From contig CAIUPP010000075.1 in assembly GCA_903901045.1 (NCBI GenBank), positions 1 to 64,000 on the forward strand: a stretch of DNA of 64,000 nt. Direction: 5' to 3'. Both the position numbers and the translations under genes were made by a program. Shown here piece by piece: positions 1-64,000 of this stretch (positions within the stretch are counted from its first letter, which is position 1; every line of letters starts with the position of its first letter). This stretch comes from an uncultured Planctomycetota bacterium. Lineage in GTDB: Bacteria; Planctomycetota; Brocadiia; CAIUPP01. The notes below the pieces were generated by a model that saw only the letters and a list, made by a program, of their open reading frames with translations, had not been told where the DNA came from and searched no databases.

Positions 1-206
1 AGTGCGCCGCCATCGGCGGCGCTTTGGCTATGACGGAGCGCACGACTCACGGGGCTGCACCCTGAGGGCGCCGGACTCCACGCCATCCAAAGCGGCGTCG
101 TTGCCGCCGCACTCCACAAACCATCGCGCTCAGCGTGATCACAATCATGCATCGCGATCCAGACCCTTGACGCCACAGCCTGCGGCGCTCTTGAGATGCG
201 TTTGCC
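1..206. repeat. Dispersed hairpin repeat, left copy (truncated by window edge)
   Basis: About 205 bp that recur with roughly 90% or better identity at 43539-43744 in the same orientation. The unit opens with a GC stem (GCGCCGCC, loop ATC, GGCGGCGC). It contains two inverted copies of a block reading GTGGAGTGCG...CGCCGCTTTGG, one near the start and its reverse complement at about 85-120, so the first 120 bp can fold into a long imperfect hairpin. It has no convincing ORF of its own. The other copy shows that the unit begins a few bases left of the window. It could be a MITE-like element, a REP-type repeat or a structured RNA. Confidence 0.85.
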
Positions 207-264
207 CCATCGCGCCCCCGTAGCGCAGTTGCCCTCCAATGAGAAGCCGATTACGCTCATTGGC

Positions 265-294
265 TTGCGCCGCTTTCACTCCGTCGAGTAGAAT
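265..294 (+). promoter_or_regulatory. Candidate sigma70-type promoter for the DapA-family gene
   Basis: TTGCGC at 265-270 and TAGAAT at 289-294, separated by 18 bp. It sits 35 bp before the TTG start and just after the dispersed repeat. It is a pattern match only. Confidence 0.45.
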
Positions 295-328
295 CCCTCC
301 GTCCGGGGCATTTTGGAGGGAATCATTC

Positions 329-1234
329 TTGGCAACATCAAAGACGCTTGTCTGGTCGGCCACCCCGACGCCTTTCCTGGCGGACGGCGCGCTCGACCTT
401 GGTTCGATTGATCGCGTAGTGGAACAGCACGTGCGCCTGGGTGTGACGGGACTCTTCGTGGCCGGTTCCTGCGGCGAAGGGCCTCTCATGCCGAACAAGC
501 AGCGCGCGCAATTGGTCAAGAAGATGCGGCGCGCCGCCCAAGGCCGCCTGAAGTTGGCGGTGCAGGTATCCGATACGTCGGCGGCGCGCGTTATCGAGAA
601 CATGCGCGAAGCGGAGCAGGCGGGCGCGGACGAGCTGATCATCGCACCGCCCTGGCTCACGCGGTTCGCCAACGCCGACTTCACCCGCCGCTATTTCCTG
701 GAGCCGCTCGAGAAAGCCCCCCTCCCGGTGGGCATCTACGTGCTCAAGCAGCCCGCCGACTCCCCCCTCGGGCTGGAAATGTGGCGCGAACTGGCCGCGC
801 ACCCGAAGGTCCGCCTCTTGAAGGACTCCTCCGCCTCCGATGAATACATGGCCGCCTTCGCCGCAATCAAGGCGAAACGCCCGGAGTTGGTTGTGCTGAC
901 CGGGTTCGAGTTCTCCGTCCTGTCGGCGGTGGAAGCCGGGTACGACGGCTGCCTGCTGGGCAGCGGCATTTTCATCGGCGGCATGCTCCGGCGCGCCATG
1001 GACGCGCTCGCCCAGGGCGACCGCGCGACGGCGGAAAGCTGGCAGAAGCGCTCCAACGAGTTCCTTTACGACCTGTTCCGGCGCGACGTCAGCGGATGGC
1101 TATCGGGACTGAAGTACGCGCTCAAGCGGCACGGCCTCTTCACCACCGAATTCATGCACGTCAGCTACCCCCTGAACGACGAGGACCGCCGCCGCATCGA
1201 AGCGGCGCTGGAACGCGAACGCGAGTTCATCTGA
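329..1234 (+). CDS. DapA-superfamily aldolase/lyase (dihydrodipicolinate synthase family)
   Basis: A 301-residue class I aldolase-fold enzyme (TIM barrel, Schiff-base lysine), the usual length for DapA/NAL/KDG-aldolase proteins. The start is taken as TTG: a GGAGGG Shine-Dalgarno lies 8 bp upstream, and the protein then opens with the family's SATPTPF strand. An upstream in-frame ATG at 239 would add about 30 residues unlike the family. The GSCGEG loop (about 47-51) matches the GTTGE substrate loop, Tyr137 matches the catalytic tyrosine, and Lys165 in LLKDSS is the expected Schiff-base lysine. The canonical YNxP motif is altered to YVLKQP, so true dihydrodipicolinate synthase activity is unlikely. 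In this sugar-degradation context a 2-keto-3-deoxy-sugar-acid aldolase or dehydratase is plausible. It is followed 13 bp later by the ATC-hydrolase-like pair and is probably co-transcribed with it. Confidence 0.85.
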   Translation: MATSKTLVWSATPTPFLADGALDLGSIDRVVEQHVRLGVTGLFVAGSCGEGPLMPNKQRAQLVKKMRRAAQGRLKLAVQVSDTSAARVIENMREAEQAGADELIIAPPWLTRFANADFTRRYFLEPLEKAPLPVGIYVLKQPADSPLGLEMWRELAAHPKVRLLKDSSASDEYMAAFAAIKAKRPELVVLTGFEFSVLSAVEAGYDGCLLGSGIFIGGMLRRAMDALAQGDRATAESWQKRSNEFLYDLFRRDVSGWLSGLKYALKRHGLFTTEFMHVSYPLNDEDRRRIEAALEREREFI

Positions 1235-1247
1235 ACGGACCCAGGCC

Positions 1248-1688
1248 ATGCGATACAAGGAGAGCGGCGAAGTCCACATGGACTTCCACCGGACCACCAA
1301 CGGGACCATCGCCCACCTCCGCAAGACGCACGGCGATCAGTTCCTGGATGAGGTTTTCCGGCACACGGCGCGCGAGGTCTATCGCTCCATCCATGAAGAC
1401 CTCAAGCGCGGCGATCCGGAGCAATTGATCGAGCACCTGACCTATTTCCTGGACCGCGAGAAGGGGGAATATGCTCTGGAGCGCGAGGGGGAGACCATCC
1501 GCTTCATCGTCAGGAAATGCCCGGCCATCGCTTACCTGCAGGAGCGCGGCATCGAGGTGGACCCCGCTTTCTGCCGGCAGACCGTCGTGATGAACCAGGC
1601 GTGGTCGGAAGGGACGCCCTTCGAGATCAGCACGGAGGTGCTCGGCGGCGGCCGCTGCGTGCAGACCATCCGGAGGGTCCGGTCATGA
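1248..1688 (+). CDS. ATC-hydrolase-like protein (first of a coupled pair)
   Basis: A 146-residue cytoplasmic protein without signal peptide or membrane segment. The arrangement of an N-terminal helical half (about 1-85), a KCPAIAYL segment (about 90) and a later conserved cysteine (FCRQTVVMNQ, about 108) resembles the L-2-amino-thiazoline-4-carboxylic acid hydrolase family, which uses Cys residues in its core. Members are often linked to unrelated catabolic genes and few have known substrates. It ends in an ATGA overlap with the next gene, which looks like a diverged paralogue with the same Cys-Pro and downstream-Cys layout; the two may form a heteromer. The family assignment is by eye. Confidence 0.6.
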   Translation: MRYKESGEVHMDFHRTTNGTIAHLRKTHGDQFLDEVFRHTAREVYRSIHEDLKRGDPEQLIEHLTYFLDREKGEYALEREGETIRFIVRKCPAIAYLQERGIEVDPAFCRQTVVMNQAWSEGTPFEISTEVLGGGRCVQTIRRVRS

Positions 1689-2188
1689 TTCCCAGCGACC
1701 ATTTTGTCCGCTTCTACAACGAGGTGTTCAAGGCGCTGGAGCGGAAAGGGCATGACCATCTGGTGGCGTACTGGCGCGAGCTGGGGCGGCTGCAAAGCAT
1801 CGAGTTGGCCGACAAGTTCAAAGCCGGCGGGCTCCAGGCGGCCTACGACTACTGGAAGCGCATCATCAAAGAAGAGAATTGCGACTCGGAGATTAAACGC
1901 GGGGATGGCTATCTCGAATTCCGCATGAACCGCTGCCCCAGCCTCTCCAAGGTCCTGGACAACGACGCCGAGCCGTTTGAGCTCTACTGCGATCACTGCA
2001 TGGGCTGGGTGGAGCCGGTGATGCAGAAGGCGGGCCTCTACGCCGTGATGGACATGAAGTCGCGCTCGGAACCGTGCTGTTTGTTCCGCATATTTGAGGA
2101 CAAAGCCCGGGCAGAAGCCTTCGAGCGCACCGCCACGCTCTCCTCCCGGCCGTATGCTCCGGTTCCTCCGCGACGAAGCGGTAAATAG
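1685..2188 (+). CDS. ATC-hydrolase-like protein (second of a coupled pair)
   Basis: 167 residues, started at the ATG inside the ATGA overlap with the preceding gene, which implies translational coupling. A longer in-frame reading from 1517 is an overlap artefact. It shares the layout of its neighbour: a helical N-terminal half, a RCPSLSKV segment (about 83) and a Cys-rich stretch (LYCDHCMGW, about 101-109), followed by EPCCLFRI near 140. The extra cysteines compared with the upstream partner could bind a metal or form the active site. The C-terminal 20 residues are Arg/Pro-rich and look unstructured. The substrate is unknown. Co-location with a DapA-type lyase suggests a small catabolic or detoxifying operon. 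Confidence 0.58.
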   Translation: MIPSDHFVRFYNEVFKALERKGHDHLVAYWRELGRLQSIELADKFKAGGLQAAYDYWKRIIKEENCDSEIKRGDGYLEFRMNRCPSLSKVLDNDAEPFELYCDHCMGWVEPVMQKAGLYAVMDMKSRSEPCCLFRIFEDKARAEAFERTATLSSRPYAPVPPRRSGK

Positions 2189-2235
2189 CCGCACGGTTCA
2201 TTGAGACGGCGCATCACCCAATCGCCGCCCGTCTG

Positions 2236-2264
2236 TTGACAGCGTGCGGGAGGGTGAGTACCAT
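2236..2264 (+). promoter_or_regulatory. Candidate sigma70-type promoter for the LamG gene
   Basis: A consensus TTGACA (2236-2241), a 17-bp spacer and TACCAT (2259-2264, 4 of 6 consensus). The predicted transcript starts about 55 nt before the LamG start codon. Confidence 0.5.
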
Positions 2265-2326
2265 GCCGGGACCATGTGAGCCGTCGCCTCCGTTGTAAAA
2301 CCCCTTTTTTAGAAGGAAGCAATGCC

Positions 2327-3073
2327 ATGGCGCGAGTAATGCTGGCGTGGACATTCGCTGCGATGTTTGTTCTCATCCTGGGCGCGGGCGTCCGGGCGGC
2401 GGATGACAAGTCGCTCGTCCTTCAGCTTGCCTTTGACGAGGGGAACGGAACGGTCGCCAAGGATATGAGCGGGAATGGCAACAACGGCGCCATCACGGGG
2501 GCGCAGTGGACGCCGCTGGCAAAGGGGTTCGGCCTCAAGTTCGACGGCGCCACCAGCAAGATCGAGATCCCGAACAGCCCCACCCTGTGCATGAATGACG
2601 GCGCGTTCACCATCGAAATCCGCCTCAGGCCGGACGACCTGACCAAGACGCAAACGCTCATGTCCAAAGGGATGTCGCAGGAATTCATGATTGCGGAGGG
2701 GGCGGACTACGGGCCGCGGACGTGCATGTTCCTGACCGACTGGGAAGCCTATCGCTACTCGGCGAACATTTTCAAGGCGGGCGAATGGATGCACGTGGTC
2801 TACGTCAAGAGCCAGAAGGACCAGGGCGCGGATCTCATCTGCTATGCCAACGGCGTGGTGAGCGAGGGCGGCAAGGGAAGCAAGGCATTCCCCGCCCTCA
2901 TCAAGCCCTCCGAGAACAGCCTGTTCATCGGGTGCGCCAATGACAAGTGGTTCTTCAATGGCATCATCCGCGAGGTGAAGATCTACAAGCGCGCGTTGAG
3001 CGCCGAGGAAGTCCTGGCGGAGTTCAATCGGATTCCGAAGGCGGACCTTGAAGTCAAGGCGGCCGCGAAGTAA
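2327..3073 (+). CDS. Secreted LamG (concanavalin A-like) domain protein
   Basis: A 248-residue protein with an N-terminal signal peptide (hydrophobic core MLAWTFAAMFVLIL, cleavage near VRA-ADD) followed by a single LamG/ConA-like jelly roll. Typical markers are LAFDEGNGTVAKDMSGNGNNG (split here as LAFDEGNG and KDMSGNGNNG), FDGATSKIEIPNS, and the closing RE-VKIYKRALSAEEVLAEF. The domain usually binds or orients on glycans; no catalytic module is attached. The ATG at 2327 is chosen because AAGGAAG lies 6-12 bp upstream and the signal peptide starts there; the reading open from 2276 would bury it. It is the counterpart of the LamG gene at 43844, and the same hairpin follows both. It is likely an exported carbohydrate-binding accessory protein. 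Confidence 0.8.
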   Translation: MARVMLAWTFAAMFVLILGAGVRAADDKSLVLQLAFDEGNGTVAKDMSGNGNNGAITGAQWTPLAKGFGLKFDGATSKIEIPNSPTLCMNDGAFTIEIRLRPDDLTKTQTLMSKGMSQEFMIAEGADYGPRTCMFLTDWEAYRYSANIFKAGEWMHVVYVKSQKDQGADLICYANGVVSEGGKGSKAFPALIKPSENSLFIGCANDKWFFNGIIREVKIYKRALSAEEVLAEFNRIPKADLEVKAAAK

Positions 3074-3093
3074 GCCGATTACGCTCGAAATCT

Positions 3094-3150
3094 GCGCAGG
3101 GGCAAGGCCCTCCGCCTTCCGGCGGACGAACGCCTTGCCCCTGCGCTATT
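3094..3150 (+). terminator. Strong hairpin terminator between convergent genes
   Basis: A 15-bp perfect inverted repeat (GCGCAGGGGCAAGGC and its complement at 3132-3146) with an inner GC hairpin, then TATTTT. The same element, nearly base for base, lies at 44560-44618. Confidence 0.8.
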
Positions 3151-3211
3151 TTGGCTGACGCAGCAGCGCCTTCTTCCTCCGCTCAGCGGGAGGAAGCCGC
3201 AAGGGCTGCCG

Positions 3212-6200
3212 TCACTTCTCGACCGGGGCGATGGCAACTTCCATCGGCCCGTCCAGCTTGCAGGTGAACGTCAGCACCCCCTTCTTGTCCGACGTGACCT
3301 TTCGCTCCTTGTCGGTCTTGACCAGGTAGTCGGTCCTGGGGGCGATGACAAACTCGCCGCTCGCGGCGGTGATTTCCACCTTCCCTTTGCCATGGAGTGC
3401 CAGCCCCATCCCCTTGCCGTCATACCGGCGGAAGTTCACGTTGACCGGGGCGGCGCTCTTCAGGCGCACGGGGACTTTCTCGACCACGGCCGCTTCCTTC
3501 TCGTTCAGCGTCACTTCCGTGCGCACGCCATGCTCGTCCACGGTGGTCAGGAAGTCGGCGGGAATCTCCCATCCCTGCGCGTCGTAACGGTGCGCGCAGT
3601 GAAGTTCCGAATCCCCCGCCCAGCCGTAGACGCCCGGCTTGGCGGTGATCAGCCGTTCCTGCCCTTTCACATAGTTGGAGTGGATTTCCTGGAAGGTGAT
3701 CGGGAACTCACGGGAAACCATGGGAGGACGGGTGAAGAAGTCCTTGCCGTCGTTCGGATAATCCCCGTAGTAGAAGGCCAGGCTGCCCAACTTCAACTTG
3801 TTGAGCGTATCGTAGTAGAACTCCATCTCGTTGGTGAAGTTGTAGGCATTGGAGAGGGTGACCACGCTGGGGGCCAGGTGGGTCGAGGCGTCCTCGACGA
3901 GTTCCTTGTCCCAGACGATGTAGGTCTCCTTGCCAATGGTGCGCGTGATGACGGAGTTGTTGGCGACCACCTGCGCCCCCTTGTCCCGCATCTTGCGCGA
4001 AAACGCCGCGAGGGCGTCCTGCGAGAGCAGCAGCACGGAGCCCACCTTGCGGGTGATCGTTTTGCTCTTCGGATCGATCTCCGCCGTGTGGCCGTCCCAC
4101 CGGTCATAGGTGTACTCGCCGCCGTACGCGGTCATGAAGCCGTCCATGAAGACGCCTTTGCAGCCCATCTCATCCACCATGACGTCGGCGCTGCGCATGA
4201 GCTCCTTGCCGAAGCTGTTATCCAGGGTGGGATAGAGGGCGTACCAATGCCAACCCTCCTTCTTCCGCTGGTCGCTGAGGTACGCGCCTTCCTGCCCCTC
4301 GTAGTAGATTCCCTGCTTGCCGCTGGCGGTAATGACGCGCGAGTCGGGGAACGTTTCTTCCGGCTTGTTCGTGCAATACAGGCTGTGGGCGACGTGGAAC
4401 ATCGCCTTCACATCCGGGCAAACCTTGTAGATCCCGGCGGCTTGCGTCTTCACCCGCTCCATTTCCTTCGGGTACCGGAGGAAGTCGATCCCATCCACGG
4501 TGACCTGCGGATCGTCGGCGGGGTGGTCCAGCGAGGTGAAATTGATGTACTTGATATTGCGAAGGGTGAAGTACTCTTGGGTGGGGACTCCGCGCCGGCC
4601 CAGGAACCGGTCGTAGTACAGGGCCATGCCCCCCTCCACCTTCCCGTTGCGCCCTTCATCGGCGCGGATCTGATTGATGAAGTCATAGTAGTCCGCGGTG
4701 CTGTTCAGGTAGAGCGACCATTCCAGCGTATAGGACGCCCCCTTGTCCAGCGCAAACTGCGTGCTGCCGATGGAGGATCGGTCCGGACCGAAGTCCCCCT
4801 TCGATTGGATAATGAAAACGTCATCCAGCGCCACGAACCCAAGCCCGAGGCCCGGCTTCTGCAGGAGCAGCGTCGGGTTGCCCTGGAGCGGGGCGTCGGT
4901 TTTCGCCGCGCGGCATTCCGCGCCGGCCAGGCACGCGCTGACGATATTCCTGCCCTGGGTCACCAAGTTGTTCTTGAAGAGAACGGCGATCGGCTCCCCC
5001 GTCAGGTTCGTCAGAGTGTCCTGGACGTTGACGTGCGTCGGGAGCAGCCGGATGGTTCGGTCGAGCTTGTAGAACTTGCCCGAGGCGGTCACCTGGAAGG
5101 TCCGATCATCCACCTTTCGCGTCGTCACTTTCCATTCCTTCTCGCACACCCCTTCCGCAGCGGCGGAAAGGCCCAGCAGGTTGAATTCGCCGTTCGGCCA
5201 AGAGAAGGCCGACTCCACCGGATAACTCTCGCCGCCGACTTTCAAATTGAACGCACCGCCGGCCGCCAGTTCCACCTGGTAGGCCGGAGGCGCGGCGGGC
5301 GCGGGCAGGAGCGCGACGGTCTTCTCCGCGGGGGATGCCGGCGTGACCGGCGCATACGGAATGGCCACGGGCGCTCCAGTCTGATGGACCGCTTTCCCGG
5401 CGGCGTCTCTCACGACGGCCGCCACCTGGTATGCTCCCGCGGGCAGCTCCTTGATGGAGAAGGTGTATTCGCAACGCCCCGTCTCGGGCATCGTCTTGAT
5501 CTTCTGAATCACCGCAGGCGCCTGGCCCGGCAACCCAAGTTCCAGCGCCGCCTGCTGCCCGGCTTGAAGGGGCAGAATGCCCGCGAAATCGGCCACCGCC
5601 GCCATGCTCCCGTATTCATAGTGCGGGTACGTGGTCAGTTGAATTTTGCCGACCCAGGAGGCGTCCTTGCCGTGGCGCGCAGCCCCCTGCTGGTAGAGTT
5701 TAATGACCTCCTCCGCAGAAAGCGCGCGTTGATACAGGGACACCTCATCCATCAGGCCATAGAAGGACTGGTCGGCCTGTGAAAGCGTGAAGGGCGCTTT
5801 GGCGGGAGCGGAATCCAGAAGATCGAACTGCGTATCGGCATGAGCGTCGATGTACAGGTTGGCGCTGTTGCCGCGGCGGGTGATGACCAGAAAATAGTAG
5901 TTGTTGTTGTCGAGAGCGCGGCGCGACATGGCGAAGCGCATCTTGCCGGCTTCGGCGCAGTGGCGGAAACTGACCTTGCCCGAGTCGCCGTCGATGCGCA
6001 GCAGGTAGCCGGAAGTGGGGTAATTATCTCCCCCGTCGAGGATGGCCCAGTTGGTCGAGGGGTTGGGAAACCCCGGGGACGCCAGCTTGAGCCAGACCGC
6101 GATGGCGCGGTCGCCGGGAAAGTTGAACTTCGGCTTCGTCCCGAGGTCCACGTAACTGCCCGGCTTGAAGCTGAGCGCGCCGCCGGCGTCGGTCTTCACC

Positions 6201-6976
6201 CAGGCGGCGCCGTGGATAGTGCCGTCGTTGCCGTTGCCGCTATGGTCCTTGAGGAGTTCGCCCGCTCCTTCCTCAAACGTGTAGTGCGCGAGGAGGCCGT
6301 CCCCCGCCTGGACCGGCTTGGGCGCGGCCGCCTTCACGTCGTCAGGCTTGGCCTCCGCCACCGGTTTGACCTCCACCGGCGGTTTGGCATCGGCCGGCTC
6401 TCCCGCGGCGGAAACATATCCGATGAACGCGTCGTCGAACCAGACCGAGCCGACATATCTTTCCGCGATGCAGTAAAGCAGCGTGCGTTCGACCTCAGCC
6501 CCCCCGACCGGGACGCGGTTGGCCGCGAGCCGCCAGTCCGTTCCGCCCCCCTTGAGCAGGGCGGTGTTCTCGATGAGTTTGCCCCCCTTCAGGTAAATCT
6601 GGGCGTAGATCCGCACCTGCGCCCCTTCCGGCAGCGCCGGCTCCGCGCGCACCCATGCGCCGAAATCCACGGCGTCGACGGCGCCCGCGCTCGCGGCGGT
6701 TCCGGAGTACGCGCCATAGCCCTTGGCCTTGTCCTTTGCATCGACACGCAGACTCTGCTTGCCGTCATGAGCGACGGCTTTGTCCGCAGCGAACTTGTCG
6801 GCGCTGTAGAAGCTCCAGGCGTCATTGGCGGGGTTGCCCGTCAGGCGCTCCATGCCCGGATCGGCCAACAGGTTCTTCGGTGAGAACTTCGTGATGGCTT
6901 CACCCGGAACGACGTCAGAGAAGGCCGGCCACGCGAATAAGACGAAAAATCCCAGCGTCACGAGGAATCTCTTCAC
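3212..6976 (-). CDS. Giant secreted CBM-LamG-TIM-barrel hydrolase of an uncharacterised family
   Basis: 1254 residues from a GTG start preceded by GGAGGAG at 8 bp; the reading frame stays open far upstream but only this start gives a signal peptide (residues 1-20). Modules: CBM4/9-like sandwich (about 30-190), Pro/Lys/Ala linker (190-222), LamG (226-430), a beta-rich region like the supersandwich preceding many glycosidase barrels (565-760), a TIM-barrel-like region (780-1110) and a C-terminal beta domain. Asp945 in GVFMDGF and Glu1028 in LVEDASTHL stand where retaining glycosidases place nucleophile and acid/base; DRWDGHTAEIDP follows. Paralogues here are at 48454, 51602 and 21957. The 48454 protein aligns from LamG onward, while its CBM half is a separate gene. 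It is probably the distal gene of the LacI-pseudopilin module A. Hydrolase activity is inferred; the substrate is unknown. Confidence 0.72.
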   Translation of the reverse strand: MKRFLVTLGFFVLFAWPAFSDVVPGEAITKFSPKNLLADPGMERLTGNPANDAWSFYSADKFAADKAVAHDGKQSLRVDAKDKAKGYGAYSGTAASAGAVDAVDFGAWVRAEPALPEGAQVRIYAQIYLKGGKLIENTALLKGGGTDWRLAANRVPVGGAEVERTLLYCIAERYVGSVWFDDAFIGYVSAAGEPADAKPPVEVKPVAEAKPDDVKAAAPKPVQAGDGLLAHYTFEEGAGELLKDHSGNGNDGTIHGAAWVKTDAGGALSFKPGSYVDLGTKPKFNFPGDRAIAVWLKLASPGFPNPSTNWAILDGGDNYPTSGYLLRIDGDSGKVSFRHCAEAGKMRFAMSRRALDNNNYYFLVITRRGNSANLYIDAHADTQFDLLDSAPAKAPFTLSQADQSFYGLMDEVSLYQRALSAEEVIKLYQQGAARHGKDASWVGKIQLTTYPHYEYGSMAAVADFAGILPLQAGQQAALELGLPGQAPAVIQKIKTMPETGRCEYTFSIKELPAGAYQVAAVVRDAAGKAVHQTGAPVAIPYAPVTPASPAEKTVALLPAPAAPPAYQVELAAGGAFNLKVGGESYPVESAFSWPNGEFNLLGLSAAAEGVCEKEWKVTTRKVDDRTFQVTASGKFYKLDRTIRLLPTHVNVQDTLTNLTGEPIAVLFKNNLVTQGRNIVSACLAGAECRAAKTDAPLQGNPTLLLQKPGLGLGFVALDDVFIIQSKGDFGPDRSSIGSTQFALDKGASYTLEWSLYLNSTADYYDFINQIRADEGRNGKVEGGMALYYDRFLGRRGVPTQEYFTLRNIKYINFTSLDHPADDPQVTVDGIDFLRYPKEMERVKTQAAGIYKVCPDVKAMFHVAHSLYCTNKPEETFPDSRVITASGKQGIYYEGQEGAYLSDQRKKEGWHWYALYPTLDNSFGKELMRSADVMVDEMGCKGVFMDGFMTAYGGEYTYDRWDGHTAEIDPKSKTITRKVGSVLLLSQDALAAFSRKMRDKGAQVVANNSVITRTIGKETYIVWDKELVEDASTHLAPSVVTLSNAYNFTNEMEFYYDTLNKLKLGSLAFYYGDYPNDGKDFFTRPPMVSREFPITFQEIHSNYVKGQERLITAKPGVYGWAGDSELHCAHRYDAQGWEIPADFLTTVDEHGVRTEVTLNEKEAAVVEKVPVRLKSAAPVNVNFRRYDGKGMGLALHGKGKVEITAASGEFVIAPRTDYLVKTDKERKVTSDKKGVLTFTCKLDGPMEVAIAPVEK

Positions 6977-7142
6977 GGCGTTTCTCCTCCATTCGGAATT
7001 TCCGGGGTGACAGCGCATTGCATCGCGCGATAGATGGCTGGTTGCCCGGTTGCCCAGATGAGCAAAAGTGCGATTCAGTACAGCACGCGACAGCGGGAGC
7101 CATGCATCCTCCCGCCGTCGCGCGTCCGGACAGCAGGTCGCG

Positions 7143-7397
7143 TTAGTAATTGCCTTCGCCATTAGTGTCAAGGCCGGCGTTCGTGTCAAACATGTGCCAG
7201 ACGGCCACGCCGCTGCACTGGCCGAAGCCCGACCAGGCGTTGTACTGGTTCGGAGCGGTGCCGCTTCCATACAACGGCAGGTAGTACTCCGCCACGGTGT
7301 TGCCGCACATGCCGAACTGCATTTGATGCCCCGCCGTCGTTACAGGCGACACGGCGGCTGTTCTCCACCAGATGAGCCGCTGCTGAGGATCGCCCGC
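7143..7397 (-). pseudogene. 3' remnant of a pseudopilin-like (H-X9-D) gene
   Basis: 84 codons aligning with the C-terminal end of the intact pseudopilin gene just upstream: GDPQQRLIWW, then AEYYLPLYG, then VAVWHMFDTNAGLD, compared with [19 protein letters not shown] and [14 protein letters not shown]. An in-frame TGA lies directly before the homology (7398-7400) and there is no prepilin leader or transmembrane segment, so it cannot make an exported protein. The tail sequence differs from the neighbour, so it came from another paralogue and is not a fresh tandem copy. The downstream hydrolase gene starts 166 bp later. Confidence 0.72.
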
Positions 7398-7415
7398 TCA
7401 AGAGCGGCGCGCCCT

Positions 7416-7442
7416 GCGGAGGCCGCCGAAAGCGGCCTCCGC
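7416..7442. other. Perfect 11-bp hairpin after the module A pseudopilin gene
   Basis: GCGGAGGCCGC and GCGGCCTCCGC around a 5-nt loop, lying between the intact pseudopilin stop and the pseudopilin remnant. No T-run follows on either strand, so it may attenuate or stabilise mRNA rather than terminate fully. Confidence 0.55.
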
Positions 7443-7467
7443 AAGGCCACAGTCTCCCATGTCACAT

Positions 7468-8730
7468 TCAGCGCGCCGGAATGTCCACGCCCACGTCAAT
7501 TCCGGCGCTCGTGTCAAACAGGTGCCAGATGGCGATCGACCCGCGCTGATTCGGCGAAGCCGGCTCTCGGGAGTCCGGCGTGCCGTAGTAGGGCAGGTAG
7601 TAATCGCTTACGATGTTGGTGTAGCCGCCGTAGTAATTCGGAGTCCCGTAGGTGAGTATCGGCCACCACATGAGCTTCTGCTGCGGATCGCCGTACCACT
7701 TGGCGCTCCAATCACCGTAGAGGGCGTTGTAGCCGTCCCGGTGGCCGAAGTAGCCGTTTCCGGGAGTCCTCACGGTGGTGCTGGCGGCGGGGAAAGTCTC
7801 GCCCCAGGAGTCGGTGACGATCGCGCGTCCTCCCAGTTGCTTCTGGTTCTTGAACACCGGCTCGCCGGCGGTAATCACGCGGCGCGGCGTGGTGTAAAGA
7901 ATGCCGACCCTGCCGGTGGTGGGGCTGTTGTAGACGGAGTAGGTCCCATCCGGGTTGACGTAGGTCGGGAGCAGGCGGTAGTCATAGTGGCCCATCACGG
8001 CCTTGGCGCTTGAGTAGTAATCCGAGGCAGCGAAGTCCTTGAGCCAGCCCCAATCGGCATACATGATCGCCTTGCCGTCCAGGGCTCCCCTGCCGGAGAC
8101 GGCGCGCTTGACCTCCGTCAGCGTCGTTGCGGCATAGGTGGTGACATCAGCCACCTGGTCCACCGGCATGTTCGTGGAACTCGGGCAGAAGAAGACGTTC
8201 ACGTCGCCGAGATAGCCGCTGGCCGCCAGGTTGCCCAGCCCGACCGGGTTCATCGTCGGATAGGTTCCGGGCTTCGTATTCGCTCCTGCGCCGATCCCAG
8301 GGTTCCAGCCGCTGAAGACCGTGCGGTAGTCAATGACCGGATTGTAGAAGTTGCCATAATAGGCGGCCCCGCCCGTGGGCTGATAGAAGGTGGCCACCGT
8401 ATTATACGCCGCATCGGCTCCGGTGAGCCGCCCATCGGTCACGAGCCCGTAGTCATACTGCTGGGAGTATGCGGGGGTGGAACCGGCGGGAAAACCAACC
8501 CATTTCCCCCAAGCGGGCCAAGAGGGGAAATAGCCGTTGGCGTCGCTGCAATAACTTTCCAAGGCTCTGCTCATCTGGCTCAGGTTATTCAGGCAGGCCG
8601 TACGGCGCGCCTTTTCCCGCGCGGCGGCCAGCGCCGGCAGAAGCATCCCGGCCAGAATGGCGATAATCGCAATGACCACTAGCAGTTCAATGAGAGTGAA
8701 CGCAGAAAGCCACGTTCTCAAGCTCTTCAT
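7468..8730 (-). CDS. Pseudopilin-like protein, prepilin N-terminus and H-X9-D motif (module A)
   Basis: 420 residues. Residues 1-10 form a short basic leader, followed by the type IV prepilin core [18 protein letters not shown] with Glu at +5, so a prepilin peptidase should cleave before Phe; the -1 residue is Ala, not the usual Gly. A helical spine continues through [14 protein letters not shown]. The long C-terminal globular domain carries [13 protein letters not shown], the H-X9-DG signature of DUF1559-like proteins with DG changed to DW. No secretion ATPase, platform protein or peptidase is nearby. The gene follows the LacI gene at 8816 by 85 bp with GAGGAGAGG before ATG. Paralogues are at 54194 and 58986. 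A surface-exposed or periplasmic filament or glycan-binding role is inferred. Confidence 0.88.
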
Positions 8731-8815
8731 GATACCTCTCCTCTAAGACAATGATTCTTAAAGAAACCACACCTCTGCACGCGTCCGCACTCACTTGAAG
8801 TTTCTCTCCTCCCAA

Positions 8816-9901
8816 CTAAGACGTTGCCGGATTACTGATAGGCGCTGATGCATGGTTCGGCGTTCGGCGTTTCGCGCCGGTGGAGGCCCGGACGACCAAC
8901 TCGGGCAGGAGCGTCACGGCGCGCGGGACGCCGATGTCCCCAGCCAGCCGCCCCCGGAGCATGCCCCAGCAAAGCTCCATCATCTCCCGGATCGGCGCGC
9001 GCATGCTCGTCAGTGGCGGGCGGGCGAACCGCGCATGGTCCGTATCGTCATAGCCGCACACCGCCACGTCATCGGGCACCCGCAGGCCGCGATTGAACAG
9101 GCAGTTCATGGCCGCCAGGGCAATGACGTCGTTCGCCCCCATCACCAAATCCACTTTCAGACCCTCTGCCAGCGCGCGGTCGAACGCCTCGTACGCCGTT
9201 TCATAAAGAGGAAAACCGTGCGACGGGCGCTCCGTGTAACCCACCTTCGCCACCAATTCCATTCCCCAATGCCGCAGGGCGCGTTCGATGGAATGGAATT
9301 TCAGGGAGTGCGGAAGGTCATTCATTTCTCCCTCATACCCGAGAATGCAGATGCGCTGAAATCCCTGCTCGTGCGCATGGTCCACCAGCAGCCGCATACC
9401 GTATGACGCGTCCAGTTTCACTACGTCCGCCTCGGAAGGCTGCGACCCGTTGAAGGCCACCACCGGGATCCCGAACTCCTTGAGCTGACCGACCAAGCTG
9501 TTGATCTCCTCATCGGGCGCGTGGGGGAACAGCAGCATTCCGCGCCAGTGCTGTTCCAACGCGCTGTTGAGGAGAGAGGGAATTTCCGTGCGTTCGTAGT
9601 TCACTCGGACAAGTTTCATGCCGTCCGCCCTAGCCAGGGTCTCCAGGCGGCCGAGCGCCTCCTCCTGCGGGGTCATTTCCGCTATGGGCGGGGTCGCCAG
9701 GGCGACCAGATTGGTCTGCCCCATTGACAGGGAACGCGCATGCTGGTTGGGGACGTAATTGCTGCGCTTCGCGGCCCGCTCAACCCGAGCGCGAACATCC
9801 GGGTTCACCCCCGGTAGGTTGCGCAAGGCGCGGGAGGCGGTGCTGATGGACACCCCCACCTCTTTTGCTAAATCGCTCAGCATAATACGCTTAGCCACCA
9901 T
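8816..9901 (-). CDS. LacI-family transcriptional regulator (module A)
   Basis: 361 residues: N-terminal LacI helix-turn-helix (about 7-55; DLAKEVGVSISTASRAL, then a hinge at YVPNQHARSLSMGQTN) and a periplasmic-binding-protein-like effector domain (about 62-340; conserved GYDDTDHARFARPPLTSMR near the end). It is full length and intact. It heads a minus-strand cassette with the pseudopilin-like gene and the large hydrolase. It is very close to the regulator at 55648 and more distant from that at 60375. Candidate operators between its promoter and start codon suggest autoregulation. The ligand is probably a sugar released by the hydrolase (inference). Confidence 0.93.
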   Translation of the reverse strand: MVAKRIMLSDLAKEVGVSISTASRALRNLPGVNPDVRARVERAAKRSNYVPNQHARSLSMGQTNLVALATPPIAEMTPQEEALGRLETLARADGMKLVRVNYERTEIPSLLNSALEQHWRGMLLFPHAPDEEINSLVGQLKEFGIPVVAFNGSQPSEADVVKLDASYGMRLLVDHAHEQGFQRICILGYEGEMNDLPHSLKFHSIERALRHWGMELVAKVGYTERPSHGFPLYETAYEAFDRALAEGLKVDLVMGANDVIALAAMNCLFNRGLRVPDDVAVCGYDDTDHARFARPPLTSMRAPIREMMELCWGMLRGRLAGDIGVPRAVTLLPELVVRASTGAKRRTPNHASAPISNPATS

Positions 9902-9904
9902 AGC

Positions 9905-9918
9905 TGCAATCGTTTCCT
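9905..9918. promoter_or_regulatory. Candidate proximal LacI operator (module A)
   Basis: TGCAATCGTTTCCT, a half-conserved version of the distal site, placed 3 bp outside the lacI start codon. The module B regulator has a better palindrome at exactly the same distance from its start codon. Confidence 0.45.
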
Positions 9919-9970
9919 ATTTCTGCCTCATTGCTGCTTGTATGGCCAATACCCTTCATGCACCACGCAT

Positions 9971-9984
9971 TGCAACCGTTTGCA
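9971..9984. promoter_or_regulatory. Candidate LacI operator (module A)
   Basis: TGCAACCGTTTGCA, a near-palindrome with TGCAA/TTGCA arms around a central CG, the classical LacI-family operator form. It lies 14 bp downstream of the lacI -10 hexamer, where a bound repressor would block initiation. Confidence 0.68.
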
Positions 9985-9998
9985 GTTATCATAGCCTG

Positions 9999-10027
9999 AT
10001 TATAGACTTTCCTATCTTGTAGCGCAA
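9999..10027 (-). promoter_or_regulatory. Promoter of the module A lacI gene; the rest of the 426-bp divergent gap has no other clear element
   Basis: On the minus strand TTGCGC (10022-10027), a 17-bp spacer and a consensus TATAAT (9999-10004). The divergent gap 9902-10327 otherwise holds the two candidate operators and a Shine-Dalgarno (AAGGAG) for the URO-D gene at 10328. I found no convincing promoter pair for that plus-strand gene. Confidence 0.7.
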
Positions 10028-10327
10028 GAGGCTTGATAGGCTTTTTCATTTAGTTCAGACGCTATACACAAGTGCAGATACCAACTCGCTACAGCCTAAT
10101 AAGTAACGTGATCACTGCCATATCGGATACGCTCCGATCCGGCCATTGCCAACTTCCACCGCCCTAAGCATCCCTCTTGCCCGCCGGTTTACAGGAAACG
10201 CCGCGCCGGGTAGAATGACCCTCCAAGATTTGGAGCGGGCGCATACGCTGTTCATTTCGTCCGCCATAACGAGCGTTATTTCTCTCCGGGCCTGGACCGG
10301 AGAATTTGCCTCAAGGAGCCCCTTCAC

Positions 10328-11377
10328 ATGACACCTCGAGAACGTGTTCTGGCTGTACTGCGCGGGAAACCGGTGGACCAAGTGCCGTTCACCATTTATG
10401 AAGGGAAGATTCCGCAATGCGCCGTCGAGCGACGGCTGCGCAACGAGGGGCTGTGCATCGTGAACCGGCATGTCCCGGCAATCATCCGGGATGCCCCGAG
10501 TTGCGTGATGGAGTCGCACACCAGCCAGGAGAAGGGGAAGCAGCGGATTCGCATGATCATCCGTACCCCAATCGGAGAACTGTCCAGCGTCAGCGAACCG
10601 GCCGGCTTCACATCCTGGACTGTCGAGAAGTTGTTCAAGCGGCAGGAGGACTACAAGCTGCTGCGCTGCTGGGTCCAGGACTGGCAGTATCGACCGAATT
10701 ACGAGGAGTTCGCCGCCGCCGAGAAGTGGATGGGCGAAGACGTGATCCTGCGCGGCGGCGTGGGGGCCTGCCCGCTCCATGAGATCATGATCCATTGGAT
10801 GGGAGTGGAGGTTTTCGCCGTGGAGTGGATGGAGAACCGCGACGAGATCCTCGCGCTCGAAGCGCTCATGGCTGCGAAATTGCGCGAGGTTTATCCCATC
10901 CTGGCGAACTCCCCCATCACGCACGCCAACTTCGGCGGCAACGAGGTCCCGGAGGTGATGGGGCCGGCGCGTTACCGGCAGTACTGCCTGCCGCTGTTCA
11001 ATGCCTGCGCCGAGGCCTTCCACGCCAAGGGCAAGTGGCTCGGCTCGCATATGGACGGAAACAACCGCGCATGGGCGGCGGACGTTGCCGCGTCGGGGCT
11101 GGATTATATCGAGGCGTTCACGCCCGCGCCGGACACGGACCTGACGTTTTCCGAGGCGCTCAAGGCGTGGCCGAACAAGGTGCTCTGGATCAACTTCCCC
11201 TCCTCGGTGCACCTGTGCAGCCTCGAAAAGATCAGGCAGACCACGCGCGAGATCATCCAGGCCGCGGCCGGAACGAACCGGCTCATCCTCGGCATCACCG
11301 AGGATATCCCCCCGGACCGCTGGCAGGAGAACCTGCTCGCCATCTCGGAGGTCATCCACGCGATGCGGACCGGCTGA
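10328..11377 (+). CDS. URO-D-fold protein (uroporphyrinogen decarboxylase family), HxDG type
   Basis: 349 residues with the family opening TPRERVLAVLRGKPVDQVP and a TIM-barrel fold related to HemE and to cobamide-dependent methyltransferases (MtaA/MtbA/CmuA). The HemE N-terminal substrate loop is absent, so it is not a heme enzyme. At 241-244 it has HMDGN where MtaA-type proteins have HxCG with a zinc-binding Cys. There is no signal peptide. AAGGAG precedes the ATG by about 10 bp. It stands alone on the plus strand, divergent from lacI of module A and converging on another URO-D gene 7 bp away. A role in one-carbon or sugar-side-group chemistry is possible but unproven. Confidence 0.8.
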   Translation: MTPRERVLAVLRGKPVDQVPFTIYEGKIPQCAVERRLRNEGLCIVNRHVPAIIRDAPSCVMESHTSQEKGKQRIRMIIRTPIGELSSVSEPAGFTSWTVEKLFKRQEDYKLLRCWVQDWQYRPNYEEFAAAEKWMGEDVILRGGVGACPLHEIMIHWMGVEVFAVEWMENRDEILALEALMAAKLREVYPILANSPITHANFGGNEVPEVMGPARYRQYCLPLFNACAEAFHAKGKWLGSHMDGNNRAWAADVAASGLDYIEAFTPAPDTDLTFSEALKAWPNKVLWINFPSSVHLCSLEKIRQTTREIIQAAAGTNRLILGITEDIPPDRWQENLLAISEVIHAMRTG

Positions 11378-11384
11378 GGCGCGC

Positions 11385-12548
11385 TCAGGTGGCGAACTCC
11401 AGGCAGCGCTTCCGGAAGTGGAGGTAGTTGGCGTAGGAGACCTCCTCCGGCACGCCGTGATCGCAGGTCGGAATGTAACCGCCGCGCTTGCGCATGACGG
11501 GGAATATCCGGTCCACGAGCCGGTCGATCTCCGCAGTCCCCTTCGCCAGTTCACGCTTGTCCACCCCGCCGCAGAGCGTCAGGTCGGCGTACTGCCGCCC
11601 CGTGCGCACCACGTCGCAGCCCGAGGCCGCCTCGAACGGGCTCATGACGTCCATGCCGAGCTCCCGGTAGAATGGGATCGCCGGATCGGCGAACCCGTCG
11701 GTGTCGATCTGGAAATAGAGGTGCCGCGCTTTGTCGATCTGGCGCGACTTGATGTTGGCGATCAACTGCTGGTAGTAGGGGAAGAGGTACTCGCGCATCA
11801 TCTCCTGCGAGATGAGCGTGCCGTGGTTGTAGCAGATGTCCTCCCCGAAGTAGAGTTCGTCGAGCGTGACGTGCTCCTGGTGCCGGAGGACCACGGCGTC
11901 GGCCAGCGCCAGCCAGGCGCGCATGCAACGGTGGATCAGGTCAGGCGAATCATGGACCATGTAGAGCAGGTCCACCGGCCCGATGAGGGAGCGCAGGTAC
12001 ATGTAGCCGCCGATCACCTGCTGCTGGATCATCAACCCCCGGCCCGCCGCCTGGCGCGCCGCGTCCATCCGTTTCTCCAGCCCGGCGAAACGCCCCGCCG
12101 TGGCCGGATCGAGCCGCCAGAGGCACTGCTCTTCCCAACTCTTCTGATCGCGAACGGGGTGCGCCACATATTCCGGCATGAAGCCGCTGCGCCGCCCTTT
12201 GAAATAGAGGACATGCCGCCCTGCCGCATCCTGCGCCAGTTCGTGCGCGCCACGCTCTTCCAGCACCTTCTCCTCGAACACGGGCGAAAAGGCCGCCTCA
12301 CACCAGCCCAGTTCCCTCAACACGTGCGCGCCGGACGGGTCGTAGCCGAAAAGCGTCTCCAGCGGGACCTCCTGCGGCATTCCCTGCTCCTTCCAGCGTT
12401 CGAGGCAGTAATAGCCGAACTCGCGCTGAAAGAAGGGGGCGTCCGGCGTCCGCGCGTAGGCGTCGCGCAACTTCCGGGCGCTCGGGGACATCCGCTCACG
12501 CGCAACCATGCCGTGGATGCCGTCGGAACCTCTGTGGGTGTCTCGCAT
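11385..12548 (-). CDS. URO-D-fold protein, DxDG type
   Basis: 387 residues. Recognised as the URO-D fold by its C-terminal half: FGEDICYNHGTLIS (about 235-247), MREYLFPYYQQ, then YFQIDTDGFADP (about 279-289), where the zinc-site His-x-Cys of related methyltransferases is replaced by Asp-x-Asp, and a final glycine-rich strand with CDHGVPEEVSY. It most resembles the plus-strand gene at 42398, which has matching YNHGPMIS and VDTDG segments. It is the last gene of the GH4-epimerase-URO-D operon, 29 bp after its neighbour, with GGAG about 11 bp before ATG. No HemE signature. Confidence 0.78.
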   Translation of the reverse strand: MRDTHRGSDGIHGMVARERMSPSARKLRDAYARTPDAPFFQREFGYYCLERWKEQGMPQEVPLETLFGYDPSGAHVLRELGWCEAAFSPVFEEKVLEERGAHELAQDAAGRHVLYFKGRRSGFMPEYVAHPVRDQKSWEEQCLWRLDPATAGRFAGLEKRMDAARQAAGRGLMIQQQVIGGYMYLRSLIGPVDLLYMVHDSPDLIHRCMRAWLALADAVVLRHQEHVTLDELYFGEDICYNHGTLISQEMMREYLFPYYQQLIANIKSRQIDKARHLYFQIDTDGFADPAIPFYRELGMDVMSPFEAASGCDVVRTGRQYADLTLCGGVDKRELAKGTAEIDRLVDRIFPVMRKRGGYIPTCDHGVPEEVSYANYLHFRKRCLEFAT

Positions 12549-12577
12549 CTGTTATGCACTCCAAATGAATGAGCCGC

Positions 12578-13645
12578 TCACGCCGCGCCAAACTCCCGCG
12601 CCAGCCGCATCGCAGTCTCGTCGGACAGGTCGGGGACAATCATCACAAAGAAGAACCCTTTCCCCCCGTGGCGTCGAATGATCCGCCGGGCTTCCTCGGG
12701 CGTCGCTCCGACCTGGATCAGCTTCCCGGCCTCGCGGATGCGCCCGAGCAGGTCCGGCCATTCCACCGCCGGAGGCTTCCCGCCGCCGGGGATCCACTGG
12801 ATGCCGTGCAGGTTCGGGATGGAGAGCAGGTGATCCAGATGCGGCAACTGCCCGACGCCGTCCATGTGATAGAAAGCGTACTCCAGCCGGTCGCAGCAAG
12901 CCCGAAGGTCGGGCAGGACGAACTGCTTGAACATATCCGGCGAGATCATGTAACTGAAGTCCGATTGCAGCATGTACGTGCTTCTCGGCGCCCAGGTGGA
13001 AGCCCAGGGGATCGTGCCGGGGCAATGCGCCGCCGTCAGAGCGCGCAGGGCATCGTATGCCTCCGACCACAAACGCGTGACCCGGTTCACGCAGCGAACC
13101 ACTTCGTCCGGCTCCTCCACCGCGTCCATGAGCAGGCGCTCGGTTCCGTGCAGGCCGGCCAGAATATCCAGGTTGCCGCCCAAGTCCGTCAGGCCGATCT
13201 GCACCCGTTCCCCCAGCCGCCGCGCCAGGAGGTCGGTGACGTGGCGGATGCGCGTCCACCAGGGGTTTCTCTCGTCCAGCGCGATGCGCAGATCGGCCAG
13301 ACGCTGATGCGGCGGGGGCTCGAACCAGACCGTATCCGGCGCCGGGTGCAGCCGAGCCCCGGTGAAGGCCGCCGCCACGCCGGGCCCGTAGTTCGGAAAG
13401 AAATAGGGAATCGCGTCGCCATAGAAGCGCTGACTCGACAGAAGCTCCACGGCGGCTTGCGTTACCTGATCGTCCGACCAGTCCGAAGGCCAATTTGTCA
13501 GGAAAGGGGAAGGCCTGACGCCCTTGGGGTCGGACACCACGAGGCCGATCAGCGGCCGATCAAGTTCGCCGCGCCACCAGGCGGTGTATGTCTCGCGGAC
13601 GCGCTCCCATTGCTGCGGGGAAAACCCGATCTTCGCGTGAGTCAT
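12578..13645 (-). CDS. URO-D-superfamily protein, HxDG type
   Basis: 355 residues. The N-terminal region (QQWERVRETYTAWWRGELDRPLIGL) differs from the other copies, but the C-terminal barrel is URO-D-like, with AFYHMDGVG (His260, Asp262) followed by LHGIQWIPGGGKP. Six of the seven copies in the window share an H/D-x-D-G motif at this site. Its start codon overlaps the epimerase stop by 4 bp (ATGA), so the two are translationally coupled. Possible roles are demethylation or decarboxylation of a sugar derivative in the epimerase pathway; no substrate can be read from the sequence. Confidence 0.68.
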   Translation of the reverse strand: MTHAKIGFSPQQWERVRETYTAWWRGELDRPLIGLVVSDPKGVRPSPFLTNWPSDWSDDQVTQAAVELLSSQRFYGDAIPYFFPNYGPGVAAAFTGARLHPAPDTVWFEPPPHQRLADLRIALDERNPWWTRIRHVTDLLARRLGERVQIGLTDLGGNLDILAGLHGTERLLMDAVEEPDEVVRCVNRVTRLWSEAYDALRALTAAHCPGTIPWASTWAPRSTYMLQSDFSYMISPDMFKQFVLPDLRACCDRLEYAFYHMDGVGQLPHLDHLLSIPNLHGIQWIPGGGKPPAVEWPDLLGRIREAGKLIQVGATPEEARRIIRRHGGKGFFFVMIVPDLSDETAMRLAREFGAA

Positions 13646-14862
13646 GGCTCGATCTTCCGCCCGCGGCTCCCCGAGCCCGCTTTCTCGGCGCGAACCCGCT
13701 CAAGCAGCTTCCAGCAATTGAGCTGCATCCGCGGAAGGTGGAAGGGCCCCTTCCACATGTTCCCCTTGATGGGGGTCGAGACCGTCCCGTCGCGATGCAG
13801 ATAGCCGAACCACTCGCCGTTCTTCTTGTCGGGGAAGTGGGCATAAGTCCAGTCATGCACCCGTTTGTGCCAGGCCAGGTGCTTCGCCTCGCCGGTGAGA
13901 TGCCAGGCCAGCAGGGTGGCGTAAATCGCCTCGTTATGCGGCCACCAGAGCTTCATGTCATGTTCATAAGGCTCCGCCGGTTTCCCGTCGATGTCCACGT
14001 AGTAGAGGATGCCGCCGAATTTCTTGTCCCAGCCGATTTCCAGCGACCATTCCATAACCTGTGCGGCCTCGGCGATGAGCTTCCGGTCGCCGCGCACGCG
14101 CCCCTCCTCCATCAGGAACCAGGCGGTTTCGATCGCGTGGCCCGGATTCACGATGCGGCCGTCGGGCAGGTCATACATCGGCTTTCCGTCCGGCGCGACG
14201 TTCTCCAGCAGCACTTTGCGATCGCGCTGCACGAAGTGATGGAGCACTTCATGGATGGACTGATCCACCACCTCCTTGTACAACGGGTGGTCATCCACCT
14301 GGCGGAGGATCTGGGTGGTGGCCAGGAGGATCATCGGCATCGCGTGCCCCTTCATCTGCCGCGTGGCGGGGATGAGCTTCGGCGGCAGGAGGCCGGGGGT
14401 GCGGTAATACATGATCATCCGGCGGTACAGGTCGATGGCTTTCTGCCGGATCTTTTCATCTCCCGTGGCGCGCGCGTACTCCGCCAGGGCAATGATGATG
14501 AACTGCTCGCTGAAGAGATAGCGGCGCTTGCGCAGCGGACGGCCGTCGCGCGTGACGCTGTAGAAGCAGCGCCCGTCGGCGTCGAAGGCATGCTTGAGGA
14601 TGAACTCCAGCCCGTGGCGCGACAAGTCGAGCCATTCCTTCCGCTGCTCCACTTCGTTGTAAAGCCGCGCCAGCAGCCAGGTGAAGCGCCCCTGAATCCA
14701 GATGGCCTTGTCCCAGCTGACGCGCGAGCCGTCCGCGTCCACGTACGTGGCGAACCCACCGCACTTCCGGTCGACGCCATGCTTGATCCAGAACGGCACC
14801 GTATCCTTCAGCAGGCCGTCGCGATAGATTGCGATCAGTTCTTCCATTCGCCTGGGCGTCAT
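13642..14862 (-). CDS. N-acylglucosamine 2-epimerase (AGE) family protein
   Basis: 406 residues, the usual AGE length, forming an (alpha/alpha)6 barrel without signal peptide. Conserved pieces: WIQGRFTWLLARLYN (56-69), NPGHAIETAWFL (His242), LWWPHNEAIYATLLA (His309) and a C-terminal GPFHLPRMQL (His375). His242, His309 and His375 fit the catalytic and substrate-site histidines of AGE and cellobiose 2-epimerases. The enzyme would interconvert a C2-epimeric reducing sugar or disaccharide in the cytoplasm. It lies between GH4 (77 bp upstream) and a URO-D gene (4-bp overlap), so it probably epimerises a sugar released by the GH4 enzyme. Confidence 0.88.
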   Translation of the reverse strand: MTPRRMEELIAIYRDGLLKDTVPFWIKHGVDRKCGGFATYVDADGSRVSWDKAIWIQGRFTWLLARLYNEVEQRKEWLDLSRHGLEFILKHAFDADGRCFYSVTRDGRPLRKRRYLFSEQFIIIALAEYARATGDEKIRQKAIDLYRRMIMYYRTPGLLPPKLIPATRQMKGHAMPMILLATTQILRQVDDHPLYKEVVDQSIHEVLHHFVQRDRKVLLENVAPDGKPMYDLPDGRIVNPGHAIETAWFLMEEGRVRGDRKLIAEAAQVMEWSLEIGWDKKFGGILYYVDIDGKPAEPYEHDMKLWWPHNEAIYATLLAWHLTGEAKHLAWHKRVHDWTYAHFPDKKNGEWFGYLHRDGTVSTPIKGNMWKGPFHLPRMQLNCWKLLERVRAEKAGSGSRGRKIEP

Positions 14863-14939
14863 AACGCGCTCCCCTTCCTTTCATCCATTGCGCGATTCCA
14901 CCCCGCCGCGTTGGGGGCGTGGAAAACCGCTTGCCTCGG

Positions 14940-16265
14940 TCATTTCTTCATCTTGAACTGCGGCAGGTACTCCCTGTTCTTGCGGAACATCGCGTCAACC
15001 ATCTTCCTTGTCTCGGCGAGGGAGAGCACCGCCGCCGTCAAGGGGTCATACGCGATGGCATGGAAGGCCAGCTCGCGGTCGCCGGTGAGCGCCGCTTCGA
15101 CGGCCATTTCCTCGCTCGCGACGGTGATGCCGTTCAGCGCGGCGCATTGCGGCGGCAGCGCGCCGACATGCACGGCATTCAAGCCGTTGCGGTCCGCATA
15201 GACGGGAACCTCCACGCACGCTCCCTCGGGCAGGTTCGTGATCAACCCGCTGTTCGGGACGTTTCCATTGAACAGGAACGGCTCCCCTCCCATCCAGGCG
15301 CTGATGATGGAGGCCGCATACTCATGCCCGCGTTTGAGGTCCAGCGGCGTCGAGGGGCTGAGCCATTTCTCGGCGTCGCGACGCCAGCTCTTCTCCCGAG
15401 CCAGGTAGTACTTGACGATGTACGCGTACTTCCCGGGATTCCAGCCGGTGCTGTGCGTGCAGTACTTCCTGATCAGATCCGGCCTCTTGCGGAACCACCA
15501 GTTGTATTCGGAGTTGTGCCCGCTGGATTCCGTGACGTAATATCCCAGTTGCAGGAACATTTCGTTGCGCACCTGCTCCTCGTTGTGGATCTTCCTGCTC
15601 CCCTCGATCGCCTTGCGGATGAGCGGAATGGCGTCCCGTTTCTTCCAGTCGTACTTGATGAACCAGGACTGGTGATTGACTCCGGCGGAGAGATAGGTGA
15701 CTTCGTTCATCGGCGCGCCGATCCACCGGGCCAGCATCAGGGCGGTCCCCTGAACGCTGTGGCAGAGGCCGGTGACCTTCACGGAACTGCGGCGCTGCAT
15801 GGCGCGGCAGAGCATCGCCATCGGGTTGGTGTAGTTCAGCAGCAGGGCGTTCGGGCAATACCGCTCCATATCGCGGCAAATGTCGAGCATGACGGGGATG
15901 GTGCGGAAGGCGCGGAAGATGCCGGAAGGGCCGCGCGTGTCGCCGATGTTGATGTCCACGCCGAACTTCTTGGGAATTTCAATGTCGTGACGCCAGACCT
16001 GAACGCCGCCGGCGAGGATCGTGCAAAGCACCGCGTCGGCCCCCTTGAGCGCCTCCCGGCGGTCCTTCGTGGCAATGATCTTCGCGGGGTACTTCCCCTC
16101 GTCAATGATGCGTTGCACCGAACGCCGGGCAAACTCCAGGCGCTCGTCGTCAACGTCCATCAGCGCAAGGGTGGAGCCCCGGAGCAGCGGAAATGTCAGG
16201 AGGTCCTTCACCAGGACTCTCGTGAACCCAAAGCTGCCCGCACCGATAAATGCGATTTTAGGCAT
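14940..16265 (-). CDS. Glycoside hydrolase family 4 (alpha-galactosidase/alpha-galacturonidase-like)
   Basis: 441 residues. The N-terminal Rossmann motif [14 protein letters not shown] (6-19) binds NAD; NYTNPM (144-149), Cys168-His169 in GLCHSVQG and His198 in GVNHQSW form the metal and active site typical of GH4, which hydrolyses by a redox-elimination mechanism needing NAD and Mn2+. The absence of a signal peptide fits cytoplasmic cleavage of imported oligosaccharides. The CHS pattern is of the MelA/alpha-galacturonidase type, not the phospho-glucosidase type. ATG at 16265 is preferred to the GTG at 16280 because GAGGA sits 8 bp before it. It is the first gene of the operon and diverges from the PocR-AraC regulator. 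Confidence 0.88.
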
Positions 16266-16339
16266 GGACGGATTCCTCACTCTCTATTGAAACATCGCGC
16301 GCCAGCCGCGATTCCCTCGCGCCGGAAATCCGCGGCAAC

Positions 16340-16345
16340 ATTATA
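16340..16345 (-). promoter_or_regulatory. Candidate -10 box for the GH4 operon; the rest of the divergent GH4/araC gap is otherwise plain
   Basis: A consensus TATAAT on the minus strand, 75 bp before the GH4 start, with no recognisable -35 box at the right distance. A missing -35 is common at activator-dependent promoters, which fits control by the divergent AraC-type gene. The remainder of 16266-16590 shows only the araC promoter candidate. Confidence 0.42.
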
Positions 16346-16498
16346 CAGGCCGGACCGCCCCGCCGCACACAAACCGAAGCGCCCCCGCATGAACGCTCGG
16401 ACGGACCTGCTCGGCGGCCTCGGCGGCGCATGCCCGTTTGGGCATGATCTTTTCGCCGCTCCACGCCGCGTTCCCTCACGCCGCGGAACCCGGCCCGC

Positions 16499-16528
16499 TT
16501 GACACCCGCCTGTCCATAAGGATAGAGT
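16499..16528 (+). promoter_or_regulatory. Candidate promoter of the PocR-AraC regulator
   Basis: Consensus TTGACA (16499-16504), an 18-bp spacer and TAGAGT (16523-16528). A transcript from here would reach the ATG at 16591 after about 55 nt, which supports that start over the upstream reading. Confidence 0.45.
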
Positions 16529-16590
16529 CCGCTTCGTGCGGCGGCAATGCACTTGCGGGCATTCTTGTGTCAGTTCAGGCAGGGCGCCCT

Positions 16591-17454
16591 ATGGCTGCGT
16601 CGGGAGATATCTTTCGGTCCGTCTGCATGTCCGCGGCGTTTCGGGACAATATGAACCTCCTGCAGTCCCTCTGCGTGGGGCGCGTGGGCTACTTTGCCCC
16701 GAGCCTCCGCGCGTTCGACGACCCCCAGGAGGAGTACCAGGGCCTGCCCACCTTCTCCTCCTTCAGCGACTTCTGCTCGGCGCTGCGCGAGGACCCCGCC
16801 TTCGACGCCCAGTGCGTCCAATGCGACCGCAAGCATCTGCGCATTGCGCTGAACCAGGCCGCCCCGCACTGCTATGTCTGCCACGCCGGCTGCTGGGAGA
16901 GCATGAGCGTGCTGCGCGGGCACAGTTCGGCGCCGCTGGGCGTTCTGGTTTTCGGGCAGGTGCGCGCCTTCGATTCCCTGCCTGATCCCGAGCGGTACGC
17001 CCGCCATCGCAACGCCCGCAAGCTGCGGGCGCTCTACCGGCATCTCCCCTCGATGAGCGGGGAGAGCGTGCAACGATGGGCGCGCGTCTTCTCCGTCGTG
17101 GGAGGATTCATTGCGGACAGCGCGCTGCAGGAGATCCGGCAGGACGGCTGGGCCAGGGCCGTGTTCAATTACGTCGAGGCGAACGTAAACCGCCCCATCT
17201 CCCTCCAGGAAATCGCCCGGGTGAGCGGGAAAAGCCGGTCGTTCCTGACTCACAATTTCAGCCGGCGTTTCGGCGGCTCCCTCAGGCGATACCTGAACGA
17301 GCGACGAGTCGCGCGGGCGAAGGAACTGCTGGCCGACGGCCTTTCGATCAAGGAGGTTTCCTCCGGCATGGGCTTCAACGACAGGTATGTATTCACAAAG
17401 ATGTTCAAGAAAGTTGCCGGCGTCTCCCCGGGCAAGTTTGCGCGGAAGAAATGA
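16591..17454 (+). CDS. AraC-family regulator with PocR sensory domain
   Basis: 287 residues from the chosen ATG; an ATG at 16438 would add 51 residues and lies upstream of the likely promoter. The N-terminal half (about 20-180) is PocR-like: paired cysteines CVQCDRKH and CYVCHAGCWESMSVLRG, then PLGVLVFGQVR. The C-terminal half (about 190-285) carries two AraC helix-turn-helix units, SLQEIARVSGKSRSFLTHNFSRRFG split around residue 205-230, and SIKEVSSGMGFNDRYVFTKMFKK near the end. PocR domains sense small hydrocarbons or diols such as propanediol. Being divergent from GH4 and upstream of the secreted hydrolases at 17714-24599, it is the likely activator of one or both. Confidence 0.85.
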   Translation: MAASGDIFRSVCMSAAFRDNMNLLQSLCVGRVGYFAPSLRAFDDPQEEYQGLPTFSSFSDFCSALREDPAFDAQCVQCDRKHLRIALNQAAPHCYVCHAGCWESMSVLRGHSSAPLGVLVFGQVRAFDSLPDPERYARHRNARKLRALYRHLPSMSGESVQRWARVFSVVGGFIADSALQEIRQDGWARAVFNYVEANVNRPISLQEIARVSGKSRSFLTHNFSRRFGGSLRRYLNERRVARAKELLADGLSIKEVSSGMGFNDRYVFTKMFKKVAGVSPGKFARKK

Positions 17455-17530
17455 CAAAAGCCTGAAGCAATCTGACATCCCCTACTATCCATTTGCATGT
17501 CATCTGTTCTAACGTACCGACAAGTCTTAC

Positions 17531-17590
17531 TCGTATAAGCAAAGAACTACTTGACGCCTTTCCGTAGATGTTGTATAAGATTCGTATAAG
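17531..17590. repeat. Spaced TCGTATAAG direct repeats upstream of the 17714 operon
   Basis: Exact copies at 17531-17539 and 17582-17590, with a third near-copy TTGTATAAG (17571-17579) containing the -10 box. Tandem same-orientation half-sites are typical of AraC-type regulators, so these may be binding sites for the gene ending at 17454. Confidence 0.4.
17551..17579 (+). promoter_or_regulatory. Sigma70-type promoter of the 17714-24599 operon
   Basis: TTGACG (17551-17556), a 17-bp spacer and TATAAG (17574-17579), giving a leader of about 130 nt before the first ATG. Confidence 0.65.
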
Positions 17591-17713
17591 TTCGAGGTGC
17601 GTTGGGGGTCTTGGCTTGCGGCGGGTCCCGCAGCCAAAACGGCTCCCATTTGGCATTGTCGCGACCGGTAATTGGGCAACGCAGTTTCTGTCACTTTTAG
17701 AAAGGACACGGTC

Positions 17714-18367
17714 ATGGCCTGCAGGGGAAACGCCTGGATAATCGCAATGTCGCTCCTCCTTCCCGCGCTGGCGTTTGCTGCGCCGGAAACAAAGTTCGTT
17801 ATCGAGAACGGCCGCGCGGCACCGGACAAGTACTATGATGAGAAACCCGCCCTGCTCGAACAGAGCAAGGCGCAGGCATCCGAGGGGGACGCCTCCATAC
17901 ACTTCCGTTCGCCGGAAGAGAAGGCCGGCCGCGTGGTCCTCACCAAGTTCAACTGGCCGGATACGGTGGACTTCACCGCCATCGCTGCGAACGGAACGGT
18001 CTGTTTCGATCTCTGGGTGGATGACGCCTCCAAGGTCGGCTCCTCCCCCGACGCCATGGGAGACCGCTTCGAGTTCACCATCGGCAGCCGGTCCAACGAC
18101 AAGTTCGCCTCCTGGTACATTCCTTCGACGCTCCTGCAGAACAAGAAGTGGAACAAAGTGCGCCTGGCGCTGCGCGACGGGCTGCCGCAGGTCGCCGGCT
18201 CCACCGTGAATGATGCGCCGCTCACGAAAGGCAAAGACGCCTCCGTCGCGGGAACGAAGGAGATCGTCTGGGGCCAGACGAACTACAACCGCTGGTGCCT
18301 CCCCACGTACGGCGCGACGGATTTCTACCTGGACAACTGCGTGGCAGAGTCCGCCCCGGCAAAATGA
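17714..18367 (+). CDS. Secreted stand-alone copy of the N-terminal module of the next protein
   Basis: 217 residues with a signal peptide (hydrophobic stretch WIIAMSLLLPALAF, cleavage near AFA-APE). The mature part aligns along nearly its whole length with residues 20-215 of the protein at 18434: FVIENGRAAPDKYYDEKP versus WVIESGRAAPEKYYDEKP, FEFTIGSRSNDKFASWYIP in both, and a closing YLDNCVA in both. It looks like an all-beta, CBM-type module; I do not recognise a named family. AAAGGA precedes ATG by 8 bp; an ATG at 17672 lacks that site. It may bind glycan on its own or help the hydrolase next door. Confidence 0.72.
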   Translation: MACRGNAWIIAMSLLLPALAFAAPETKFVIENGRAAPDKYYDEKPALLEQSKAQASEGDASIHFRSPEEKAGRVVLTKFNWPDTVDFTAIAANGTVCFDLWVDDASKVGSSPDAMGDRFEFTIGSRSNDKFASWYIPSTLLQNKKWNKVRLALRDGLPQVAGSTVNDAPLTKGKDASVAGTKEIVWGQTNYNRWCLPTYGATDFYLDNCVAESAPAK

Positions 18368-18433
18368 CGGCGGGGCATTCGAAACGACGCCGGTCAACGA
18401 AAAGGCGAACGCACTCCTGAGGAGGAAACGACG

Positions 18434-21400
18434 ATGCGGCACAAACGCCGGGCCTGGATGTTGACGGTCGCCGTCTTGTTTCCCGTCCTGGCGTTTGCCG
18501 CGCCGGAGACCAAGTGGGTGATCGAGAGCGGCCGCGCCGCCCCGGAGAAGTACTACGACGAGAAGCCGGCCTTCCTCGAACAGACCTACGACCTCACTTC
18601 CGAAGGAACCACCTCGCTGCACTTCCGCACCGAAGCGCAGCCTGGGCGCGTGCTGCTGACGAAATTCCAGTGGCCGGACGCGAAGGATTTCTCCCTGATC
18701 GCGGCCAACGGCGTCATCGGTTTCGACCTCTGGATCAACGACGCTTCCAAAATCGGCTCCCCGGCGGAGGTGATGGGCAACGTATTCGAATTCACCATCG
18801 GCAGCCGGAGCAACGACAAATTCGCCTCCTGGTACATCCCCTCCGGCCTGCTGGTAAGCGGGAAGTGGAACGCCGTCCGCCTGGTTCTGCGCGACGGACT
18901 TCCGCAGCTGAACAACTCCTCCGTCAACGACGTCTCCCTCTCCAAAGTCAAGGGGGCCATCGTCACCGGCGGGGCGGACACGGACTGGAAGCAGGTCAAT
19001 TACGATCGCTGGAACTTCCCCTCTTACGGTTCCGCGGAAATGTACCTGGACAACTGCGTGGCCCAGAGCATCGACGATGCGCAGCTTCCGAAGAATGTGG
19101 CAACGTTCTCTCGCCAGGAACTGCCTCCCATGCCGAGCAACCCAAAGGACGAAGATATCCTTCCGCCTGATGTCCGCAAGGATGCCTTCTTCAATAAGCC
19201 GGATGTGGACTTCAACAGGATTGAAGGCTGGACGGCCACCATCTACGACGGCGACGGGCAGTTCTATCTCTCGCCCAGGCAGGGCATTCGCGGCATTCCC
19301 AATGCGCGGATCGAGGCGAAGTGCACCGGCAACAACGGGCGGATCGTCATTGCGCCCCCCAAGCCGCTGCGGATCGACCACGCGTTCGACACGGTCGAAG
19401 CGTGGGTTCACGGCCATTACCATTACGGCCTGAGCCTGACGGTCAACTTCCGCGACTCCACCGGCCAGGCGTATTCAATCCGCGGAGGGGACACCACGTA
19501 CTGGCACGGCGGCATGATCTTCTGCAACTGGACGCTCTACCGCAATCGCGACTCCTCCCGTCTGATTCCCGCCGGAGCGGAACTGGTCTCCCTGGAAATC
19601 GGCCCGCTCGCGAAGGACCAGGCGTACCTCTTCACGCTGGACGAGATGCGCTTCGTCAAATTCGACCTGTCCGGCCCCGCGCCGAAGTACGAACACGTCG
19701 GACCGATGGTCAAGCTTCCCGTCACCGACTCCGGTGCCGCTCCCGTCACGAAGAGCAAGGTGACCACGAGCGCGTCGCAGAAGGAGAATGCCTTCATCCT
19801 GGAGTACCGTGTGCCGGAGCAGAAAGGGGGCCGGACGTATGAATCGTACGGCAAGACGATCGCGGAATCCTGGACGACGCCGGAACAGACCGTCCGCTAC
19901 ATCATCGAGCCTAAGATGGGGACCTTCTCCGATATTTCCGTCGAGGTCGGCGCGAGCGGACGATTCCGTCCGGCCGTCGAGAGCGGGCCGATCCTGATCT
20001 ATGGCACCACTATTGTCGACCCGGTCCGGGACGGCGGGGTCAAGCGCACCTGTCTGGGCTCCAAACTGGAGGGCGACAAGCTCCGCACGTCGTGGAAATT
20101 CGAGTCGCCCGCCGGCGTCACCGTCGTGCGCTACACCTTCTACCTGATGGGCAAGGCGCTCGCGATTGAGGCGGAGTCCGATTCCGCCACGGTCCAGCAG
20201 TGGCTCTTCGGCCACGCCGACGGACTGCTCGCCCCCAAGGTGATCGAGTCCCCCTACATGCGTCTCCACGCCAACTTCCTCTTCGACCGCGGCGTGTTCG
20301 TCTCCTACCTGCCGGACTGGTACTTCTCGAACGTCTCCACCCTCCCCTACTTCGGCGAGAACAAAGTGGAAGCGGGCAAGGCATGGTATGGCTTCGCCGA
20401 CAGCTCCCGCTATGAGTACCTGCCCCGGACCGACGGCTCGCGCTTCCCGCTGAAAGAGCGGTTCTACATCGCGGTGAGCTCGGACTTCGATGAAGTGCTC
20501 CCGACGGTGAACAATCCCCCTTCGCCCAACAAGGCCATCCTGAAGAAATTTCTCTGGCAGATAGCGGGGAACGGCGGGAAGGACCTGCCGTCGATCAAGC
20601 AGTACGTGCAGCAGGCCGTGGATTACGGGATGACCCACATCTATTTCATCTGGCACGCCGGCTTCTGGAGCGACCGCGGCGGGCGCGGGCCGGAGCCGTT
20701 CATCGGACGCATGCACAACTCGGAGACCTTTTCCCAGTACGGCGGAGATGACGCCGCCATCGCTTTCTACCAGTGGATGCGCGAGAAGGGAATTCGCACC
20801 GGCTATTATGAAGGATACAACTTCATCGAGCCGATCTGCGATTATTACCTCTACGACTGGATGGCGTTCGAGCCGGACGGCAACTGGCGGCCCACCTGGG
20901 TGCAGGCGTACCGTTGCAAGCCCTGGGCCTTCGCGGAATACTGCGCCACCACCTCCAGGGAGCGTCAGAAGAAGTACGGCGCCGACGTGATCTACATGGA
21001 TGGCTGGACCGCGAACAACGCTTTCGCCAGCAGCGACTTCGACGCCCGATACCCCGAAGGGGGCAAGATGATCGACACGCTGCGCGCCGAAGCCTGCGCC
21101 TACCGCAATCTGCGCGAAGTGATCGGCGGCCCCGTTTTCAGCGAAGGGTGCGGTCGCCACTACCGCGAGGCCGGCATCGTGGATGGAAGCTACGGGCAGA
21201 CGTACGACGTCTACCGCAGGCAGCCGACACCGCTCTTCGTCAACTTCCAACTGCTCAAGACCCACGAACTCGGCGGCGACCTGGGGATGGGCCCCTGCTC
21301 CGGCATGTTCTCGGAGAAGGCCTATCCGTCCCCCGGCGAGTACTATGATTTTGTCTGCTGCGAGCTCGCCTTCGGCAATATCGGCATCCAGGAGCCCTAC

Positions 21401-21901
21401 TTCGGCCTGGCGCCGGCCAGCCAACTGATGCCCATGCGCTTCCTCACGTACTTCATGGTCCAGCAGGTGCAGGAGCAGTACGTCATGGAGCCGGTGGCGG
21501 AGATCCTCTACTGCGACGGCAACAGGATGGTCGACACGAATGAGGCGCTCGCGCGGGACGTGCAGCTCGAAAGCCAGACCTATGTCCGCTACAAGAACGG
21601 GCTGGAAATCTGGGCCAACTACAACCCGGCAGGCAAGACGTGGACCGTCGCCTCCGACGGCGTCAACTACGTCCTGCCAAAGGGCGGGTGGCTGGTGAAG
21701 AAAGGGAAGGAACTGCTCGAATTCTCCGCCCTCATCGACGGAAGGCGCGTGGACTACTCCGACGGGCCGAACTATACGTACGCGTTCGCGGGGGAGAAGG
21801 AATTCAACGGCTGCGGACTCCACGTCCCCGCCGGCAAATACTGGATCAAGCACAAGCAAGGCCCTCTCGCCGGCAAGGAACTGCTTTATCCCCCGCAGTG
21901 A
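18434..21901 (+). CDS. Large secreted TIM-barrel hydrolase with N-terminal beta module
   Basis: 1155 residues, GAGGAGG before ATG. Signal peptide 1-22; beta module 22-215 (paralogue of the preceding gene); a second beta-rich region 220-430; a supersandwich-like region about 440-690; a TIM-barrel-like region about 700-1000; a C-terminal beta domain to the end. Candidate catalytic residues: Asp856 in VIYMDGW and Glu904 in VFSEGCG, placed as the nucleophile and acid of retaining alpha-glycosidases. HIYFIWHAGFW (about 735) and RTGYYEGYNF mark other barrel strands. It is more distant from the DRWDGH family members than they are from each other. It sits between two other secreted proteins in one operon. 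The substrate cannot be told from the sequence. Confidence 0.68.
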   Translation: MRHKRRAWMLTVAVLFPVLAFAAPETKWVIESGRAAPEKYYDEKPAFLEQTYDLTSEGTTSLHFRTEAQPGRVLLTKFQWPDAKDFSLIAANGVIGFDLWINDASKIGSPAEVMGNVFEFTIGSRSNDKFASWYIPSGLLVSGKWNAVRLVLRDGLPQLNNSSVNDVSLSKVKGAIVTGGADTDWKQVNYDRWNFPSYGSAEMYLDNCVAQSIDDAQLPKNVATFSRQELPPMPSNPKDEDILPPDVRKDAFFNKPDVDFNRIEGWTATIYDGDGQFYLSPRQGIRGIPNARIEAKCTGNNGRIVIAPPKPLRIDHAFDTVEAWVHGHYHYGLSLTVNFRDSTGQAYSIRGGDTTYWHGGMIFCNWTLYRNRDSSRLIPAGAELVSLEIGPLAKDQAYLFTLDEMRFVKFDLSGPAPKYEHVGPMVKLPVTDSGAAPVTKSKVTTSASQKENAFILEYRVPEQKGGRTYESYGKTIAESWTTPEQTVRYIIEPKMGTFSDISVEVGASGRFRPAVESGPILIYGTTIVDPVRDGGVKRTCLGSKLEGDKLRTSWKFESPAGVTVVRYTFYLMGKALAIEAESDSATVQQWLFGHADGLLAPKVIESPYMRLHANFLFDRGVFVSYLPDWYFSNVSTLPYFGENKVEAGKAWYGFADSSRYEYLPRTDGSRFPLKERFYIAVSSDFDEVLPTVNNPPSPNKAILKKFLWQIAGNGGKDLPSIKQYVQQAVDYGMTHIYFIWHAGFWSDRGGRGPEPFIGRMHNSETFSQYGGDDAAIAFYQWMREKGIRTGYYEGYNFIEPICDYYLYDWMAFEPDGNWRPTWVQAYRCKPWAFAEYCATTSRERQKKYGADVIYMDGWTANNAFASSDFDARYPEGGKMIDTLRAEACAYRNLREVIGGPVFSEGCGRHYREAGIVDGSYGQTYDVYRRQPTPLFVNFQLLKTHELGGDLGMGPCSGMFSEKAYPSPGEYYDFVCCELAFGNIGIQEPYFGLAPASQLMPMRFLTYFMVQQVQEQYVMEPVAEILYCDGNRMVDTNEALARDVQLESQTYVRYKNGLEIWANYNPAGKTWTVASDGVNYVLPKGGWLVKKGKELLEFSALIDGRRVDYSDGPNYTYAFAGEKEFNGCGLHVPAGKYWIKHKQGPLAGKELLYPPQ

Positions 21902-21956
21902 GCGGGCGGGGCGGGGCATCCGGCGTCATCGTCAAGAGAATCTAAGGAGACTCGCA

Positions 21957-24599
21957 ATGAGATCACTGTGCGCGGCTGTCGCTTTCGCCTTCGTTGCCCT
22001 GCTCGCCCCTGCGCTCTGCGCGGAACCGCGCTACGCGACCACGGCCTTCGAGTCCGCCTGGAAAGCGCCCGAAGCCGTCGTGGAGATTCCCTCCCTTGCG
22101 GAGAAATCGTTCTCCCTTCCCGCGTTGCCGCAGAAGACGGGCAAGATCGTGGTGCTCCGCTTCAAGGCGCTCCTGAAAGTGCAGGGGAACGGCTGCAACA
22201 ATTATCTTTCCATGACGCTCAACAGCATTCCGGTCCTCGCCAACGTGGGGAACAAGCCCTACGGCCTCCCGCGCCTGCTCAATTACTCGATGAAGAATTT
22301 CTTCTACGAAAAGGAAGACCCCTCCGCCAATCACTATTTCGACCAGAACCGGCTCTGCGTATTCTTCACCGGCGCGGAGATCGCCTCCACCACCGACAGC
22401 GCGGAGATGGGCTGGTACCTGATGGACATCTCCGACCTGGTGATGTCCGCCGACGCCGGCGCTTTCGAGACCAACGCGCTCGTGCTCGGGAACACCGCGA
22501 AGCCGGAGTATTTCGGGCCGGGTTACTTCGGGCCGGAGTACAAGGAGGGAAAGGCGCAAACGCCGATGCTGATCAGCGGCCTGGAGGCGGGGTATCTGCC
22601 GCTGACCGAAGCCGCCAAAGCGCCGTTCCGCGCCGCAATGGCCAAGCGCGAGCCGATCCTCGCGGGCGCCCTCCTGCAGGGTAAGGACTTCTCCGTGACC
22701 CTTGCCAAAGCGGGCGGGATGATGGTGGAAGTCGGAAAGGAATCCTACGCGGTCGAGTCCAACTTCTCTTATCCGATGATGCCCGGCGGAAGATGGAACC
22801 GCTTCGTCGTCGCCAACACCCCGCCCAAGACGGGGGAATGGAGCGTATCCGCCGGCGCAACGAAGGGCTCCTTCGACATCGCCGGCGCGGGGAAGTTCTA
22901 CAAGCTCCAGCGCAACGTGGCCATCGAAGGCGACCATATTCTCATCAAGGACACCTTCACAAATCTCACCAACGAGCCGGTGGGCGTCGTCTTCCAGAAC
23001 CGCGTCACCCCCATGAGCGTCCCGAAGGAGATCGACGTCTCCGGAAAGTACCGGAAGACTTACATGCCCTACACCCCCGAGAACGTCGCGTGGAACCCCA
23101 CGATCTTCTTCGCCGGGGAGGGGGCGGGCCTCGGGATGGCGGCGCTGGATGACTACTACCGCCTGCAACTCGCCCTCAAGACCGAGGGGATCACCGGCTA
23201 CTTCGACGATTACAGCTTCGGGCTGCCCGGCAAGGATTCCTACACGTTCCTCTGGGTGGTCTATCCCCTTCTTTCGGCCGACTACTACGATTTCATCAAC
23301 CGGGTCCGGAAGGACTTCGTGCCCAATTACACCATCGACGGCTCGGCCGCGTTTCTCCCCTACTCGCTCCCTGAAAGCTGGCCGCGCCAGAAGATGGCGG
23401 ACTGGCTGAAGCACCGCAACGCGAAGATCGTCATTCTGGCCGGCCCGTACAGCGGCGGCCCCTGGCTCGGGGAGGACTCCAATTTCACCTACAAGGTCCC
23501 GAATTTCAAGCTCGACACGTATCTGGCCACGCTCAAGAAGGCGCGGGCCATTCTCCGCGAGATCGACCCGGAGGTGAAGTGCCTCACGCCGTATGAGACC
23601 GCCCTCAGCCCCGACGCCGCCGCGGGCGATCTGACGCCGAAGTTCCCCGATTCCGTCGGCATCATGCCCGACGGCACCCCCTCGCTCTACCGCGCCCCGG
23701 AGGACCCCGAAGCGCGCAAGAAATTCCTCGAAACCCAGCCGCACCAGTTCATCTACTACCCGACCCTCACGAATTCCTACTACACGTGGATGCGCAACCG
23801 CCTGGAGCGCGCCATGAAGGAAGCCGATGCCGACGGGTTCTACTTCGACCTCTTCTCCTACGCCTGCGGCGACCACGGTTTCCGCTGGACGTACGACCAG
23901 TGGGACAACCGCAGTGTGGACATGGATATGTCGAGCTACACGATCAAGCGCAAGAAGGCGGACCTCGCCAAGCTCAGCGAGGATGCCAAGGTGGAGATGG
24001 TCAAGATGATCCTCGGCTACAAGAAGGGGAACACCATCGTCGTGAACGACATGGGGGTGGTCGACAAGATCCGCCAACTCCCGATCTTCCACTTCTGCGA
24101 AACCGTGGAAGATTACGGGTACTGCACGACGCACTTCTCGACGCCGATCGTCTTCGGATTCACTCCCGGTTATGCCGCCGGCTGCAAGTTCATCGGCAAG
24201 GAAGGCACGTGGTGGCAGACCTGGAAGACGGACAAGGACTATTTCGAGGATGTGAAGGACAAGCTGTGGAGCGGCTGCCTGTACTATACCTACCTCACCC
24301 CGCCGGGCGAATACTTCCAGACCAGCCTGACTCACGGCAACGTTCTGGACCGGATGTTCCCCATCACGATTGAGGAAATCCACGCCGGGTGGATCAAGGG
24401 GAAGGAACGCGTCATTACACTTCAGTCCGGTTCCTACAGCTGGGGGGATGATGCCAACGTGGACTGCTACCTCTATGACAGCGAGGGCAGGGAGTCCGTC
24501 GGGACGTGCGAGAAGAGCCTGAAGGGCAAGGTGGCGACGTTCAAAGTTGAAGTGCCTCCCGACGGCGCGGCGGTGCTGGTCCGGCGCGCGACGCCGTAG
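21957..24599 (+). CDS. Secreted TIM-barrel hydrolase of the uncharacterised DRWDGH-type family
   Basis: 880 residues; AAGGAG precedes ATG by 8 bp; signal peptide 1-22. Residues 25-240 form a beta domain, 240-450 a supersandwich-like region ending in SADYYDFINRVR, 460-800 the TIM-barrel-like part. GFYFDLF (Asp631) and FHFCETVED (Glu715 or Glu718) align with the candidate catalytic residues of the proteins at 3212, 48454 and 51602; the following DRWDGH motif appears here as DQWDNR, and the ending EIHAGWIKGKERVITLQSG is shared. No LamG is attached. It is the last gene of the plus-strand operon, 55 bp after its neighbour and before a strong hairpin. It is likely a glycosidase acting outside the cytoplasm. 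Confidence 0.7.
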   Translation: MRSLCAAVAFAFVALLAPALCAEPRYATTAFESAWKAPEAVVEIPSLAEKSFSLPALPQKTGKIVVLRFKALLKVQGNGCNNYLSMTLNSIPVLANVGNKPYGLPRLLNYSMKNFFYEKEDPSANHYFDQNRLCVFFTGAEIASTTDSAEMGWYLMDISDLVMSADAGAFETNALVLGNTAKPEYFGPGYFGPEYKEGKAQTPMLISGLEAGYLPLTEAAKAPFRAAMAKREPILAGALLQGKDFSVTLAKAGGMMVEVGKESYAVESNFSYPMMPGGRWNRFVVANTPPKTGEWSVSAGATKGSFDIAGAGKFYKLQRNVAIEGDHILIKDTFTNLTNEPVGVVFQNRVTPMSVPKEIDVSGKYRKTYMPYTPENVAWNPTIFFAGEGAGLGMAALDDYYRLQLALKTEGITGYFDDYSFGLPGKDSYTFLWVVYPLLSADYYDFINRVRKDFVPNYTIDGSAAFLPYSLPESWPRQKMADWLKHRNAKIVILAGPYSGGPWLGEDSNFTYKVPNFKLDTYLATLKKARAILREIDPEVKCLTPYETALSPDAAAGDLTPKFPDSVGIMPDGTPSLYRAPEDPEARKKFLETQPHQFIYYPTLTNSYYTWMRNRLERAMKEADADGFYFDLFSYACGDHGFRWTYDQWDNRSVDMDMSSYTIKRKKADLAKLSEDAKVEMVKMILGYKKGNTIVVNDMGVVDKIRQLPIFHFCETVEDYGYCTTHFSTPIVFGFTPGYAAGCKFIGKEGTWWQTWKTDKDYFEDVKDKLWSGCLYYTYLTPPGEYFQTSLTHGNVLDRMFPITIEEIHAGWIKGKERVITLQSGSYSWGDDANVDCYLYDSEGRESVGTCEKSLKGKVATFKVEVPPDGAAVLVRRATP

Positions 24600-24629
24600 G
24601 AGGGCGGCTGGAAGTTGTTTCGAGACTCA

Positions 24630-24690
24630 CAATGAAGCGCAGCGCGGTGGCAGCATATTGCCGCCACCGGCTGCGCTTCATTGTTTCCGA
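24630..24690. terminator. Long bidirectional hairpin terminator
   Basis: A 14-bp stem (CAATGAAGCGCAGC and its complement at 24670-24683) enclosing a second GGTGGC/GCCACC stem, then TTGTTT. It separates the convergent genes ending at 24599 and 24716. Confidence 0.75.
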
Positions 24691-24715
24691 CTGCCCAATC
24701 GCCCCCGGCGCCATC

Positions 24716-25792
24716 CTATGAGTAGCGCCCGAACTTCTTCGCGGCCTCGTACATGGCGACCACGTTCTCGGTGGGCGAATTGTCCTGGAGCGCATGCGTC
24801 GGGGCCAGGGCGTAGCCGCCACCGGGCATCATGATCTCCAGAGTCTCCTTGACGTTGGCGACGACCTCCGCCACCGTCCCGTAAGCCACCGGCCCGGCCG
24901 TCGAGATCATTCCATGGAAAGCCATCCGGTCCCCGAAGCGCTTTTTCAGGTACGCCGGGGCCATGTCCTTCGCTTCCGGCTGCAGCGTGTCCGCGATGCG
25001 GATGCCCACCTCGATGAAGTCGTCGAACGCCCAACTGCTGGACCCGCAGGAGTGGATCGCCACGGGAATGTTCCACGCCTTGGCCACGTCCACGAACCGC
25101 TGATGCAGCGGCCGGATCTGCCGGCGGTAGAGTTGCATGCTGACGGTCTGGCCCCGTTGCGTTCCCAGGTCCTCTCCCATCCAGAGCAAGTCAATCCCCC
25201 CGCGGGCCGCTTCCAGGGTGCGGCGGACCACCTCCACCATCACCTGCGTTTTGCGCTCAATGAGGCGCAGGCAGGCCGGCTCCTCTGTCGCCAGGTCTAT
25301 CAGCGTCTGCTCCATGCTGCGCAGCATCCCCGTGCTGTTGATCGTATCCCCCAGGCCGGCGCTCCCGGTGAAGATGCAGAACTCGCTCAACCGCTTGCAG
25401 TTGGAGGCGACCTTCGAGTAATCGAAATCGTCCGGCGAGGGCATGGGCCAGGCCTCGACCTCTTCGAGGGTGGCGTCGCGAAGGGGAAAATCACAATAGT
25501 CCCAATAGCCGCCGCTCTCATGCTCGACCCAGCGCCTTCGGATTCCCCACTCGTCGACCTGCCGGCCGGGCACATCCGGGTGCAGCTTCGGCCCCACGTA
25601 GGGGGCGGTCACCTGGCGGAAATCGACTCCCAGCGCGCGGAGAATCCCTTCGCGGTCGTCGGCGGCCAGGCCGAAGTGCGCCTTCAGCCGCCCGTCGATG
25701 CCGGGGTTGGCGGAGTAGTTGACCGGCACGCGATCCGGCTCCTGCCGGGCGAAAGCCGTCAGCACGCGCTCCTTGGAGGTCATCTTCGTCAC
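24716..25792 (-). CDS. URO-D-fold protein with HxCG zinc-type motif
   Basis: 358 residues. The GTG start is chosen because it overlaps the upstream stop by 4 bp (GTGA) and has AGGAGG 7 bp before it; the ATG at 25783 is 16 bp from that site, and longer readings overlap the C45 gene. TSKERVLTAFARQEPDRVPV is the family opening. His247 and Cys249 in AIHSCGSSSW match the His-x-Cys zinc site of MtaA/MtbA-type methyltransferases, the only one of seven URO-D proteins here to keep the Cys. The C-terminal MMPGGGYALAPTHALQDN is the usual last barrel strand. It is the last gene of the PL22/C45 operon. It may transfer a methyl group, but no corrinoid protein gene is in view. Confidence 0.82.
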   Translation of the reverse strand: MTKMTSKERVLTAFARQEPDRVPVNYSANPGIDGRLKAHFGLAADDREGILRALGVDFRQVTAPYVGPKLHPDVPGRQVDEWGIRRRWVEHESGGYWDYCDFPLRDATLEEVEAWPMPSPDDFDYSKVASNCKRLSEFCIFTGSAGLGDTINSTGMLRSMEQTLIDLATEEPACLRLIERKTQVMVEVVRRTLEAARGGIDLLWMGEDLGTQRGQTVSMQLYRRQIRPLHQRFVDVAKAWNIPVAIHSCGSSSWAFDDFIEVGIRIADTLQPEAKDMAPAYLKKRFGDRMAFHGMISTAGPVAYGTVAEVVANVKETLEIMMPGGGYALAPTHALQDNSPTENVVAMYEAAKKFGRYS

Positions 25793-26913
25793 AGACGAAC
25801 CTCCTGAAATGGGTTCGCGCAGGGGGCTTTGTCGGCGACCAGGAACCGCTTCTCCCGGCAGAAGGCCATGGTGGAGGTGCTGGCAGGATTGCAGATGCTG
25901 AACGGCCAGCCATCGTGGTCGGCGAGTATGCGTTGAAGCTTGCGGACCGTGAGCTTCTTTCCCGGCGCGGGAAGCAGCGCCTCGTAGCGCTGGTACCGTT
26001 CGAGCGTGCGCCCCGCGCCGTCCGGCTGCTCCGAGCGGTCCCATCCGATCCCCAGTTTCGCGAGGGCCTTCTGCGATTTCGGCGAGGCGTAGTGGTTCGT
26101 CGCCACGATCCAGTCCCCCTTCGGGCGCGTGACCCATTGCCCCACGACGGACATCTCCACGCGCGCCACGTCCCCGCTCGCGTCCGCCAGCACGAGGTTC
26201 ACTTGCGTCGGCCATTCCTTGATGAGGTCGAGCACTTCCTTCACCGTGGCGCACTGCTGGATGATCGCCCGAATCACGAGATCGAAATTCAGCGCTCCCG
26301 GCGCGTCGATGCGCGTCCAGTCGTCGCACACCGGCCAGACGGAAGAGACGCCCACCGCCAGCCCCGCCTCGTTCAGGCAGCGCGAAGAGCCCGCCATCCC
26401 CAGCCGCCCGAGGTCCACGTGCGCGTACCCCTTGTCGGGGCGCGTAATCTCCAGCCGGTACGATGGCGCGGAATCGTCCAGGTTCCCGCCGACGAGGGGA
26501 CCGTGGTCGCTGTCGCGCGCGCCGACGCTGGAGCAATGGTCCGCGGGCACGGCGGTCTCGATCCGCACGCCCGGCCCGTAGGGAAAGTTCTTGAGATAGT
26601 GCGTCGGCCGCGCATGCGCCCAGAGGATCGGCCAGCCCATCAGGTTGAAGACGACGGTCATGTCAAGATCGGCGCCGCTTCCTTCGCTGATGCCGACCAT
26701 CTCCTCGTGGAGGTGATCGAAGAGGCTCCCCATCTTCTCGCGGTGGAGCGCCTCGGAGGCCTTCCGGAAGCGCTTCAGGAGGTCCGCCCCCTGATGGTGC
26801 GCGTGCGCCTGAAGGTACTCGTGCATCAGCCGATGGATTCCATGGCGGTACTCGCGGCCATGGGCGCGTCCCAACTCACACGGCGTCCCCCTGCGCTCTG
26901 TTACGATAAACAT
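25789..26913 (-). CDS. C45-family autoproteolytic acyltransferase/hydrolase-like protein
   Basis: 374 residues from the ATG of MFIVTERRG, which has GGAGAG about 8 bp upstream; two earlier in-frame ATGs (26919, 26943) are possible. The N-terminal GTPCELGRAHGREY and the segment AVPADHCSSVGARDSD, with Cys127 as the expected Ntn nucleophile after self-cleavage, place it with acyl-CoA:6-aminopenicillanate acyltransferase/C45 proteins. GGNLDD, LNEAGLAVGVSSV and ATNHY further on are family-typical. There is no signal peptide. Such enzymes cleave or transfer amide- or ester-linked acyl groups. Next to a cytoplasmic PL22 lyase it could remove acyl groups from oligosaccharides or act on an amide conjugate; this is inference. 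Confidence 0.82.
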   Translation of the reverse strand: MFIVTERRGTPCELGRAHGREYRHGIHRLMHEYLQAHAHHQGADLLKRFRKASEALHREKMGSLFDHLHEEMVGISEGSGADLDMTVVFNLMGWPILWAHARPTHYLKNFPYGPGVRIETAVPADHCSSVGARDSDHGPLVGGNLDDSAPSYRLEITRPDKGYAHVDLGRLGMAGSSRCLNEAGLAVGVSSVWPVCDDWTRIDAPGALNFDLVIRAIIQQCATVKEVLDLIKEWPTQVNLVLADASGDVARVEMSVVGQWVTRPKGDWIVATNHYASPKSQKALAKLGIGWDRSEQPDGAGRTLERYQRYEALLPAPGKKLTVRKLQRILADHDGWPFSICNPASTSTMAFCREKRFLVADKAPCANPFQEVRL

Positions 26914-26950
26914 GTCCATCTCTCCAGAATAGAAGTATTCCAACGAACGT

Positions 26951-28129
26951 CTACAATTTCACGACCCAGGTTTGCGGACCGTCACTCTCGCGGCTGGACG
27001 TATAGGCGACCCATTTTCCATCCGGGCTGGTCTGGGCGTTGGGCTCCGCGCGCGCGGCGCCGGCCATCGGCGAGTGGATGGCATTCCCCTGCAGCGTGGC
27101 CAGCGGCTCGAATTCGGCCCGCGGGGTCCCGGGCCGAATCCAGGCCCGCCAGATCGCTTCGTTCTCCGCCCCGTCGGCGCCGTCGCCCACGAGCCAATCC
27201 TCCGCAGCCCCCAGGTTCCAGTGGACGCTCCTCTTTTCCTCAGGCCAGCTCTGGAAATCCTGCGGATCGGAGAGAGACTGGCGGAAGATGAACCAGTCGC
27301 TGCGCGCCCAATTCGGGCGGCCCGAGACGTACTCCTCCCGGAGCCGGTAGCCGTGGCCGAGCATGGCGCGCCCGTCCGCGCTGAAGAACTCGTGGCCCCA
27401 TCCTTCGCGCCGATATGGATAGGAGCGGACGCAACGAAGCCCCGTCCCGTCGGCGCGGATGGTCCACATGCGCTGAACCAGGCACCAGTTTCCCTCGTGA
27501 CAGAAAGAGAGGAGCCCGGAGTCCGCGGGGGAGAACTGGACGTGACCGAAGGCGCGCCGGTCGTGCAGAATGTCGCGCCGGCGTCCGTCGGCGGAGTCGT
27601 ACACCTCCAGCCATCCATCGCGAACGTCCGGCATCATCACGTGGCTCCACCAGTAAGTCACCTTGTCGGGATAATCGGATTCCTTTTTGGTGAGCGGGGT
27701 GACGCGAGACTTGGCGAGCAGCTTTCCATCGCAGGAGACGCTGATGCAGCAGCCGGCTTCACAATCGGGGTCGAACTCGGCCAACTGACGCCGGCTCCCG
27801 GAGGAGTCGATGCGGAAAAGGGCGGAGGGGGTCTGTTCGTAGAGGAGCAGGTCATCGGGCGCCAGGGCATGCGAGAAGTTGCCCTCCACCAGGCCGCTGC
27901 CCGGCACGCGCTGGGGCACGCCGTCGGGCACGGCGAGTCGAAAAAGCTTGTGCCGCGCGCCGGCGGGGTCGTCGGAGGTGGGGCGCGTGGAGGCGAAGTA
28001 GAGCCAGCGGCTGTCGCGCGACCAGCCGCGCGCATGGAAATAGAGAGTGATGTTCCGATTCCCCACGCTCGTGCAACGCCAGACCGGGCGTCCGCTCACC
28101 GGGTCCTTGAATTGTTTCGCTTCGCTCAT
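26951..28129 (-). CDS. Oligogalacturonate lyase-like protein (PL22 family)
   Basis: 392 residues forming a seven-bladed beta-propeller, no signal peptide, as for cytoplasmic oligogalacturonate lyases that cut short (unsaturated) galacturonates by beta-elimination. The family block HVQFSPADSGLLSFCHEGNW (His196, Gln198, His211) and a following GWGHEFFSADGRAMLGHG (His246, His259) supply the histidines expected at the Mn2+ site. The beginning FKDPVSGRPVWRCTS and the repeated SRDSRWLYFASTRP-type blades are typical. It lies between an (alpha/alpha)6 glycosidase (14 bp upstream) and the C45 gene. It is the best single pointer to a pectic or uronic acid substrate here, though PL22 relatives with other substrates cannot be excluded. 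Confidence 0.83.
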   Translation of the reverse strand: MSEAKQFKDPVSGRPVWRCTSVGNRNITLYFHARGWSRDSRWLYFASTRPTSDDPAGARHKLFRLAVPDGVPQRVPGSGLVEGNFSHALAPDDLLLYEQTPSALFRIDSSGSRRQLAEFDPDCEAGCCISVSCDGKLLAKSRVTPLTKKESDYPDKVTYWWSHVMMPDVRDGWLEVYDSADGRRRDILHDRRAFGHVQFSPADSGLLSFCHEGNWCLVQRMWTIRADGTGLRCVRSYPYRREGWGHEFFSADGRAMLGHGYRLREEYVSGRPNWARSDWFIFRQSLSDPQDFQSWPEEKRSVHWNLGAAEDWLVGDGADGAENEAIWRAWIRPGTPRAEFEPLATLQGNAIHSPMAGAARAEPNAQTSPDGKWVAYTSSRESDGPQTWVVKL

Positions 28130-28142
28130 CCGATCTTGCCCT

Positions 28143-30458
28143 TCATATCTTCAGAGAAATCGCGCGAGTTCCGCGCGCCATCCTCCCATTGATCCGCACG
28201 CGCGTGAGGCCCTCACCGGGAGGCCGGTGCAGCAGCACTTTCTCGGGCGCGCGCCTGAATTCGGGCCGCCAGATCACATCCAGCGTCTTCCCGTCGCGCG
28301 AGCGCCGGGTCAGGAGCGTGACCGGGCCGAACTCCGTTGGGACGTTCTCGAACGCGCACGCGGCCCCCGGCTTCACCCAGGCGGCGGGCATGAGGCGCAG
28401 GAGATGGAGTTCGCCGCGCCGCACCTGATCGTCGATGACGGCCAGCCGGGCCAGGTACAACGCGAGGGCGGCGTTCAACGCCTCGCCGGCAACGCCGTCG
28501 CGCTCCTCGCAGGAGATGCCTGTCTTCCTGGAAATCGAGCCGGCGAAGAGGCTGTACATCCCTTCGAGGAACCGCGCGCGCTCCCCCAACTGGTGCGAGT
28601 GGAAAACGTTCCAGGAGTAGCTCGGCTCGCAACTCGACATTTCGTGATCGAGCACCGCCACCTGGTTTCCCTGCGGCCCGCCGCGGTTGAAGCGCCGCTG
28701 TGGACCTTCGCGGAACCAAAGGCAGAGATCTTTCATCGCCGGCTCGTCGGCGTCGAGCAGCCCGGCGAAGACGAGCATGAGCGGCCCGGCGTCAAGGTAG
28801 AACGGATGCCGCGTGTCCCGCCGAGTGTCGCAAGCCAGGGAGACCGGGGGGAGAATATGCTTGCGGCCTCGCGAGTCCTTCCAGACCGGAGCCGTCCGGC
28901 AGCGTTCGCGGAATGCGCGGCGAAACACATCGCGCGTCTCGGCGGCGTCCTGCGCGAATTCCTCGGCGCGCGGATGGCCGATGCTCCGCAGAAGCCGCAC
29001 GGCGCTGCACAGCCCCAGGTAGTTCCATCCGATGCTCCAGACCGCCTGAATCTGCGCCGTGTTATCGGTGGCGACGGCGGGCGGGAGCAACCCATCGACG
29101 CCGCCATGGTTCTTGATCTTGCGCGCCTCGCGCAGGAAGTCGCACGCCTTGACGACGCAGCCGGTGTAGCGGTCGACGAACCGGCGGTCGCCGGAAAGCA
29201 GCCCATGCATGGCGATGGCGTGGAGGATCGCGCCATGGTCGGTGATCCACCAGTGGTCGCGGTAGGCGGCGGGCGTCGCGAGATACCCGGGGTGCGCCGC
29301 ATAGGAGTCACCGGGGGGCAGCGCCTGCCCCTGCTCATCCTTGAAGATTTCAAAGTACTTCTCGGCGGCGCCGTGGCAGCCGAAGGTGTCCATCAGCATC
29401 GTGAGGTAATACGGGATGTTGGTCGACCACAGGTCGGAGTACTCCCACGATCCCAGAATCTTGCAGTACTTGCCGGAGGCGGGGTCCTTCTCCGCCAGGA
29501 GCGTATTGATGCGAAGGCTGTGCTTGAGGATCTCGTTGATCGGCGCTTCGGGAACTTCGAACCGGGTGGGCGTCTTCATGATCTTCGACCAGTAGCGCGC
29601 CGTTTCGCGCAGCGCGCGGTCGCGGCCCAGCGCCAACTCCCGGTCAAAAGCCGTTCGCTCCGCGGGGATCATGGGAACCAGAAGGTCGACATGCGCCCCT
29701 TTCCGCGCCGGCAACCGGACGTACAGCTTGGGGCACGGGTGCTTGATTTTGTTCTGCTCGGTCGAATCGGTGAACTGCGCGGTGAAGATCGCCTCGATGC
29801 AGTCCTTCTGCCCCGGCGCCACCCCCAGCCGCACGCCTCCGTCCGGCTCCAGGATGCGCAGCCCCTTGCCAGCGTCGTACCGTTCGCCGTCCGCCGAGAG
29901 CGGGCGGGGATAATGCGCGCGGTCGGGGTGGTAGCGGACGTTGTCGCGGGGGTTCATCGTCACGGACATGAAGGCGGTGTTGTACATCAGCACGTTGAAT
30001 CCGTGCGTATCCTCCAGCGGCAACGCGGGGCTGAGGTCGTGAATGCTCAGGCGCACCCAGGCGAAGAGAGGCTCGATGCCGCTCTTCACCTCGCCCCCGC
30101 CGGGGATGTGCGCGAAGACCTCCTGGCGAAGGAGCACGCCGTCGGCGGCCCACTCGCTCCAGAGGACCGGCGCCGGTCCATCGTTCCACCCCTGGTTGAC
30201 CGTGCCGTCGTCGTGGTCGAGATAGCCGAGGTAGGTGCCCATGTGGTGTTCGCGATAGGCCGGCGCGAAGGCCAGGTGCACCCCCTGCCCCTTCCAGGCA
30301 TGGCTGCGCTTGGTGCGCGTCGTGGCCGGATCGGCCAGGAGGGAGCCGTTCCACAGGACGTTGAACCGGAAGAAATGGTCCTTCCAGCCCACCGGCGTCC
30401 AGATATCGCTGATATCCCGCCACCACCTGCAGGCGGCTTCATAGGTCGGTTCGGTCAT
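28143..30458 (-). CDS. Cytoplasmic (alpha/alpha)6-barrel glycosidase-like protein, family uncertain
   Basis: 771 residues without signal peptide. The first 280 residues are beta-rich (sandwich-like), the rest helical with the pattern of a six-hairpin glycosidase: SLRINTLLAEKD, GSWEYSDLWSTNIPYYLTMLMDTFG, WITDHGAILHAIAMHG, VWSIGWNYLGLCSAVRLL and a C-terminal beta cap. The layout is that of GH63/GH95/GH116-like enzymes, but I cannot assign a family. Acidic candidates are Glu and Asp in SWEYSDLW and Asp in ITDHGA. The Shine-Dalgarno is weak. It sits between the secreted GH36-like gene and PL22 and probably removes a sugar from oligosaccharides before or after the lyase step. Confidence 0.68.
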   Translation of the reverse strand: MTEPTYEAACRWWRDISDIWTPVGWKDHFFRFNVLWNGSLLADPATTRTKRSHAWKGQGVHLAFAPAYREHHMGTYLGYLDHDDGTVNQGWNDGPAPVLWSEWAADGVLLRQEVFAHIPGGGEVKSGIEPLFAWVRLSIHDLSPALPLEDTHGFNVLMYNTAFMSVTMNPRDNVRYHPDRAHYPRPLSADGERYDAGKGLRILEPDGGVRLGVAPGQKDCIEAIFTAQFTDSTEQNKIKHPCPKLYVRLPARKGAHVDLLVPMIPAERTAFDRELALGRDRALRETARYWSKIMKTPTRFEVPEAPINEILKHSLRINTLLAEKDPASGKYCKILGSWEYSDLWSTNIPYYLTMLMDTFGCHGAAEKYFEIFKDEQGQALPPGDSYAAHPGYLATPAAYRDHWWITDHGAILHAIAMHGLLSGDRRFVDRYTGCVVKACDFLREARKIKNHGGVDGLLPPAVATDNTAQIQAVWSIGWNYLGLCSAVRLLRSIGHPRAEEFAQDAAETRDVFRRAFRERCRTAPVWKDSRGRKHILPPVSLACDTRRDTRHPFYLDAGPLMLVFAGLLDADEPAMKDLCLWFREGPQRRFNRGGPQGNQVAVLDHEMSSCEPSYSWNVFHSHQLGERARFLEGMYSLFAGSISRKTGISCEERDGVAGEALNAALALYLARLAVIDDQVRRGELHLLRLMPAAWVKPGAACAFENVPTEFGPVTLLTRRSRDGKTLDVIWRPEFRRAPEKVLLHRPPGEGLTRVRINGRMARGTRAISLKI

Positions 30459-30503
30459 ATGCCGGCCCGTTCAATCCTCAAGTAAGTTGCCATCCGGCGG
30501 CCG

Positions 30504-32669
30504 CTACTTGCTCAGGAGATACGTATGCCATGGCTCGGTGACGAACTTGCCGCCCGCGGCTTCGACCGGACGGCCCGACGTCACATCCGTGACCCGCCGG
30601 CCCGGCGGAACGGCATACTCAAATGAGTCGTACGCCCAGAGCGACATGACCTTATTCTCGTCGTTCGTCCACTCGACCGCCTTCTCCTGGTCCGCGTCGG
30701 TCGCGCTGGGGAGCATATGGCGATACTGCATGGTCGGATACGCGGCCTTGTAATCCTTGTTCGCCTGGATGATCCAGTCCGCGAGTTTCTGAGGACAGGT
30801 GGGATCGATGGGTTTGTCGGCGGCGCTGGCAACGATGGCCGCCGGGCTCTTGTTCGCGCAACTCATGTAGTAGTAGTTGCGGGTCAGTTCATTTTCCGGC
30901 ACGTAGCCGCGCGCCCAGAAGAGTTTTTGCCAGCCGTAGATTCGCTGGTACCCGAAGAGGCGGTTGTCGATGATCGGGCTGACGCTGCCTCCGGCCGGAA
31001 TCCCGAGCGGTCCCGAGCCTTCGTACCCGATCCAGAGGCCCATCTTCATCATTTCCGCCGTCAGCTTGAAGGCGCTGCTGATGTCGTAAACGGGGTGGTC
31101 GGCGGAGAGATAGCCGACGCAGTCGATGGTGTTGTTGGGGTAGGAATCCATCCAAGCGCCGTCGATGCCCAGGTCGCGCAGGTGCTGATAGATTTTCAGG
31201 AACGCCTCCCGATAGCCGGAGCGCGGATTATAGACGATGAGTTCCGAGTACGCGCCGTACGATTTGACGTTTTCGGCGGAACTGTAGAAGCGCTTCTGAT
31301 GGTACTCCCCGTCGCTGTCGCGCAGGAGCCAATCCTTGTGCTGCGCGGCGATGAACGAGCGGCCCCCCGTGTAGAAGGTCGGACCCCAGCACATGACTTT
31401 CATGCCGAGTTTGTGGGCGTAGTCGCAGAACTCGCGAGTGGCGTCCTCCCCTCCGAAGGCGGCTCCCGGCCGCAGGTTCATCAGGCAGTCGATGGAGCCC
31501 AGCCGCCGGTCGTCGTGGTTGTCCTCCCACCCCTTCCACCAAATGGCCTGAAATCCCCACGCGCTGAACTTGTCGAGATAGCGCTCGTTCCCCTGGATGT
31601 CGTTCGGGCCGTAGAGGTACATCCACCCCTTGGCGGCCATGGTGAGCATTTCAGGCGGCTTCACGCCGTAGTACTCGCAGCGCTTGTTGTGGACGTAATC
31701 GTAGATGATGCCGTGCCAGTCCTCCACTCCCAGCGGCGTGGGCTGGCGCAGGTCGGGAGAGAACAAAACGATCATCTCCGGCGTCTCCGCCGCATTCTCC
31801 CAGGAGTACATATAGCGGTGGGCATAGCGGATGGCGGGCGACCCGGCGGGCTTCAGGATCGTCCGTATGCCGTAGACGGGGTGGTCGTTGTAGGCGAAGA
31901 TCAGGCCGTTGTCGCCGTACTGGAAGCGGAAATCGAAGTGCGTGTAATTGAAGAGGACGCTGGGATACCGCAGGTCATAGAGCTGGGGATACACGTTGTA
32001 CGCGGGATCCTTGCACTCCTTCCACTCCAGGTCCCCCGCGACGGTCAGCTTCTTCTTCACCATGTAGCTGTGCGCGTGGCCGGATTCGAGAATCCAGTCA
32101 TTTTCGATCGTCCCGCCGGGCGCCCAGGAGAAAACGTCCTGGATGCTCATGAGCGGATTCTTCTCGCTCTTGAACCGATAGACATAGCCGAACCCGGCGA
32201 AGTGGACGCCGTTGATCACCGCCGTCCGGGGCTGAATGTCCCAGGAGAGTTCATCCGTCAACCCCGTCTTGATATCGGTCATCCGGGTCACCAGCGTCAC
32301 GCGCTCCCCGTCGGCCCGGGCGGAGACCAGTTCGTACGGACCGTAATCCCCGCCGGCAACGGCTGCGCCCGGCGAAGCCTTGCCCGAGAGAGGGTCGTCC
32401 CCCCAAGGAAGGCTGCCCAGCATGGCCGGCCGCCGCCCCGCCAGTTCGATGGCCGGGAGCTGGAGGACCTGGTCCCCCTTGAGCAACGTCTCCTTGAACC
32501 AGACCTTGCCAATCCCCTTCAGGTGGTTCCCCTCCAGCGGCGCTTCCATGCGGATGCCGTTGGAGAGCGTGATGTCCAACTGCACCGGCGTCTGTTTGAC
32601 GGAGGCCGCGGCGTACGCCATCGCGGGCAGGGCCACCAGCAGCGTCAATGCACGAATCGTTGAGTTCAT
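30504..32669 (-). CDS. Secreted GH36/GH31-like TIM-barrel glycosidase
   Basis: 721 residues. ATG at 32669 with GGGGAG 7 bp before it and a signal peptide (TIRALTLLVALPAMAYA); the frame remains open upstream, through the antisense of the next gene, but without merit. Residues 25-330 are beta-rich; 340-650 form a barrel with FQAIWWKGWEDN, GMKVMCWGPTFYTGG, HKDWLLRDSDGEY and IDGAWMDSYPNN, where Asp508 stands as the candidate nucleophile. This resembles clan GH-D alpha-galactosidase-like proteins. The C-terminal beta domain closes with AGGKFVTEPWHTYLL. It is encoded 22 bp after the secreted LamG/CBM protein and likely acts with it outside the cytoplasm. Confidence 0.7.
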   Translation of the reverse strand: MNSTIRALTLLVALPAMAYAAASVKQTPVQLDITLSNGIRMEAPLEGNHLKGIGKVWFKETLLKGDQVLQLPAIELAGRRPAMLGSLPWGDDPLSGKASPGAAVAGGDYGPYELVSARADGERVTLVTRMTDIKTGLTDELSWDIQPRTAVINGVHFAGFGYVYRFKSEKNPLMSIQDVFSWAPGGTIENDWILESGHAHSYMVKKKLTVAGDLEWKECKDPAYNVYPQLYDLRYPSVLFNYTHFDFRFQYGDNGLIFAYNDHPVYGIRTILKPAGSPAIRYAHRYMYSWENAAETPEMIVLFSPDLRQPTPLGVEDWHGIIYDYVHNKRCEYYGVKPPEMLTMAAKGWMYLYGPNDIQGNERYLDKFSAWGFQAIWWKGWEDNHDDRRLGSIDCLMNLRPGAAFGGEDATREFCDYAHKLGMKVMCWGPTFYTGGRSFIAAQHKDWLLRDSDGEYHQKRFYSSAENVKSYGAYSELIVYNPRSGYREAFLKIYQHLRDLGIDGAWMDSYPNNTIDCVGYLSADHPVYDISSAFKLTAEMMKMGLWIGYEGSGPLGIPAGGSVSPIIDNRLFGYQRIYGWQKLFWARGYVPENELTRNYYYMSCANKSPAAIVASAADKPIDPTCPQKLADWIIQANKDYKAAYPTMQYRHMLPSATDADQEKAVEWTNDENKVMSLWAYDSFEYAVPPGRRVTDVTSGRPVEAAGGKFVTEPWHTYLLSK

Positions 32670-32691
32670 CAGGTCACTCCCCACTTGCCGG

Positions 32692-34428
32692 TCAGAATTT
32701 GCCGAAACCACCGAAGGTGAGGCTCTTTTCATCCGCCTCGTACGCGGCGATGCTGTCATAGATGCGCATGTAGTCCATCCTCCCCCAGAATCCCCAGGGG
32801 TACGGCTCGTTTCCCCCTCGCGGATAATCCAGGCAGCCGACGTACAGGAACGGCGGGTCCGCGAGCTTGCCGGCCGTGATCCGGGCCGATGCCTTGAGTA
32901 TTTCCGTTCCGCTCTTGAGCAAGCGCGCATCGAGTTTGTGCGCGCGGTTGTTGACCACCAGCGTGAGCCGATACCATTTCCACGGCTCGACCGGGATGGA
33001 GACGGCGGGGTAGCACGGCACGGAGCCGTCCGGGAGGTATGAGTAGAAACTCGCGGTGAGCGTCCGCTTCTCCCCCTCTTTATTGACCGCAAGGCTCGTG
33101 TTCCAGCGCGCCCCGAGGATGTTGAAGGAGGCGTTCTGGGGAACGTCATCCATCGGCGCGACGGGCTCTTCCAGGAAGAACTGCGCCACGAGCACCCATT
33201 CGTCGTGCGCGGCGGGGGAGAGGGACTTGGACTGGAAGAAGCGAACTTTCGCCTTCCGGTTGTTGAAGTCAATCGCCCCGCCGTCCTGCGTCACCATCAG
33301 GTCATCCAGCGAAAGGCAATACGCCTTCCCGTCATTCCCATAGGGCGAACGGTCGTTCACCCAGTCGTTGTCCAGGTTGTCGAAATGCATGTCCCACAGG
33401 AGGGAGGAGGGCAGCGCGCCGGCCAGGCCGACGTCGGTGAAGAAGCTGCTCTTCCCCCACGCGGCCTGGGCGTGGCAGACGATGGAGCCGTAGGCCGCAT
33501 CGGCGGGCGCGCAGACGAGTTTCTCGTAGCGCTTCCACTCCTTCGTCAGCGAATCCCGGCGGACGAACTCCCACCAGACCGGCTTCTTGTCCTTGTCGTA
33601 CCACTTGACCTTGATGCAGGAGTTGTTCTGCCAGTCATCCTCCGTGCGCGCCAGGCCCGACACCCGGTAGGTGGCCTCCGGGATGACTTCGATCTTCGGA
33701 CTCTCGGCATAGCCGCACCCTTCGATGGCGAGGCACCGCTTCGCCTCGGTCTCTTTCGCCTCCGCCGTGGTGCAGTTGCCCAGGAGCGTCCAGCCCTCCA
33801 GCTTGCCGATCTCGCGCCCGAATTTCTCCGGTGCCAGCGATATCGTCGGCGCCGCGATCACTTTGGGCTTGGGCGGCGGCTTCGGCGTTCCACGGACGAA
33901 CTCCAGGCCGTCGATCCATATCTTGAACGTTCCGCCCGCGTTCTGATAGAAGGCAATTGCGCTGATCTTCTCGAAGCTGAACTCCCCCGCGACGTTCTGC
34001 CCGAACGCTTCTTCCGTGAAAGGCAATTCGATCCGCTTCCACTCCGGCCCGATGCTCACCGCCGCGTCCCGGCGATTCTCAAAGCCGTTGGCCATGAGCA
34101 TCACCAGGAGGTTGTCGCTGGCCTTGTCCGACTTGACCCAGAAGACCAACTTCTCATACTGCGTCAGGTTCCAATACAGGTTCTCGCCGGGATACAGGAT
34201 GGCGGCTTCCGTAAAACTGAAGTTCCCGAAGATGGAGTGCTTGCCGACCTTCGCGTCATCCGAGAGCGCGAGGCTCGGCACATAGTGGTTGTTCCAATGG
34301 TCGAGGCTTTCCGAGGCCGTCTGATCATTCACCTCGAATGCGGTCCCGGCAGCCTGGGCGCGCAAAGACGTCCCCCCCGTCAGCGCGAATATGACTGCGA
34401 ATGCCAGCGAGGCGGCGGCCTTGCTCAT
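32692..34428 (-). CDS. Secreted multi-module carbohydrate-binding protein (CBM-like x2, LamG)
   Basis: 578 residues with GGGGAG 7 bp before ATG and a signal peptide (SLAFAVIFALTGG, cleavage near AQA-AGT). First module (about 30-180): a CBM11/CIA30-like sandwich, with LVFWVKSDKASDN, WKRIELPFTEEAFG and the closing FKIWIDGLEFVRG. A Pro/Lys linker follows at 182-190. Second module (about 195-345): CBM4/9-like, TEAKRCLAIEGCGYAES to FFTDVGLAG. Third (about 350-570): LamG/ConA-like, SPYGNDGKAYCL to MDYMRIYDSIAAYEADEK. No catalytic residues are apparent. It is the first gene of the minus operon and faces the GntR-type regulator across a shared promoter region. Confidence 0.75.
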   Translation of the reverse strand: MSKAAASLAFAVIFALTGGTSLRAQAAGTAFEVNDQTASESLDHWNNHYVPSLALSDDAKVGKHSIFGNFSFTEAAILYPGENLYWNLTQYEKLVFWVKSDKASDNLLVMLMANGFENRRDAAVSIGPEWKRIELPFTEEAFGQNVAGEFSFEKISAIAFYQNAGGTFKIWIDGLEFVRGTPKPPPKPKVIAAPTISLAPEKFGREIGKLEGWTLLGNCTTAEAKETEAKRCLAIEGCGYAESPKIEVIPEATYRVSGLARTEDDWQNNSCIKVKWYDKDKKPVWWEFVRRDSLTKEWKRYEKLVCAPADAAYGSIVCHAQAAWGKSSFFTDVGLAGALPSSLLWDMHFDNLDNDWVNDRSPYGNDGKAYCLSLDDLMVTQDGGAIDFNNRKAKVRFFQSKSLSPAAHDEWVLVAQFFLEEPVAPMDDVPQNASFNILGARWNTSLAVNKEGEKRTLTASFYSYLPDGSVPCYPAVSIPVEPWKWYRLTLVVNNRAHKLDARLLKSGTEILKASARITAGKLADPPFLYVGCLDYPRGGNEPYPWGFWGRMDYMRIYDSIAAYEADEKSLTFGGFGKF

Positions 34429-34491
34429 AACCGTTCTCCCCAGAAGGTGTCCAGAATATTCGGAGCGACAACTTTCGATAAAGCGGCCTAG

Positions 34492-34520
34492 TTTGTACCA
34501 CTTTTACGAATAATAGTCAA
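34492..34520 (-). promoter_or_regulatory. Promoter of the 34428-24716 operon
   Basis: On the minus strand TTGACT (34515-34520), a 17-bp spacer and TACAAA (34492-34497). The 220-bp divergent gap also holds the regulator promoter about 100 bp away. Confidence 0.6.
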
Positions 34521-34524
34521 GTGG
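34498..34524. promoter_or_regulatory. Candidate operator in the divergent region
   Basis: Inverted repeat CCACTT...AAGTGG (34498-34503 and 34519-34524) with arm centres 21 bp apart. It spans the spacer and -35 box of the minus promoter, a position suited to repression by the neighbouring GntR-type protein. Confidence 0.4.
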
Positions 34525-34591
34525 CAAATTTAAGCGCAACCTACAGCTAACTACTTAGCAGCAATCCGGTTGCAGCCAGATGACTTACGCC

Positions 34592-34620
34592 TTGACATTA
34601 GCCATCGTCGCAACTATAAT
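34592..34620 (+). promoter_or_regulatory. Consensus sigma70 promoter of the GntR/LacI hybrid gene
   Basis: Both boxes are perfect: TTGACA (34592-34597), a 17-bp spacer and TATAAT (34615-34620). It is the strongest promoter match in the window. Confidence 0.85.
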
Positions 34621-34678
34621 ACTTCTCCGTAGTTCAAAACTTCCATAGGTGGCACCAGGAAAGGCGGTCTTCAGCGCC

Positions 34679-35824
34679 ATGGGCGCAGTGAAGAAATACG
34701 AATATGCCGCACAGGAATTGCGCCGGAAGATCGGCGCCTCCTATAAGCCCGGCGACCTCTTCCCGCCGGAGTCCCTCCTCGCGCGGGACCTCGGGGTGAG
34801 CGTGTGCACGCTGCGCAAGGCCATGGAAATTCTTGTCGCCGAAGGGCTCCTGATCCGAGGCCAGGGCAAACGCACGACCCTGGCGCAGCCGCCCGCCGCA
34901 CAACCCGCGCAAGCGCGGAAGAAGTCCGTCCTGCTTCTCCCCTTCGACGAGGGGACTTTCTTCCATGAAGAGCTCGTGAAAATTCAGGTGGAACTGTACG
35001 ACCACGGCTACCTGACCTCTCTCTGCTCGTCGGCCCGCCTGTATGACCCGAACGTGGTCTCTCAGGTGCGGCAGATCGTCCAGGCCCACGGCGACGTCGA
35101 AGGCTTGATTTGCGGCCCCCTCTACGGCTGGTACAACAAGGTGGCCCCTGCGTTCGAAGAGCTGCCTTATCCCTTCGTCGCCATCGGCACAACCACCCCC
35201 ATCCCCACAAGCTACGTGGCGGTGAACCTCGCCTCGGGCGCCTACGAGGCGTTGCGCCACCTGGACCAGATCGGCTGCCGCACGATCCGGTTCTTCGGCT
35301 TCCGAGGCCACGGCAACCCCTTTGAACGCTTTGCCGGCGTGGAGCATTTCCAGGCAGAGTTCCGCAAAGAGGAGTCGGTGGAGACGCTGACCGTCCCCGC
35401 TTTCGGAACGGTCGCCTCCGGTTTTGAATCCGCCATGCGGGAGTTCACGGCCGGCCGCGTGCCGGACGGCATCCTGGCCCACAACGACCTGTGCGCGATC
35501 GGCATCATGCTGGCCGCGCGGAAGTTGGGCATCCAGATTCCCGAGGATATCGCGGTGGCCGGGTGCGACGATATCGCCGACGCGGCGAAATCCAGTCCGC
35601 CCCTGACCACCGTCCAGCAGCCCAAGGAGCAAGTCGCGCGCGAGGCCGTCCGCATTCTGCACGACGCCATCACGCGGCCCGAGACGGCGGTGCGAAACCA
35701 GATACTGCTTCAACCCCGGCTGGTGCTGCGCGACTCCACGTTGAATTACGCGCTGACGCATAACAAGGCCGAACCGGCCGGGGCGGCCGCCGCCTCGGCC
35801 CCCGCGCTGAAACCGGCCGAATAA
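34679..35824 (+). CDS. GntR-type regulator with LacI-like effector domain
   Basis: 381 residues from ATG 34679; a GTG at 34649 would add 10. The winged helix (about 4-72) is GntR-like: YEYAAQELRRKIGASYKPGD, FPPESLLARDLGVSVCTLRKAME and LLIRGQGKRTTLA. A linker follows, then a periplasmic-binding-protein fold (about 85-355) as in LacI proteins, with DGILAHNDLCAIGIMLAARK and VAGCDDIADAAKSSPPLTTVQQ. The AraR arabinose repressor of Bacillus has this architecture. The C-terminal tail is Ala/Pro-rich. It lies 41 bp before the GH106-like gene and divergent from the LamG/GH36/PL22 operon, so it probably senses a sugar and controls both sides. Confidence 0.9.
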   Translation: MGAVKKYEYAAQELRRKIGASYKPGDLFPPESLLARDLGVSVCTLRKAMEILVAEGLLIRGQGKRTTLAQPPAAQPAQARKKSVLLLPFDEGTFFHEELVKIQVELYDHGYLTSLCSSARLYDPNVVSQVRQIVQAHGDVEGLICGPLYGWYNKVAPAFEELPYPFVAIGTTTPIPTSYVAVNLASGAYEALRHLDQIGCRTIRFFGFRGHGNPFERFAGVEHFQAEFRKEESVETLTVPAFGTVASGFESAMREFTAGRVPDGILAHNDLCAIGIMLAARKLGIQIPEDIAVAGCDDIADAAKSSPPLTTVQQPKEQVAREAVRILHDAITRPETAVRNQILLQPRLVLRDSTLNYALTHNKAEPAGAAAASAPALKPAE

Positions 35825-35865
35825 TACCATCCCCCCTCTTGCAGTCTGAGTGGTGAGGCCCACAC

Positions 35866-38331
35866 ATGAAAGAGGTTTCCCGGCTCGATCACGCCGGCGT
35901 TTGCTGGTTCCTGAACAGCCCTGTGACGGAGGAGGGCGTGCGACGCCATGCACGCGCCTTCCGCGAAGCGGGCTTCTCCTCCTTGCTTCCCATCCCCATC
36001 TGCAACGGCACGGCCAACCGGTCCAAGAGCCAATTCCGCAATTCCGGCATGCAATGCGATTACCTCTCGGAGGAGTTCTTCGGTCACTATGCGCGCGTCG
36101 TACGCGCCTGCCATGACGCGGAGATGCCGATATGGGTCTGGGATGACGATTTCTGCCCCGCCTGCTGGGCCGGCGGCGCCATGGTCAAGACGAGGCCGGA
36201 GCTTCGCGGGAAGATCGTCTATCGCATCGGGCAGTCCGATCCGCCGCCTCCGAACGCGGTGCGCACCCTTTGCGAGCGGGATGGCCGGCAATACGTCCTG
36301 GCGCTGGAGGCCGCGGACTCCTCCCGCATCGACGTGTTCCATCCCGACGCGGGCGCCCACTTCGTGAAGCTGAACTACGAGACGTACTTCACGCACTTCG
36401 GCGAGTTCTTCGGCAGGACCCTCGTCGGCTTCTTCACCGACGAGCCAGGAATCCCGGGATGCCTCGGCGGACTCTATCGCCTTCGCGACAGCTTGGCGCC
36501 CATGCCGCTGCCCTGGACGGACGACCTGCCCGCATTGTGGAAGGGGCTGCACGGCGGCGACCTGGTGGAGCTTCTGCCCTCTCTGTTCATGGACTCGGGC
36601 GATTCCCCCGCGGCCCGGCAGGCGCGGGAGGGGTTCGGCGCGCTTATCAACCGGCTCTGGGTCGAGCGCTGGATGTCTCCCTGCCGCGACTGGTGCCGCA
36701 GCCATGGCGTGACCTACACCGGCCACCTCAACAACGACGACTACGTGGAGGCTCGGCTGAAGTCCTCCGGCAACCTGCCGAATTCTCTGCGCTTCTTCGA
36801 CATGCCGGGGATCGACGTCGTCGTGCACCACATCCTCCCCGACAAGGAGCGCCAGCCGAGCGAAGGGCTCTCCGTCTGGGACGTCAACCGATTCAACAGC
36901 GATTTCCCGCGCTTCGCCTCGTCGGCGGCCCGGGCCGCATCCCGAGGCAGGGCCATGTGCGAACTGGGCGACGCGTATGGCTGGGGCTGCGACCTCGAAC
37001 TGCGCAAGTGGCTTCTGGACTACAACATCGCGCGCGGCATCGACTTCATCTTCTGGGGGTCCGCCGTCTGCTCCCTGGCAGGCAGCGACGTCATGGCGAC
37101 CTCCGGCAACATGGGACCGGAGCAGCCCTACTGGCCGTTCTGGAACGAGCTCAACCGCTGCTATTCAAACGTGCTGGGAATGCTCTGCAAGGGAAGTCGC
37201 TGCGCCCGCGCGGCCATCTTCTACCCCGCCGGCGGCTACATGGGGGGCGGCAGCCAACTCAATGAGCGGCTGGACGCGCTGGCCGCTTTCCTGCGCGGGA
37301 ATGGCGTGGATTTCGACTACGTGGAGAGCTTGTCGGACTCCGGCGCGCCATACGAACAGATATTCGTTCCCGCCGGCTCGCCGCTCTCGGCGGATGAGGT
37401 GGCATGGCTGGAGAAGAAAGCCGGGCAGTGCAAAGTGTACGCGCCATCCGACCGTCCTCTGCGCGGGGCTACCCCCTATTCCGCGCCTGCGTGCGCGTTC
37501 CTCCCCGGGAAGTTCATGGAATTCGCGGCGGCCCAGTATGGCGACCTGGGCAAGTTCCTGAAGCCCGACCTGAGCGTGGCGGGTCTCCACGAAATGTGCC
37601 TCCACAAACGCGAAGTCGCGCCGGGGGAGTATCTGCTCTTCGTGTTCAACGAGAGCGCAACGGGCTCGCTTGAATTCACGCTGCCTTCCCATCGGGAGCG
37701 CTTCGCTTGCGCGCCCGAAGAGGACGTTTTCGCGCCGCTCGACGCGGAGAACCTGTCGCTGGCACCGGGGGAGTCGATTCTGCTCTTCCTCGGCAAACGT
37801 GAAACGATTGCGTCCGTCCTCGGCAAGAAGGTGCAGCCTCTGCGCCGGCCGCAGAGAACCATGGAAGTCGATCCCTCGCAATGCGCCTTCGTCTCGGCGA
37901 TGGAGTGCTTCTGGGATGGAAAGAACTTCGAGCGCCGCGCCCTGACCGAGAGGCAGTACAAAGAACGCGGGCGCGGTTTCTCCGGCGAGGTCGTTCGCCG
38001 GCTCACCCTGCCGCTCGGGGAACGCGGCGACATGGCGCTCTCGATGCCGCAATTCCGCGGCGCTGCGGCCATCCGCGTCAACGGCGCTGCGGCCGGGAGC
38101 GTCATTGGGCCGCCGAAGAAGCTCTTCATTCCCAAAGCGCTCCTGCGCGAGGGGGAGAATCAGATCGAAATGACGCTCTGCAACACGCTGGCCAACCACG
38201 TGCGCTCGCCGGAGTTCCGGCAGCGCGCCGGGGCCTTGGACGTGCGGCCCAACGTCTATTTTGAAATGACGGCGGCGGCTGACCGCCGGACCATCGAAAC
38301 CGATTCTGTGTCCAACGAGGGACGGACATGA
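35866..38331 (+). CDS. GH106-like alpha-L-rhamnosidase-type protein, not exported
   Basis: 821 residues. The barrel strand IWVWDDDFCPACWAGG (about 89-104) corresponds to the YDEDxWPSGxAGG block of GH106-like enzymes, and VGFFTDEPG (Asp192-Glu193) to their catalytic FTDE segment. YTGHLNNDD, GIDVVVHHILP and MCELGDAYGWG follow in order. The second half has a flavodoxin/glutaminase-like region (RAAIFYPAGGYMGGG) and a galactose-binding-like C-terminus (about 690-810). There is no signal peptide, unusual for GH106, so it should act on imported oligosaccharides. It ends in an ATGA overlap with the next gene. Rhamnose-releasing activity is inferred from family resemblance. Confidence 0.7.
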   Translation: MKEVSRLDHAGVCWFLNSPVTEEGVRRHARAFREAGFSSLLPIPICNGTANRSKSQFRNSGMQCDYLSEEFFGHYARVVRACHDAEMPIWVWDDDFCPACWAGGAMVKTRPELRGKIVYRIGQSDPPPPNAVRTLCERDGRQYVLALEAADSSRIDVFHPDAGAHFVKLNYETYFTHFGEFFGRTLVGFFTDEPGIPGCLGGLYRLRDSLAPMPLPWTDDLPALWKGLHGGDLVELLPSLFMDSGDSPAARQAREGFGALINRLWVERWMSPCRDWCRSHGVTYTGHLNNDDYVEARLKSSGNLPNSLRFFDMPGIDVVVHHILPDKERQPSEGLSVWDVNRFNSDFPRFASSAARAASRGRAMCELGDAYGWGCDLELRKWLLDYNIARGIDFIFWGSAVCSLAGSDVMATSGNMGPEQPYWPFWNELNRCYSNVLGMLCKGSRCARAAIFYPAGGYMGGGSQLNERLDALAAFLRGNGVDFDYVESLSDSGAPYEQIFVPAGSPLSADEVAWLEKKAGQCKVYAPSDRPLRGATPYSAPACAFLPGKFMEFAAAQYGDLGKFLKPDLSVAGLHEMCLHKREVAPGEYLLFVFNESATGSLEFTLPSHRERFACAPEEDVFAPLDAENLSLAPGESILLFLGKRETIASVLGKKVQPLRRPQRTMEVDPSQCAFVSAMECFWDGKNFERRALTERQYKERGRGFSGEVVRRLTLPLGERGDMALSMPQFRGAAAIRVNGAAAGSVIGPPKKLFIPKALLREGENQIEMTLCNTLANHVRSPEFRQRAGALDVRPNVYFEMTAAADRRTIETDSVSNEGRT

Positions 38332-40109
38332 TAAAACCCCCTTCCATCTGGAACAGCGGCATCCTCCTGAGCAATTCCGGAGTGGACTCCGACGCCGATG
38401 AGCGCTATCAGGTCGTCGGCAAGCCGATGGACCCCCGCACCGGCATCGGGATGATCCTCCACAGCGACGGCCAGCGCATGCTGCGTTGCGATTGTCTCCG
38501 CTGCGTCAACTCGCTGCGGATCGTGAAGGCGGAGGTGTTTTCCGATGCGGTCCGGCTTCAGGTGCAGCTCAGTCCGGGCGCTCCCCTCGGGGATGTTTAC
38601 TTCATCTTCGCTGCAACCGGCCTCGTCATCGGACAAGTCCCCGAGGAACTGCCCATAAGGCTTGAAAAGGCGCGCGGCCTGCGCGCGAAGGCGCGCCAGG
38701 CGGGCGACGCTCTCTTCCTGCCCTCCCGCGGAGAGTCCGCCGTCCTGGCGGCAACGCGCCGCGCCGGAGGCACGGTGAAGTTCGCCTGTGCGCTCGGCCG
38801 GCAACGTGAAGAGAAAGTCCTCGCCCGCGCCCGCGCGGCGCTCGCGATGGACGTGCCCCGCGCCTTCGCCGAAAGGAAGGCGTTCTACTCCATCCTGCCC
38901 CCGCCCGCCCGCTGTCCGGCACCCCTGAATGAACTTTTCACCAAGTCGGTGAGCGTCCTCAAGGTCAACGCGCTCGCGCCGAACCGTTTCACCCCCTATG
39001 CCCATTCGACTCCCGACCGCTGGCCGCATCGGTGGGTCTGGATATGGGACTCGGTATTCCATGCGCTCGGCTACCGGCATTTCCCGGGGAGCCTCGCCGC
39101 CGACAACCTGCTGGCCGTTCTTCATCATCAGAGGAAGGACGGCTTCATCCCGCATTACATGCAGGACCGGGCAGCGCCGTCGGTCACCACGCAGCCGCCC
39201 ATCCTTTCCTGGGGCGCGCTGGAGGTTTACCGCGTGAAGAGGGACAAGGAGTTCCTCGCTGGGGCGTTCGACGGCCTCCAGAAACATCTTCTCTGGTGCC
39301 TCAGGAACCGCGACCGCAATCACAATGGCCTGCTGGAATGGCAGCTTCAGTCCGTCAATCCCTTCTGCCCCTGCGGCGAGGGGGGGCAGGACAACTCCCC
39401 TTATTTCGACGGCGCCGACGAGCGCACGCTCATCGACGTCGCGGACTTCTCCTCCTTCTTTGCGAATGACGTTTGCTGTCTGGAAGAGATCGGCCAGATC
39501 GTCGGGCGTCGCGCGAGTCCGCTCCTCAGCCGCGCGGCGCGCCGCGCCGAGGAACTCGTCCGGCGCAGGCTTTGGGACCGGCGCGACGGATTCTTTTATC
39601 CGCGCGACAGCGCCGGGCGGTTCATCCGGATCAAACAATATGCCGGCTTCGTGCCGTTGTTTGCGGGGATTGCCACACCCGCCCAGGCCAAAGCGCTCGT
39701 GCGCCACTTGACGGACCCGCGCGAGTTCTGGACCCGCTGCCCGGTCCCCTCGGCGGCCATCGATGAGCCCTGCTTCACCCCCGATTACTGGCGCGGCGGA
39801 ACGTGGCTCAACTATACCTACCTCATCTACCTCGGCCTCCGCCGCTACGGCTACCACGCCGTGGCCCGCCGGCTGGCCCGCCGCTGTCTGGCGCAAGTCC
39901 TTCGCGATTATCAGCGCGATGGATGCCTCTTTGAGTTCTACGATCCGATGGGGAACGTTTCCCCCAACCGCCTGCCGCAGATCAACCTCTATCGCACCTC
40001 CGGGCGAGAAGACGCCCCCGGCGCCGTCCCGGACTACAACTGGTCGGCCGCCGTCACGCTTCAGTGGATTCTTGACCTGCACTCGTCACATTCGAAAGGG
40101 AGCCGATGA
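38328..40109 (+). CDS. GH63/mannosylglycerate-hydrolase-like (alpha/alpha)6 glycosidase
   Basis: 593 residues, cytoplasmic. The barrel (about 200-590) contains WVWIWDSVFHALGYRHFP (about 235-252), SWGALEVYRV, RNHNGLLEWQLQSVNP split around 330, DNSPYFDGADE (about 357-367) and YWRGGTWLNYTYLIYLGLRR; these are hallmarks of the bacterial GH63/MGH-type group. Residues 1-190 form a beta sandwich. Candidate acids are Asp in WDSVF, Asp in DNSPYFD and Glu in LLEWQ. Start and stop overlap both neighbours by 4 bp, so GH106, this gene and a URO-D gene form one coupled unit. The substrate may be an alpha-linked sugar or a glycosyl-glycerate-like molecule. Confidence 0.76.
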   Translation: MIKPPSIWNSGILLSNSGVDSDADERYQVVGKPMDPRTGIGMILHSDGQRMLRCDCLRCVNSLRIVKAEVFSDAVRLQVQLSPGAPLGDVYFIFAATGLVIGQVPEELPIRLEKARGLRAKARQAGDALFLPSRGESAVLAATRRAGGTVKFACALGRQREEKVLARARAALAMDVPRAFAERKAFYSILPPPARCPAPLNELFTKSVSVLKVNALAPNRFTPYAHSTPDRWPHRWVWIWDSVFHALGYRHFPGSLAADNLLAVLHHQRKDGFIPHYMQDRAAPSVTTQPPILSWGALEVYRVKRDKEFLAGAFDGLQKHLLWCLRNRDRNHNGLLEWQLQSVNPFCPCGEGGQDNSPYFDGADERTLIDVADFSSFFANDVCCLEEIGQIVGRRASPLLSRAARRAEELVRRRLWDRRDGFFYPRDSAGRFIRIKQYAGFVPLFAGIATPAQAKALVRHLTDPREFWTRCPVPSAAIDEPCFTPDYWRGGTWLNYTYLIYLGLRRYGYHAVARRLARRCLAQVLRDYQRDGCLFEFYDPMGNVSPNRLPQINLYRTSGREDAPGAVPDYNWSAAVTLQWILDLHSSHSKGSR

Positions 40110-41071
40110 CCCGCACCGACCACTCCGCCAACCGCACCGTGAAGACGCTTCTCCGCCAGCCCACGGATCGGGTGCCGATCTTCGAGCATGCCATCAATGG
40201 CCGATTCATCCGGCACGCCATAGGGGTCGAGGTGGATCACAGCCTGCACATAATGCCGAAGGAGCATCTCCAACTCGCCCGTTTCGTCCACATGGATCTC
40301 GCCACTCTCGGCTACTACTTCACCTGCAAGGGAGCGAACACGCGCGAGGCGCTGAAGACCCTCCGCCTTCCTTCGCACGCGGACTTCCTCGCGCGCGTGG
40401 ATGACTACCTTCGCGTCCTCGACGGAACTGAGATCGACCTCAATGTGTACGTTTCCGGCCCATTCTGCACTACGTATCTTTCCATGGGCTATGAGCAGTT
40501 CTTCCTCGCCGTCCAGGATGATCTTCCCTTGGTCGAAGAGTTGATGGACCTCTTCACGGAGGATGCCGTCCTCATGGTCAAGGAACTGCTCCAGCGGAAC
40601 CTCGCGAGCATTCAGGTCGCTGACGACATCGCATTCAAGAGCGGTCTCTTCGTCCGGCCGGACTTGTTTCGCAGCCTCTGGTTCCCGCGCATGAAGAAGA
40701 TCATGGCGCCCATCCACGCCGCGAAGATGCCCTGCTTCTTCCATAGCGACGGGGATGTCGAGCATTTCATCCGGATGATCATTGACCTCGGTTTCATGGG
40801 AATCAACCCGCTCGAAACGCAGTGCAACAACATCGGGGAGATCAAGCGCAAGTACGGCAAGGAGATCGTCCTGATGGGCAATCTCGACATCGGCGGCGTC
40901 CTGGCCTTCGGCAGTGCAGAGGATGTCCGGCGCGACATGAAAGCGCTCCTCAAGCTCATGATGCCCGGCGCGGGATATGTCGCCATGTCCTCCAGTTCGG
41001 TGGCCGACTGCGTGGTCCCCGAGAATTACATGGCGATGGTGGATACCGTGCTGGAGCATGGGCGCTACTAG
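40106..41071 (+). CDS. URO-D-fold protein, HxDG type
   Basis: 321 residues, compact and typical for this group. It opens NRTVKTLLRQPTDRVPIFEHAI; CFFHSDGDVEHF (His213, Asp215) replaces the His-x-Cys zinc site of related methyltransferases, and GINPLETQCNN, IVLMGNLDIGG and MPGAGYVAMSSSSV are the next barrel strands. Its start overlaps the glycosidase stop (ATGA). It is the first of three consecutive, clearly different URO-D genes, which argues for distinct roles or a hetero-oligomer rather than recent duplication. No HemE substrate-binding motif. Confidence 0.82.
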   Translation: MTRTDHSANRTVKTLLRQPTDRVPIFEHAINGRFIRHAIGVEVDHSLHIMPKEHLQLARFVHMDLATLGYYFTCKGANTREALKTLRLPSHADFLARVDDYLRVLDGTEIDLNVYVSGPFCTTYLSMGYEQFFLAVQDDLPLVEELMDLFTEDAVLMVKELLQRNLASIQVADDIAFKSGLFVRPDLFRSLWFPRMKKIMAPIHAAKMPCFFHSDGDVEHFIRMIIDLGFMGINPLETQCNNIGEIKRKYGKEIVLMGNLDIGGVLAFGSAEDVRRDMKALLKLMMPGAGYVAMSSSSVADCVVPENYMAMVDTVLEHGRY

Positions 41072-41091
41072 GGCACGAAAGGGCTTGAGAT

Positions 41092-42225
41092 ATGACGTTC
41101 ACGGAGCTTAACCGCCGGGTGGTCCGGGGCGAATCGGGCGGGAAGATCATTTGGCAGCCGCGCATCGGCGCGTGGCTTGCGGACAAGCTTTTCGAGAAGG
41201 AGGAGCTTCCCGGCCGGTTCAAGGGAATGGCCCGCCTGTCCGAAATCTACCGCGAATTGAATTGTTCCGCGCGTCCCTACGAATTCGGCGCGTCGTATGT
41301 CCGCAAGGAGCACCCCTCCGTGCGCCTTGAACGGAAAACGCTCTCCTCTTCCGATGAGGAGATTTCATTCCATACCCCGGTCGGCGTCCAGACAATCCTC
41401 TGGCGCAGGACGGCCACCTCGCGCCGGAAGATCATGGCCAAGCATGAGATCGAGACCGAGAAGGACTTGCGCGTCGCCGCCTGGCGGGAGAACCACTGCT
41501 CCTGGGAGTGGTCGCAGACCACCTACGACCGGACCATGCAGGAATGGAACGGCCTGGGCTTGCCGGCATTTACCGTGACCCCCCTCGACGCCGGCTACTA
41601 CGGCCCGCGGGTGAATATCCAGGAGCTCTTCACCAGCCGGATGGGGGTCGAGAATACCATTTATGCCCTCGCCGACTGGCCCGCCGCGGTGGATGAATTC
41701 TGCGAGGCGTCCAACAACAGCTTCGGAAGGTTGATCGACGTCATCAATGCGTCGCCCATTGACATGATCTGCTTCGGGGACAACCACCACGCCTCCACCA
41801 TGCCCCCGGCTCTGTTCAGGAAATACGTCATGCCGGAATACCAGCGGCGGTGCGAGAAACTCCACCGCGCCGGGAAGTTCGTCTGCTCCCACTGGGATGG
41901 CGACGTCAAGCCGCTGCTGCCTCTTGCCCGGGAGCTCGGGCTCGACGGCATCGAGGCGATCACGCCGCAGCCGCAGGGCGATGTGACGCTCGAAGAGACC
42001 CGGGCGGCGCTCGGCGACAAGCTGTTCCTTTTCGACGGCATCCCGGCCATTCTTTTCGACGACATGTATCCGGTTTCAATGCTCCGGGAGTGCGCGCAGA
42101 AGGTGATCGACCTCTTCGCCCCGAACCTCGTCCTCGGCATTTCGGACGAGATCTCCGCGCACGGAAATATCGAGCGCATCTGCGTGGTGTCGGAGATCGT
42201 CGATCGCTATAACTCCGGCCGGTAG
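41092..42225 (+). CDS. URO-D-superfamily protein, HxDG type, divergent
   Basis: 377 residues. The N-terminal 130 residues (TFTELNRRVVRGESGGKIIWQPRIG) are unlike the other copies, but the barrel core is recognisable: ICFGDNHHASTMPPALFRKYVMPEYQR (about 227-252, in two strands), KFVCSHWDGDVKPLL (His267, Asp269) and GIEAITPQPQGDVTLEE. Two adjacent His residues (NHHAS) add a possible second metal site. It starts 20 bp after the preceding gene with only a weak GAG Shine-Dalgarno. The substrate is unknown. Confidence 0.75.
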   Translation: MTFTELNRRVVRGESGGKIIWQPRIGAWLADKLFEKEELPGRFKGMARLSEIYRELNCSARPYEFGASYVRKEHPSVRLERKTLSSSDEEISFHTPVGVQTILWRRTATSRRKIMAKHEIETEKDLRVAAWRENHCSWEWSQTTYDRTMQEWNGLGLPAFTVTPLDAGYYGPRVNIQELFTSRMGVENTIYALADWPAAVDEFCEASNNSFGRLIDVINASPIDMICFGDNHHASTMPPALFRKYVMPEYQRRCEKLHRAGKFVCSHWDGDVKPLLPLARELGLDGIEAITPQPQGDVTLEETRAALGDKLFLFDGIPAILFDDMYPVSMLRECAQKVIDLFAPNLVLGISDEISAHGNIERICVVSEIVDRYNSGR

Positions 42226-42397
42226 AAACAGACCCCCTTTCAACGGAAGCCGATATGCGCAACCTGCGAGTGGAACGTGACGCCCGGCGTCACAAGAAGC
42301 TTTTCCCTGGAGCGGACGCGTGCCGTTGGGGCACTTGGAGCGCAGCGTCCGAGTCCTTCTCGATGCATTGCGCTCATACCCTGGATAGGAGGCTCGC

Positions 42398-43390
42398 ATG
42401 AACAGTCTTCAGCGTTTTAAGGCGGCGCTCAACTTTCAGCCGGTGGACCGCCTGCCGGTGATCGAGTGGGCGCCCTGGTGGGACAAGACCATCGAGCGAT
42501 GGCGGACGGAAGGTCTGCCCGTGCTGGAGTCCTACGAAGAATACTTCGGCCTGGACCCGCTCTATTGGTGCCGCTTCTCGGAGAAGAAACCCGGCATACC
42601 GACGCCCGCCTATCATGGCGCAGCTCTGGTGCGCAACGAAGCGGATTACGACAAGCTCCGCCGCGACTTCCTCTACACGGAGCCGGCCGATCAGGAGAAT
42701 CTGGCCACGCTGAAAAAACTCAAGGGGCGCACCGCAAAGGGAGAGGTGCTCATCTCGGTGGCCGTCGCCGGCTTCTTCTACTGGCCACGGGCGCTTTTCG
42801 GCATCGAGCCGCATTTCTTCGCCTTCTACGACCATGCGCCGCTCATGCACCGCATGAACGCGGACCAGATGCGCTATATCGAGAAGACGCTCGATTACGT
42901 CCTCGGCATGACCGACGTCGCCATGATCGTCCTCAATGAGGACCTCTCGTACAACCACGGGCCGATGATCTCCAAGGACCTCTTCGACGAGTTCATGGCC
43001 CCCTACTATCGCGAGTTCACGGCGATGTTCCGGAAGCGCGGGCTCCCGCTCATCGTCGACACGGATGGGCTGATGGAGGAGATGATCCCCTGGTTCACGG
43101 AGGTGGGGATGGACGGCTGCCTGCCCATCGAGCGGCAAGCCGCCAACGATATCCCCCGGATGCGGCGCAACCATCCCGCCTGGCGCATGGTGGGGGGATT
43201 CGACAAGATGGTGATGCACAAGGGGGAGGCGGCCATGCGGCGGGAATTCGAGCGATTGCTCCCGGTGATGAAGGGAGGCGGGTACGTCCTCGGCGTGGAC
43301 CACCAGACGCCGCCGGAGGTCTCGCTCAACGACTATCGTCTCTATCTGAAGCTGTTCAACGAGTATGCCCGCCGCGCCGCGACGCGCTGA
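42398..43390 (+). CDS. URO-D-fold protein, DxDG type
   Basis: 330 residues with AGGAGG before ATG. It opens SLQRFKAALNFQPVDRLPVIEW; LNEDLSYNHGPMISKDLFDEFM (about 179-200, two strands) and LIVDTDGLMEEM (Asp221, Asp223) match the gene at 11385 rather than its two upstream neighbours, so the plus and minus URO-D clusters share a subfamily. The 172-bp gap before it is larger than elsewhere in this operon; I see no clear promoter there. It is the last gene before the dispersed repeat. Confidence 0.8.
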   Translation: MNSLQRFKAALNFQPVDRLPVIEWAPWWDKTIERWRTEGLPVLESYEEYFGLDPLYWCRFSEKKPGIPTPAYHGAALVRNEADYDKLRRDFLYTEPADQENLATLKKLKGRTAKGEVLISVAVAGFFYWPRALFGIEPHFFAFYDHAPLMHRMNADQMRYIEKTLDYVLGMTDVAMIVLNEDLSYNHGPMISKDLFDEFMAPYYREFTAMFRKRGLPLIVDTDGLMEEMIPWFTEVGMDGCLPIERQAANDIPRMRRNHPAWRMVGGFDKMVMHKGEAAMRREFERLLPVMKGGGYVLGVDHQTPPEVSLNDYRLYLKLFNEYARRAATR

Positions 43391-43394
43391 GGGC

Positions 43395-43434
43395 TTCCCG
43401 GGCGGAGAAACGGCCGAATCGGAGCCGCCGGGAA
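43395..43434. other. Hairpin after the 34679-43390 operon
   Basis: TTCCCGGGCGG and CCGCCGGGAA, a nearly perfect stem just past the last stop codon, without a T-run. It may slow or stop read-through into the following 450-bp gap, which otherwise holds the dispersed repeat and a promoter. Confidence 0.4.
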
Positions 43435-43538
43435 ATCAACGAGGCGGTGTGGAACAGCAGGCTCATCCAAGTCCCCCGGGACTGACCGTAACAGAAGGAA
43501 GCAGGGCAAACGCATCTAAAAAGCGCCGCAGAATGTGG

Positions 43539-43744
43539 AGTGCGCCGCCGGCAGCGGCGCTTTGGCTATGACGGAGCGCACGACTCACGGGGCTACACCC
43601 TGAGGGCACCGGACTCCACGCCATCCAAAGCGGCGTCGTTGCCGCCGCACTCCACAAACTATCGCGCTCAGCGTGATCACAATCATGCATCGAGATCCAG
43701 ACCCTGACGCCACAGCCTGCGGCGCTCTTGAGATGCGTTGGCCC
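43539..43744. repeat. Dispersed hairpin repeat, second copy
   Basis: The complete version of the unit at 1-206. The inverted blocks here extend outward to GTGGAGTGCG (43535-43544) and its complement GCACTCCAC (about 43648-43656). The terminal stem loop is GCGCCGC-CGGCA-GCGGCGC, so stem pairing is kept although loop bases differ from the other copy. It is non-coding as far as I can tell. Confidence 0.85.
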
Positions 43745-43765
43745 TGCAGAAGGAAGCGTGTGCAG

Positions 43766-43794
43766 TGGCAAGAAGCCCGGCGCGGTGCTACAAT
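43766..43794 (+). promoter_or_regulatory. Candidate extended -10 promoter for the LamG gene
   Basis: TGCTACAAT ends at 43794, giving an extended -10 (TGn before TACAAT), with a poor -35 (TGGCAA). It lies 50 bp before the LamG start, right after the dispersed repeat. Confidence 0.45.
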
Positions 43795-43843
43795 CGCGGC
43801 TTGCAATCGAGTTGGGCCATGTTCTTTTGAAGGAGGCAGCAGG

Positions 43844-44539
43844 ATGATACGGACCATCGTAGGCGCAGGACTTGCCTTGGCGTTCAGCGGAGCAGTGGCG
43901 CTGGCGGCAGACGCGGACGGGTTGGTGGCGCAGTATCATTTTGACGAGGGGAAGGGAACGGCGGTCGCCGATTCGAGCCCGTTCAAGAACGTTGGCGAGG
44001 CCAAGGGAGGCGTGGCGTGGGCACAGGGCGTATCCGGCACGGCGTTGAGCTTCAACGGCGCGGACGCCTACGTGGAAGTTCCCGCCACCGCCAGCCTGGA
44101 CCTGAAGAACGGGACCATTGAAGCCTGGGTGTTCGCGCGGGTCCCCTCCGGCGGAATCTGCTTCGCCCCGACCGGCGCATGGGAAGACGAGCGCTTCGTG
44201 TGCGCTTTCGGATTCCGCGATCCGCCGCGGATGATGGTGACGGTGGCGGATGGGAAAGCCTTCGCCGCGCAGGAAGGCGGCGCCCTGCCGCTGAAGCAGT
44301 GGTGCCACGTGGCCGCGACCTGCGACGGGACCAATATCGTCTACTACCTGAACGGCGCGGTGGTGTTGAGCGGCGCCCAGACGGTCACGCCGGTGACGAA
44401 GGGAATCCCGCTGACGATCGGCAAGGATTGCGGCCTGGCGCCGGATTTCTTCGACGGCCTGATCGACGAGGTTTCCGTCTACAACCGCGCCCTGACCGCC
44501 GCCGAGGTGGCGCAGCACGCGAAGAAGTACGCGAAGTAA
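43844..44539 (+). CDS. Secreted LamG (concanavalin A-like) domain protein
   Basis: 231 residues; AGGAGG sits 7 bp before the ATG, which begins a signal peptide (VGAGLALAFSGAVALA). The longer reading from 43673 would run through the repeat and bury it. A single LamG jelly roll follows: AQYHFDEGKGTAVADSSPF, LSFNGADAYVEVPAT, IEAWVFARV, WCHVAATCDGTNIVYYLNG and IDEVSVYNRALTAAEV. Like the protein at 2327 it has no catalytic module and is followed by the same hairpin. It probably binds glycan at the cell surface or outside the cell. Confidence 0.82.
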   Translation: MIRTIVGAGLALAFSGAVALAADADGLVAQYHFDEGKGTAVADSSPFKNVGEAKGGVAWAQGVSGTALSFNGADAYVEVPATASLDLKNGTIEAWVFARVPSGGICFAPTGAWEDERFVCAFGFRDPPRMMVTVADGKAFAAQEGGALPLKQWCHVAATCDGTNIVYYLNGAVVLSGAQTVTPVTKGIPLTIGKDCGLAPDFFDGLIDEVSVYNRALTAAEVAQHAKKYAK

Positions 44540-44559
44540 TTCGACTGCATTGAAGCGCT

Positions 44560-44618
44560 GCGCAGGGGCAAGGCCCTCCGCTTTCCGGCGGAGCCGCGCC
44601 TTGCCCCTGCGCTTTTTT
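44560..44618 (+). terminator. Rho-independent terminator, second copy of the 3094 element
   Basis: The same 15-bp stem as at 3094-3146 (arms 44560-44574 and 44598-44612), here followed by six T. It terminates the LamG gene; the minus-strand operon ends at its right edge. Confidence 0.88.
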
Positions 44619-46662
44619 ATGGCTGGATGAGCAACACTTCATACTCGTCGAACGCGGGAACTTTCAGCGCCAGCCCCTCCGCCGTTTCGCTGAATGCCAC
44701 GTGGACGCTCCCCCGGAGCGCCGAAACGCGCCCCACCCGCTCGATCCCCGCCGCGCGCAGCGCCTTCGCGGAAATTGCGAGGGAGGCTTCATGTATTCTC
44801 ACGACGCGCGAGATGGGCCGCCGCATGGTCCCGGTGAAGTTGACGAGGTGCACCATGAGCCGGCCGGCCTCTCGCTGCGTCCGCAGCGTCAATTCCACCG
44901 TCTCCGGAAGATTCTCTGCGCGAATCAGGGCGGGGGAGAATGCGTCAAGCACGTTCGCCAGAATGGCCGGGTACTCCGGAATGCCGTAGGTCTTGAAATG
45001 CTCCCCGAAACTGCCGGCCAGGTAGATGCACCTTCCTTTTCCATAGCGGTTGGCCGTGATCGCCGGCGTCGCGCGCGGCGGAACGGGAAGGTACTGGCCG
45101 GCGAGCGGCTCGTGGAAATAGGCCCAGGGAGTGGCGGTGGTCGGCCGAACCTTCAATCCCCATGCCGGGGCGGGCAGCAACGTCTGGGAGATTCCGGCGA
45201 AGGCGGTGTCATCGGCGTTGCGGCTCATGTAGCTTGAGGCTTGGAAATCGTACAGCCCCTCCTGAAGCGACGCGCCGAAGAGGTCCGACAAGCCGAGATC
45301 CGCCCTGCGCGTAAGGTCCGGACGGTAAAGGGAGGTTTCGAAGGAGGCCACGAGGTGGCCCCCGGCGCGCACGAACCCCTTCAGCGCTTCCAGTTCCTCA
45401 TCGGAGGCGCAGGCGAAGTCCGGCAGGATGATCGTCTTGTACTTGCCCAGCCCGCCTTCGAGGAGCTTCTGGTCGTCCATGACGTCAAACGGCATCTGTC
45501 GGCGCAGCAGCATCTCGGCGAAGCCGCCGAAACAGGCGGTGTAGTCGATGCGATGCTTGCCCTGATTCTCCTTCTTCGTGAAGTCAGTGACCGCGGTCTC
45601 CTGGCTGAAATAGTCGGCCGTCCGCTGCGACCAGAGCAGCGCCACTTCCGCCAGCGACTCCGTGCGGGTGTAGCACGCCTCGTTGTCGCGAAGGAATCGC
45701 ATCATGTCGCCCGCGGCCTGGCCACCCGGCGCCTGGAGGTCTTCGATGGGGGAATGGATGCCATACCAGGGACTCGCGCCGTTGGCCGCCGCCGCGGCGA
45801 TGAGCAGCCGCGTTTCCGGAGCGGTGAGCAGATAGCGGTTCCATGTCTTGTGATCGCCGGCGATGAAGACCACCGTCGGCTTCCCCTCGGACTGGCCCTC
45901 CAGGAGGCGCGCCGTGACGCCCGGCTTCCACCAGGGGACGCGGTCCGGCGGCTCATAGAAGATGAAGCCTCCCTCCGCGCCAAGCATATCCTCGCACGCG
46001 GCCAGCATCCGGTTGTTCCGGCCGTTGGCCGACCCGGGGCCGAGGGGCTGGCCGTTGGTGTAGAGGATCGCGTCGGGCTTTACGGATTTCATCGCGTTGC
46101 GGCAATCGCGGACGAGGCGGATGATGCTGTCGTTGCGGAACTGGATGAAGTCGCGCCAGGCCTTGTCGGCAAAATCGGCGACGGTTGGGAGCGCCGTCCC
46201 ATATTCCCGGCGGAACAGCTCCCGGCAGGCGTCGCAGTAACAGCTTCCCGTCGGGAAGAAGGGGCCGTCCAGGAAGATGCCATCCACGTCCAATGCGGCG
46301 ATCTTCCGGATGTGCTCCACGTACCAGTCATGGAAGGGACTGTTCACACAGGGCATGCCGAGGCTCTTGCCGGCGCCGTCGCGGAACGCCCACGCCTCGT
46401 TCGAGCGCACCTCTTTCGGCCCCAGGACGCCCACGTAGAAGATGATTCGAAGCCCGCGGGCTTTCGCGCCGGCCAGGTAGCGCTGCACCTTCTCCATCTG
46501 ATCGTCGCGCAAGTAGCCGATGTAGCCTTCCGCGCTGATGTGGAGCAGTTGCTCCACGTTGAAGCCCATCCCCTCCCACGCATCGAGCACGCGGGCCGGG
46601 TCCCCTTCCGATTCACATTGCAACGCCGCAATTCGAAGCGGCTTCTCATACCACAGCATCAT
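44617..46662 (-). CDS. GHL6-like glycosidase with beta-galactosidase-trimerisation-like domain
   Basis: 681 residues without a signal peptide. Residues 8-330 form a TIM-barrel like hypothetical glycosyl hydrolase 6 proteins: FNVEQLLHISAEGYIGY, GLRIIFYVGVLG and VDGIFLDGPFFPTGSCYCDACRELF (about 127-150, two parts), in which Asp132 is the candidate nucleophile and a CYCDAC cluster follows. Residues about 390-590 resemble the glutaminase-like trimerisation domain of GH42 enzymes (KYKTIILPDFACAS, LKGFVRAGGHLVASFET, RYGKGRCIYLAGSFG). The C-terminal beta domain closes at YEVLLIQP. It is the last gene of module B. GHL6 enzymes have no settled substrate. Confidence 0.72.
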   Translation of the reverse strand: MMLWYEKPLRIAALQCESEGDPARVLDAWEGMGFNVEQLLHISAEGYIGYLRDDQMEKVQRYLAGAKARGLRIIFYVGVLGPKEVRSNEAWAFRDGAGKSLGMPCVNSPFHDWYVEHIRKIAALDVDGIFLDGPFFPTGSCYCDACRELFRREYGTALPTVADFADKAWRDFIQFRNDSIIRLVRDCRNAMKSVKPDAILYTNGQPLGPGSANGRNNRMLAACEDMLGAEGGFIFYEPPDRVPWWKPGVTARLLEGQSEGKPTVVFIAGDHKTWNRYLLTAPETRLLIAAAAANGASPWYGIHSPIEDLQAPGGQAAGDMMRFLRDNEACYTRTESLAEVALLWSQRTADYFSQETAVTDFTKKENQGKHRIDYTACFGGFAEMLLRRQMPFDVMDDQKLLEGGLGKYKTIILPDFACASDEELEALKGFVRAGGHLVASFETSLYRPDLTRRADLGLSDLFGASLQEGLYDFQASSYMSRNADDTAFAGISQTLLPAPAWGLKVRPTTATPWAYFHEPLAGQYLPVPPRATPAITANRYGKGRCIYLAGSFGEHFKTYGIPEYPAILANVLDAFSPALIRAENLPETVELTLRTQREAGRLMVHLVNFTGTMRRPISRVVRIHEASLAISAKALRAAGIERVGRVSALRGSVHVAFSETAEGLALKVPAFDEYEVLLIQP

Positions 46663-46690
46663 TCTTCCTCCGCTGGATAACCTGGCACGG

Positions 46691-47365
46691 CTACTTTGCC
46701 GGAGCGCCGGCAGTCTCGACCACGAGGGTCGGGTCGTCGAAATACGCGAAGAATCCCTCTCCCTTGCTGTTCAATGCGCGCACGCGAAAGGTGGCGATCT
46801 TCCGCCCGGACGCAAGGTCGTCGTTGAGCATGCGCGTGACGTCCACGCTGATCAGCGTGTTGGCGAGGTTCGTTCCCCCCTTGACCAGCAGGAGGTTGCC
46901 CGGCACGCCCAGCGCGGGGTTGTTCCACTCCGTGCCGATATGCAGCCAGTAATCCCCCTTCGCATATTCGTCGTGCGGATATTTCACGCCGAATTCGATA
47001 TGCTCCAGAATGATGTCCGTGGGGAATGGGTCGGTGGCGCGCCGGTTCTGGCTGCAATTGACGTCGGAGTCCTTCGTAATCCTGATTTCGGCCTTCGATA
47101 CGGACTTGCCCAGCGCCTCGACGTTAAAGTGCATGATGCTGCGCGGAATGTACACGTCCCTGGATCCGGTGGCGACCAGGAGGTTCTTCTTCAACGGCAC
47201 GTAGGCATTCGGACCTTCCGGATCGTTGCAGTTCGCCGCCGGACAGCAGCAGGAGTCCGGCGCGAGGGTGACCGTATCGGCCCGGGCGCGCGGCAACAAC
47301 GCGCCGGACAAGAGGAGCAACGCCACCATCGCGGGCCAACTTGTCTTTCGTGTCCATCCGCTCAT
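46691..47365 (-). CDS. Secreted DNRLRE/CBM96-like protein
   Basis: 224 residues, AGGAGG before ATG, signal peptide (SWPAMVALLLLSGALL, cleavage near ARA-DTV). The mature part begins TVTLAPDSCCCPAANCNDPEG and continues with IPRSIMHFNVEALGKSVSKAEI and LISVDVTRMLNDDLASGRK, the pattern of DNRLRE-type beta-sandwiches, some of which bind alginate or other uronates (CBM96). The cysteine cluster CCC...C near the mature N-terminus is unusual and could be disulphide-linked. It sits between the CBM protein and the GHL6-like enzyme of module B. Confidence 0.62.
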   Translation of the reverse strand: MSGWTRKTSWPAMVALLLLSGALLPRARADTVTLAPDSCCCPAANCNDPEGPNAYVPLKKNLLVATGSRDVYIPRSIMHFNVEALGKSVSKAEIRITKDSDVNCSQNRRATDPFPTDIILEHIEFGVKYPHDEYAKGDYWLHIGTEWNNPALGVPGNLLLVKGGTNLANTLISVDVTRMLNDDLASGRKIATFRVRALNSKGEGFFAYFDDPTLVVETAGAPAK

Positions 47366-47396
47366 GTCTCGCCTCCTGGCAACAAGGATACCGCCG

Positions 47397-48425
47397 CTAC
47401 TGCTTCAATGGCATCAAGTAGAGATCGTCAAAGCAGACCTCGCCGGCTCCGGCAAAAAGCAACTCCGCCGAGACGGTGATGTAGTCGATATCCCCCGGGA
47501 TGATGTTCAACTGCTCCTCGCACTTCATCCAGTCGTGCGGCGCGGTGGGGAAGATGGCCGAGAGGCAGGGCAGGACGCTCCCGTCCTTGTAATGGACATC
47601 CGCCGTGATGGAAGCGCGGCCCCCCTTCTGCTCCGAGCGGCACCATCCGCCGATGAGGATCGCATCCATCGAAGCGACGGGCTTCACCACGCAGCGCGCG
47701 CCGTAGAGGCGGTACGGCTTGTCCGCCTTCAGCCGCAAGCCGGCCTTGCCGGAATGGGCTGCGGCGGCATCCAAGACAAAACCTTCTCCATAGGGATGCC
47801 ACTTGGAGGCCTCTTCAAACCCGCCCGCGGTCAGGAGGTTCTCCCCCCTCGTCATCGGTTTCCGGCCCATGCCGATGTAAACATCATCGAACCAGGTCGA
47901 ACCGGTCTGCCCGTCGGTCAGGCAGTAGATCATCACGTAATCGACCTGGGAGTCCCCCACGTTCACGCGGTTGCCCACGAACTGCCAGTCCAGCGGCGGC
48001 TGCTTGAAGGTCGCCGTGTTCTCAAGCACCCGGCCCCCCTTCAAGACCACCTGCAGGCAGAACCGAGGACAGGCCGCAGGGCCCTCCGTCGGCTTGACCT
48101 TCGCCCACCCGCCGAACTCGACCACGGGAGCTTCCGTAGAGCCCGGAGCGCCGGTGGCCGCTCCGCAGGTCTTGGTCTTGTCGGTCGCGTCCAGACGGAC
48201 GCTCTGCTTTCCGCCATGAAAGACCGTCGTGTCCACGACCCACTTGTCGGCCAGATAATAATTCCAGGTGTCCTTGGCCGGCTGCCCGAGCAGTTGCTCG
48301 CAGCCGGGGTCCGGCACGGCGTTCTTGAACACGGGCGCGGTGATCGGCTCGCCCGGGACGACTTCGGCACTCGCGGACATGGCGCCCAGGAGGAGGACGC
48401 CGAAGAGAGCCAGCATTCTGTTCAT
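47397..48425 (-). CDS. Secreted tandem CBM4/9-like protein
   Basis: 342 residues; AAGGA 8 bp before ATG, signal peptide MLALFGVLLLGAMSASA. Two beta-sandwich modules (about 22-180 and 185-340), each closing with a WFDDVYIG or CFDDLYLM strand typical of CBM4/9-like domains. The first half aligns with residues 20-190 of the giant hydrolase at 3212: VVPGEPITAPVFKNAVPDPG versus VVPGEAITKFSPKNLLADPG, and GSTWFDDVYIG versus GSVWFDDAFIG. The gene directly upstream is that hydrolase's paralogue lacking this very domain, so the fused protein is split here into two genes, with the CBM duplicated. Confidence 0.76.
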   Translation of the reverse strand: MNRMLALFGVLLLGAMSASAEVVPGEPITAPVFKNAVPDPGCEQLLGQPAKDTWNYYLADKWVVDTTVFHGGKQSVRLDATDKTKTCGAATGAPGSTEAPVVEFGGWAKVKPTEGPAACPRFCLQVVLKGGRVLENTATFKQPPLDWQFVGNRVNVGDSQVDYVMIYCLTDGQTGSTWFDDVYIGMGRKPMTRGENLLTAGGFEEASKWHPYGEGFVLDAAAAHSGKAGLRLKADKPYRLYGARCVVKPVASMDAILIGGWCRSEQKGGRASITADVHYKDGSVLPCLSAIFPTAPHDWMKCEEQLNIIPGDIDYITVSAELLFAGAGEVCFDDLYLMPLKQ

Positions 48426-48453
48426 ACCGATGTTCCTTCTGAAAGTGGTGCCG

Positions 48454-51400
48454 TCATTTGTCGCTCGGTGCGATGGTGACTTCCATCGGCCCATCCAGCT
48501 TGCAGGTGAACTTCAACAGCCCCTTCTTGTCTGAAGCGACCTTCGCCACCTCGCCGGCTTTGACGAGATAGACCGTCGCGGGAGCGATTGCGAACTCCCC
48601 GCTGCCCGCGGTGATCTCCACGCTCCCCTTGCCGTTGAGTCTCAAAGCGACGCCTTTCGCATCGTACTGGCGGAATACCACGTTGACCGGCATGGCGGCT
48701 TTCAGCCGCACCGGTACTTTCGCCACCACGGCAGATTCCTTGTCGGCCAGAGTCACCTCGGTCCGCACACCGTTCCCATCCACGGTGGTCAGGTAATCGG
48801 CGGGAATCTCCCATCCCTGCGCATCATAACGGTAAGCGCAATGGAGAGCTGAGTCGCCCGCCCAGCCGTAGACTCCGGGGTTGGCGGTGATGATCCGCTC
48901 CTCCCCTTTTACGCAGTTGGAGTGGATTTCCTGGAAGGTGATCGGGAACTCCCGCGATACCATCGGCGGACGCGTGAAGAAGTCCTTGCCGGAGTTCGGA
49001 TAGTCCCCGTAATAGAATACCAGGCTTCCCCACTTCAGCTTGTTGAGCGTATCGTAGTAGAACTCCTTCTCGTTCGTGAAGTTGTAGGCGTTGGAGAGCG
49101 TCACGACGGTCGGAGCCAGGTGGGTGGTTGCGCCTTCCACCAGTTCCTTGTCATGAATGATGTACGTCTCCTTGCCGATCGTGCGCGTAATGACGGAGTT
49201 GTTGGCGACGACCTGGCCTCCCTTGTCGCGCATCTTGCGGGAGAACGCCACGAGCGCATCCTGCGAAAGCAGCAGCACCGACCCGACCTTGCGCGTGAGC
49301 GTCCTGGCAGCCGGGTCAATCTCCGCCGTGTGCCCGTCCCATCGGTCGTACGTGTACTCGCCGCCATAGGCGGTCATGAACCCATCCATGAAAACGCCAT
49401 TGCACCCCAACTCGTCCATCATCACGTCCACGCTTCGCATCAACTCGCGCCCGAAGCTGTTGTCCAGCGTGGGATAGAGCGCGTACCAGCGCCAGCCTTG
49501 CGCCTTCCGCTCATCGCTGAAATACGCTCCCTCCTGCCCCTCGTAGTAAATCGCCTGCTTGCCGTCCGCGGCGATCACCCGCGAATCCGGGAAGGTCTCG
49601 GTCGGTTTGTTGTTGGAATACAGGCTGTGCGCAACATGGAACATCACTTTCAAATCGGGGCAGAGCTTATGAATCGCCGCGACCTGATCCTTCGTGCGCG
49701 CCATTTCCTTCGGGTATTTGAGGAACTCGATCCCTTCCAGCGAGACCTGGGGATCGTCGACCGGGTGGTCCATGGAGGTGCAATTGAGGTACTTGATTTT
49801 GCGAATGTCGCTGTATTCCCTGGTCGGAACTCCGAACCGGCCGGAGAAGCGGTCATGATACAACGCCATGCCGCCGGCCACCTTGCCGTTGCGCCCCTCG
49901 TCATTGCGCACCTGGTTGATGAAGTCGTAATAGTCCCCTGAACTGTTCAGGTAGAGCGACCACTCCAGCGTGTACGAAGCCCCCTTGTCCAGCGCGAATT
50001 GCGTGCTGTACAGGCTGGAACGGGCGGGGTCGAAGTCCCCCTTGGACTGGACGATGAACACGTCATCCAGCGCAACCAGGCCGAGCCCCAGGCCGGGCTT
50101 CTGAAGGAAGAGCGTCGGGTCCGACTGAAGGACCGCGTCACTCTTCGCGTTCCGGCTCTCCGCGCCGGCCAGCCAGGCGGCGGCGATCCCGCGCCCTTCC
50201 GTGACGATACTGTCTTTGAAGAGAATGCCGATGGCCTCCGGCGTGTTGTTCGTCACCTTGTCCTGCACGTTGACGTGCGTGGGGAGGAGGCGGATGGTGC
50301 GCTCAATCGCGTAGAACTTGCCCGAAGCGGACACGACGTACGTCTTGTCGTCCACCTTGCGCGTCGTCACTTTCCAGTCCTTCTCGCACTTCCCCGCCGC
50401 AGGCGCCGCAAGGCCCAGGAGGTTGAAGTCACCCTTCGGCCAGGAGAAGGAGGATTCCACCGGATAAGTCTCGCCGGCGACCCCGATCTGGAAACCGCCC
50501 GACGCCCCCAGTTCAAACCGGTAAGGGACCGGGTCGGCGGGTTTGGGCAGGAGCGCCACGCTCTTCTCGGAGGGAGCGGGCACTTTGGCCGGCGCATAGG
50601 GGAGGGCGATCGAAACGGCCGCTTCATTCACAGCGCGGCCCGCGGCATCCCTGACGACAGCCGCAATCCGGTACTTTCCGGCCGCCAGATCCTTGAGCGG
50701 GAACGTGAACTCGTAACGCCCCGTGTCCGGCATCTTCTGAATCGACTCGGTCTGGGCGGGCGCCTGGCCCGGCAGACCGAGCTCCAGAGAGGCCTTCTGC
50801 CCGGCTTGAAGAGGCAGGACGCCGCCGAAGTCCGAGTCGACCGTGACGGTTCCGTTGTCATAATGGCAGTAAGGCGTCAGCCGAATCTTGCCGATCCATG
50901 AGGCATCCTTGCCGTGGCGCGCGGCGCCTTCGCGGTAGGCGGCAACGACCTCCTCCGTCGTCAGCGCGCGATGGTAGAGAGCCACGTCATCCATCAACCC
51001 GTAGAACGATTGCGCCGCCGCCGAGATGCTGAAGGGCCTTGTCGCCGGCGCGGAATCGAGCAGGTCGAACTGCACGTCCATGATGCCGTCAATGTACAAG
51101 CTGGCGGTGTTGCCCCGGCGGCTCAGGACCACGTAGTAATACGTGTTGTTCTCGACGTGGCGGCGCGAGGTGGCCGTGCGCAACTTGCCCCCGTCGGCGC
51201 AGTGACGGTAGCTGACGACCGTGGCGTCGCCGTCAATGCGCAGCATGTAGCCGGAGCCGGGGTACGAATCCCCTCCGTCGAAGATGACCCAATTGGTCGT
51301 CCCGTCGGGAAAGCCGGGAGCCGCCAACTTCACCCAGGCGGTAATCGCGCGGTCGCCGGGCAGATTGAATTCAGGCTTGCTCCCCACGTCAACATACTCG

Positions 51401-51609
51401 CCCGGCTTGAAGCTCAGCGCCGTTCCGGCATCGGTCTTCACCCACTTGGCGCCATGGATCGTCCCGTCGTTCCCGTTGCCGCTATGGTCCTTGAGGACTG
51501 CGCCGGCTCCTTCTTCAAACGTGTAGTGTGCGAGCAGGCCATCCCCCGCCGCAAGGGCGGGGATAGCGCTTAGCGCCAACGCGCTCATCAGGAACAGGAT
51601 TTTACTCAT
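48454..51609 (-). CDS. Secreted LamG-TIM-barrel hydrolase of the uncharacterised DRWDGH-type family
   Basis: 1051 residues with signal peptide (LFLMSALALSAIPALA). LamG at about 23-225, a beta region 360-560, a barrel 575-905 and a C-terminal beta domain. It is highly similar to residues 225-1254 of the protein at 3212, including GVFMDGF (about Asp742), AYGGEYTYDRWDGHTAEIDP and VANNSVITRTIGKETYI. The conserved Glu is in LVEGATTHLAP. The start overlaps the preceding stop by 8 bp (ATGAGTAA) and GAGGAG precedes it inside that gene. It is likely a glycosidase paired with the preceding paralogue for a two-step attack on the same polymer (inference). Confidence 0.74.
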   Translation of the reverse strand: MSKILFLMSALALSAIPALAAGDGLLAHYTFEEGAGAVLKDHSGNGNDGTIHGAKWVKTDAGTALSFKPGEYVDVGSKPEFNLPGDRAITAWVKLAAPGFPDGTTNWVIFDGGDSYPGSGYMLRIDGDATVVSYRHCADGGKLRTATSRRHVENNTYYYVVLSRRGNTASLYIDGIMDVQFDLLDSAPATRPFSISAAAQSFYGLMDDVALYHRALTTEEVVAAYREGAARHGKDASWIGKIRLTPYCHYDNGTVTVDSDFGGVLPLQAGQKASLELGLPGQAPAQTESIQKMPDTGRYEFTFPLKDLAAGKYRIAAVVRDAAGRAVNEAAVSIALPYAPAKVPAPSEKSVALLPKPADPVPYRFELGASGGFQIGVAGETYPVESSFSWPKGDFNLLGLAAPAAGKCEKDWKVTTRKVDDKTYVVSASGKFYAIERTIRLLPTHVNVQDKVTNNTPEAIGILFKDSIVTEGRGIAAAWLAGAESRNAKSDAVLQSDPTLFLQKPGLGLGLVALDDVFIVQSKGDFDPARSSLYSTQFALDKGASYTLEWSLYLNSSGDYYDFINQVRNDEGRNGKVAGGMALYHDRFSGRFGVPTREYSDIRKIKYLNCTSMDHPVDDPQVSLEGIEFLKYPKEMARTKDQVAAIHKLCPDLKVMFHVAHSLYSNNKPTETFPDSRVIAADGKQAIYYEGQEGAYFSDERKAQGWRWYALYPTLDNSFGRELMRSVDVMMDELGCNGVFMDGFMTAYGGEYTYDRWDGHTAEIDPAARTLTRKVGSVLLLSQDALVAFSRKMRDKGGQVVANNSVITRTIGKETYIIHDKELVEGATTHLAPTVVTLSNAYNFTNEKEFYYDTLNKLKWGSLVFYYGDYPNSGKDFFTRPPMVSREFPITFQEIHSNCVKGEERIITANPGVYGWAGDSALHCAYRYDAQGWEIPADYLTTVDGNGVRTEVTLADKESAVVAKVPVRLKAAMPVNVVFRQYDAKGVALRLNGKGSVEITAGSGEFAIAPATVYLVKAGEVAKVASDKKGLLKFTCKLDGPMEVTIAPSDK

Positions 51610-54103
51610 AGGGATTCTCCTCGATGACGGCCACCCCCCCTGCGGGGAGCGCGCCCAGGTCCACGGTCCACGTGTCGCCCGTCCTGGCCATCGGCACGGG
51701 GTTCTTCACGCGCCGGCCGTCGGAATTCCACACCAGCACCTCCGGCTTGCCCGCCTGTTTCCAAACATATTTCCCGGCCACGCAGGTGACGGTCCTTTCC
51801 TTCCCCTCGATCCATCCCGCATGCAGACCCACCGGGGTGAGAGGGAAGGAGTGCGTCAGGATGCCGTACGCCTCGTATTCGGTCGGCCCCAGCCCGAGAT
51901 TGGAAGCGTAGTAATAGGTCAACGCGCCCAGCCTGAGCCGCTGATTGATCTGGTCCACCAGCGTGGAGGCCTTCCCCATCTCCTCCTTGGTGAAGTTCGT
52001 CCACATGTTCGACAGGCCGATGGGGGAATAGAGGTGCGTGCTCGGGACGTTGTTGGTGCCTTCGACGAAGCTCATGACGGGCAGCGTGAGCATCTCTTCG
52101 GAGGCGGCGGACTCGTTGCAGACCACGATGCCACCCTTATCGAAGATCTTCTTCACCATCTCCGCCTGCGCGGGCCCGTGGAGAATCGGCACGTTGTTCC
52201 TGGTTCGAATGAGCGCGTACGTCTTCGGGTCGATATCGGCGGAATGGCCGTCCCACCGGTCATAGGAGACCACACTGGGCAGCGTGAATATGTCGAAATA
52301 GATCCCCTTGAACCCGCATTCGTCCATGAGGAAATCCACGTCCGCCATGAGCTTCTTGTGATAGGAGTTGTCCAGCGCCGCGTAGCCGTAGATGTATTGA
52401 TACGTCGGCTCGACGCAGCCGTAGCCGGAGACGACGTAGGAGCCGTCCGCGTTCTTAAGGAGGCTGTCGGCGTTCTCGTGCTTGCTCCATTGCGCCGGGT
52501 CCTTCGGCACTCTGAAGAACGTGATTTCGCGGGAAGCCAGGAGCCAGAACCCCGGCAGCACCGAGGTCACATTGTTCACGGCAGCCAGGGCGAGCTTCTT
52601 ATATCGGACCCGGTCGTAGGAAACGGGGTCCGGCTCGCTGCAATAATAGTCCCACCACGGCTCGCCGGCCCCGAACCGCCAGCACTGCGGCGCGATCTTC
52701 GAGCGGATTTCATCCGGCTTGGCCTGCGCCCACCAGGCGTTGTAACGGAAATCCTCCCAGGGGCCGATGAGGGTGAAGTTCAGCCCGTCATCCGCCCGGA
52801 TGCGATTGATGAAGCTGAAATAGTCCGGGTCGCTCGAAAGATACATTCTCCAGCGCAGCGTGTAGGACTTCTTCGGCGCCAATGCAAGCTGGTTCGTGCC
52901 GAACGCCACGACGGCCGGGTAGTTCTCCACCCAGAACTGGTTGCGCAGCACGGTGTCCTTGGCATAGAGGCCGATCTGCAACTCCTTGGAGTTGATGAAC
53001 AGCGTCGAGTTGCACGGCCCCACCATGCTGGCCACTTCGAGCGCGCCGCCGTTGGGCATTCCGCCGATCCAGAGGACATCCTGAGGCTGCGCCAGCCCCA
53101 CGGTGTTCATCGCCATCACCGGCAGAATCTGGTCGGTCAAGTTCTCGATGGTGTCGAAGAAATCGAGCCGGTCCTCCGTGACGCGTATTTCGCGCCGGAT
53201 GCTGTGTTGCGCGCCGCGCGCGGAAATCGTGATCGAATCTCCCTTCACGACCGCCTCCGGCTTCCACCCCTTCTGGCAACCCGTCAGCGCGCCGCCCAAC
53301 AGGTTGATCCCGGCGTTCGGCCAGGTGAAGGAGCTCTCCATGACAAGAGAGGCCGCCCCGCGCGAGATCTTCAGGCCGCCGAACTCATTGACGGCGACGG
53401 TGGCGTTCTTCACCGTCAACGACTGGACGGGCTTGAACCCCTCCGCCGTTATCCCCAGCTTGCGGCTGGAGGCCACGCGCGGCTTCTGGAAATACCCCAC
53501 TTCCAGCGGATCGGTGACCAGAACGATCTCTTCGGGCTTCGTGGCCCCGAAGTCTTTATACTTGGTGATGTTCTGCAGTTTGAGGACGTTCGGACGGTCC
53601 GTGAAGAGCAGGTCCTCCACGCGAAGGATGAACCAGTACTTCTCGCGCGTCTGCACCGGCTCGGCCAGTTCAAACGTCCAGGCATCGAAGGAGGGGCTGA
53701 AGAACGTGTTCACGGCGTTGTCGAACATGCAGTGGCCGGTTTTGTAGACCTTGTCATTGTACACGTCCGGCCGGTTGATGAGGCGTATGCGCGCCCAGTC
53801 GTCCACGGCCCGGACGGGACGGTTGTTCACCCAGATCGCCAGGTAGGGACTCCAGCCGTTCAGGCGGTCGTTCTGCAGGCGCGTGCGAAGAGCGATGACG
53901 GTCTCCACACCTCCGCGCGCCGGAACCGCCGGGAGCTGGAACTCGACGGACTCGCCCGAGATGATCCGCACCGGTTTGTCGGCCTTCCAGACCAGGTCCA
54001 TCTTGCCCGCCTCGCGCATCGGCTTGTCGGCCGGCTCGGCGCGAACGATGGGGCAGATCGCGACTGCAATCAATACGAGCGCCCAATGCGCACAATGTCT
54101 CAT
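51602..54103 (-). CDS. Secreted TIM-barrel hydrolase of the uncharacterised DRWDGH-type family
   Basis: 833 residues from the ATG with GGAGGA 7 bp upstream; a start at 54139 is possible but adds no leader. Signal peptide 1-22. Beta domains 25-240 and 240-420, barrel about 440-770, C-terminal beta cap. GIYFDIF (Asp604), VVSYDRWDGHSADIDP (613-626) and FVEGTNNVPSTHL (Glu681) align with the proteins at 3212, 48454 and 21957, and the final GLHAGWIEGKERTVTC matches them too. It has no LamG. It overlaps the downstream paralogue by 8 bp and lies 90 bp after the pseudopilin-like gene, so module B pairs two family members. Confidence 0.72.
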   Translation of the reverse strand: MRHCAHWALVLIAVAICPIVRAEPADKPMREAGKMDLVWKADKPVRIISGESVEFQLPAVPARGGVETVIALRTRLQNDRLNGWSPYLAIWVNNRPVRAVDDWARIRLINRPDVYNDKVYKTGHCMFDNAVNTFFSPSFDAWTFELAEPVQTREKYWFILRVEDLLFTDRPNVLKLQNITKYKDFGATKPEEIVLVTDPLEVGYFQKPRVASSRKLGITAEGFKPVQSLTVKNATVAVNEFGGLKISRGAASLVMESSFTWPNAGINLLGGALTGCQKGWKPEAVVKGDSITISARGAQHSIRREIRVTEDRLDFFDTIENLTDQILPVMAMNTVGLAQPQDVLWIGGMPNGGALEVASMVGPCNSTLFINSKELQIGLYAKDTVLRNQFWVENYPAVVAFGTNQLALAPKKSYTLRWRMYLSSDPDYFSFINRIRADDGLNFTLIGPWEDFRYNAWWAQAKPDEIRSKIAPQCWRFGAGEPWWDYYCSEPDPVSYDRVRYKKLALAAVNNVTSVLPGFWLLASREITFFRVPKDPAQWSKHENADSLLKNADGSYVVSGYGCVEPTYQYIYGYAALDNSYHKKLMADVDFLMDECGFKGIYFDIFTLPSVVSYDRWDGHSADIDPKTYALIRTRNNVPILHGPAQAEMVKKIFDKGGIVVCNESAASEEMLTLPVMSFVEGTNNVPSTHLYSPIGLSNMWTNFTKEEMGKASTLVDQINQRLRLGALTYYYASNLGLGPTEYEAYGILTHSFPLTPVGLHAGWIEGKERTVTCVAGKYVWKQAGKPEVLVWNSDGRRVKNPVPMARTGDTWTVDLGALPAGGVAVIEENPYE

Positions 54104-54193
54104 CGCGGGTCCTCCGAAGACGAAGAGGGGAACAAGCATGCCCCGCCCTTACCCAAGCGGGGCATGCATTTCCGGCAGGAGCGTCGATCCGCC

Positions 54194-55555
54194 TTAGAAA
54201 TTATCTATCCCGTTGCCTACGTCGAACATATGCCAGAGGTCCCCGCCGCACTTGAGATTCTGGCCGCCGGTGCCATCCAGCTTGGTCCACCGGGTAATGC
54301 CGTTGAACGCCGAAGTGCGCGCGATGGTCTCATCCTCGGCCCAGCCGAGACGGGCTTCAATCGCGCTCCCCAACGGGCACTGCCACCACATGATCTGTCC
54401 CTGCGGATCGCCAAACCACTTCGCGCTCCAGTCGCCGTAGAGCACATTGTAGCCGTCCCGGTGAGCGTAAAGCCCCATGCCGGGCAGCGGGATGGTCACG
54501 GCGGCGTTGCTCGTCGGATTATCGACGTCGTTCGGCTGGGAGAAGGAGTCGCTGACCAGCGAGCGTCCCCCCAGAAGTTTCTGCGTCTTGAACGGCGCGC
54601 AGCCCGCCGACGTGCGCGTTCCCGGCTTGGTGTCCTTCATGAGCACTTCCGTAATCAGCTCCGATCCGGTGCTCCAGCCGTTTGAGATCGCGCAGGGCAC
54701 GTCGCGATAGTTGTAGTTCGACTGCGTCACGAGGAACTCGCCCGGGCAGTCCGCCCACAAGGTCCGGTGAGTTGTAGCGTACGCGTCAACCCAGGTGGAA
54801 AGAGTGGACAGGACGGGATGCGAAAGCGAGAACGCGTCGAACCCGCCTGCCTTCTTCAACGCCCCCAGGGTGTGCAGGCTGGAGGTCTGTCCGCCCACTT
54901 TCCCGGAAACATCGGCGTCGCTCGGCATGTTGTCGCCGGCGGAAGGACAGAAGTAGCTGCGCGCGTCGCCCAGATACCCGCCGGCCAGCAAGTAGCCCAG
55001 CCCGACAGGCGCCTGAGCGAGGCTGCGATCCGCCGGGAGCCCCATGACGTAGGCATCGACGCCCGGGGTGGTCGGCACCGTCGTAGCCACAGGGGTCGGA
55101 CCCCACGCGCCACAGTAGATGGTGCGGTAGCGAAGAAGCGGGAGCCGGTTGCCGAACGAATCGGTGATCACCGTCCCACCCCACATCAGCACGCCTTGCA
55201 CGGGCCCCGTCCCCGTCCGAATCGTCTGGTTGAGCTTGGTATCGACCACCAGGCCCGCGTCGGTCGGGAACTGTCCGAGGTAGTAAGGCCCGGTCGCCAG
55301 ATTGCCCCATGCCGCCGGGAAGTACGCCCCGCCCGCAGCCGCCCACGTCGGAAGATACCCGGAGTAGTCGCTGCAGTAGCTTTCCAATCCCCTGCTGAAC
55401 TGGCTCAGGTTGTTCAGGCACGCTGTCCGGCGCGCCTTTTCACGCGCTGCCGCAAGAGCCGGCAGGAGCATTCCGGCCAGTATTGCAATGATTGCGATGA
55501 CCACTAGCAATTCAATCAACGTAAACGCCGACAGCCACGTCCTGAATTTCATCAT
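54194..55555 (-). CDS. Pseudopilin-like protein, prepilin N-terminus and H-X9-D motif (module B)
   Basis: 453 residues. The prepilin leader and core [18 protein letters not shown] are identical to those of the modules A and C proteins, again with Ala at -1 and Glu at +5, followed by [18 protein letters not shown]. The globular part (about 60-440) differs widely from its paralogues except near the end, where [17 protein letters not shown] holds the H-X9-D motif, and FDVGNGID closes the protein. The variable middle suggests ligand specificity lies there. Tandem ATGs (55555 and 55552) leave a one-residue ambiguity. It is 92 bp after the LacI gene and 90 bp before the first hydrolase. Confidence 0.88.
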
Positions 55556-55647
55556 GGCACACCTCCTTATCTAATACCCAGCCTGGACCTGACCCCGCTA
55601 TTAAGCCCGCCCCTTCACTCGCCGAGGCGATTTCCTCCTAATTAAAA

Positions 55648-56727
55648 CTAGACCCGGATAGCATCCGCAGCAACCACCGGCGACGGTTCGCGCCGCTTGG
55701 CGCCCGTGGACTCGCGGACAACCAAATCAGGCAGCAGCGTCACGGCGCGCGGCTCACCGGTCTCTTCCCGCAACCGTCTCCTCAGCATACTCCAGAGCAG
55801 TTCCACCATCTCATCCACCGGCCCGCGAACGCTGGTCAACGCCGGACGGGCGAAGCGCGCGTGGTCGGTGTCGTCATACCCGCTCACGGCCACATCCTCA
55901 GGAACCCGCAGCCCCCGGTTGAACAGACAGTTCATAGCCGCCAGGGCAATCACGTCGTTCGCCGCCAGGACCATGTCCACCTTCAGGCCCCCCGCCAGCG
56001 CGCGGTCGAACGCCGCATAGGCGGCCTGATAGAGGGGATAGCCATGCGAGAGGCTATCGGGGTAGCCTACCTTGGCCACAAGTTCCATTCCCCACTGCTG
56101 CAGCGTCCTCTCCAGAGAACGGAATTTCGCGGAGTTTGGCAGGTCGTTCAACTCCGGCGCATACCCCAGGACGCACACCCGCCGCCGTCCGCACTCGTGA
56201 GCGTGATCCACCAGCAGGCGCACCCCGTGCGCCTGGTCCAGCATGACGACATCCGCCACGGAGGGGTGCGGGTCGTTGAAAGACACCACGGGAATCCCGA
56301 GCCCCTTGAGTTGGACGCACAGTTGTCTTGTTTCCTCCTCGGGAGCGTTGGGAAACAACATCATCCCCCGCCAATGCTGCTCCAGGGCGCTGTTCAGGAG
56401 CATGCCACTTTCGGAACGCTGGTAGTTCACACGCACCAGCCGCATGCCGTCCGCCCTGGCGAGCGCTTCGATCCGGGCCAACGCATCTTCCATGGGCGTC
56501 ATTTCGGCAATGGGGGCCGTGGCGAGAGCGACGATGTTGGTCTGCCCCATCGAGAGGGATCGGGCGTGATGGTTGGGCACATAATTATGGCGCTTGGCCG
56601 CGCGTTCCACCTGCACGCGGATATCCGGGCGCACCCCGCTGAGGTTGCGCAACGCCCGCGACACGGTGCTGGTGGAAACCCCCACCTCCCGGGCCAAGTC
56701 AGTTAGCATGACACGCTTGGTAGCCAT
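55648..56727 (-). CDS. LacI-family transcriptional regulator (module B)
   Basis: 359 residues: HTH DLAREVGVSTSTVSRALRNL (about 10-29), hinge NYVPNHHARSLSMGQTN, and an effector domain ending GYDDTDHARFARPALTSVRG. It is clearly the closest relative of the regulator at 8816 along the whole length, so the modules A and B regulators arose by duplication, and their operators are correspondingly alike. It should repress its own promoter and the seven-gene minus cluster down to 44617, unless internal promoters exist. The gap 56728-56997 holds only its promoter and operators plus a short hairpin at 56875-56896. Confidence 0.93.
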   Translation of the reverse strand: MATKRVMLTDLAREVGVSTSTVSRALRNLSGVRPDIRVQVERAAKRHNYVPNHHARSLSMGQTNIVALATAPIAEMTPMEDALARIEALARADGMRLVRVNYQRSESGMLLNSALEQHWRGMMLFPNAPEEETRQLCVQLKGLGIPVVSFNDPHPSVADVVMLDQAHGVRLLVDHAHECGRRRVCVLGYAPELNDLPNSAKFRSLERTLQQWGMELVAKVGYPDSLSHGYPLYQAAYAAFDRALAGGLKVDMVLAANDVIALAAMNCLFNRGLRVPEDVAVSGYDDTDHARFARPALTSVRGPVDEMVELLWSMLRRRLREETGEPRAVTLLPDLVVRESTGAKRREPSPVVAADAIRV

Positions 56728-56730
56728 GAC

Positions 56731-56745
56731 TGCAACCGCTTTGCA
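56731..56745. promoter_or_regulatory. Candidate proximal LacI operator (module B)
   Basis: TGCAACCGCTTTGCA, 3 bp outside the lacI start codon. Its centre is about 66 bp from the distal operator, the same spacing as in module A, which would allow DNA looping. Confidence 0.6.
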
Positions 56746-56797
56746 CTAAAGTTAGCGCCACGGCAGTCTGCGACCGGCATTCCCAACACTTCTCGTA

Positions 56798-56811
56798 TGC
56801 AACCGCTTGCA
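56798..56811. promoter_or_regulatory. Candidate LacI operator (module B)
   Basis: TGCAACCGCTTGCA, differing from the module A site at one base. It lies 14 bp downstream of the lacI -10 hexamer, as in modules A and C. Confidence 0.72.
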
Positions 56812-56825
56812 GTTTCACTACCGTA

Positions 56826-56854
56826 ATTATAGTGTTCAATCGACTCCTCCGCAA
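56826..56854 (-). promoter_or_regulatory. Promoter of the module B lacI gene
   Basis: On the minus strand TTGCGG (56849-56854), a 17-bp spacer and TATAAT (56826-56831), the same design as at 9999-10027. Confidence 0.72.
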
Positions 56855-56997
56855 GGAATTTTCAGGATTTTTATTTCCCCGGGATACCACGGGGAAGACC
56901 GGTACGGCATAACCTGTTGCAGCCCAATGAGACAGGGCAGTTGTCCCAGGGGTGAATTGGGAAGATGCCCCTTTTATGACCAGTTGCAAGCGTGCAG

Positions 56998-57999
56998 CTA
57001 GCCCTGTTTCTCATAAACCGCCACGTCAATAAATGCCCGCTTTGCCGGAGATTTCGGCGCCCATCGCGCAAGCAGCGCCGTCTGGCGGAATCCGGCCCCC
57101 CGCAACGCCCGCTCCTTTTCCGTCCAGCCCGCGTCCGCATAGGCGATAAAATGGCCGCCGGAAGGCAGTGGCAGAGCAGCGAGCAGGTCCCCTACCCGGT
57201 CCCAGAAATCGGGATGGCAGAAGAGATCCACCAGCCGCAACTCCGCCCAGATCGGGTGATTGCCGACCGCGGCGAAACCGACCGGGGCGCCGCTTTGCCT
57301 GCTTCGCAGGAGGAACGCGCCTGGCGTCTTCCCTTCGACCGGCAGGCGTTCGTCATACAACAACCTCAAGATGTATCCATCGCCGTCGCTGCGCTCGATC
57401 ATTCCCAGCCGGGCGAAGCGAACCTGACCCTGGAAGCCGCCGGCGCACAGCGGCGCGAGAATGGGCCATTGCGCCAGCGTCAACGGCTCTATCCCGGTCG
57501 CCGCGGGCGCAAACCAGGCGGCCTCGAACTCCTCCCGCGTTGCGGCGTAGTACTCCATGTAACCGGAGTTCTCTTCGAGTCCATGAAACCCATGCCGGGC
57601 ATAGATTCGATAGGCCGGGCTCTCGAAGCCGGTGCCGAGGAAGAGCGCCTTGCCGCCGTGCGCGCGAAAGTGCTCCATCTGGAGGCCCATCAATTTGTCG
57701 CACGCCCCTTTGCGGCGATCCTCAGGCCGCGTGAAGACATGGCCGAGCACTCCCACGCCATCGACCTCGCTCGTCATGATGTTCGAGAAGGGAATGCCAT
57801 TGCGATGGAGGACGTAGAAGCGTGCGTCGACCCCCGCCGGCTTCCCGAGAACCTCCAAGTTGCCCCAGTTCCACGGCTCTCCCTTGTGCCCGAGCAGCCC
57901 CATGAGGGGAGCGGTCCACACCGGGTCCGGCGCGAAGAGGACCGCCGCCTCCACGCGCTCCCCGCTGTCCAGCACCACCGCGCCAATATCTTCCTGCAT
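56998..57999 (-). CDS. GNAT-family N-acetyltransferase
   Basis: 333 residues from ATG 57999, which has GAGGAG and AAAGG upstream. The N-terminal GNAT fold (about 10-155) includes the acetyl-CoA loop HVFTRPEDRRKGAC (87-100) and ESPAYRIYARHGFHGLE (about 126-142), the usual last helix and strand. Residues 165-333 form a second, degenerate GNAT-like half (ILRLLYDERLPVEG, AFLLRSRQSGAPVGFAAVG). There is no signal peptide. It is the last gene of module C, 57 bp after the amidohydrolase. The acceptor is unknown; an amino sugar or other small amine would fit. Confidence 0.8.
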   Translation of the reverse strand: MQEDIGAVVLDSGERVEAAVLFAPDPVWTAPLMGLLGHKGEPWNWGNLEVLGKPAGVDARFYVLHRNGIPFSNIMTSEVDGVGVLGHVFTRPEDRRKGACDKLMGLQMEHFRAHGGKALFLGTGFESPAYRIYARHGFHGLEENSGYMEYYAATREEFEAAWFAPAATGIEPLTLAQWPILAPLCAGGFQGQVRFARLGMIERSDGDGYILRLLYDERLPVEGKTPGAFLLRSRQSGAPVGFAAVGNHPIWAELRLVDLFCHPDFWDRVGDLLAALPLPSGGHFIAYADAGWTEKERALRGAGFRQTALLARWAPKSPAKRAFIDVAVYEKQG

Positions 58000-58056
58000 C
58001 GCCTTTCTTCTCCTCAACCCTGGATGATTCGCCGGCCGCTCCGACGCCGCGCGGCC

Positions 58057-58869
58057 CTATGCGGGCAGGATCTTCCGCGCGTTCTCCCGCAGAACCTCCC
58101 TGGCCTTGCCCCCCCACTGATACGACCTCCCGGCGCGCTGAAAGAAGTCCTCGATGAACTGCGCGCCTCGAACAGGGTCCTCCATGCCCGGCCGACCGTA
58201 GCAGGAGTCGGTGGCAAACATCATCCGGTCGCAAACAGTCTCGACCGCATCGCCCGGAACTTGGCACCGCCGGTCGAGGTGGTCGATCAGCCAGCGGTAA
58301 TCCACGAAACCGCAGAGCGAGCAGTAGATTTTCGGATAGTAGAACAGCGACTCGAACAACTCGTTGAGCCAGGGGAAGCCCATGTGTCCCTGAATCAGCG
58401 GCAGTTCCGGGAATGCGGCAGCGATCCCGTCCAGCATCGAGGGGCGCATGTTCGTCGGCCCAAGAGACTGCGCCGGGGTCATCTCCTCGCGCGTGTTCTT
58501 CAGAATGATGCCGACGTGGAAGAGAATCGGCATCTTGAGGATGGCGGCGCGCTCGTATATCGCATAATAAGCGGGGTCGTCGTAGGGCTTCAGCGGCCGA
58601 ATGGCCTTCAGGCCGACAAACCCCTTTTCCTTCATCCGGTCCACTTGTTCCGGTCCCTGCGCAAAGTTGATGTATCCGAACGGAATGAAGAATCCCGGGT
58701 ACCGCCGCGCCACCTCCAGCATCTCCTCCTCGGATGCCAGATCTTTCAGGTCGCTCCCTCGGTAGTAGGAAACCTGCATGAGCCAGACCTGCTCGATCTT
58801 GCCGGATTCCGCCAGCGCGTCGAGCCCCTGGGGTTTCGACCAGAGATGGGCGTGAGTATCGATGAACAT
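58057..58869 (-). CDS. Amidohydrolase-2 family metal-dependent hydrolase
   Basis: 270 residues from ATG 58869, where the family metal motif MFIDTHAHLW (His6, His8) opens the protein and GAGGGAA precedes it; the longer open frame to 58989 encodes nothing family-like. IPFGYINF, PILFHVGIIL (His about 140), LIQGHMGFPW (His about 178) and MMFATDSCYG (Asp about 228) complete the metal and catalytic set of amidohydrolase-2 TIM barrels, which hydrolyse or decarboxylate small ring compounds and sugar lactones. Cytoplasmic. With its GNAT neighbour it gives module C a metabolic tail in place of secreted hydrolases. Confidence 0.85.
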   Translation of the reverse strand: MFIDTHAHLWSKPQGLDALAESGKIEQVWLMQVSYYRGSDLKDLASEEEMLEVARRYPGFFIPFGYINFAQGPEQVDRMKEKGFVGLKAIRPLKPYDDPAYYAIYERAAILKMPILFHVGIILKNTREEMTPAQSLGPTNMRPSMLDGIAAAFPELPLIQGHMGFPWLNELFESLFYYPKIYCSLCGFVDYRWLIDHLDRRCQVPGDAVETVCDRMMFATDSCYGRPGMEDPVRGAQFIEDFFQRAGRSYQWGGKAREVLRENARKILPA

Positions 58870-58985
58870 CTTGTTCCCTCTTTCCTGCGTGGCCATGTCC
58901 GCGACGGTATCAGGAACGCGGCTGCCGGGGTGGGCGCCCCGGCAGCCGGTGGTTTGCGCGCTGAATCGCCGCTGGACTGAATCGC

Positions 58986-60260
58986 TCACCTGCCGCGCAC
59001 GGAGTTTACATCAATCCCGTTGGCCATGTCGAATCCGTGCCAGATATCCGGAAAGTGCGAGGCATCCGAGCTGAACGAGGGCTCCGTCGCGTCCGCCGGC
59101 AGGTTCGAGCAGAACCCGCCCAGCGTGCATCCGTTGGCGTCCACACCGACGTAGCTGACCCAGACCTGGGGAGACGTATCCCACATGACCTTCTGCTGAG
59201 GGTCTCCGAACCACTTGGCCGTCGCATCGCCATACAGCACGTTGTACCCGTCGCGGTGGCCGAACCAGCCGTCGCCGGGCATATTGGCAATAGCTGCCAC
59301 CCACGGGTTGTTCGCGCGCTCGTAGCCGTCCACCACAATCGCGCGCCCCGCAAGCAGCTTGCGCGTCTTGAAGAAGGGCAGTTGCGGATCGTGCCAGACC
59401 CCCGGCTTCGTCCACGGCACCTGAAGCTTGTGCCCCTTGAAGAACGCGCTGGCGGGATTGGCGTCCATCACCGCCACTTCCTGAACGTAGACCCCCGCGC
59501 CGCGATAGGCGTACGTGGACTCCAGGCGGCGGGAGCTGGCGAACCAGTATGTGGACAACAGCCCCACCGTGGCCCAGTTGCCGTGCGTCAGGATCCGCGA
59601 ATCGGTGCCCCCCGCCTGCTTCACTTCCGCCAGCGTCGTGGCGCCCGAGCGCAGCAGCCCCGAGCCGGCCCACATCTCCTTATTGTAGTAGTTGGCGAAC
59701 AGGTCGTCCGGCATGTTCGTTGAGGTGGGGCAGAAGAAGACGCCCAGGTCCGCCAGGTACCCGCCCGAGGCCAGGAAGCCCAGCCCCTGCGGCGCCATGG
59801 CGAGTTTGCCGACCCCATAAACCGCCGGCCCGGAGGTGAACTGCTCACCCTGCGCAATCACCCGCGGCAGAAAGCGGCTCATGCCGGTCCATGAATTCGG
59901 CGCACCGCCGGCGCCGACCGCCCACGCGTGGACCTGATCATTCGGCGTCGTCCCCTTCGGGTCCTTGTACACTCCGGCATCCTGCGTGGCGCCGTTGCTG
60001 ATCCCCGACTGCCAGGGACCGAAGTTATTCGCCATGTCCCACGTCACGTTGAACGGCATGTAGTCCGAATAATCACTGGTGTAGCTTTCCAGAGCGAGGC
60101 TCATTTGTTTCAGGTTGTTGATGCACGCCGTGCGCCGCGCCTTCTCCCGCGCCGCCGCCAAAGCCGGCAGCAGCATCCCGGCCAGAATAGCGATGATCGC
60201 TATCACCACGAGCAGCTCGATCAAAGTGAACGCAGACAGCCATGTTCGTAAGGACTTCAT
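58986..60260 (-). CDS. Pseudopilin-like protein, prepilin N-terminus and H-X9-D motif (module C)
   Basis: 424 residues from the ATG with GGAGGAG 4-10 bp upstream; a start at 60320 would displace the prepilin leader. The first 50 residues ([18 protein letters not shown] and [18 protein letters not shown]) match modules A and B almost exactly. Near the end [17 protein letters not shown] carries H-X9-D followed by Ala, and [10 protein letters not shown] is the closing block. The middle is poorly conserved. It lies 115 bp after its LacI gene and 117 bp before the amidohydrolase. Confidence 0.88.
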
Positions 60261-60374
60261 CGGCTCCTCCTTTATCAGATCGCTCCGAAACCCGATCCCG
60301 TTACCCCCGCGCAGGCGCACCGGTCCCGCGCCAGGCCCACATCGGACGCCCTTGTCGGCTCTTCCTTTCCTGCT

Positions 60375-61439
60375 CTAACGTTCCGTGGATTGACGCACGA
60401 CCAACGACGGCAGCACCAGCATCGACTGCGGCTCTCCGCCCTCGCCCGCAAGTCGGCGTTTGAGCAGGTTCCAGCCCAACTCAACCATTTCATCGATCGC
60501 CAGCCGGACGGTGGTCAGCGACGGGCGCACATAGCGCGACCATTCCGCGTCGTCAAACCCCGTCACCGCCACGTCCTGGGGGACGCGCAGCCCGCGATCG
60601 ATCAGGCAGTTGATCGCCGCCACGGCCATCGTGTCGTTAGCGGCCATCAACAGGTCCGGACGCAGCGCGCGCGCCTGAGGCGTGTTCATCGCATCGCAGG
60701 CGGCGACGTAAAGTTCCGGCCCCAGCTCAACGCTCTTGGCCACTCCGATCAGGCCAGCCAGTTCCATGCCGCGCCTTTGCAGTTCAATTTCAAGGAAGCA
60801 GTACTTCGGGGAGTTGGCCAGAACGGCGATCTCCTCTGTCGCGGCCATCACGGCAACGGTCCGGACCCCGCGTTGCGCCGCGTGGTCGAGGATCAGGCGG
60901 ACGCCGTGCGCCCGGTCGAACGTCACGTAATCCAGCCCCGCCCAGTTCGGCGGCGAGAGCACGACGCTGGGAATGCCGTACTTGGCCAGCGTCGCGATGA
61001 GCTTCCGGGTGACGTCCTCCGGCGCATTCGGAAAAATGAGCGCGCCGTCCCAATGCTGCTCCAGGGCGATCTCGACGACCTTGTCGGATTCCCCCGCTTC
61101 GTAGCGGAAATGAATGAGGCGGCGGTTCTCCGCATGGATCAGCGACTCGATCCGGGCCACCCCGGTGAGGTGAGGCGCCATCACCGTCACAGGCGGCGTG
61201 ACAAGGCCGATGAGGTTCGTGCGCCCAAGCGCCAGAGACCTCGCCTGCAGATTGGGCACATAGTTGAGCTTCCTGGCGGCGCGCAAGACGCGCGTCCGCA
61301 CGTCGGGGCTGACTCCGTACTCATCTCGAACGGCGCGGGAGACGGTGCTCAACGAAACGCCCGCCTCCTTCGCGACGCCGTCAAGGGTTATGCGCTCAGC
61401 CCCGCGCTTTAGGGAGCGTTCTCTACCCGCACTGGCCAT
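60375..61439 (-). CDS. LacI-family transcriptional regulator (module C)
   Basis: 354 residues. HTH LDGVAKEAGVSLSTVSRAVR (about 19-38), hinge NYVPNLQARSLALGRTN, effector domain ending GFDDAEWSRYVRPSLTTVR. It is more distant from the modules A and B regulators than they are from each other, and its operator differs in one half-site accordingly. A candidate operator at 61477-61490 lies between its start and the divergent LamG-DUF6067 gene, so it probably controls both directions. Confidence 0.92.
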   Translation of the reverse strand: MASAGRERSLKRGAERITLDGVAKEAGVSLSTVSRAVRDEYGVSPDVRTRVLRAARKLNYVPNLQARSLALGRTNLIGLVTPPVTVMAPHLTGVARIESLIHAENRRLIHFRYEAGESDKVVEIALEQHWDGALIFPNAPEDVTRKLIATLAKYGIPSVVLSPPNWAGLDYVTFDRAHGVRLILDHAAQRGVRTVAVMAATEEIAVLANSPKYCFLEIELQRRGMELAGLIGVAKSVELGPELYVAACDAMNTPQARALRPDLLMAANDTMAVAAINCLIDRGLRVPQDVAVTGFDDAEWSRYVRPSLTTVRLAIDEMVELGWNLLKRRLAGEGGEPQSMLVLPSLVVRQSTER

Positions 61440-61476
61440 ACTTCTCGCCTGTCCTTGCTATCATGCCATATTTTGT

Positions 61477-61490
61477 TGGTAGCGCTTGCA
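61477..61490. promoter_or_regulatory. Candidate LacI operator (module C), shared by two promoters
   Basis: TGGTAGCGCTTGCA with a central GCGC palindrome; the wider TTGGTA...TACCAA arms span 61476-61497. It is 14 bp downstream of the lacI -10 hexamer and overlaps the -35 box of the plus-strand promoter. Confidence 0.65.
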
Positions 61491-61514
61491 ATACCAATGC
61501 CATATTTATATAAT
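61486..61514 (+). promoter_or_regulatory. Promoter of the divergent LamG-DUF6067 gene
   Basis: TTGCAA (61486-61491), a 17-bp spacer and a consensus TATAAT (61509-61514). Its -35 lies inside the operator, and its -10 overlaps that of the lacI promoter. Confidence 0.68.
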
Positions 61515-61533
61515 GCCGCCGTCTGAAAAGCAA
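61505..61533 (-). promoter_or_regulatory. Promoter of the module C lacI gene
   Basis: On the minus strand TTGCTT (61528-61533), a 17-bp spacer and TATAAA (61505-61510). Confidence 0.62.
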
Positions 61534-61553
61534 GGGGCAATTCCCCTTTTTTT
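61532..61553 (+). terminator. Intrinsic terminator-like hairpin in the leader of the 61621 gene
   Basis: AAGGGG, a 5-nt loop, CCCCTT, continuing into a run of seven T ending at 61553. It would form within the first 35 nt of the transcript predicted from 61486-61514, so it may be a conditional attenuator. Confidence 0.55.
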
Positions 61554-61620
61554 GGCGCGCATTGACTTGCCCGGGCTTGGCGTACGGCCTGCAAACAGCT
61601 TCTTTCTCGGGAGGTTCATG

Positions 61621-64000
61621 ATGAGACGCACCGCAACAATCCTGACGCTCCTGGCGGCGCTTCTGACTGCGGCGGCGGCGTACGCGGCCGAGAAAGGGCT
61701 TGTCGCTCGCTACACCTTCGACGAGGGGGGCGGCGATGTCGTCAGGGATAGCAGTGGCAACGGCAATGACGGAAGAGTTCACAACGCGGTTTTCGTGAAA
61801 TCCCCGCGCGGCTTCGCGCTCCAATTCGATGACCAGAAACAGAGCTACGTGGATTGCGGCTCGAAGCCTGTTCTGAATATCGCCGGGGACATGACGATGG
61901 AGGCATGGATCAAGGTTGATCCAACGGACAAAGGGGACAAGTTCATCTACGGCGATAACGCCTCGCTGGCGGTCGACCGCAATTTCCATTTCGCCTCGGT
62001 CAACGGACGGCTGAAGCTCGAGCATGGAAACCGGACCGCCTGCGAGCAAATCGCCACCGACAAGGAAATCTTCGACGGCACGTGGCAGCACCTGGCTTGC
62101 GTGGTGGAGTATCCGGACTACCGCGTCTACGTCAACGGCAGGGAGGTGTGGCACACCACAATGATGATGCCGATCCTCCCCACGCCGATCACGAACTTCT
62201 GCATCGGGGGGTGGTTCTACGAGAAGGGCTTCCTGCGCGGCGAGATCGACGAGCTGAGCGTCTACAACGTGGCGCTCTCCGAACGCGCCATCGCCGAGCA
62301 CGCAGGGATCGGCGCGGCGGAGTTGCGCACGGAGATTCAATCGCTCCAGTCGAGCCTCCACTATCCGAAGCAGCGCGTGGACGCCCGCCTCCTCTGCCGG
62401 AATATCGTGGCCGGCGAGACCACCGCGGAACTTCTGCTGACGGGGAAGAGCGGCGCGAAGATTTCCCGCCTCACCGGCGCAGTCAAGGAAACGCGCCCCG
62501 GCTCGCAGCGCGGCGCGGCGGAGTTCCAATTGGACGCCGCCAAGCTGACGCCGGGTGAATACACATTGCGCGCCCTTCTCAGGGACAAGGCGGGGAAGGA
62601 AGCCGGCTCCGCCGCCGAAACGTCTTTCACCTGGCCTGAGAAACCGGAATGGTTTGGCTCCAAGGCGGGGATCAGCGACAAGGTGCTGCCCCCCTACTCC
62701 GACCTTCGCGTGGAAAAGCAGGGCGGCCGCGTCGCCGTCCTGACCTGCGGGAGGAAGTACGAATTCGGCGACGCCCCCTTCGCTCTCGCGCTGGAGAGCA
62801 AGGGCCAGGCGCTGCTGGCGGCGCCGGTTCGGCTGACCGGAACGGTGAACGGCCGCGCCCTCGCCCTGACCGGCAAGCCGGCGAAGGTGCAGGAATCTTC
62901 GGCAACGCAGGCCATACTTGCGCAGAAACTGACGGACAAGGGAATCTCCGTTTCGATCCGAACCGTGGTCGAGTTCGACGGCCTCATGCGGATGGACTGG
63001 CAGGTTGCGGCCGCGAAGGCGACGGCGATTGACAACCTGACGGTCGAGATTCCGCTCGACGCGGCGCGCGCCCAATACATCTATCATTGGAATTCTTCCG
63101 GATGCGTCCGGGGCGCCGGAGCGCTGAAGGAGGCGGAGCGGAATTTCGCGTTCGAGCCGATTCTGTGGCTGGGGGATGACGAGCGCGGCCTCTCCTGGTT
63201 CGCCGAGAGCGATCAGTATTGGTATCCCGCTGATGATTCCAAAGCCATCCAGGTGGTCAAGGGGCTGAAGGAGGTGACGCTCCGGCTGAACCTCATCGGG
63301 AAGAAAGTTCAGCTTGAGCCGGGCGCGCCGTTGAAATACAGCTTCGGGCTCCAGGCGACGCCCGTCAAGCCCATCGGGCAGACCTGCTGGGATTATCGCT
63401 TCTACGACCTCAGCCAGGAGGACATCAAGTACCCCTCCGACGCGATGATGGTCGTCCCCGACAGCCTTCTGGACACGCTGGCCGCGGGGGGAGTCAAGAC
63501 GATTCAAGTCAGCTCCCAGTGGGAGCCTTTGCAGAACTATCCCAAGACGCCGTACGGGGAGAAGGTGCGCAGTCTCGTCGCCCGTTCACATCAGCGCGGG
63601 ATGAAAGTGATCCTCTACCTCGGCTTCAACATCTCCGACCTGATCCCGGAGTGGCCTTACATTGGCGATGATTGCGCCACGTCGCCGAAGGGTGGTTATA
63701 CGCCGCTGACGAACCTGTACCAGCCCGTGCAGAATGCGTACAACGTCTGCCTCAAGAGCGTCTACCAGGACCTGATGGCCGACGGCGTCGCGCGGATGAT
63801 GGAGGACTTCGACATTGACGGGGTCTATCTGGACACGACCTCCAGCCCCTGGGCCTGCAGCAACGCGCTCCACGGGTGCGGCTACGTCAGGCCGGACGGC
63901 TCCCGGGCGCCCACGTATCCGGTCTTTGCGGTGCGCGAGACGATCAAGAGGATTTACACCGCCGTCAAACAGCGCAAGCCGGATGGCCTGGTGGATCTGC
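61621..64000 (+). CDS. Secreted LamG-DUF6067-like glycoside hydrolase, cut by the window edge
   Basis: 793 residues visible, open at the right edge. The ATG at 61621 (or the adjacent one at 61618) follows GGGAGG. Signal peptide about 1-22 (ILTLLAALLTAAAAYA). LamG about 25-220 (ARYTFDEGGGDVV, RDSSGNGNDG, IDELSVYNVALSERAIAEH). A linker with coiled-coil-like ELRTEIQSLQSSL follows, then a beta domain about 240-340, then a DUF6067-like region: PILWLGDDERGLSWFAESDQ (about 510-530) and the barrel start KVILYLGFNISD with FDIDGVYLDTT (Asp738 as candidate catalytic residue). It is transcribed away from lacI of module C and probably repressed by it. It is the fourth LamG-linked hydrolase or binding protein type in the window. 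Confidence 0.76.
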   Translation, partial: MRRTATILTLLAALLTAAAAYAAEKGLVARYTFDEGGGDVVRDSSGNGNDGRVHNAVFVKSPRGFALQFDDQKQSYVDCGSKPVLNIAGDMTMEAWIKVDPTDKGDKFIYGDNASLAVDRNFHFASVNGRLKLEHGNRTACEQIATDKEIFDGTWQHLACVVEYPDYRVYVNGREVWHTTMMMPILPTPITNFCIGGWFYEKGFLRGEIDELSVYNVALSERAIAEHAGIGAAELRTEIQSLQSSLHYPKQRVDARLLCRNIVAGETTAELLLTGKSGAKISRLTGAVKETRPGSQRGAAEFQLDAAKLTPGEYTLRALLRDKAGKEAGSAAETSFTWPEKPEWFGSKAGISDKVLPPYSDLRVEKQGGRVAVLTCGRKYEFGDAPFALALESKGQALLAAPVRLTGTVNGRALALTGKPAKVQESSATQAILAQKLTDKGISVSIRTVVEFDGLMRMDWQVAAAKATAIDNLTVEIPLDAARAQYIYHWNSSGCVRGAGALKEAERNFAFEPILWLGDDERGLSWFAESDQYWYPADDSKAIQVVKGLKEVTLRLNLIGKKVQLEPGAPLKYSFGLQATPVKPIGQTCWDYRFYDLSQEDIKYPSDAMMVVPDSLLDTLAAGGVKTIQVSSQWEPLQNYPKTPYGEKVRSLVARSHQRGMKVILYLGFNISDLIPEWPYIGDDCATSPKGGYTPLTNLYQPVQNAYNVCLKSVYQDLMADGVARMMEDFDIDGVYLDTTSSPWACSNALHGCGYVRPDGSRAPTYPVFAVRETIKRIYTAVKQRKPDGLVDL

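Follow-up and report, generated by a model that had tools for sequence, protein, structure and literature searches.

Regulator-first cassettes of prepilin-like proteins and carbohydrate-related genes recur in the genome of an uncultured planctomycete

Background

What joins a LacI-type regulator, a prepilin-like protein and a set of secreted carbohydrate-related proteins in one gene row, and why should this row be repeated? The question is raised by a stretch of 64,000 nucleotides from an uncultured Planctomycetota bacterium, called the window here, which belongs to a genome assembly of 4.77 Mb in 154 contigs. A first-pass annotation had described three such cassettes in it and read them as a modular glycan-capture system in which the pseudopilin gives substrate specificity. 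From its gene content the organism appears to be a planctomycete of the anammox class, itself with no hydrazine synthase hit. The hydrazine synthase alpha domain is a marker of anammox bacteria; members of the same class (family f4) have it, and the phylum-wide DUF1559 counts fit Planctomycetota. One genome of this class (G012) has 16 HZS_alpha-domain matches, mostly in frames of more than 1000 aa.

Results and discussion

Gene content of the three cassettes

Cassette A
8816..9901 (-): lacI A, 361 aa, Pfam LacI and Peripla_BP_3; 73% identity with lacI B
7468..8730 (-): pseudopilin A, 420 aa, N_methyl and SBP_bac_10
3212..7270 (-): enzyme A, LamG_3 and an unclassified C-terminal region; 74% identity with 48454-51609

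Cassette B
55648..56727 (-): lacI B, 359 aa, Pfam LacI and Peripla_BP_3
54194..55555 (-): pseudopilin B, 453 aa, N_methyl and SBP_bac_10; 40% full-length identity with A
51602..54139 (-): first B effector, 845 aa, no Pfam family; about 29% identity to the C-terminal part of enzymes A and B2
48454..51609 (-): enzyme B2, LamG_3 and a C-terminal region as in enzyme A; 74% identity with enzyme A
47397..48494 (-): protein with no Pfam family
46691..47365 (-): protein with a weak DNRLRE/CBM96 match
44617..46662 (-): Glyco_hydro_42M / GHL10-like glycosidase (Pfam)

Cassette C
60375..61439 (-): lacI C, 354 aa, Pfam LacI and Peripla_BP_3; 49% identity with lacI B
58986..60260 (-): pseudopilin C, 424 aa from the conserved ATG, N_methyl and SBP_bac_10
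58057..58989 (-): Amidohydro_2 protein (Pfam)
56998..58017 (-): GNAT-like protein, weak matches to Acetyltransf families

After coordinates, Pfam domains and gaps were rechecked, all three cassettes proved real, with 85, 92 and 114 bp between lacI and pilin in A, B and C (C counted from the conserved ATG). The start of pseudopilin C is most likely the ATG at 60260; a longer ORF with a GTG start reaches 60320, but the residues it adds are not conserved. For enzyme A the true start is probably near 6976, as a signal-peptide-like segment is found some 100 residues inside the ORF; that of the cassette C amidohydrolase is probably near 58896, likewise within the listed ORF. All three LacI proteins combine an HTH with a periplasmic-binding-like domain (Pfam), as in the LacI/GalR family. 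The amidohydrolase and GNAT assignments of cassette C were upheld, the former by its Amidohydro_2 match and the latter by weak Acetyltransf matches. Among the "secreted hydrolases" proposed for A and B, the Glyco_hydro_42M / GHL10-like protein of B has a glycosidase match, but enzyme A and the first two B proteins have no catalytic Pfam domain and are putative hydrolases.

The window genes that were scanned include no recognisable pilus machinery or transporter family, in agreement with the first-pass annotation, and no SusC/SusD pair was found there by Pfam; Rfam gave no match within the window. Other genes of the window were also noted. A GntR cassette on the (+) strand has a regulator-enzyme layout without a pilin: a GntR regulator with a sugar-binding-type domain (34679-35824) is followed after 41 bp by an 821-aa protein without Pfam family and by an MGH1-like glycosidase. 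There are six URO-D-like genes in the 64 kb (10328-11377, 11385-12548, 24716-26536, 40106-41071, 41092-42225 and 42398-43390), and these are probably not haem enzymes but paralogues of a methyltransferase-like type. In addition, 2276-3073 and 43673-44539 each encode a small stand-alone LamG_3 protein (265 and 288 aa).

The layout recurs across the genome

The three cassettes are among about 35 in the genome. Profile searches found 63 DUF1559-type prepilins and 17 LacI genes, and gene calling placed 35 of the prepilins directly beside a LacI, GntR plus sugar-binding domain, GntR-FCD or GntR-SBP regulator; the other 28 have no LacI/GntR regulator directly beside them. A prepilin lies immediately downstream, on the same strand, of 10 of the 17 LacI genes, and two more LacI genes are divergent to one. 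Well under one such pair is expected by chance, and a count of at least 10 out of 17 LacI genes with a pilin next in line has a probability of about 1e-14. Of 45 PBP3-type regulators, 22 are immediately followed by a pilin and 7 more are divergent to one. GntR-PBP3, GntR-FCD, GntR-SBP_bac_1 and ROK regulators adjoin pilins as well. The gene caller was in-house, with approximate start codons, while PBP3/LacI-pilin adjacency was derived from HMM coordinates alone. The LacI-pilin-effector module is thus borne out in its layout, genome-wide and in the sister genus, but the regulator need not be LacI: several types can stand in for one another at this fixed position.

The effector set (n=32) comprised the first gene after each pilin, plus one second B-cassette protein. 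LamG_3 was its most frequent domain (11/32), with CBM9 in five, GH123_N in four and DUF4838 in four; rhamnosidase, rhamnogalacturonan-lyase-like and beta-helix domains were also found. Among control genes beyond the regulators LamG_3 occurred in 3/32, and glycoside hydrolases were also present. The LamG_3 enrichment after pilins is significant (p 0.03) but modest, because the genome is rich in carbohydrate genes throughout, including these control genes. The large downstream proteins have signal-peptide-like N-termini.

A conserved N-terminus on divergent heads

Alignment of pilins A, B and C confirmed that the first 50 or so residues are near-identical and that the heads have diverged; the H-X9-D stretch, with variants, is present in the cassette pilins. 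The proteins are type IV prepilin-like (PF07963 / TIGR02532), with N_methyl above cutoff and an FTLIE-type motif with Glu5, followed by a hydrophobic helix. The F, T, L and E of this motif are invariant in 63/63 pilins of the genome. In canonical prepilins the -1 residue is Gly. At the predicted cleavage site of these pilins it is Ala in 55/63, including A, B and C, and Gly in only 6/63, while most sampled homologues from genome G134 have Arg, Lys or Leu. Processing may therefore differ from that of canonical prepilins, and both processing and filament assembly are uncertain because most members carry Ala.

The match to DUF1559 / SBP_bac_10 (PF07596) is above the curated cutoff and covers only the first 40-100 profile positions; full-length matches (positions 1-267), as seen in other families of the phylum, were not obtained with these pilins. 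Against the GspG equivalog (TIGR01710) they score 32-37 bits, below the cutoff of 88.85, with the N-terminus alone matching. Neither a fold nor a sugar-binding family was detected in the heads: a PDB profile search returned N-terminal pilin helices only, plus two weak non-significant matches, and an AlphaFold model of pilin A, from an alignment of just the three window pilins, had a pLDDT of 29. No pilin relatives were found in viral contigs.

Synonymous codons of the invariant N-terminus agree in 46.6% of cases versus 47.1% expected by chance, so this segment is under protein-level constraint and has not been copied recently. Gene conversion was considered as the cause of the identical N-termini and rejected, as synonymous sites are saturated. 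Elsewhere the genome has 16 T2SSE ATPase hits and two prepilin peptidases (A24). The pilins lie outside machinery operons, and the nearest T2SSE is 6.6 kb away.

Predicted operators and hairpins

Operator-like elements, accompanied in A and B by a promoter-like box, precede the three lacI genes:

9971..9984 (-): operator A-O1 TGCAAACGGTTGCA, with TATAAT (9999-10004) some 20 nt upstream; pattern at just two genome sites
9906..9917 (-): second operator-like site A-O2 GGAAACGATTGC, immediately before the lacI A start
56798..56811 (-): operator B-O1 TGCAAGCGGTTGCA, with TATAAT (56826-56831) some 20 nt upstream
56731..56745 (-): second operator-like site B-O2 TGCAAAGCGGTTGCA, immediately before the lacI B start
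61476..61497 (-): operator-like palindrome C TTGGTATTGCAAGCGCTACCAA, imperfect

A palindromic operator with central CG near the promoter, clear in A and B and imperfect in C, again points to the LacI/GalR family. The spacing from TATAAT to palindrome is equal upstream of lacI A and lacI B, and TGCAANCGNTTGCA occurs in the 4.77 Mb only before these two genes. More generally, AANCGNTT or AACGTT is found upstream of 11/12 pilin-linked and 0/5 pilin-free lacI genes (Fisher p 0.001; C has the imperfect palindrome), and the strict form AANCGNTT upstream of 9/12 pilin-linked ones (p 0.009). Upstream of GntR genes AANCGNTT was seen in 2/27, and no CG-centred palindrome was found there; the lacI-pilin gaps also have no such operator palindrome. 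The predicted operators are consistent with one autorepressed transcription unit that starts at lacI.

A further element lies 3' of each pilin stop codon:

7411..7447 (-): hairpin after pilin A, stem of about 17 bp, fold z -5.98
54134..54169 (-): hairpin after pilin B, fold z -2.63
58919..58948 (-): hairpin after pilin C, perfect 12-bp stem, fold z -3.34

A stem of at least 12 bp follows 28/34 regulator-linked pilins, compared with 12% of other same-strand genes and 5% of regulator-pilin gaps, typically 20-35 nt beyond the stop codon. Against dinucleotide-preserving shuffles the median fold z is -3.24 after pilins and 0.15 after other genes (p 1.6e-10). A plain intrinsic terminator does not account for all of these hairpins, most of which have no U-tract. 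By analogy with known intercistronic stems, the hairpin could raise pilin over enzyme or cut read-through. In the sister genus the post-pilin hairpin is absent. About 30 further pilin ends in the genome have a strong stem-loop at a similar position, mostly of different sequence. Separately, a near-identical hairpin, GGTGGGGACACAATACTTTCC...GGAAAGTTTTGTGTCCCCACC, recurs in several intergenic gaps on contigs C43 (at the pilin end at 14174), C55 (near 17245-18708) and C31 (near 37263) of G000, and may be a small mobile repeat.

The likeliest reading is that every cassette forms a single autoregulated operon, and this is well supported. The sequence shows the gene order, operators before lacI and none in the lacI-pilin gaps, the same layout under other one-component regulators, a near-invariant pilin N-terminus on diverged heads, and the hairpin.

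Regulators, and hardly the pilin heads, follow the enzymes

Cassettes were compared by a top-tail permutation test alongside a rank-based Mantel test. Where enzymes are similar, regulator similarity is 0.39 versus 0.05 expected (p 0.0002), and pilin-head similarity 0.21 versus 0.18 (p 0.06; p 0.01 over all cassettes). The rank-based Mantel test of regulator against pilin was null, and it is a weak test at such divergence. The same split is seen between A and B, where regulators are 73% and enzymes 74% identical and pilins 40%, including the common N-terminus. Co-variation with the adjacent enzymes thus holds for regulators but not for pilin heads, which appear to vary almost independently of regulators and enzymes, themselves matched to each other. 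The proposal that the pilin is the substrate-specificity element is unsupported: enzyme similarity hardly tracks the heads, A and B are split, and pairings are not kept from one genus to the other.

In the sister genus (G001), 21/49 fetched pilins lie beside a LacI/GntR regulator, and 16/27 PBP3 regulators are adjacent to a pilin by HMM coordinates. Eight other genomes of the phylum were covered by sampling regulators regardless of pilins. Adjacency was found for 13/20 in G274, 6/17 in G134, 1/3 in G032, 3/15 in G216, 1/13 in G205, 1/6 in G131, 1/4 in G234 and 0/11 in G137. Rarity in relatives, which would have spoken against the module, is therefore a mixed picture: adjacency is common in the organism's own family, G274 and G134 but rare or absent in the other sampled genomes, and the layout recurs in distant families without being universal. 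Pilins of the other sampled families are shorter, and their N-terminal consensus differs genome by genome. Between host and sister genus, reciprocal best hits were obtained for 11 heads and 7 regulators, with none in common as a pair; judged by these hits, the regulator-pilin position is conserved between genera and the partners are not. The G274 genome (7.38 Mb, one contig) has 256 prepilin candidates and 150 PBP3-type matches (150 scored of 215 candidates).

Proposed mechanism and alternatives

The best overall explanation, to which we give an even chance, is an autoregulated operon whose pilin head captures polymer. Its order would be promoter, LacI operator, repressor gene, prepilin-like gene and secreted carbohydrate-related proteins. 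A small sugar-like ligand would lift repression, so that pilin and enzymes would be made together. The conserved N-terminal helix may engage a common membrane machinery, or one of T4P/T2SS type, encoded elsewhere, and the head would then be displayed outside the inner membrane. By stabilising the mRNA or terminating part of it, the hairpin may keep pilin in excess over enzyme. In the role that we prefer, in line with the "fishing rod" proposal for planctomycetes, the head would bind or retain polymer on the cell surface or within the periplasm during enzyme action, without being closely fitted to the substrate of its cassette enzyme. With moderate confidence we rank such binding or retention above a secretion adaptor and above simple membrane display. 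An extension that we hold only tentatively is that dozens of operons with their own repressors supply pilins with a common N-terminal core to one machine, the hairpin favouring pilin, and that filament composition would follow the sensed polysaccharide.

Under a secretion model the cassette pseudopilin would join a common type II secretion-like pseudopilus and aid export of the co-encoded large proteins. Their signal-peptide-like N-termini, the 16 T2SSE-type hits and an invariant pilin N-terminus closest to that of GspG fit this model, and a similar role was suggested for alginate lyases (PMC13274419). However, at about 400 aa the heads greatly exceed GspG in size, the score is 37 against a cutoff of 88.85, the pilins are not in machinery operons, with 6.6 kb to the nearest T2SSE, and the heads do not track the enzymes as an adaptor should; we regard the model as doubtful. 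Just as doubtful is membrane-anchored display, in which the prepilin-like N-terminus is a mere anchor for a solute- or polymer-binding head and no filament is formed. It would explain the -1 Ala of most members, the Arg/Lys/Leu of most sampled G134 homologues and the Pfam family name SBP_bac_10, and Tuwongella homologues fractionate with detergent-soluble material (PMC8567305). Yet the N-terminal conservation far exceeds what a simple hydrophobic helix needs, the genome has two A24 peptidases, and pilus-like fibres were observed in other planctomycetes (PMC5394234).

The remaining alternative, which we consider improbable, takes the adjacency as a by-product: an easily duplicated regulator-pilin unit would have been inserted before unrelated genes, and the enzymes would have no functional tie to it. 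The lack of any reciprocal best regulator-head pair common to both genera agrees with it, as do the near independence of heads and enzymes, the common carbohydrate genes in the control set and a hairpin that could limit transcription into the enzymes. Against it, saturated synonymous sites argue that no recent spread took place, regulator similarity follows enzyme similarity (p 0.0002), the operator is confined to pilin-linked lacI genes, and the adjacency recurs across several families.

Relation to known systems

The comparison with SusCD loci holds in part. Bacteroidota PULs likewise have a substrate-responsive regulator, a surface protein and enzymes per locus, in many copies per genome; here, in contrast, the surface candidate is prepilin-like and its head does not track the enzymes. 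DUF1559 / SBP_bac_10 prepilins number 74 in R. baltica (PMC2754498), 68 in P. limnophila (PMC10632474) and 91 in Tuwongella (PMC8567305). These planctomycete expansions have the same Pfam domain and N-terminus and also form dozens of paralogues, but regulator-first operons are not described in the parts of these papers covered here, and the heads reported here are longer and different, only the N-terminal part of the profile matching. In Verruconatronum alginivorum (Opitutales), with 67 pseudopilin homologues, an alginate-induced operon of polysaccharide lyases holds a PulG-like pseudopilin, in one proteome replicate; unlike here, it was treated as type II secretion, and no regulator-pilin architecture was described (PMC13274419). 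Pilin-like polysaccharide-binding fibres, or "fishing rods", have been proposed for planctomycetes, and dextran binds pilus-like fibres (PMC5394234, PMC12078418). The parts of both papers covered here assign no regulated gene set to these fibres, whereas candidate genes and their regulation are offered here. The pilin-glycan link of the first-pass annotation gains outside support from PMC5394234, PMC12078418 and PMC13274419.

The individual components, namely DUF1559 expansions, LacI/GntR autoregulation and CAZyme clusters, had been described before. In the openly searchable literature, no account turned up of regulator-first pilin operons as an architecture repeated genome-wide, of their operators or of the hairpin.

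Conclusions

DUF1559 prepilins are among the largest paralogue families of planctomycetes. Every regulator-linked pilin is encoded together with a sensor, a predicted binding site for it and a set of enzymes, which makes the system accessible to direct experiment. The analysis also separates two ideas that are usually merged, the match between regulator and enzyme and the near-independent pilin head. Judging from the genome, this polysaccharide-degrading organism probably deploys different filament-like proteins for different foods.

Follow-up and report, generated by a model that had tools for sequence, protein, structure and literature searches.

Putative secreted glycosidases of an unnamed family, distantly related to DUF6259 and probably within the alpha-galactosidase superfamily, in an uncultured planctomycetotal bacterium

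Described relatives and searches against named families

In the glycoside hydrolase families GH27 and GH31 the nucleophile is an Asp that closes barrel strand 4, and the proton donor closes strand 6 (PMC1249566). The galactosaminidase of F. plautii (FpGalNase), which is of GH36 type, likewise uses an Asp at strand 4, D463, as nucleophile (PMC11762096). A further relative is DUF6259 (PF19773), whose members consist of a beta domain followed by a barrel; the literature searched yielded nothing on the activity of DUF6259, no paper naming it, and nothing relevant on new supersandwich families. The proteins compared here with these systems, P0001 to P0004, are encoded in a 64,000-nucleotide stretch of DNA from an uncultured member of the Planctomycetota, which was analysed as a whole and is referred to as the window.

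No match to the catalytic part of P0001-P0004 was obtained in Pfam or NCBIfam, and 46 members of their family scanned singly yielded no catalytic-family match in these databases either. The accessory LamG domain was the only one recognised in both sets, and matches to the NCBIfam model TafC were dismissed as they covered LamG alone. The GH36 model (Melibiase, PF02065) matched the family neither among the 46 members nor in the whole genome, the GH31 model (PF01055) and the WxDMNE-type nucleophile motif of GH31 are absent from the family, and the models of GH129 (PF11308) and GHL10 (PF02638) gave no HMM match and profile comparison probabilities of 0.6 and 7%, respectively. Whole-genome scans with the DUF6259, GH36, GH129, GHL10, and GH31 models did not report the family loci. 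Searches of PDB sequences with three family profiles found no significant relative; the best hit, 9f9v (E 0.056-0.072), was rejected as too weak, with the supersandwich region lying outside the match. This structure and the hypothetical glycosidases GHL6, GHL10, and GHL15 share with the family a generic DG(V/I)(F/Y)xD pattern at strand 4. The preliminary description of this DNA had been unable to place the proteins in a named CAZy family; in the scans, 0 of 46 members matched a characterised glycoside hydrolase family in Pfam or NCBIfam. The family is real and is unnamed in Pfam, NCBIfam, and the PDB, although the machinery at its core is of a type already known.

Family members and their gene surroundings

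P0003 (48454-51609, minus strand; 1051 aa) comprises a signal peptide, a LamG-like lectin domain (Laminin_G_3/concanavalin-A-like; aa 71-221, 50947-51399, minus strand; Pfam E 7.3e-18), a beta-supersandwich, a (beta/alpha)8 barrel, and C-terminal beta domains. P0004 (51602-54139, minus strand; 845 aa) has no LamG domain, and its alternative ATG at 54103, the end coordinate given in the preliminary description, is as good a start as that at 54139. P0001 (3212-7270, minus strand) carries LamG and an extra N-terminal carbohydrate-binding-like domain. Its true start is probably the GTG at 6976 (VKRFLVTLGFF..), which fits a signal peptide better than the unconvincing ATG at 7270. P0002 (21957-24599, plus strand; 880 aa) represents a subfamily of its own. 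All four reading frames are open and show a coding-type third-position GC content (0.82-0.87) that their antisense partners lack; the window is GC-rich and its long antisense ORFs are mostly spurious. Since the N-termini of all four proteins resemble signal peptides on direct reading, the proteins are probably exported.

P0003 and P0001 are 74% identical over 1033 aa (BLASTP, E 0), and the pairs P0003-P0004, P0003-P0002, and P0002-P0004 share 25-29% identity over 571-896 columns (E 2e-54 to 2e-51), so that the likeness is far above chance. The proteins have in common a strand-4 motif (GVFMDGF in P0001 and P0003, GFYFDLF in P0002, GIYFDIF in P0004), a DRWDGH motif (DQWDNR in P0002), a Glu before TH(L/F), a DYYDFIN motif (DYFSFIN in P0004), and IHxxx(V/I)KGxER. 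BLASTP and motif reading thus bear out the earlier view of four homologous proteins with common motifs. All four are real, and the genome (4.77 Mb in 154 contigs) has more of them, a profile search having detected 14 members: those in the window, two downstream on the same contig just past the window (C75:70945-73374 and C75:73460-75559), and eight on other contigs. One locus of the same genome, L057:2385-8219, encodes a family member of 1945 aa in which two Ig-like (Big_7) domains accompany four LamG domains.

When 85,000 species genomes were scanned, 49 outside loci emerged in metagenome-assembled genomes from Planctomycetota, Lentisphaerota, Armatimonadota (including Zipacnadia), Hydrogenedentota, Verrucomicrobiota, and WS1; one locus each in Thermoplasmata and Shapirobacteria may represent mis-binned contigs. 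These 49 were retrieved by GxFxD and DYYDFIN patterns, whereas the 14 copies of the own genome were found by profile and not by motif. The family was present in 3 of the 39 nearest relatives (own genome included) and in at least 2 of the 246 genomes sampled from the phylum, and its distribution is therefore patchy. Judging from RpoB, the host genome would belong to the Planctomycetota (58-62% to planctomycete genomes against 44-53% to the other lineages, along the main stretches of the alignment). A tree of 64 members resolved the window proteins into three deep subfamilies (P0001 with P0003; P0002; P0004), and the 14 own-genome copies were scattered across most of the tree.

The genes of P0004 and P0003 share an 8-base overlap and belong to a run that starts with a LacI-family regulator (55648-56727, minus strand) and a DUF1559/N_methyl pseudopilin-like gene directly upstream of P0004 (54194-55555, minus strand). 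P0003 is followed by P0007 (47397-48494, minus strand), a secreted protein whose gene overlaps the 3' end of P0003 and which is a probable carbohydrate-binding partner, by an ORF with a weak CBM96-like match below the cut-off (46691-47365), and, at the end of the operon, by P0006 (44617-46662, minus strand), a putative glycosidase resembling GH42-trimerisation, GHL10, and GHL6 domains. A phmmer comparison showed P0007 to be a homolog of the N-terminal domain of P0001 (E 6e-51). The binding-like domain is hence encoded by a separate gene (47397-48494) at one locus and fused to P0001 at the other, forming a fusion/fission pair. The presence of a P0007-like domain within P0001, together with the overlap of the P0007 gene with that of P0003, suggests that P0007 works together with P0003.

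P0001 is preceded by the same arrangement, with a DUF1559/N_methyl pseudopilin-like gene directly upstream (7468-8730, minus strand) and a LacI-family regulator (8816-9901, minus strand) that is a close paralog of the one at 55648-56727. Three such pairs occur in the window (7468-9901, 54194-56727, and 58986-61439, all on the minus strand), of which two immediately precede genes of the family, and their LacI regulators are mutually paralogous (E 1e-95 to 1e-173). DUF1559-like genes were also found in 12 of the retrieved loci, frequently adjoining family genes. Other neighbours include GH4, GlcNAc 2-epimerase-like, MGH1/GH63-like, and oligogalacturonate-lyase-like genes; in further genomes, the family has GH42-like, BNR/sialidase-like, and sulfatase genes nearby. 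These surroundings fit the breakdown of a complex polysaccharide and name no substrate; pectin, rhamnogalacturonan, and host glycans were considered and not adopted, as the evidence favours none of them. The GlcNAc 2-epimerase-like gene of the window (13642-14862) has homologs at L008:11098-12348 (E 4e-168) and L009:8769-10040 (E 9e-168), both of which adjoin family genes in two Hydrogenedentota genomes.

Predicted fold and candidate active site

AlphaFold2 models of P0004 (pLDDT 81.4, pTM 0.76) and P0003 (pLDDT 91.2, pTM 0.88) were built with 44-46 homologs. Both consist of a beta-supersandwich, a (beta/alpha)8 barrel, and a C-terminal beta domain, and together with the Foldseek results they confirm the supersandwich and barrel described previously. 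According to model secondary structure and hhalign, the supersandwich of P0003 extends over aa ~364-555 up to the DYYDFIN junction (49945-50520, minus strand). The barrel occupies aa ~580-866 in the model (49012-49872, minus strand), with strands at 580-584, 605-610, 654-660, 738-742, 799-803, 818-821, 836-838, and 863-866. The top Foldseek match in the PDB was for both models the F. plautii galactosaminidase 8x1b (E 8e-15 and 2e-16, probability 1.00), followed by GH31, GH36, and GH97 for both and GH101 for P0004, at 7-12% identity, with modest TM-scores (~0.5 on the target) and an rmsd of 7-13 A. Matches of P0003 to neurotoxin binding domains were discarded as functionally meaningless, stemming from jelly-roll domains of lectin type (query TM ~0.17, rmsd ~27 A).

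In the alignment of 46 sequences, R316, D558, D616, D630, N675, E693, and the DYxxFIN junction (P0004 numbering) are invariant. D616 and E693 are kept in 14 of 14 own-genome copies, and N675 is replaced by Asp in one. The invariance of GxFxD and DYYDFIN among the 49 outside loci is partly ascertained because both served as search patterns; this affects neither D630, N675, and E693 nor the 14 own-genome copies. In P0003 the corresponding codons are those of D742 in GVFMDGF (49384-49386), D758 in DRWDGH (49336-49338), N803 (49201-49203), and E822 in HDKE (49144-49146), all on the minus strand. D742, invariant at the end of strand 4, is the predicted nucleophile; D758 is an invariant Asp of the active-site loop by alignment; N803 is an invariant Asn that terminates strand 5, by alignment and model; and E822, at the end of strand 6, is the predicted acid/base on the grounds of invariance and model. 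A conserved late Glu had already been noted, and an invariant Glu does exist, but the 46-sequence alignment identifies it in P0003 as E822 and not as E825 (LVEG).

In the P0004 and P0003 models, D616/D742 ends strand 612-616/738-742 (barrel strand 4), N675/N803 ends strand 671-675/799-803 (strand 5), and E693/E822 directly follows strand 689-692/818-821 (strand 6). Both confident models thereby place Asp and Glu where barrel strands end C-terminally, on the side of a TIM barrel that carries the active site; this would agree with the pocket that the preliminary description had made a test of its proposal. The same description read the Asp-Glu spacing as that of retaining glycosidases, but sequence spacing alone (80 aa between D742 and E822, 77 aa between D616 and E693) is not diagnostic. 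By hhalign, D616 is aligned with the Asp of the GH36 KxD motif and with that of the GH31 WNDMNEP motif, and P0003 D742 is linked to them via D616. Global hhalign gave no sequence alignment of E693 with the known acid/base of GH36 or GH31, and an acid/base role of E693 is suggested by its invariance and topology.

FpGalNase (PDB 8x1b, 9awt) and GH36, the best structural match, share with the family the supersandwich, the barrel, the C-terminal beta domain, and the strand-4 Asp. FpGalNase is 11% identical to the family, its acid/base is an Asp whereas the presumed one of the family is a Glu, and the Lys of the KxD motif is never Lys in the family and is Tyr or Phe in nearly all members checked, while the Asp is present. 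The GH31 enzymes (GAA, sucrase-isomaltase, sulfoquinovosidase) have the same fold and nucleophile position, with the acid/base expected on strand 6, but are 7-12% identical to the family, which lacks the GH31 signature motif. In profile comparisons the family was linked to GH36 with a probability of 37% (E 3.5e-4) and to GH31 with 20% (E 1e-3), a weak link through the first half of the barrel only, yet far above the controls (<=0.5%). GH97 and GH101 share the supersandwich and barrel according to Foldseek, at 9-11% identity and with no sequence relation detected; GH97 enzymes require Ca and place their catalytic residues differently. The fold of the alpha-galactosidase superfamily is found in both AlphaFold2 models (Foldseek probability 1.00), as is its layout of an Asp on strand 4 and an acid donor on strand 6, the catalytic roles of these residues being predicted.

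Interpretation and further genes of the window

P0001-P0004 are paralogs of one coherent family and quite probably secreted retaining glycosidases of the alpha-galactosidase superfamily (GH27/GH31/GH36-like), acting probably on axial (alpha) bonds, with a mode of cleavage like that of alpha-glucosidases and alpha-galactosidases. Beyond the homology, residue invariance, predicted fold, and nucleophile alignment shown above, we infer that the proteins are hydrolases, that they retain configuration and cut alpha bonds, and that the Glu is the acid/base. The enzymes would hydrolyse axial glycosidic linkages (alpha-D, or beta-L as their equivalent) by double displacement, with the invariant strand-4 Asp (D742 in P0003, D616 in P0004) as nucleophile, the invariant Glu closing strand 6 (E822/E693) as acid/base, and the Asp of WDG(H) and the strand-5 Asn holding the sugar. 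The three subfamilies of the window and others in the genome probably cut different linkages of a complex polysaccharide, and the genes, some with LamG or CBM-like additions, would be under LacI-type control. The chances are about even that these proteins found a multi-subfamily glycoside hydrolase family with its own GxYxD...WDGH...N...E signature on strands 4-6, free of KxD, for bonds unserved by known enzymes.

The named family nearest in sequence is DUF6259, at which the preliminary description had hinted. With a profile built from an alignment of ten DUF6259 proteins, the family was linked to DUF6259 with an hhalign probability of 93-94% (E 4e-7 to 8e-8, 244 columns), whereas the controls (six column shuffles, reversal, unrelated families) reached at most 0.5%. 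The match spans the sandwich-barrel junction (GDWFDAA versus DYFSFIN) up to strand 4 and the motif (C/T)YDxx(H/W)xGH, and it pairs the strand-4 Asp as well as the (W/H)xGH behind it. Counterparts at the junction are GDW(F/Y)DA in DUF6259 and DYYDFIN in the family, and the GVYxD of DUF6259 at strand 4 leads to CYDxxHGH, the counterpart of YDRWDGH. Filing the proteins under DUF6259 as a divergent branch nevertheless appears unlikely. The DUF6259 HMM detected 0 of 46 members even at E<=1, the eight DUF6259 matches of the own genome lie at loci other than those of the family, and identity is about 10%. In DUF6259 the conserved Glu (E537 of L070) is located ~49 aa past the Asp, seemingly on strand 5, whereas that of the family follows after 77-80 aa on strand 6; the family holds an Asn at the strand-5 position, and E537 and E693 do not align. 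Because of this different position of the Glu, the family is best regarded, judging from sequence, as a sister of DUF6259 and not as a member; the hint thus pointed to a distant relative in a separate family.

CAZy adds families faster than Pfam models them, and there is some small chance that the proteins belong to a CAZy family lacking a Pfam or NCBIfam model, such as a recent high-numbered one. No solved structure matches by sequence, however (best E 0.056), and nearly all members are encoded in genomes of uncultured lineages, which makes an earlier characterisation less likely. An inverting mechanism is a rather improbable alternative to retention: D558, D616, and D630 are all invariant, so that another catalytic pair is conceivable, and some GH97 enzymes are inverting, but the strand-4 Asp aligns with the GH36/GH31 nucleophile. 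Non-hydrolytic proteins of glycosidase fold (glycan-binding proteins, transglycosidases, lyases, or pseudoenzymes) would be in keeping with the LamG and CBM-like partners, with the poorly understood LacI/DUF1559 modules, and with the occasional reuse of such folds. This reading is very improbable, as the candidate Asp and Glu are strictly invariant over deep divergence, which is unusual in pseudoenzymes.

As retaining glycosidases, the proteins would add one more family of familiar fold, useful for annotation and enzymology and with a chemistry that is not new in kind. The family bridges the gap from GH31/GH36 to DUF6259, which is unexplained too, and supplies testable catalytic residues. With more than 60 members and no Pfam or NCBIfam catalytic model, it is missed by routine annotation of carbohydrate enzymes in Planctomycetota, Lentisphaerota, and Armatimonadota, and the capacity of these lineages to degrade glycans is therefore under-counted (by 14 genes in one genome).

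The window encodes a second glycosidase-like family without a Pfam match. P0005 (18434-21901, plus strand; 1155 aa) has four copies in the genome, with an invariant Asp856 in VIYMDGW and Glu904 in FSEGC. By profile comparison it is weakly linked to DUF6259 (46%, E 2e-4), and its membership in the P0001-P0004 family was rejected (hhalign 0.2%). The 231-aa ORF upstream of it (17672-18367, plus strand) is a paralog of the P0005 N-terminal domain (E 2e-89). Three large ORFs with no or weak Pfam matches (28143-30458 and 30504-33272, minus strand; 35866-38331, plus strand), the matches being to GHL6/GHL15 and a beta-galactosidase binding domain, likely encode further uncharacterised carbohydrate-active proteins. 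Uroporphyrinogen-decarboxylase-like genes are clustered among the glycosidase genes (10328-11377, 41092-42225, and 42398-43390, plus strand; 11385-12548 and 12578-13645, minus strand). Their products are possibly of the corrinoid methyltransferase type and may remove methyl groups from methylated sugars or from other methyl donors.
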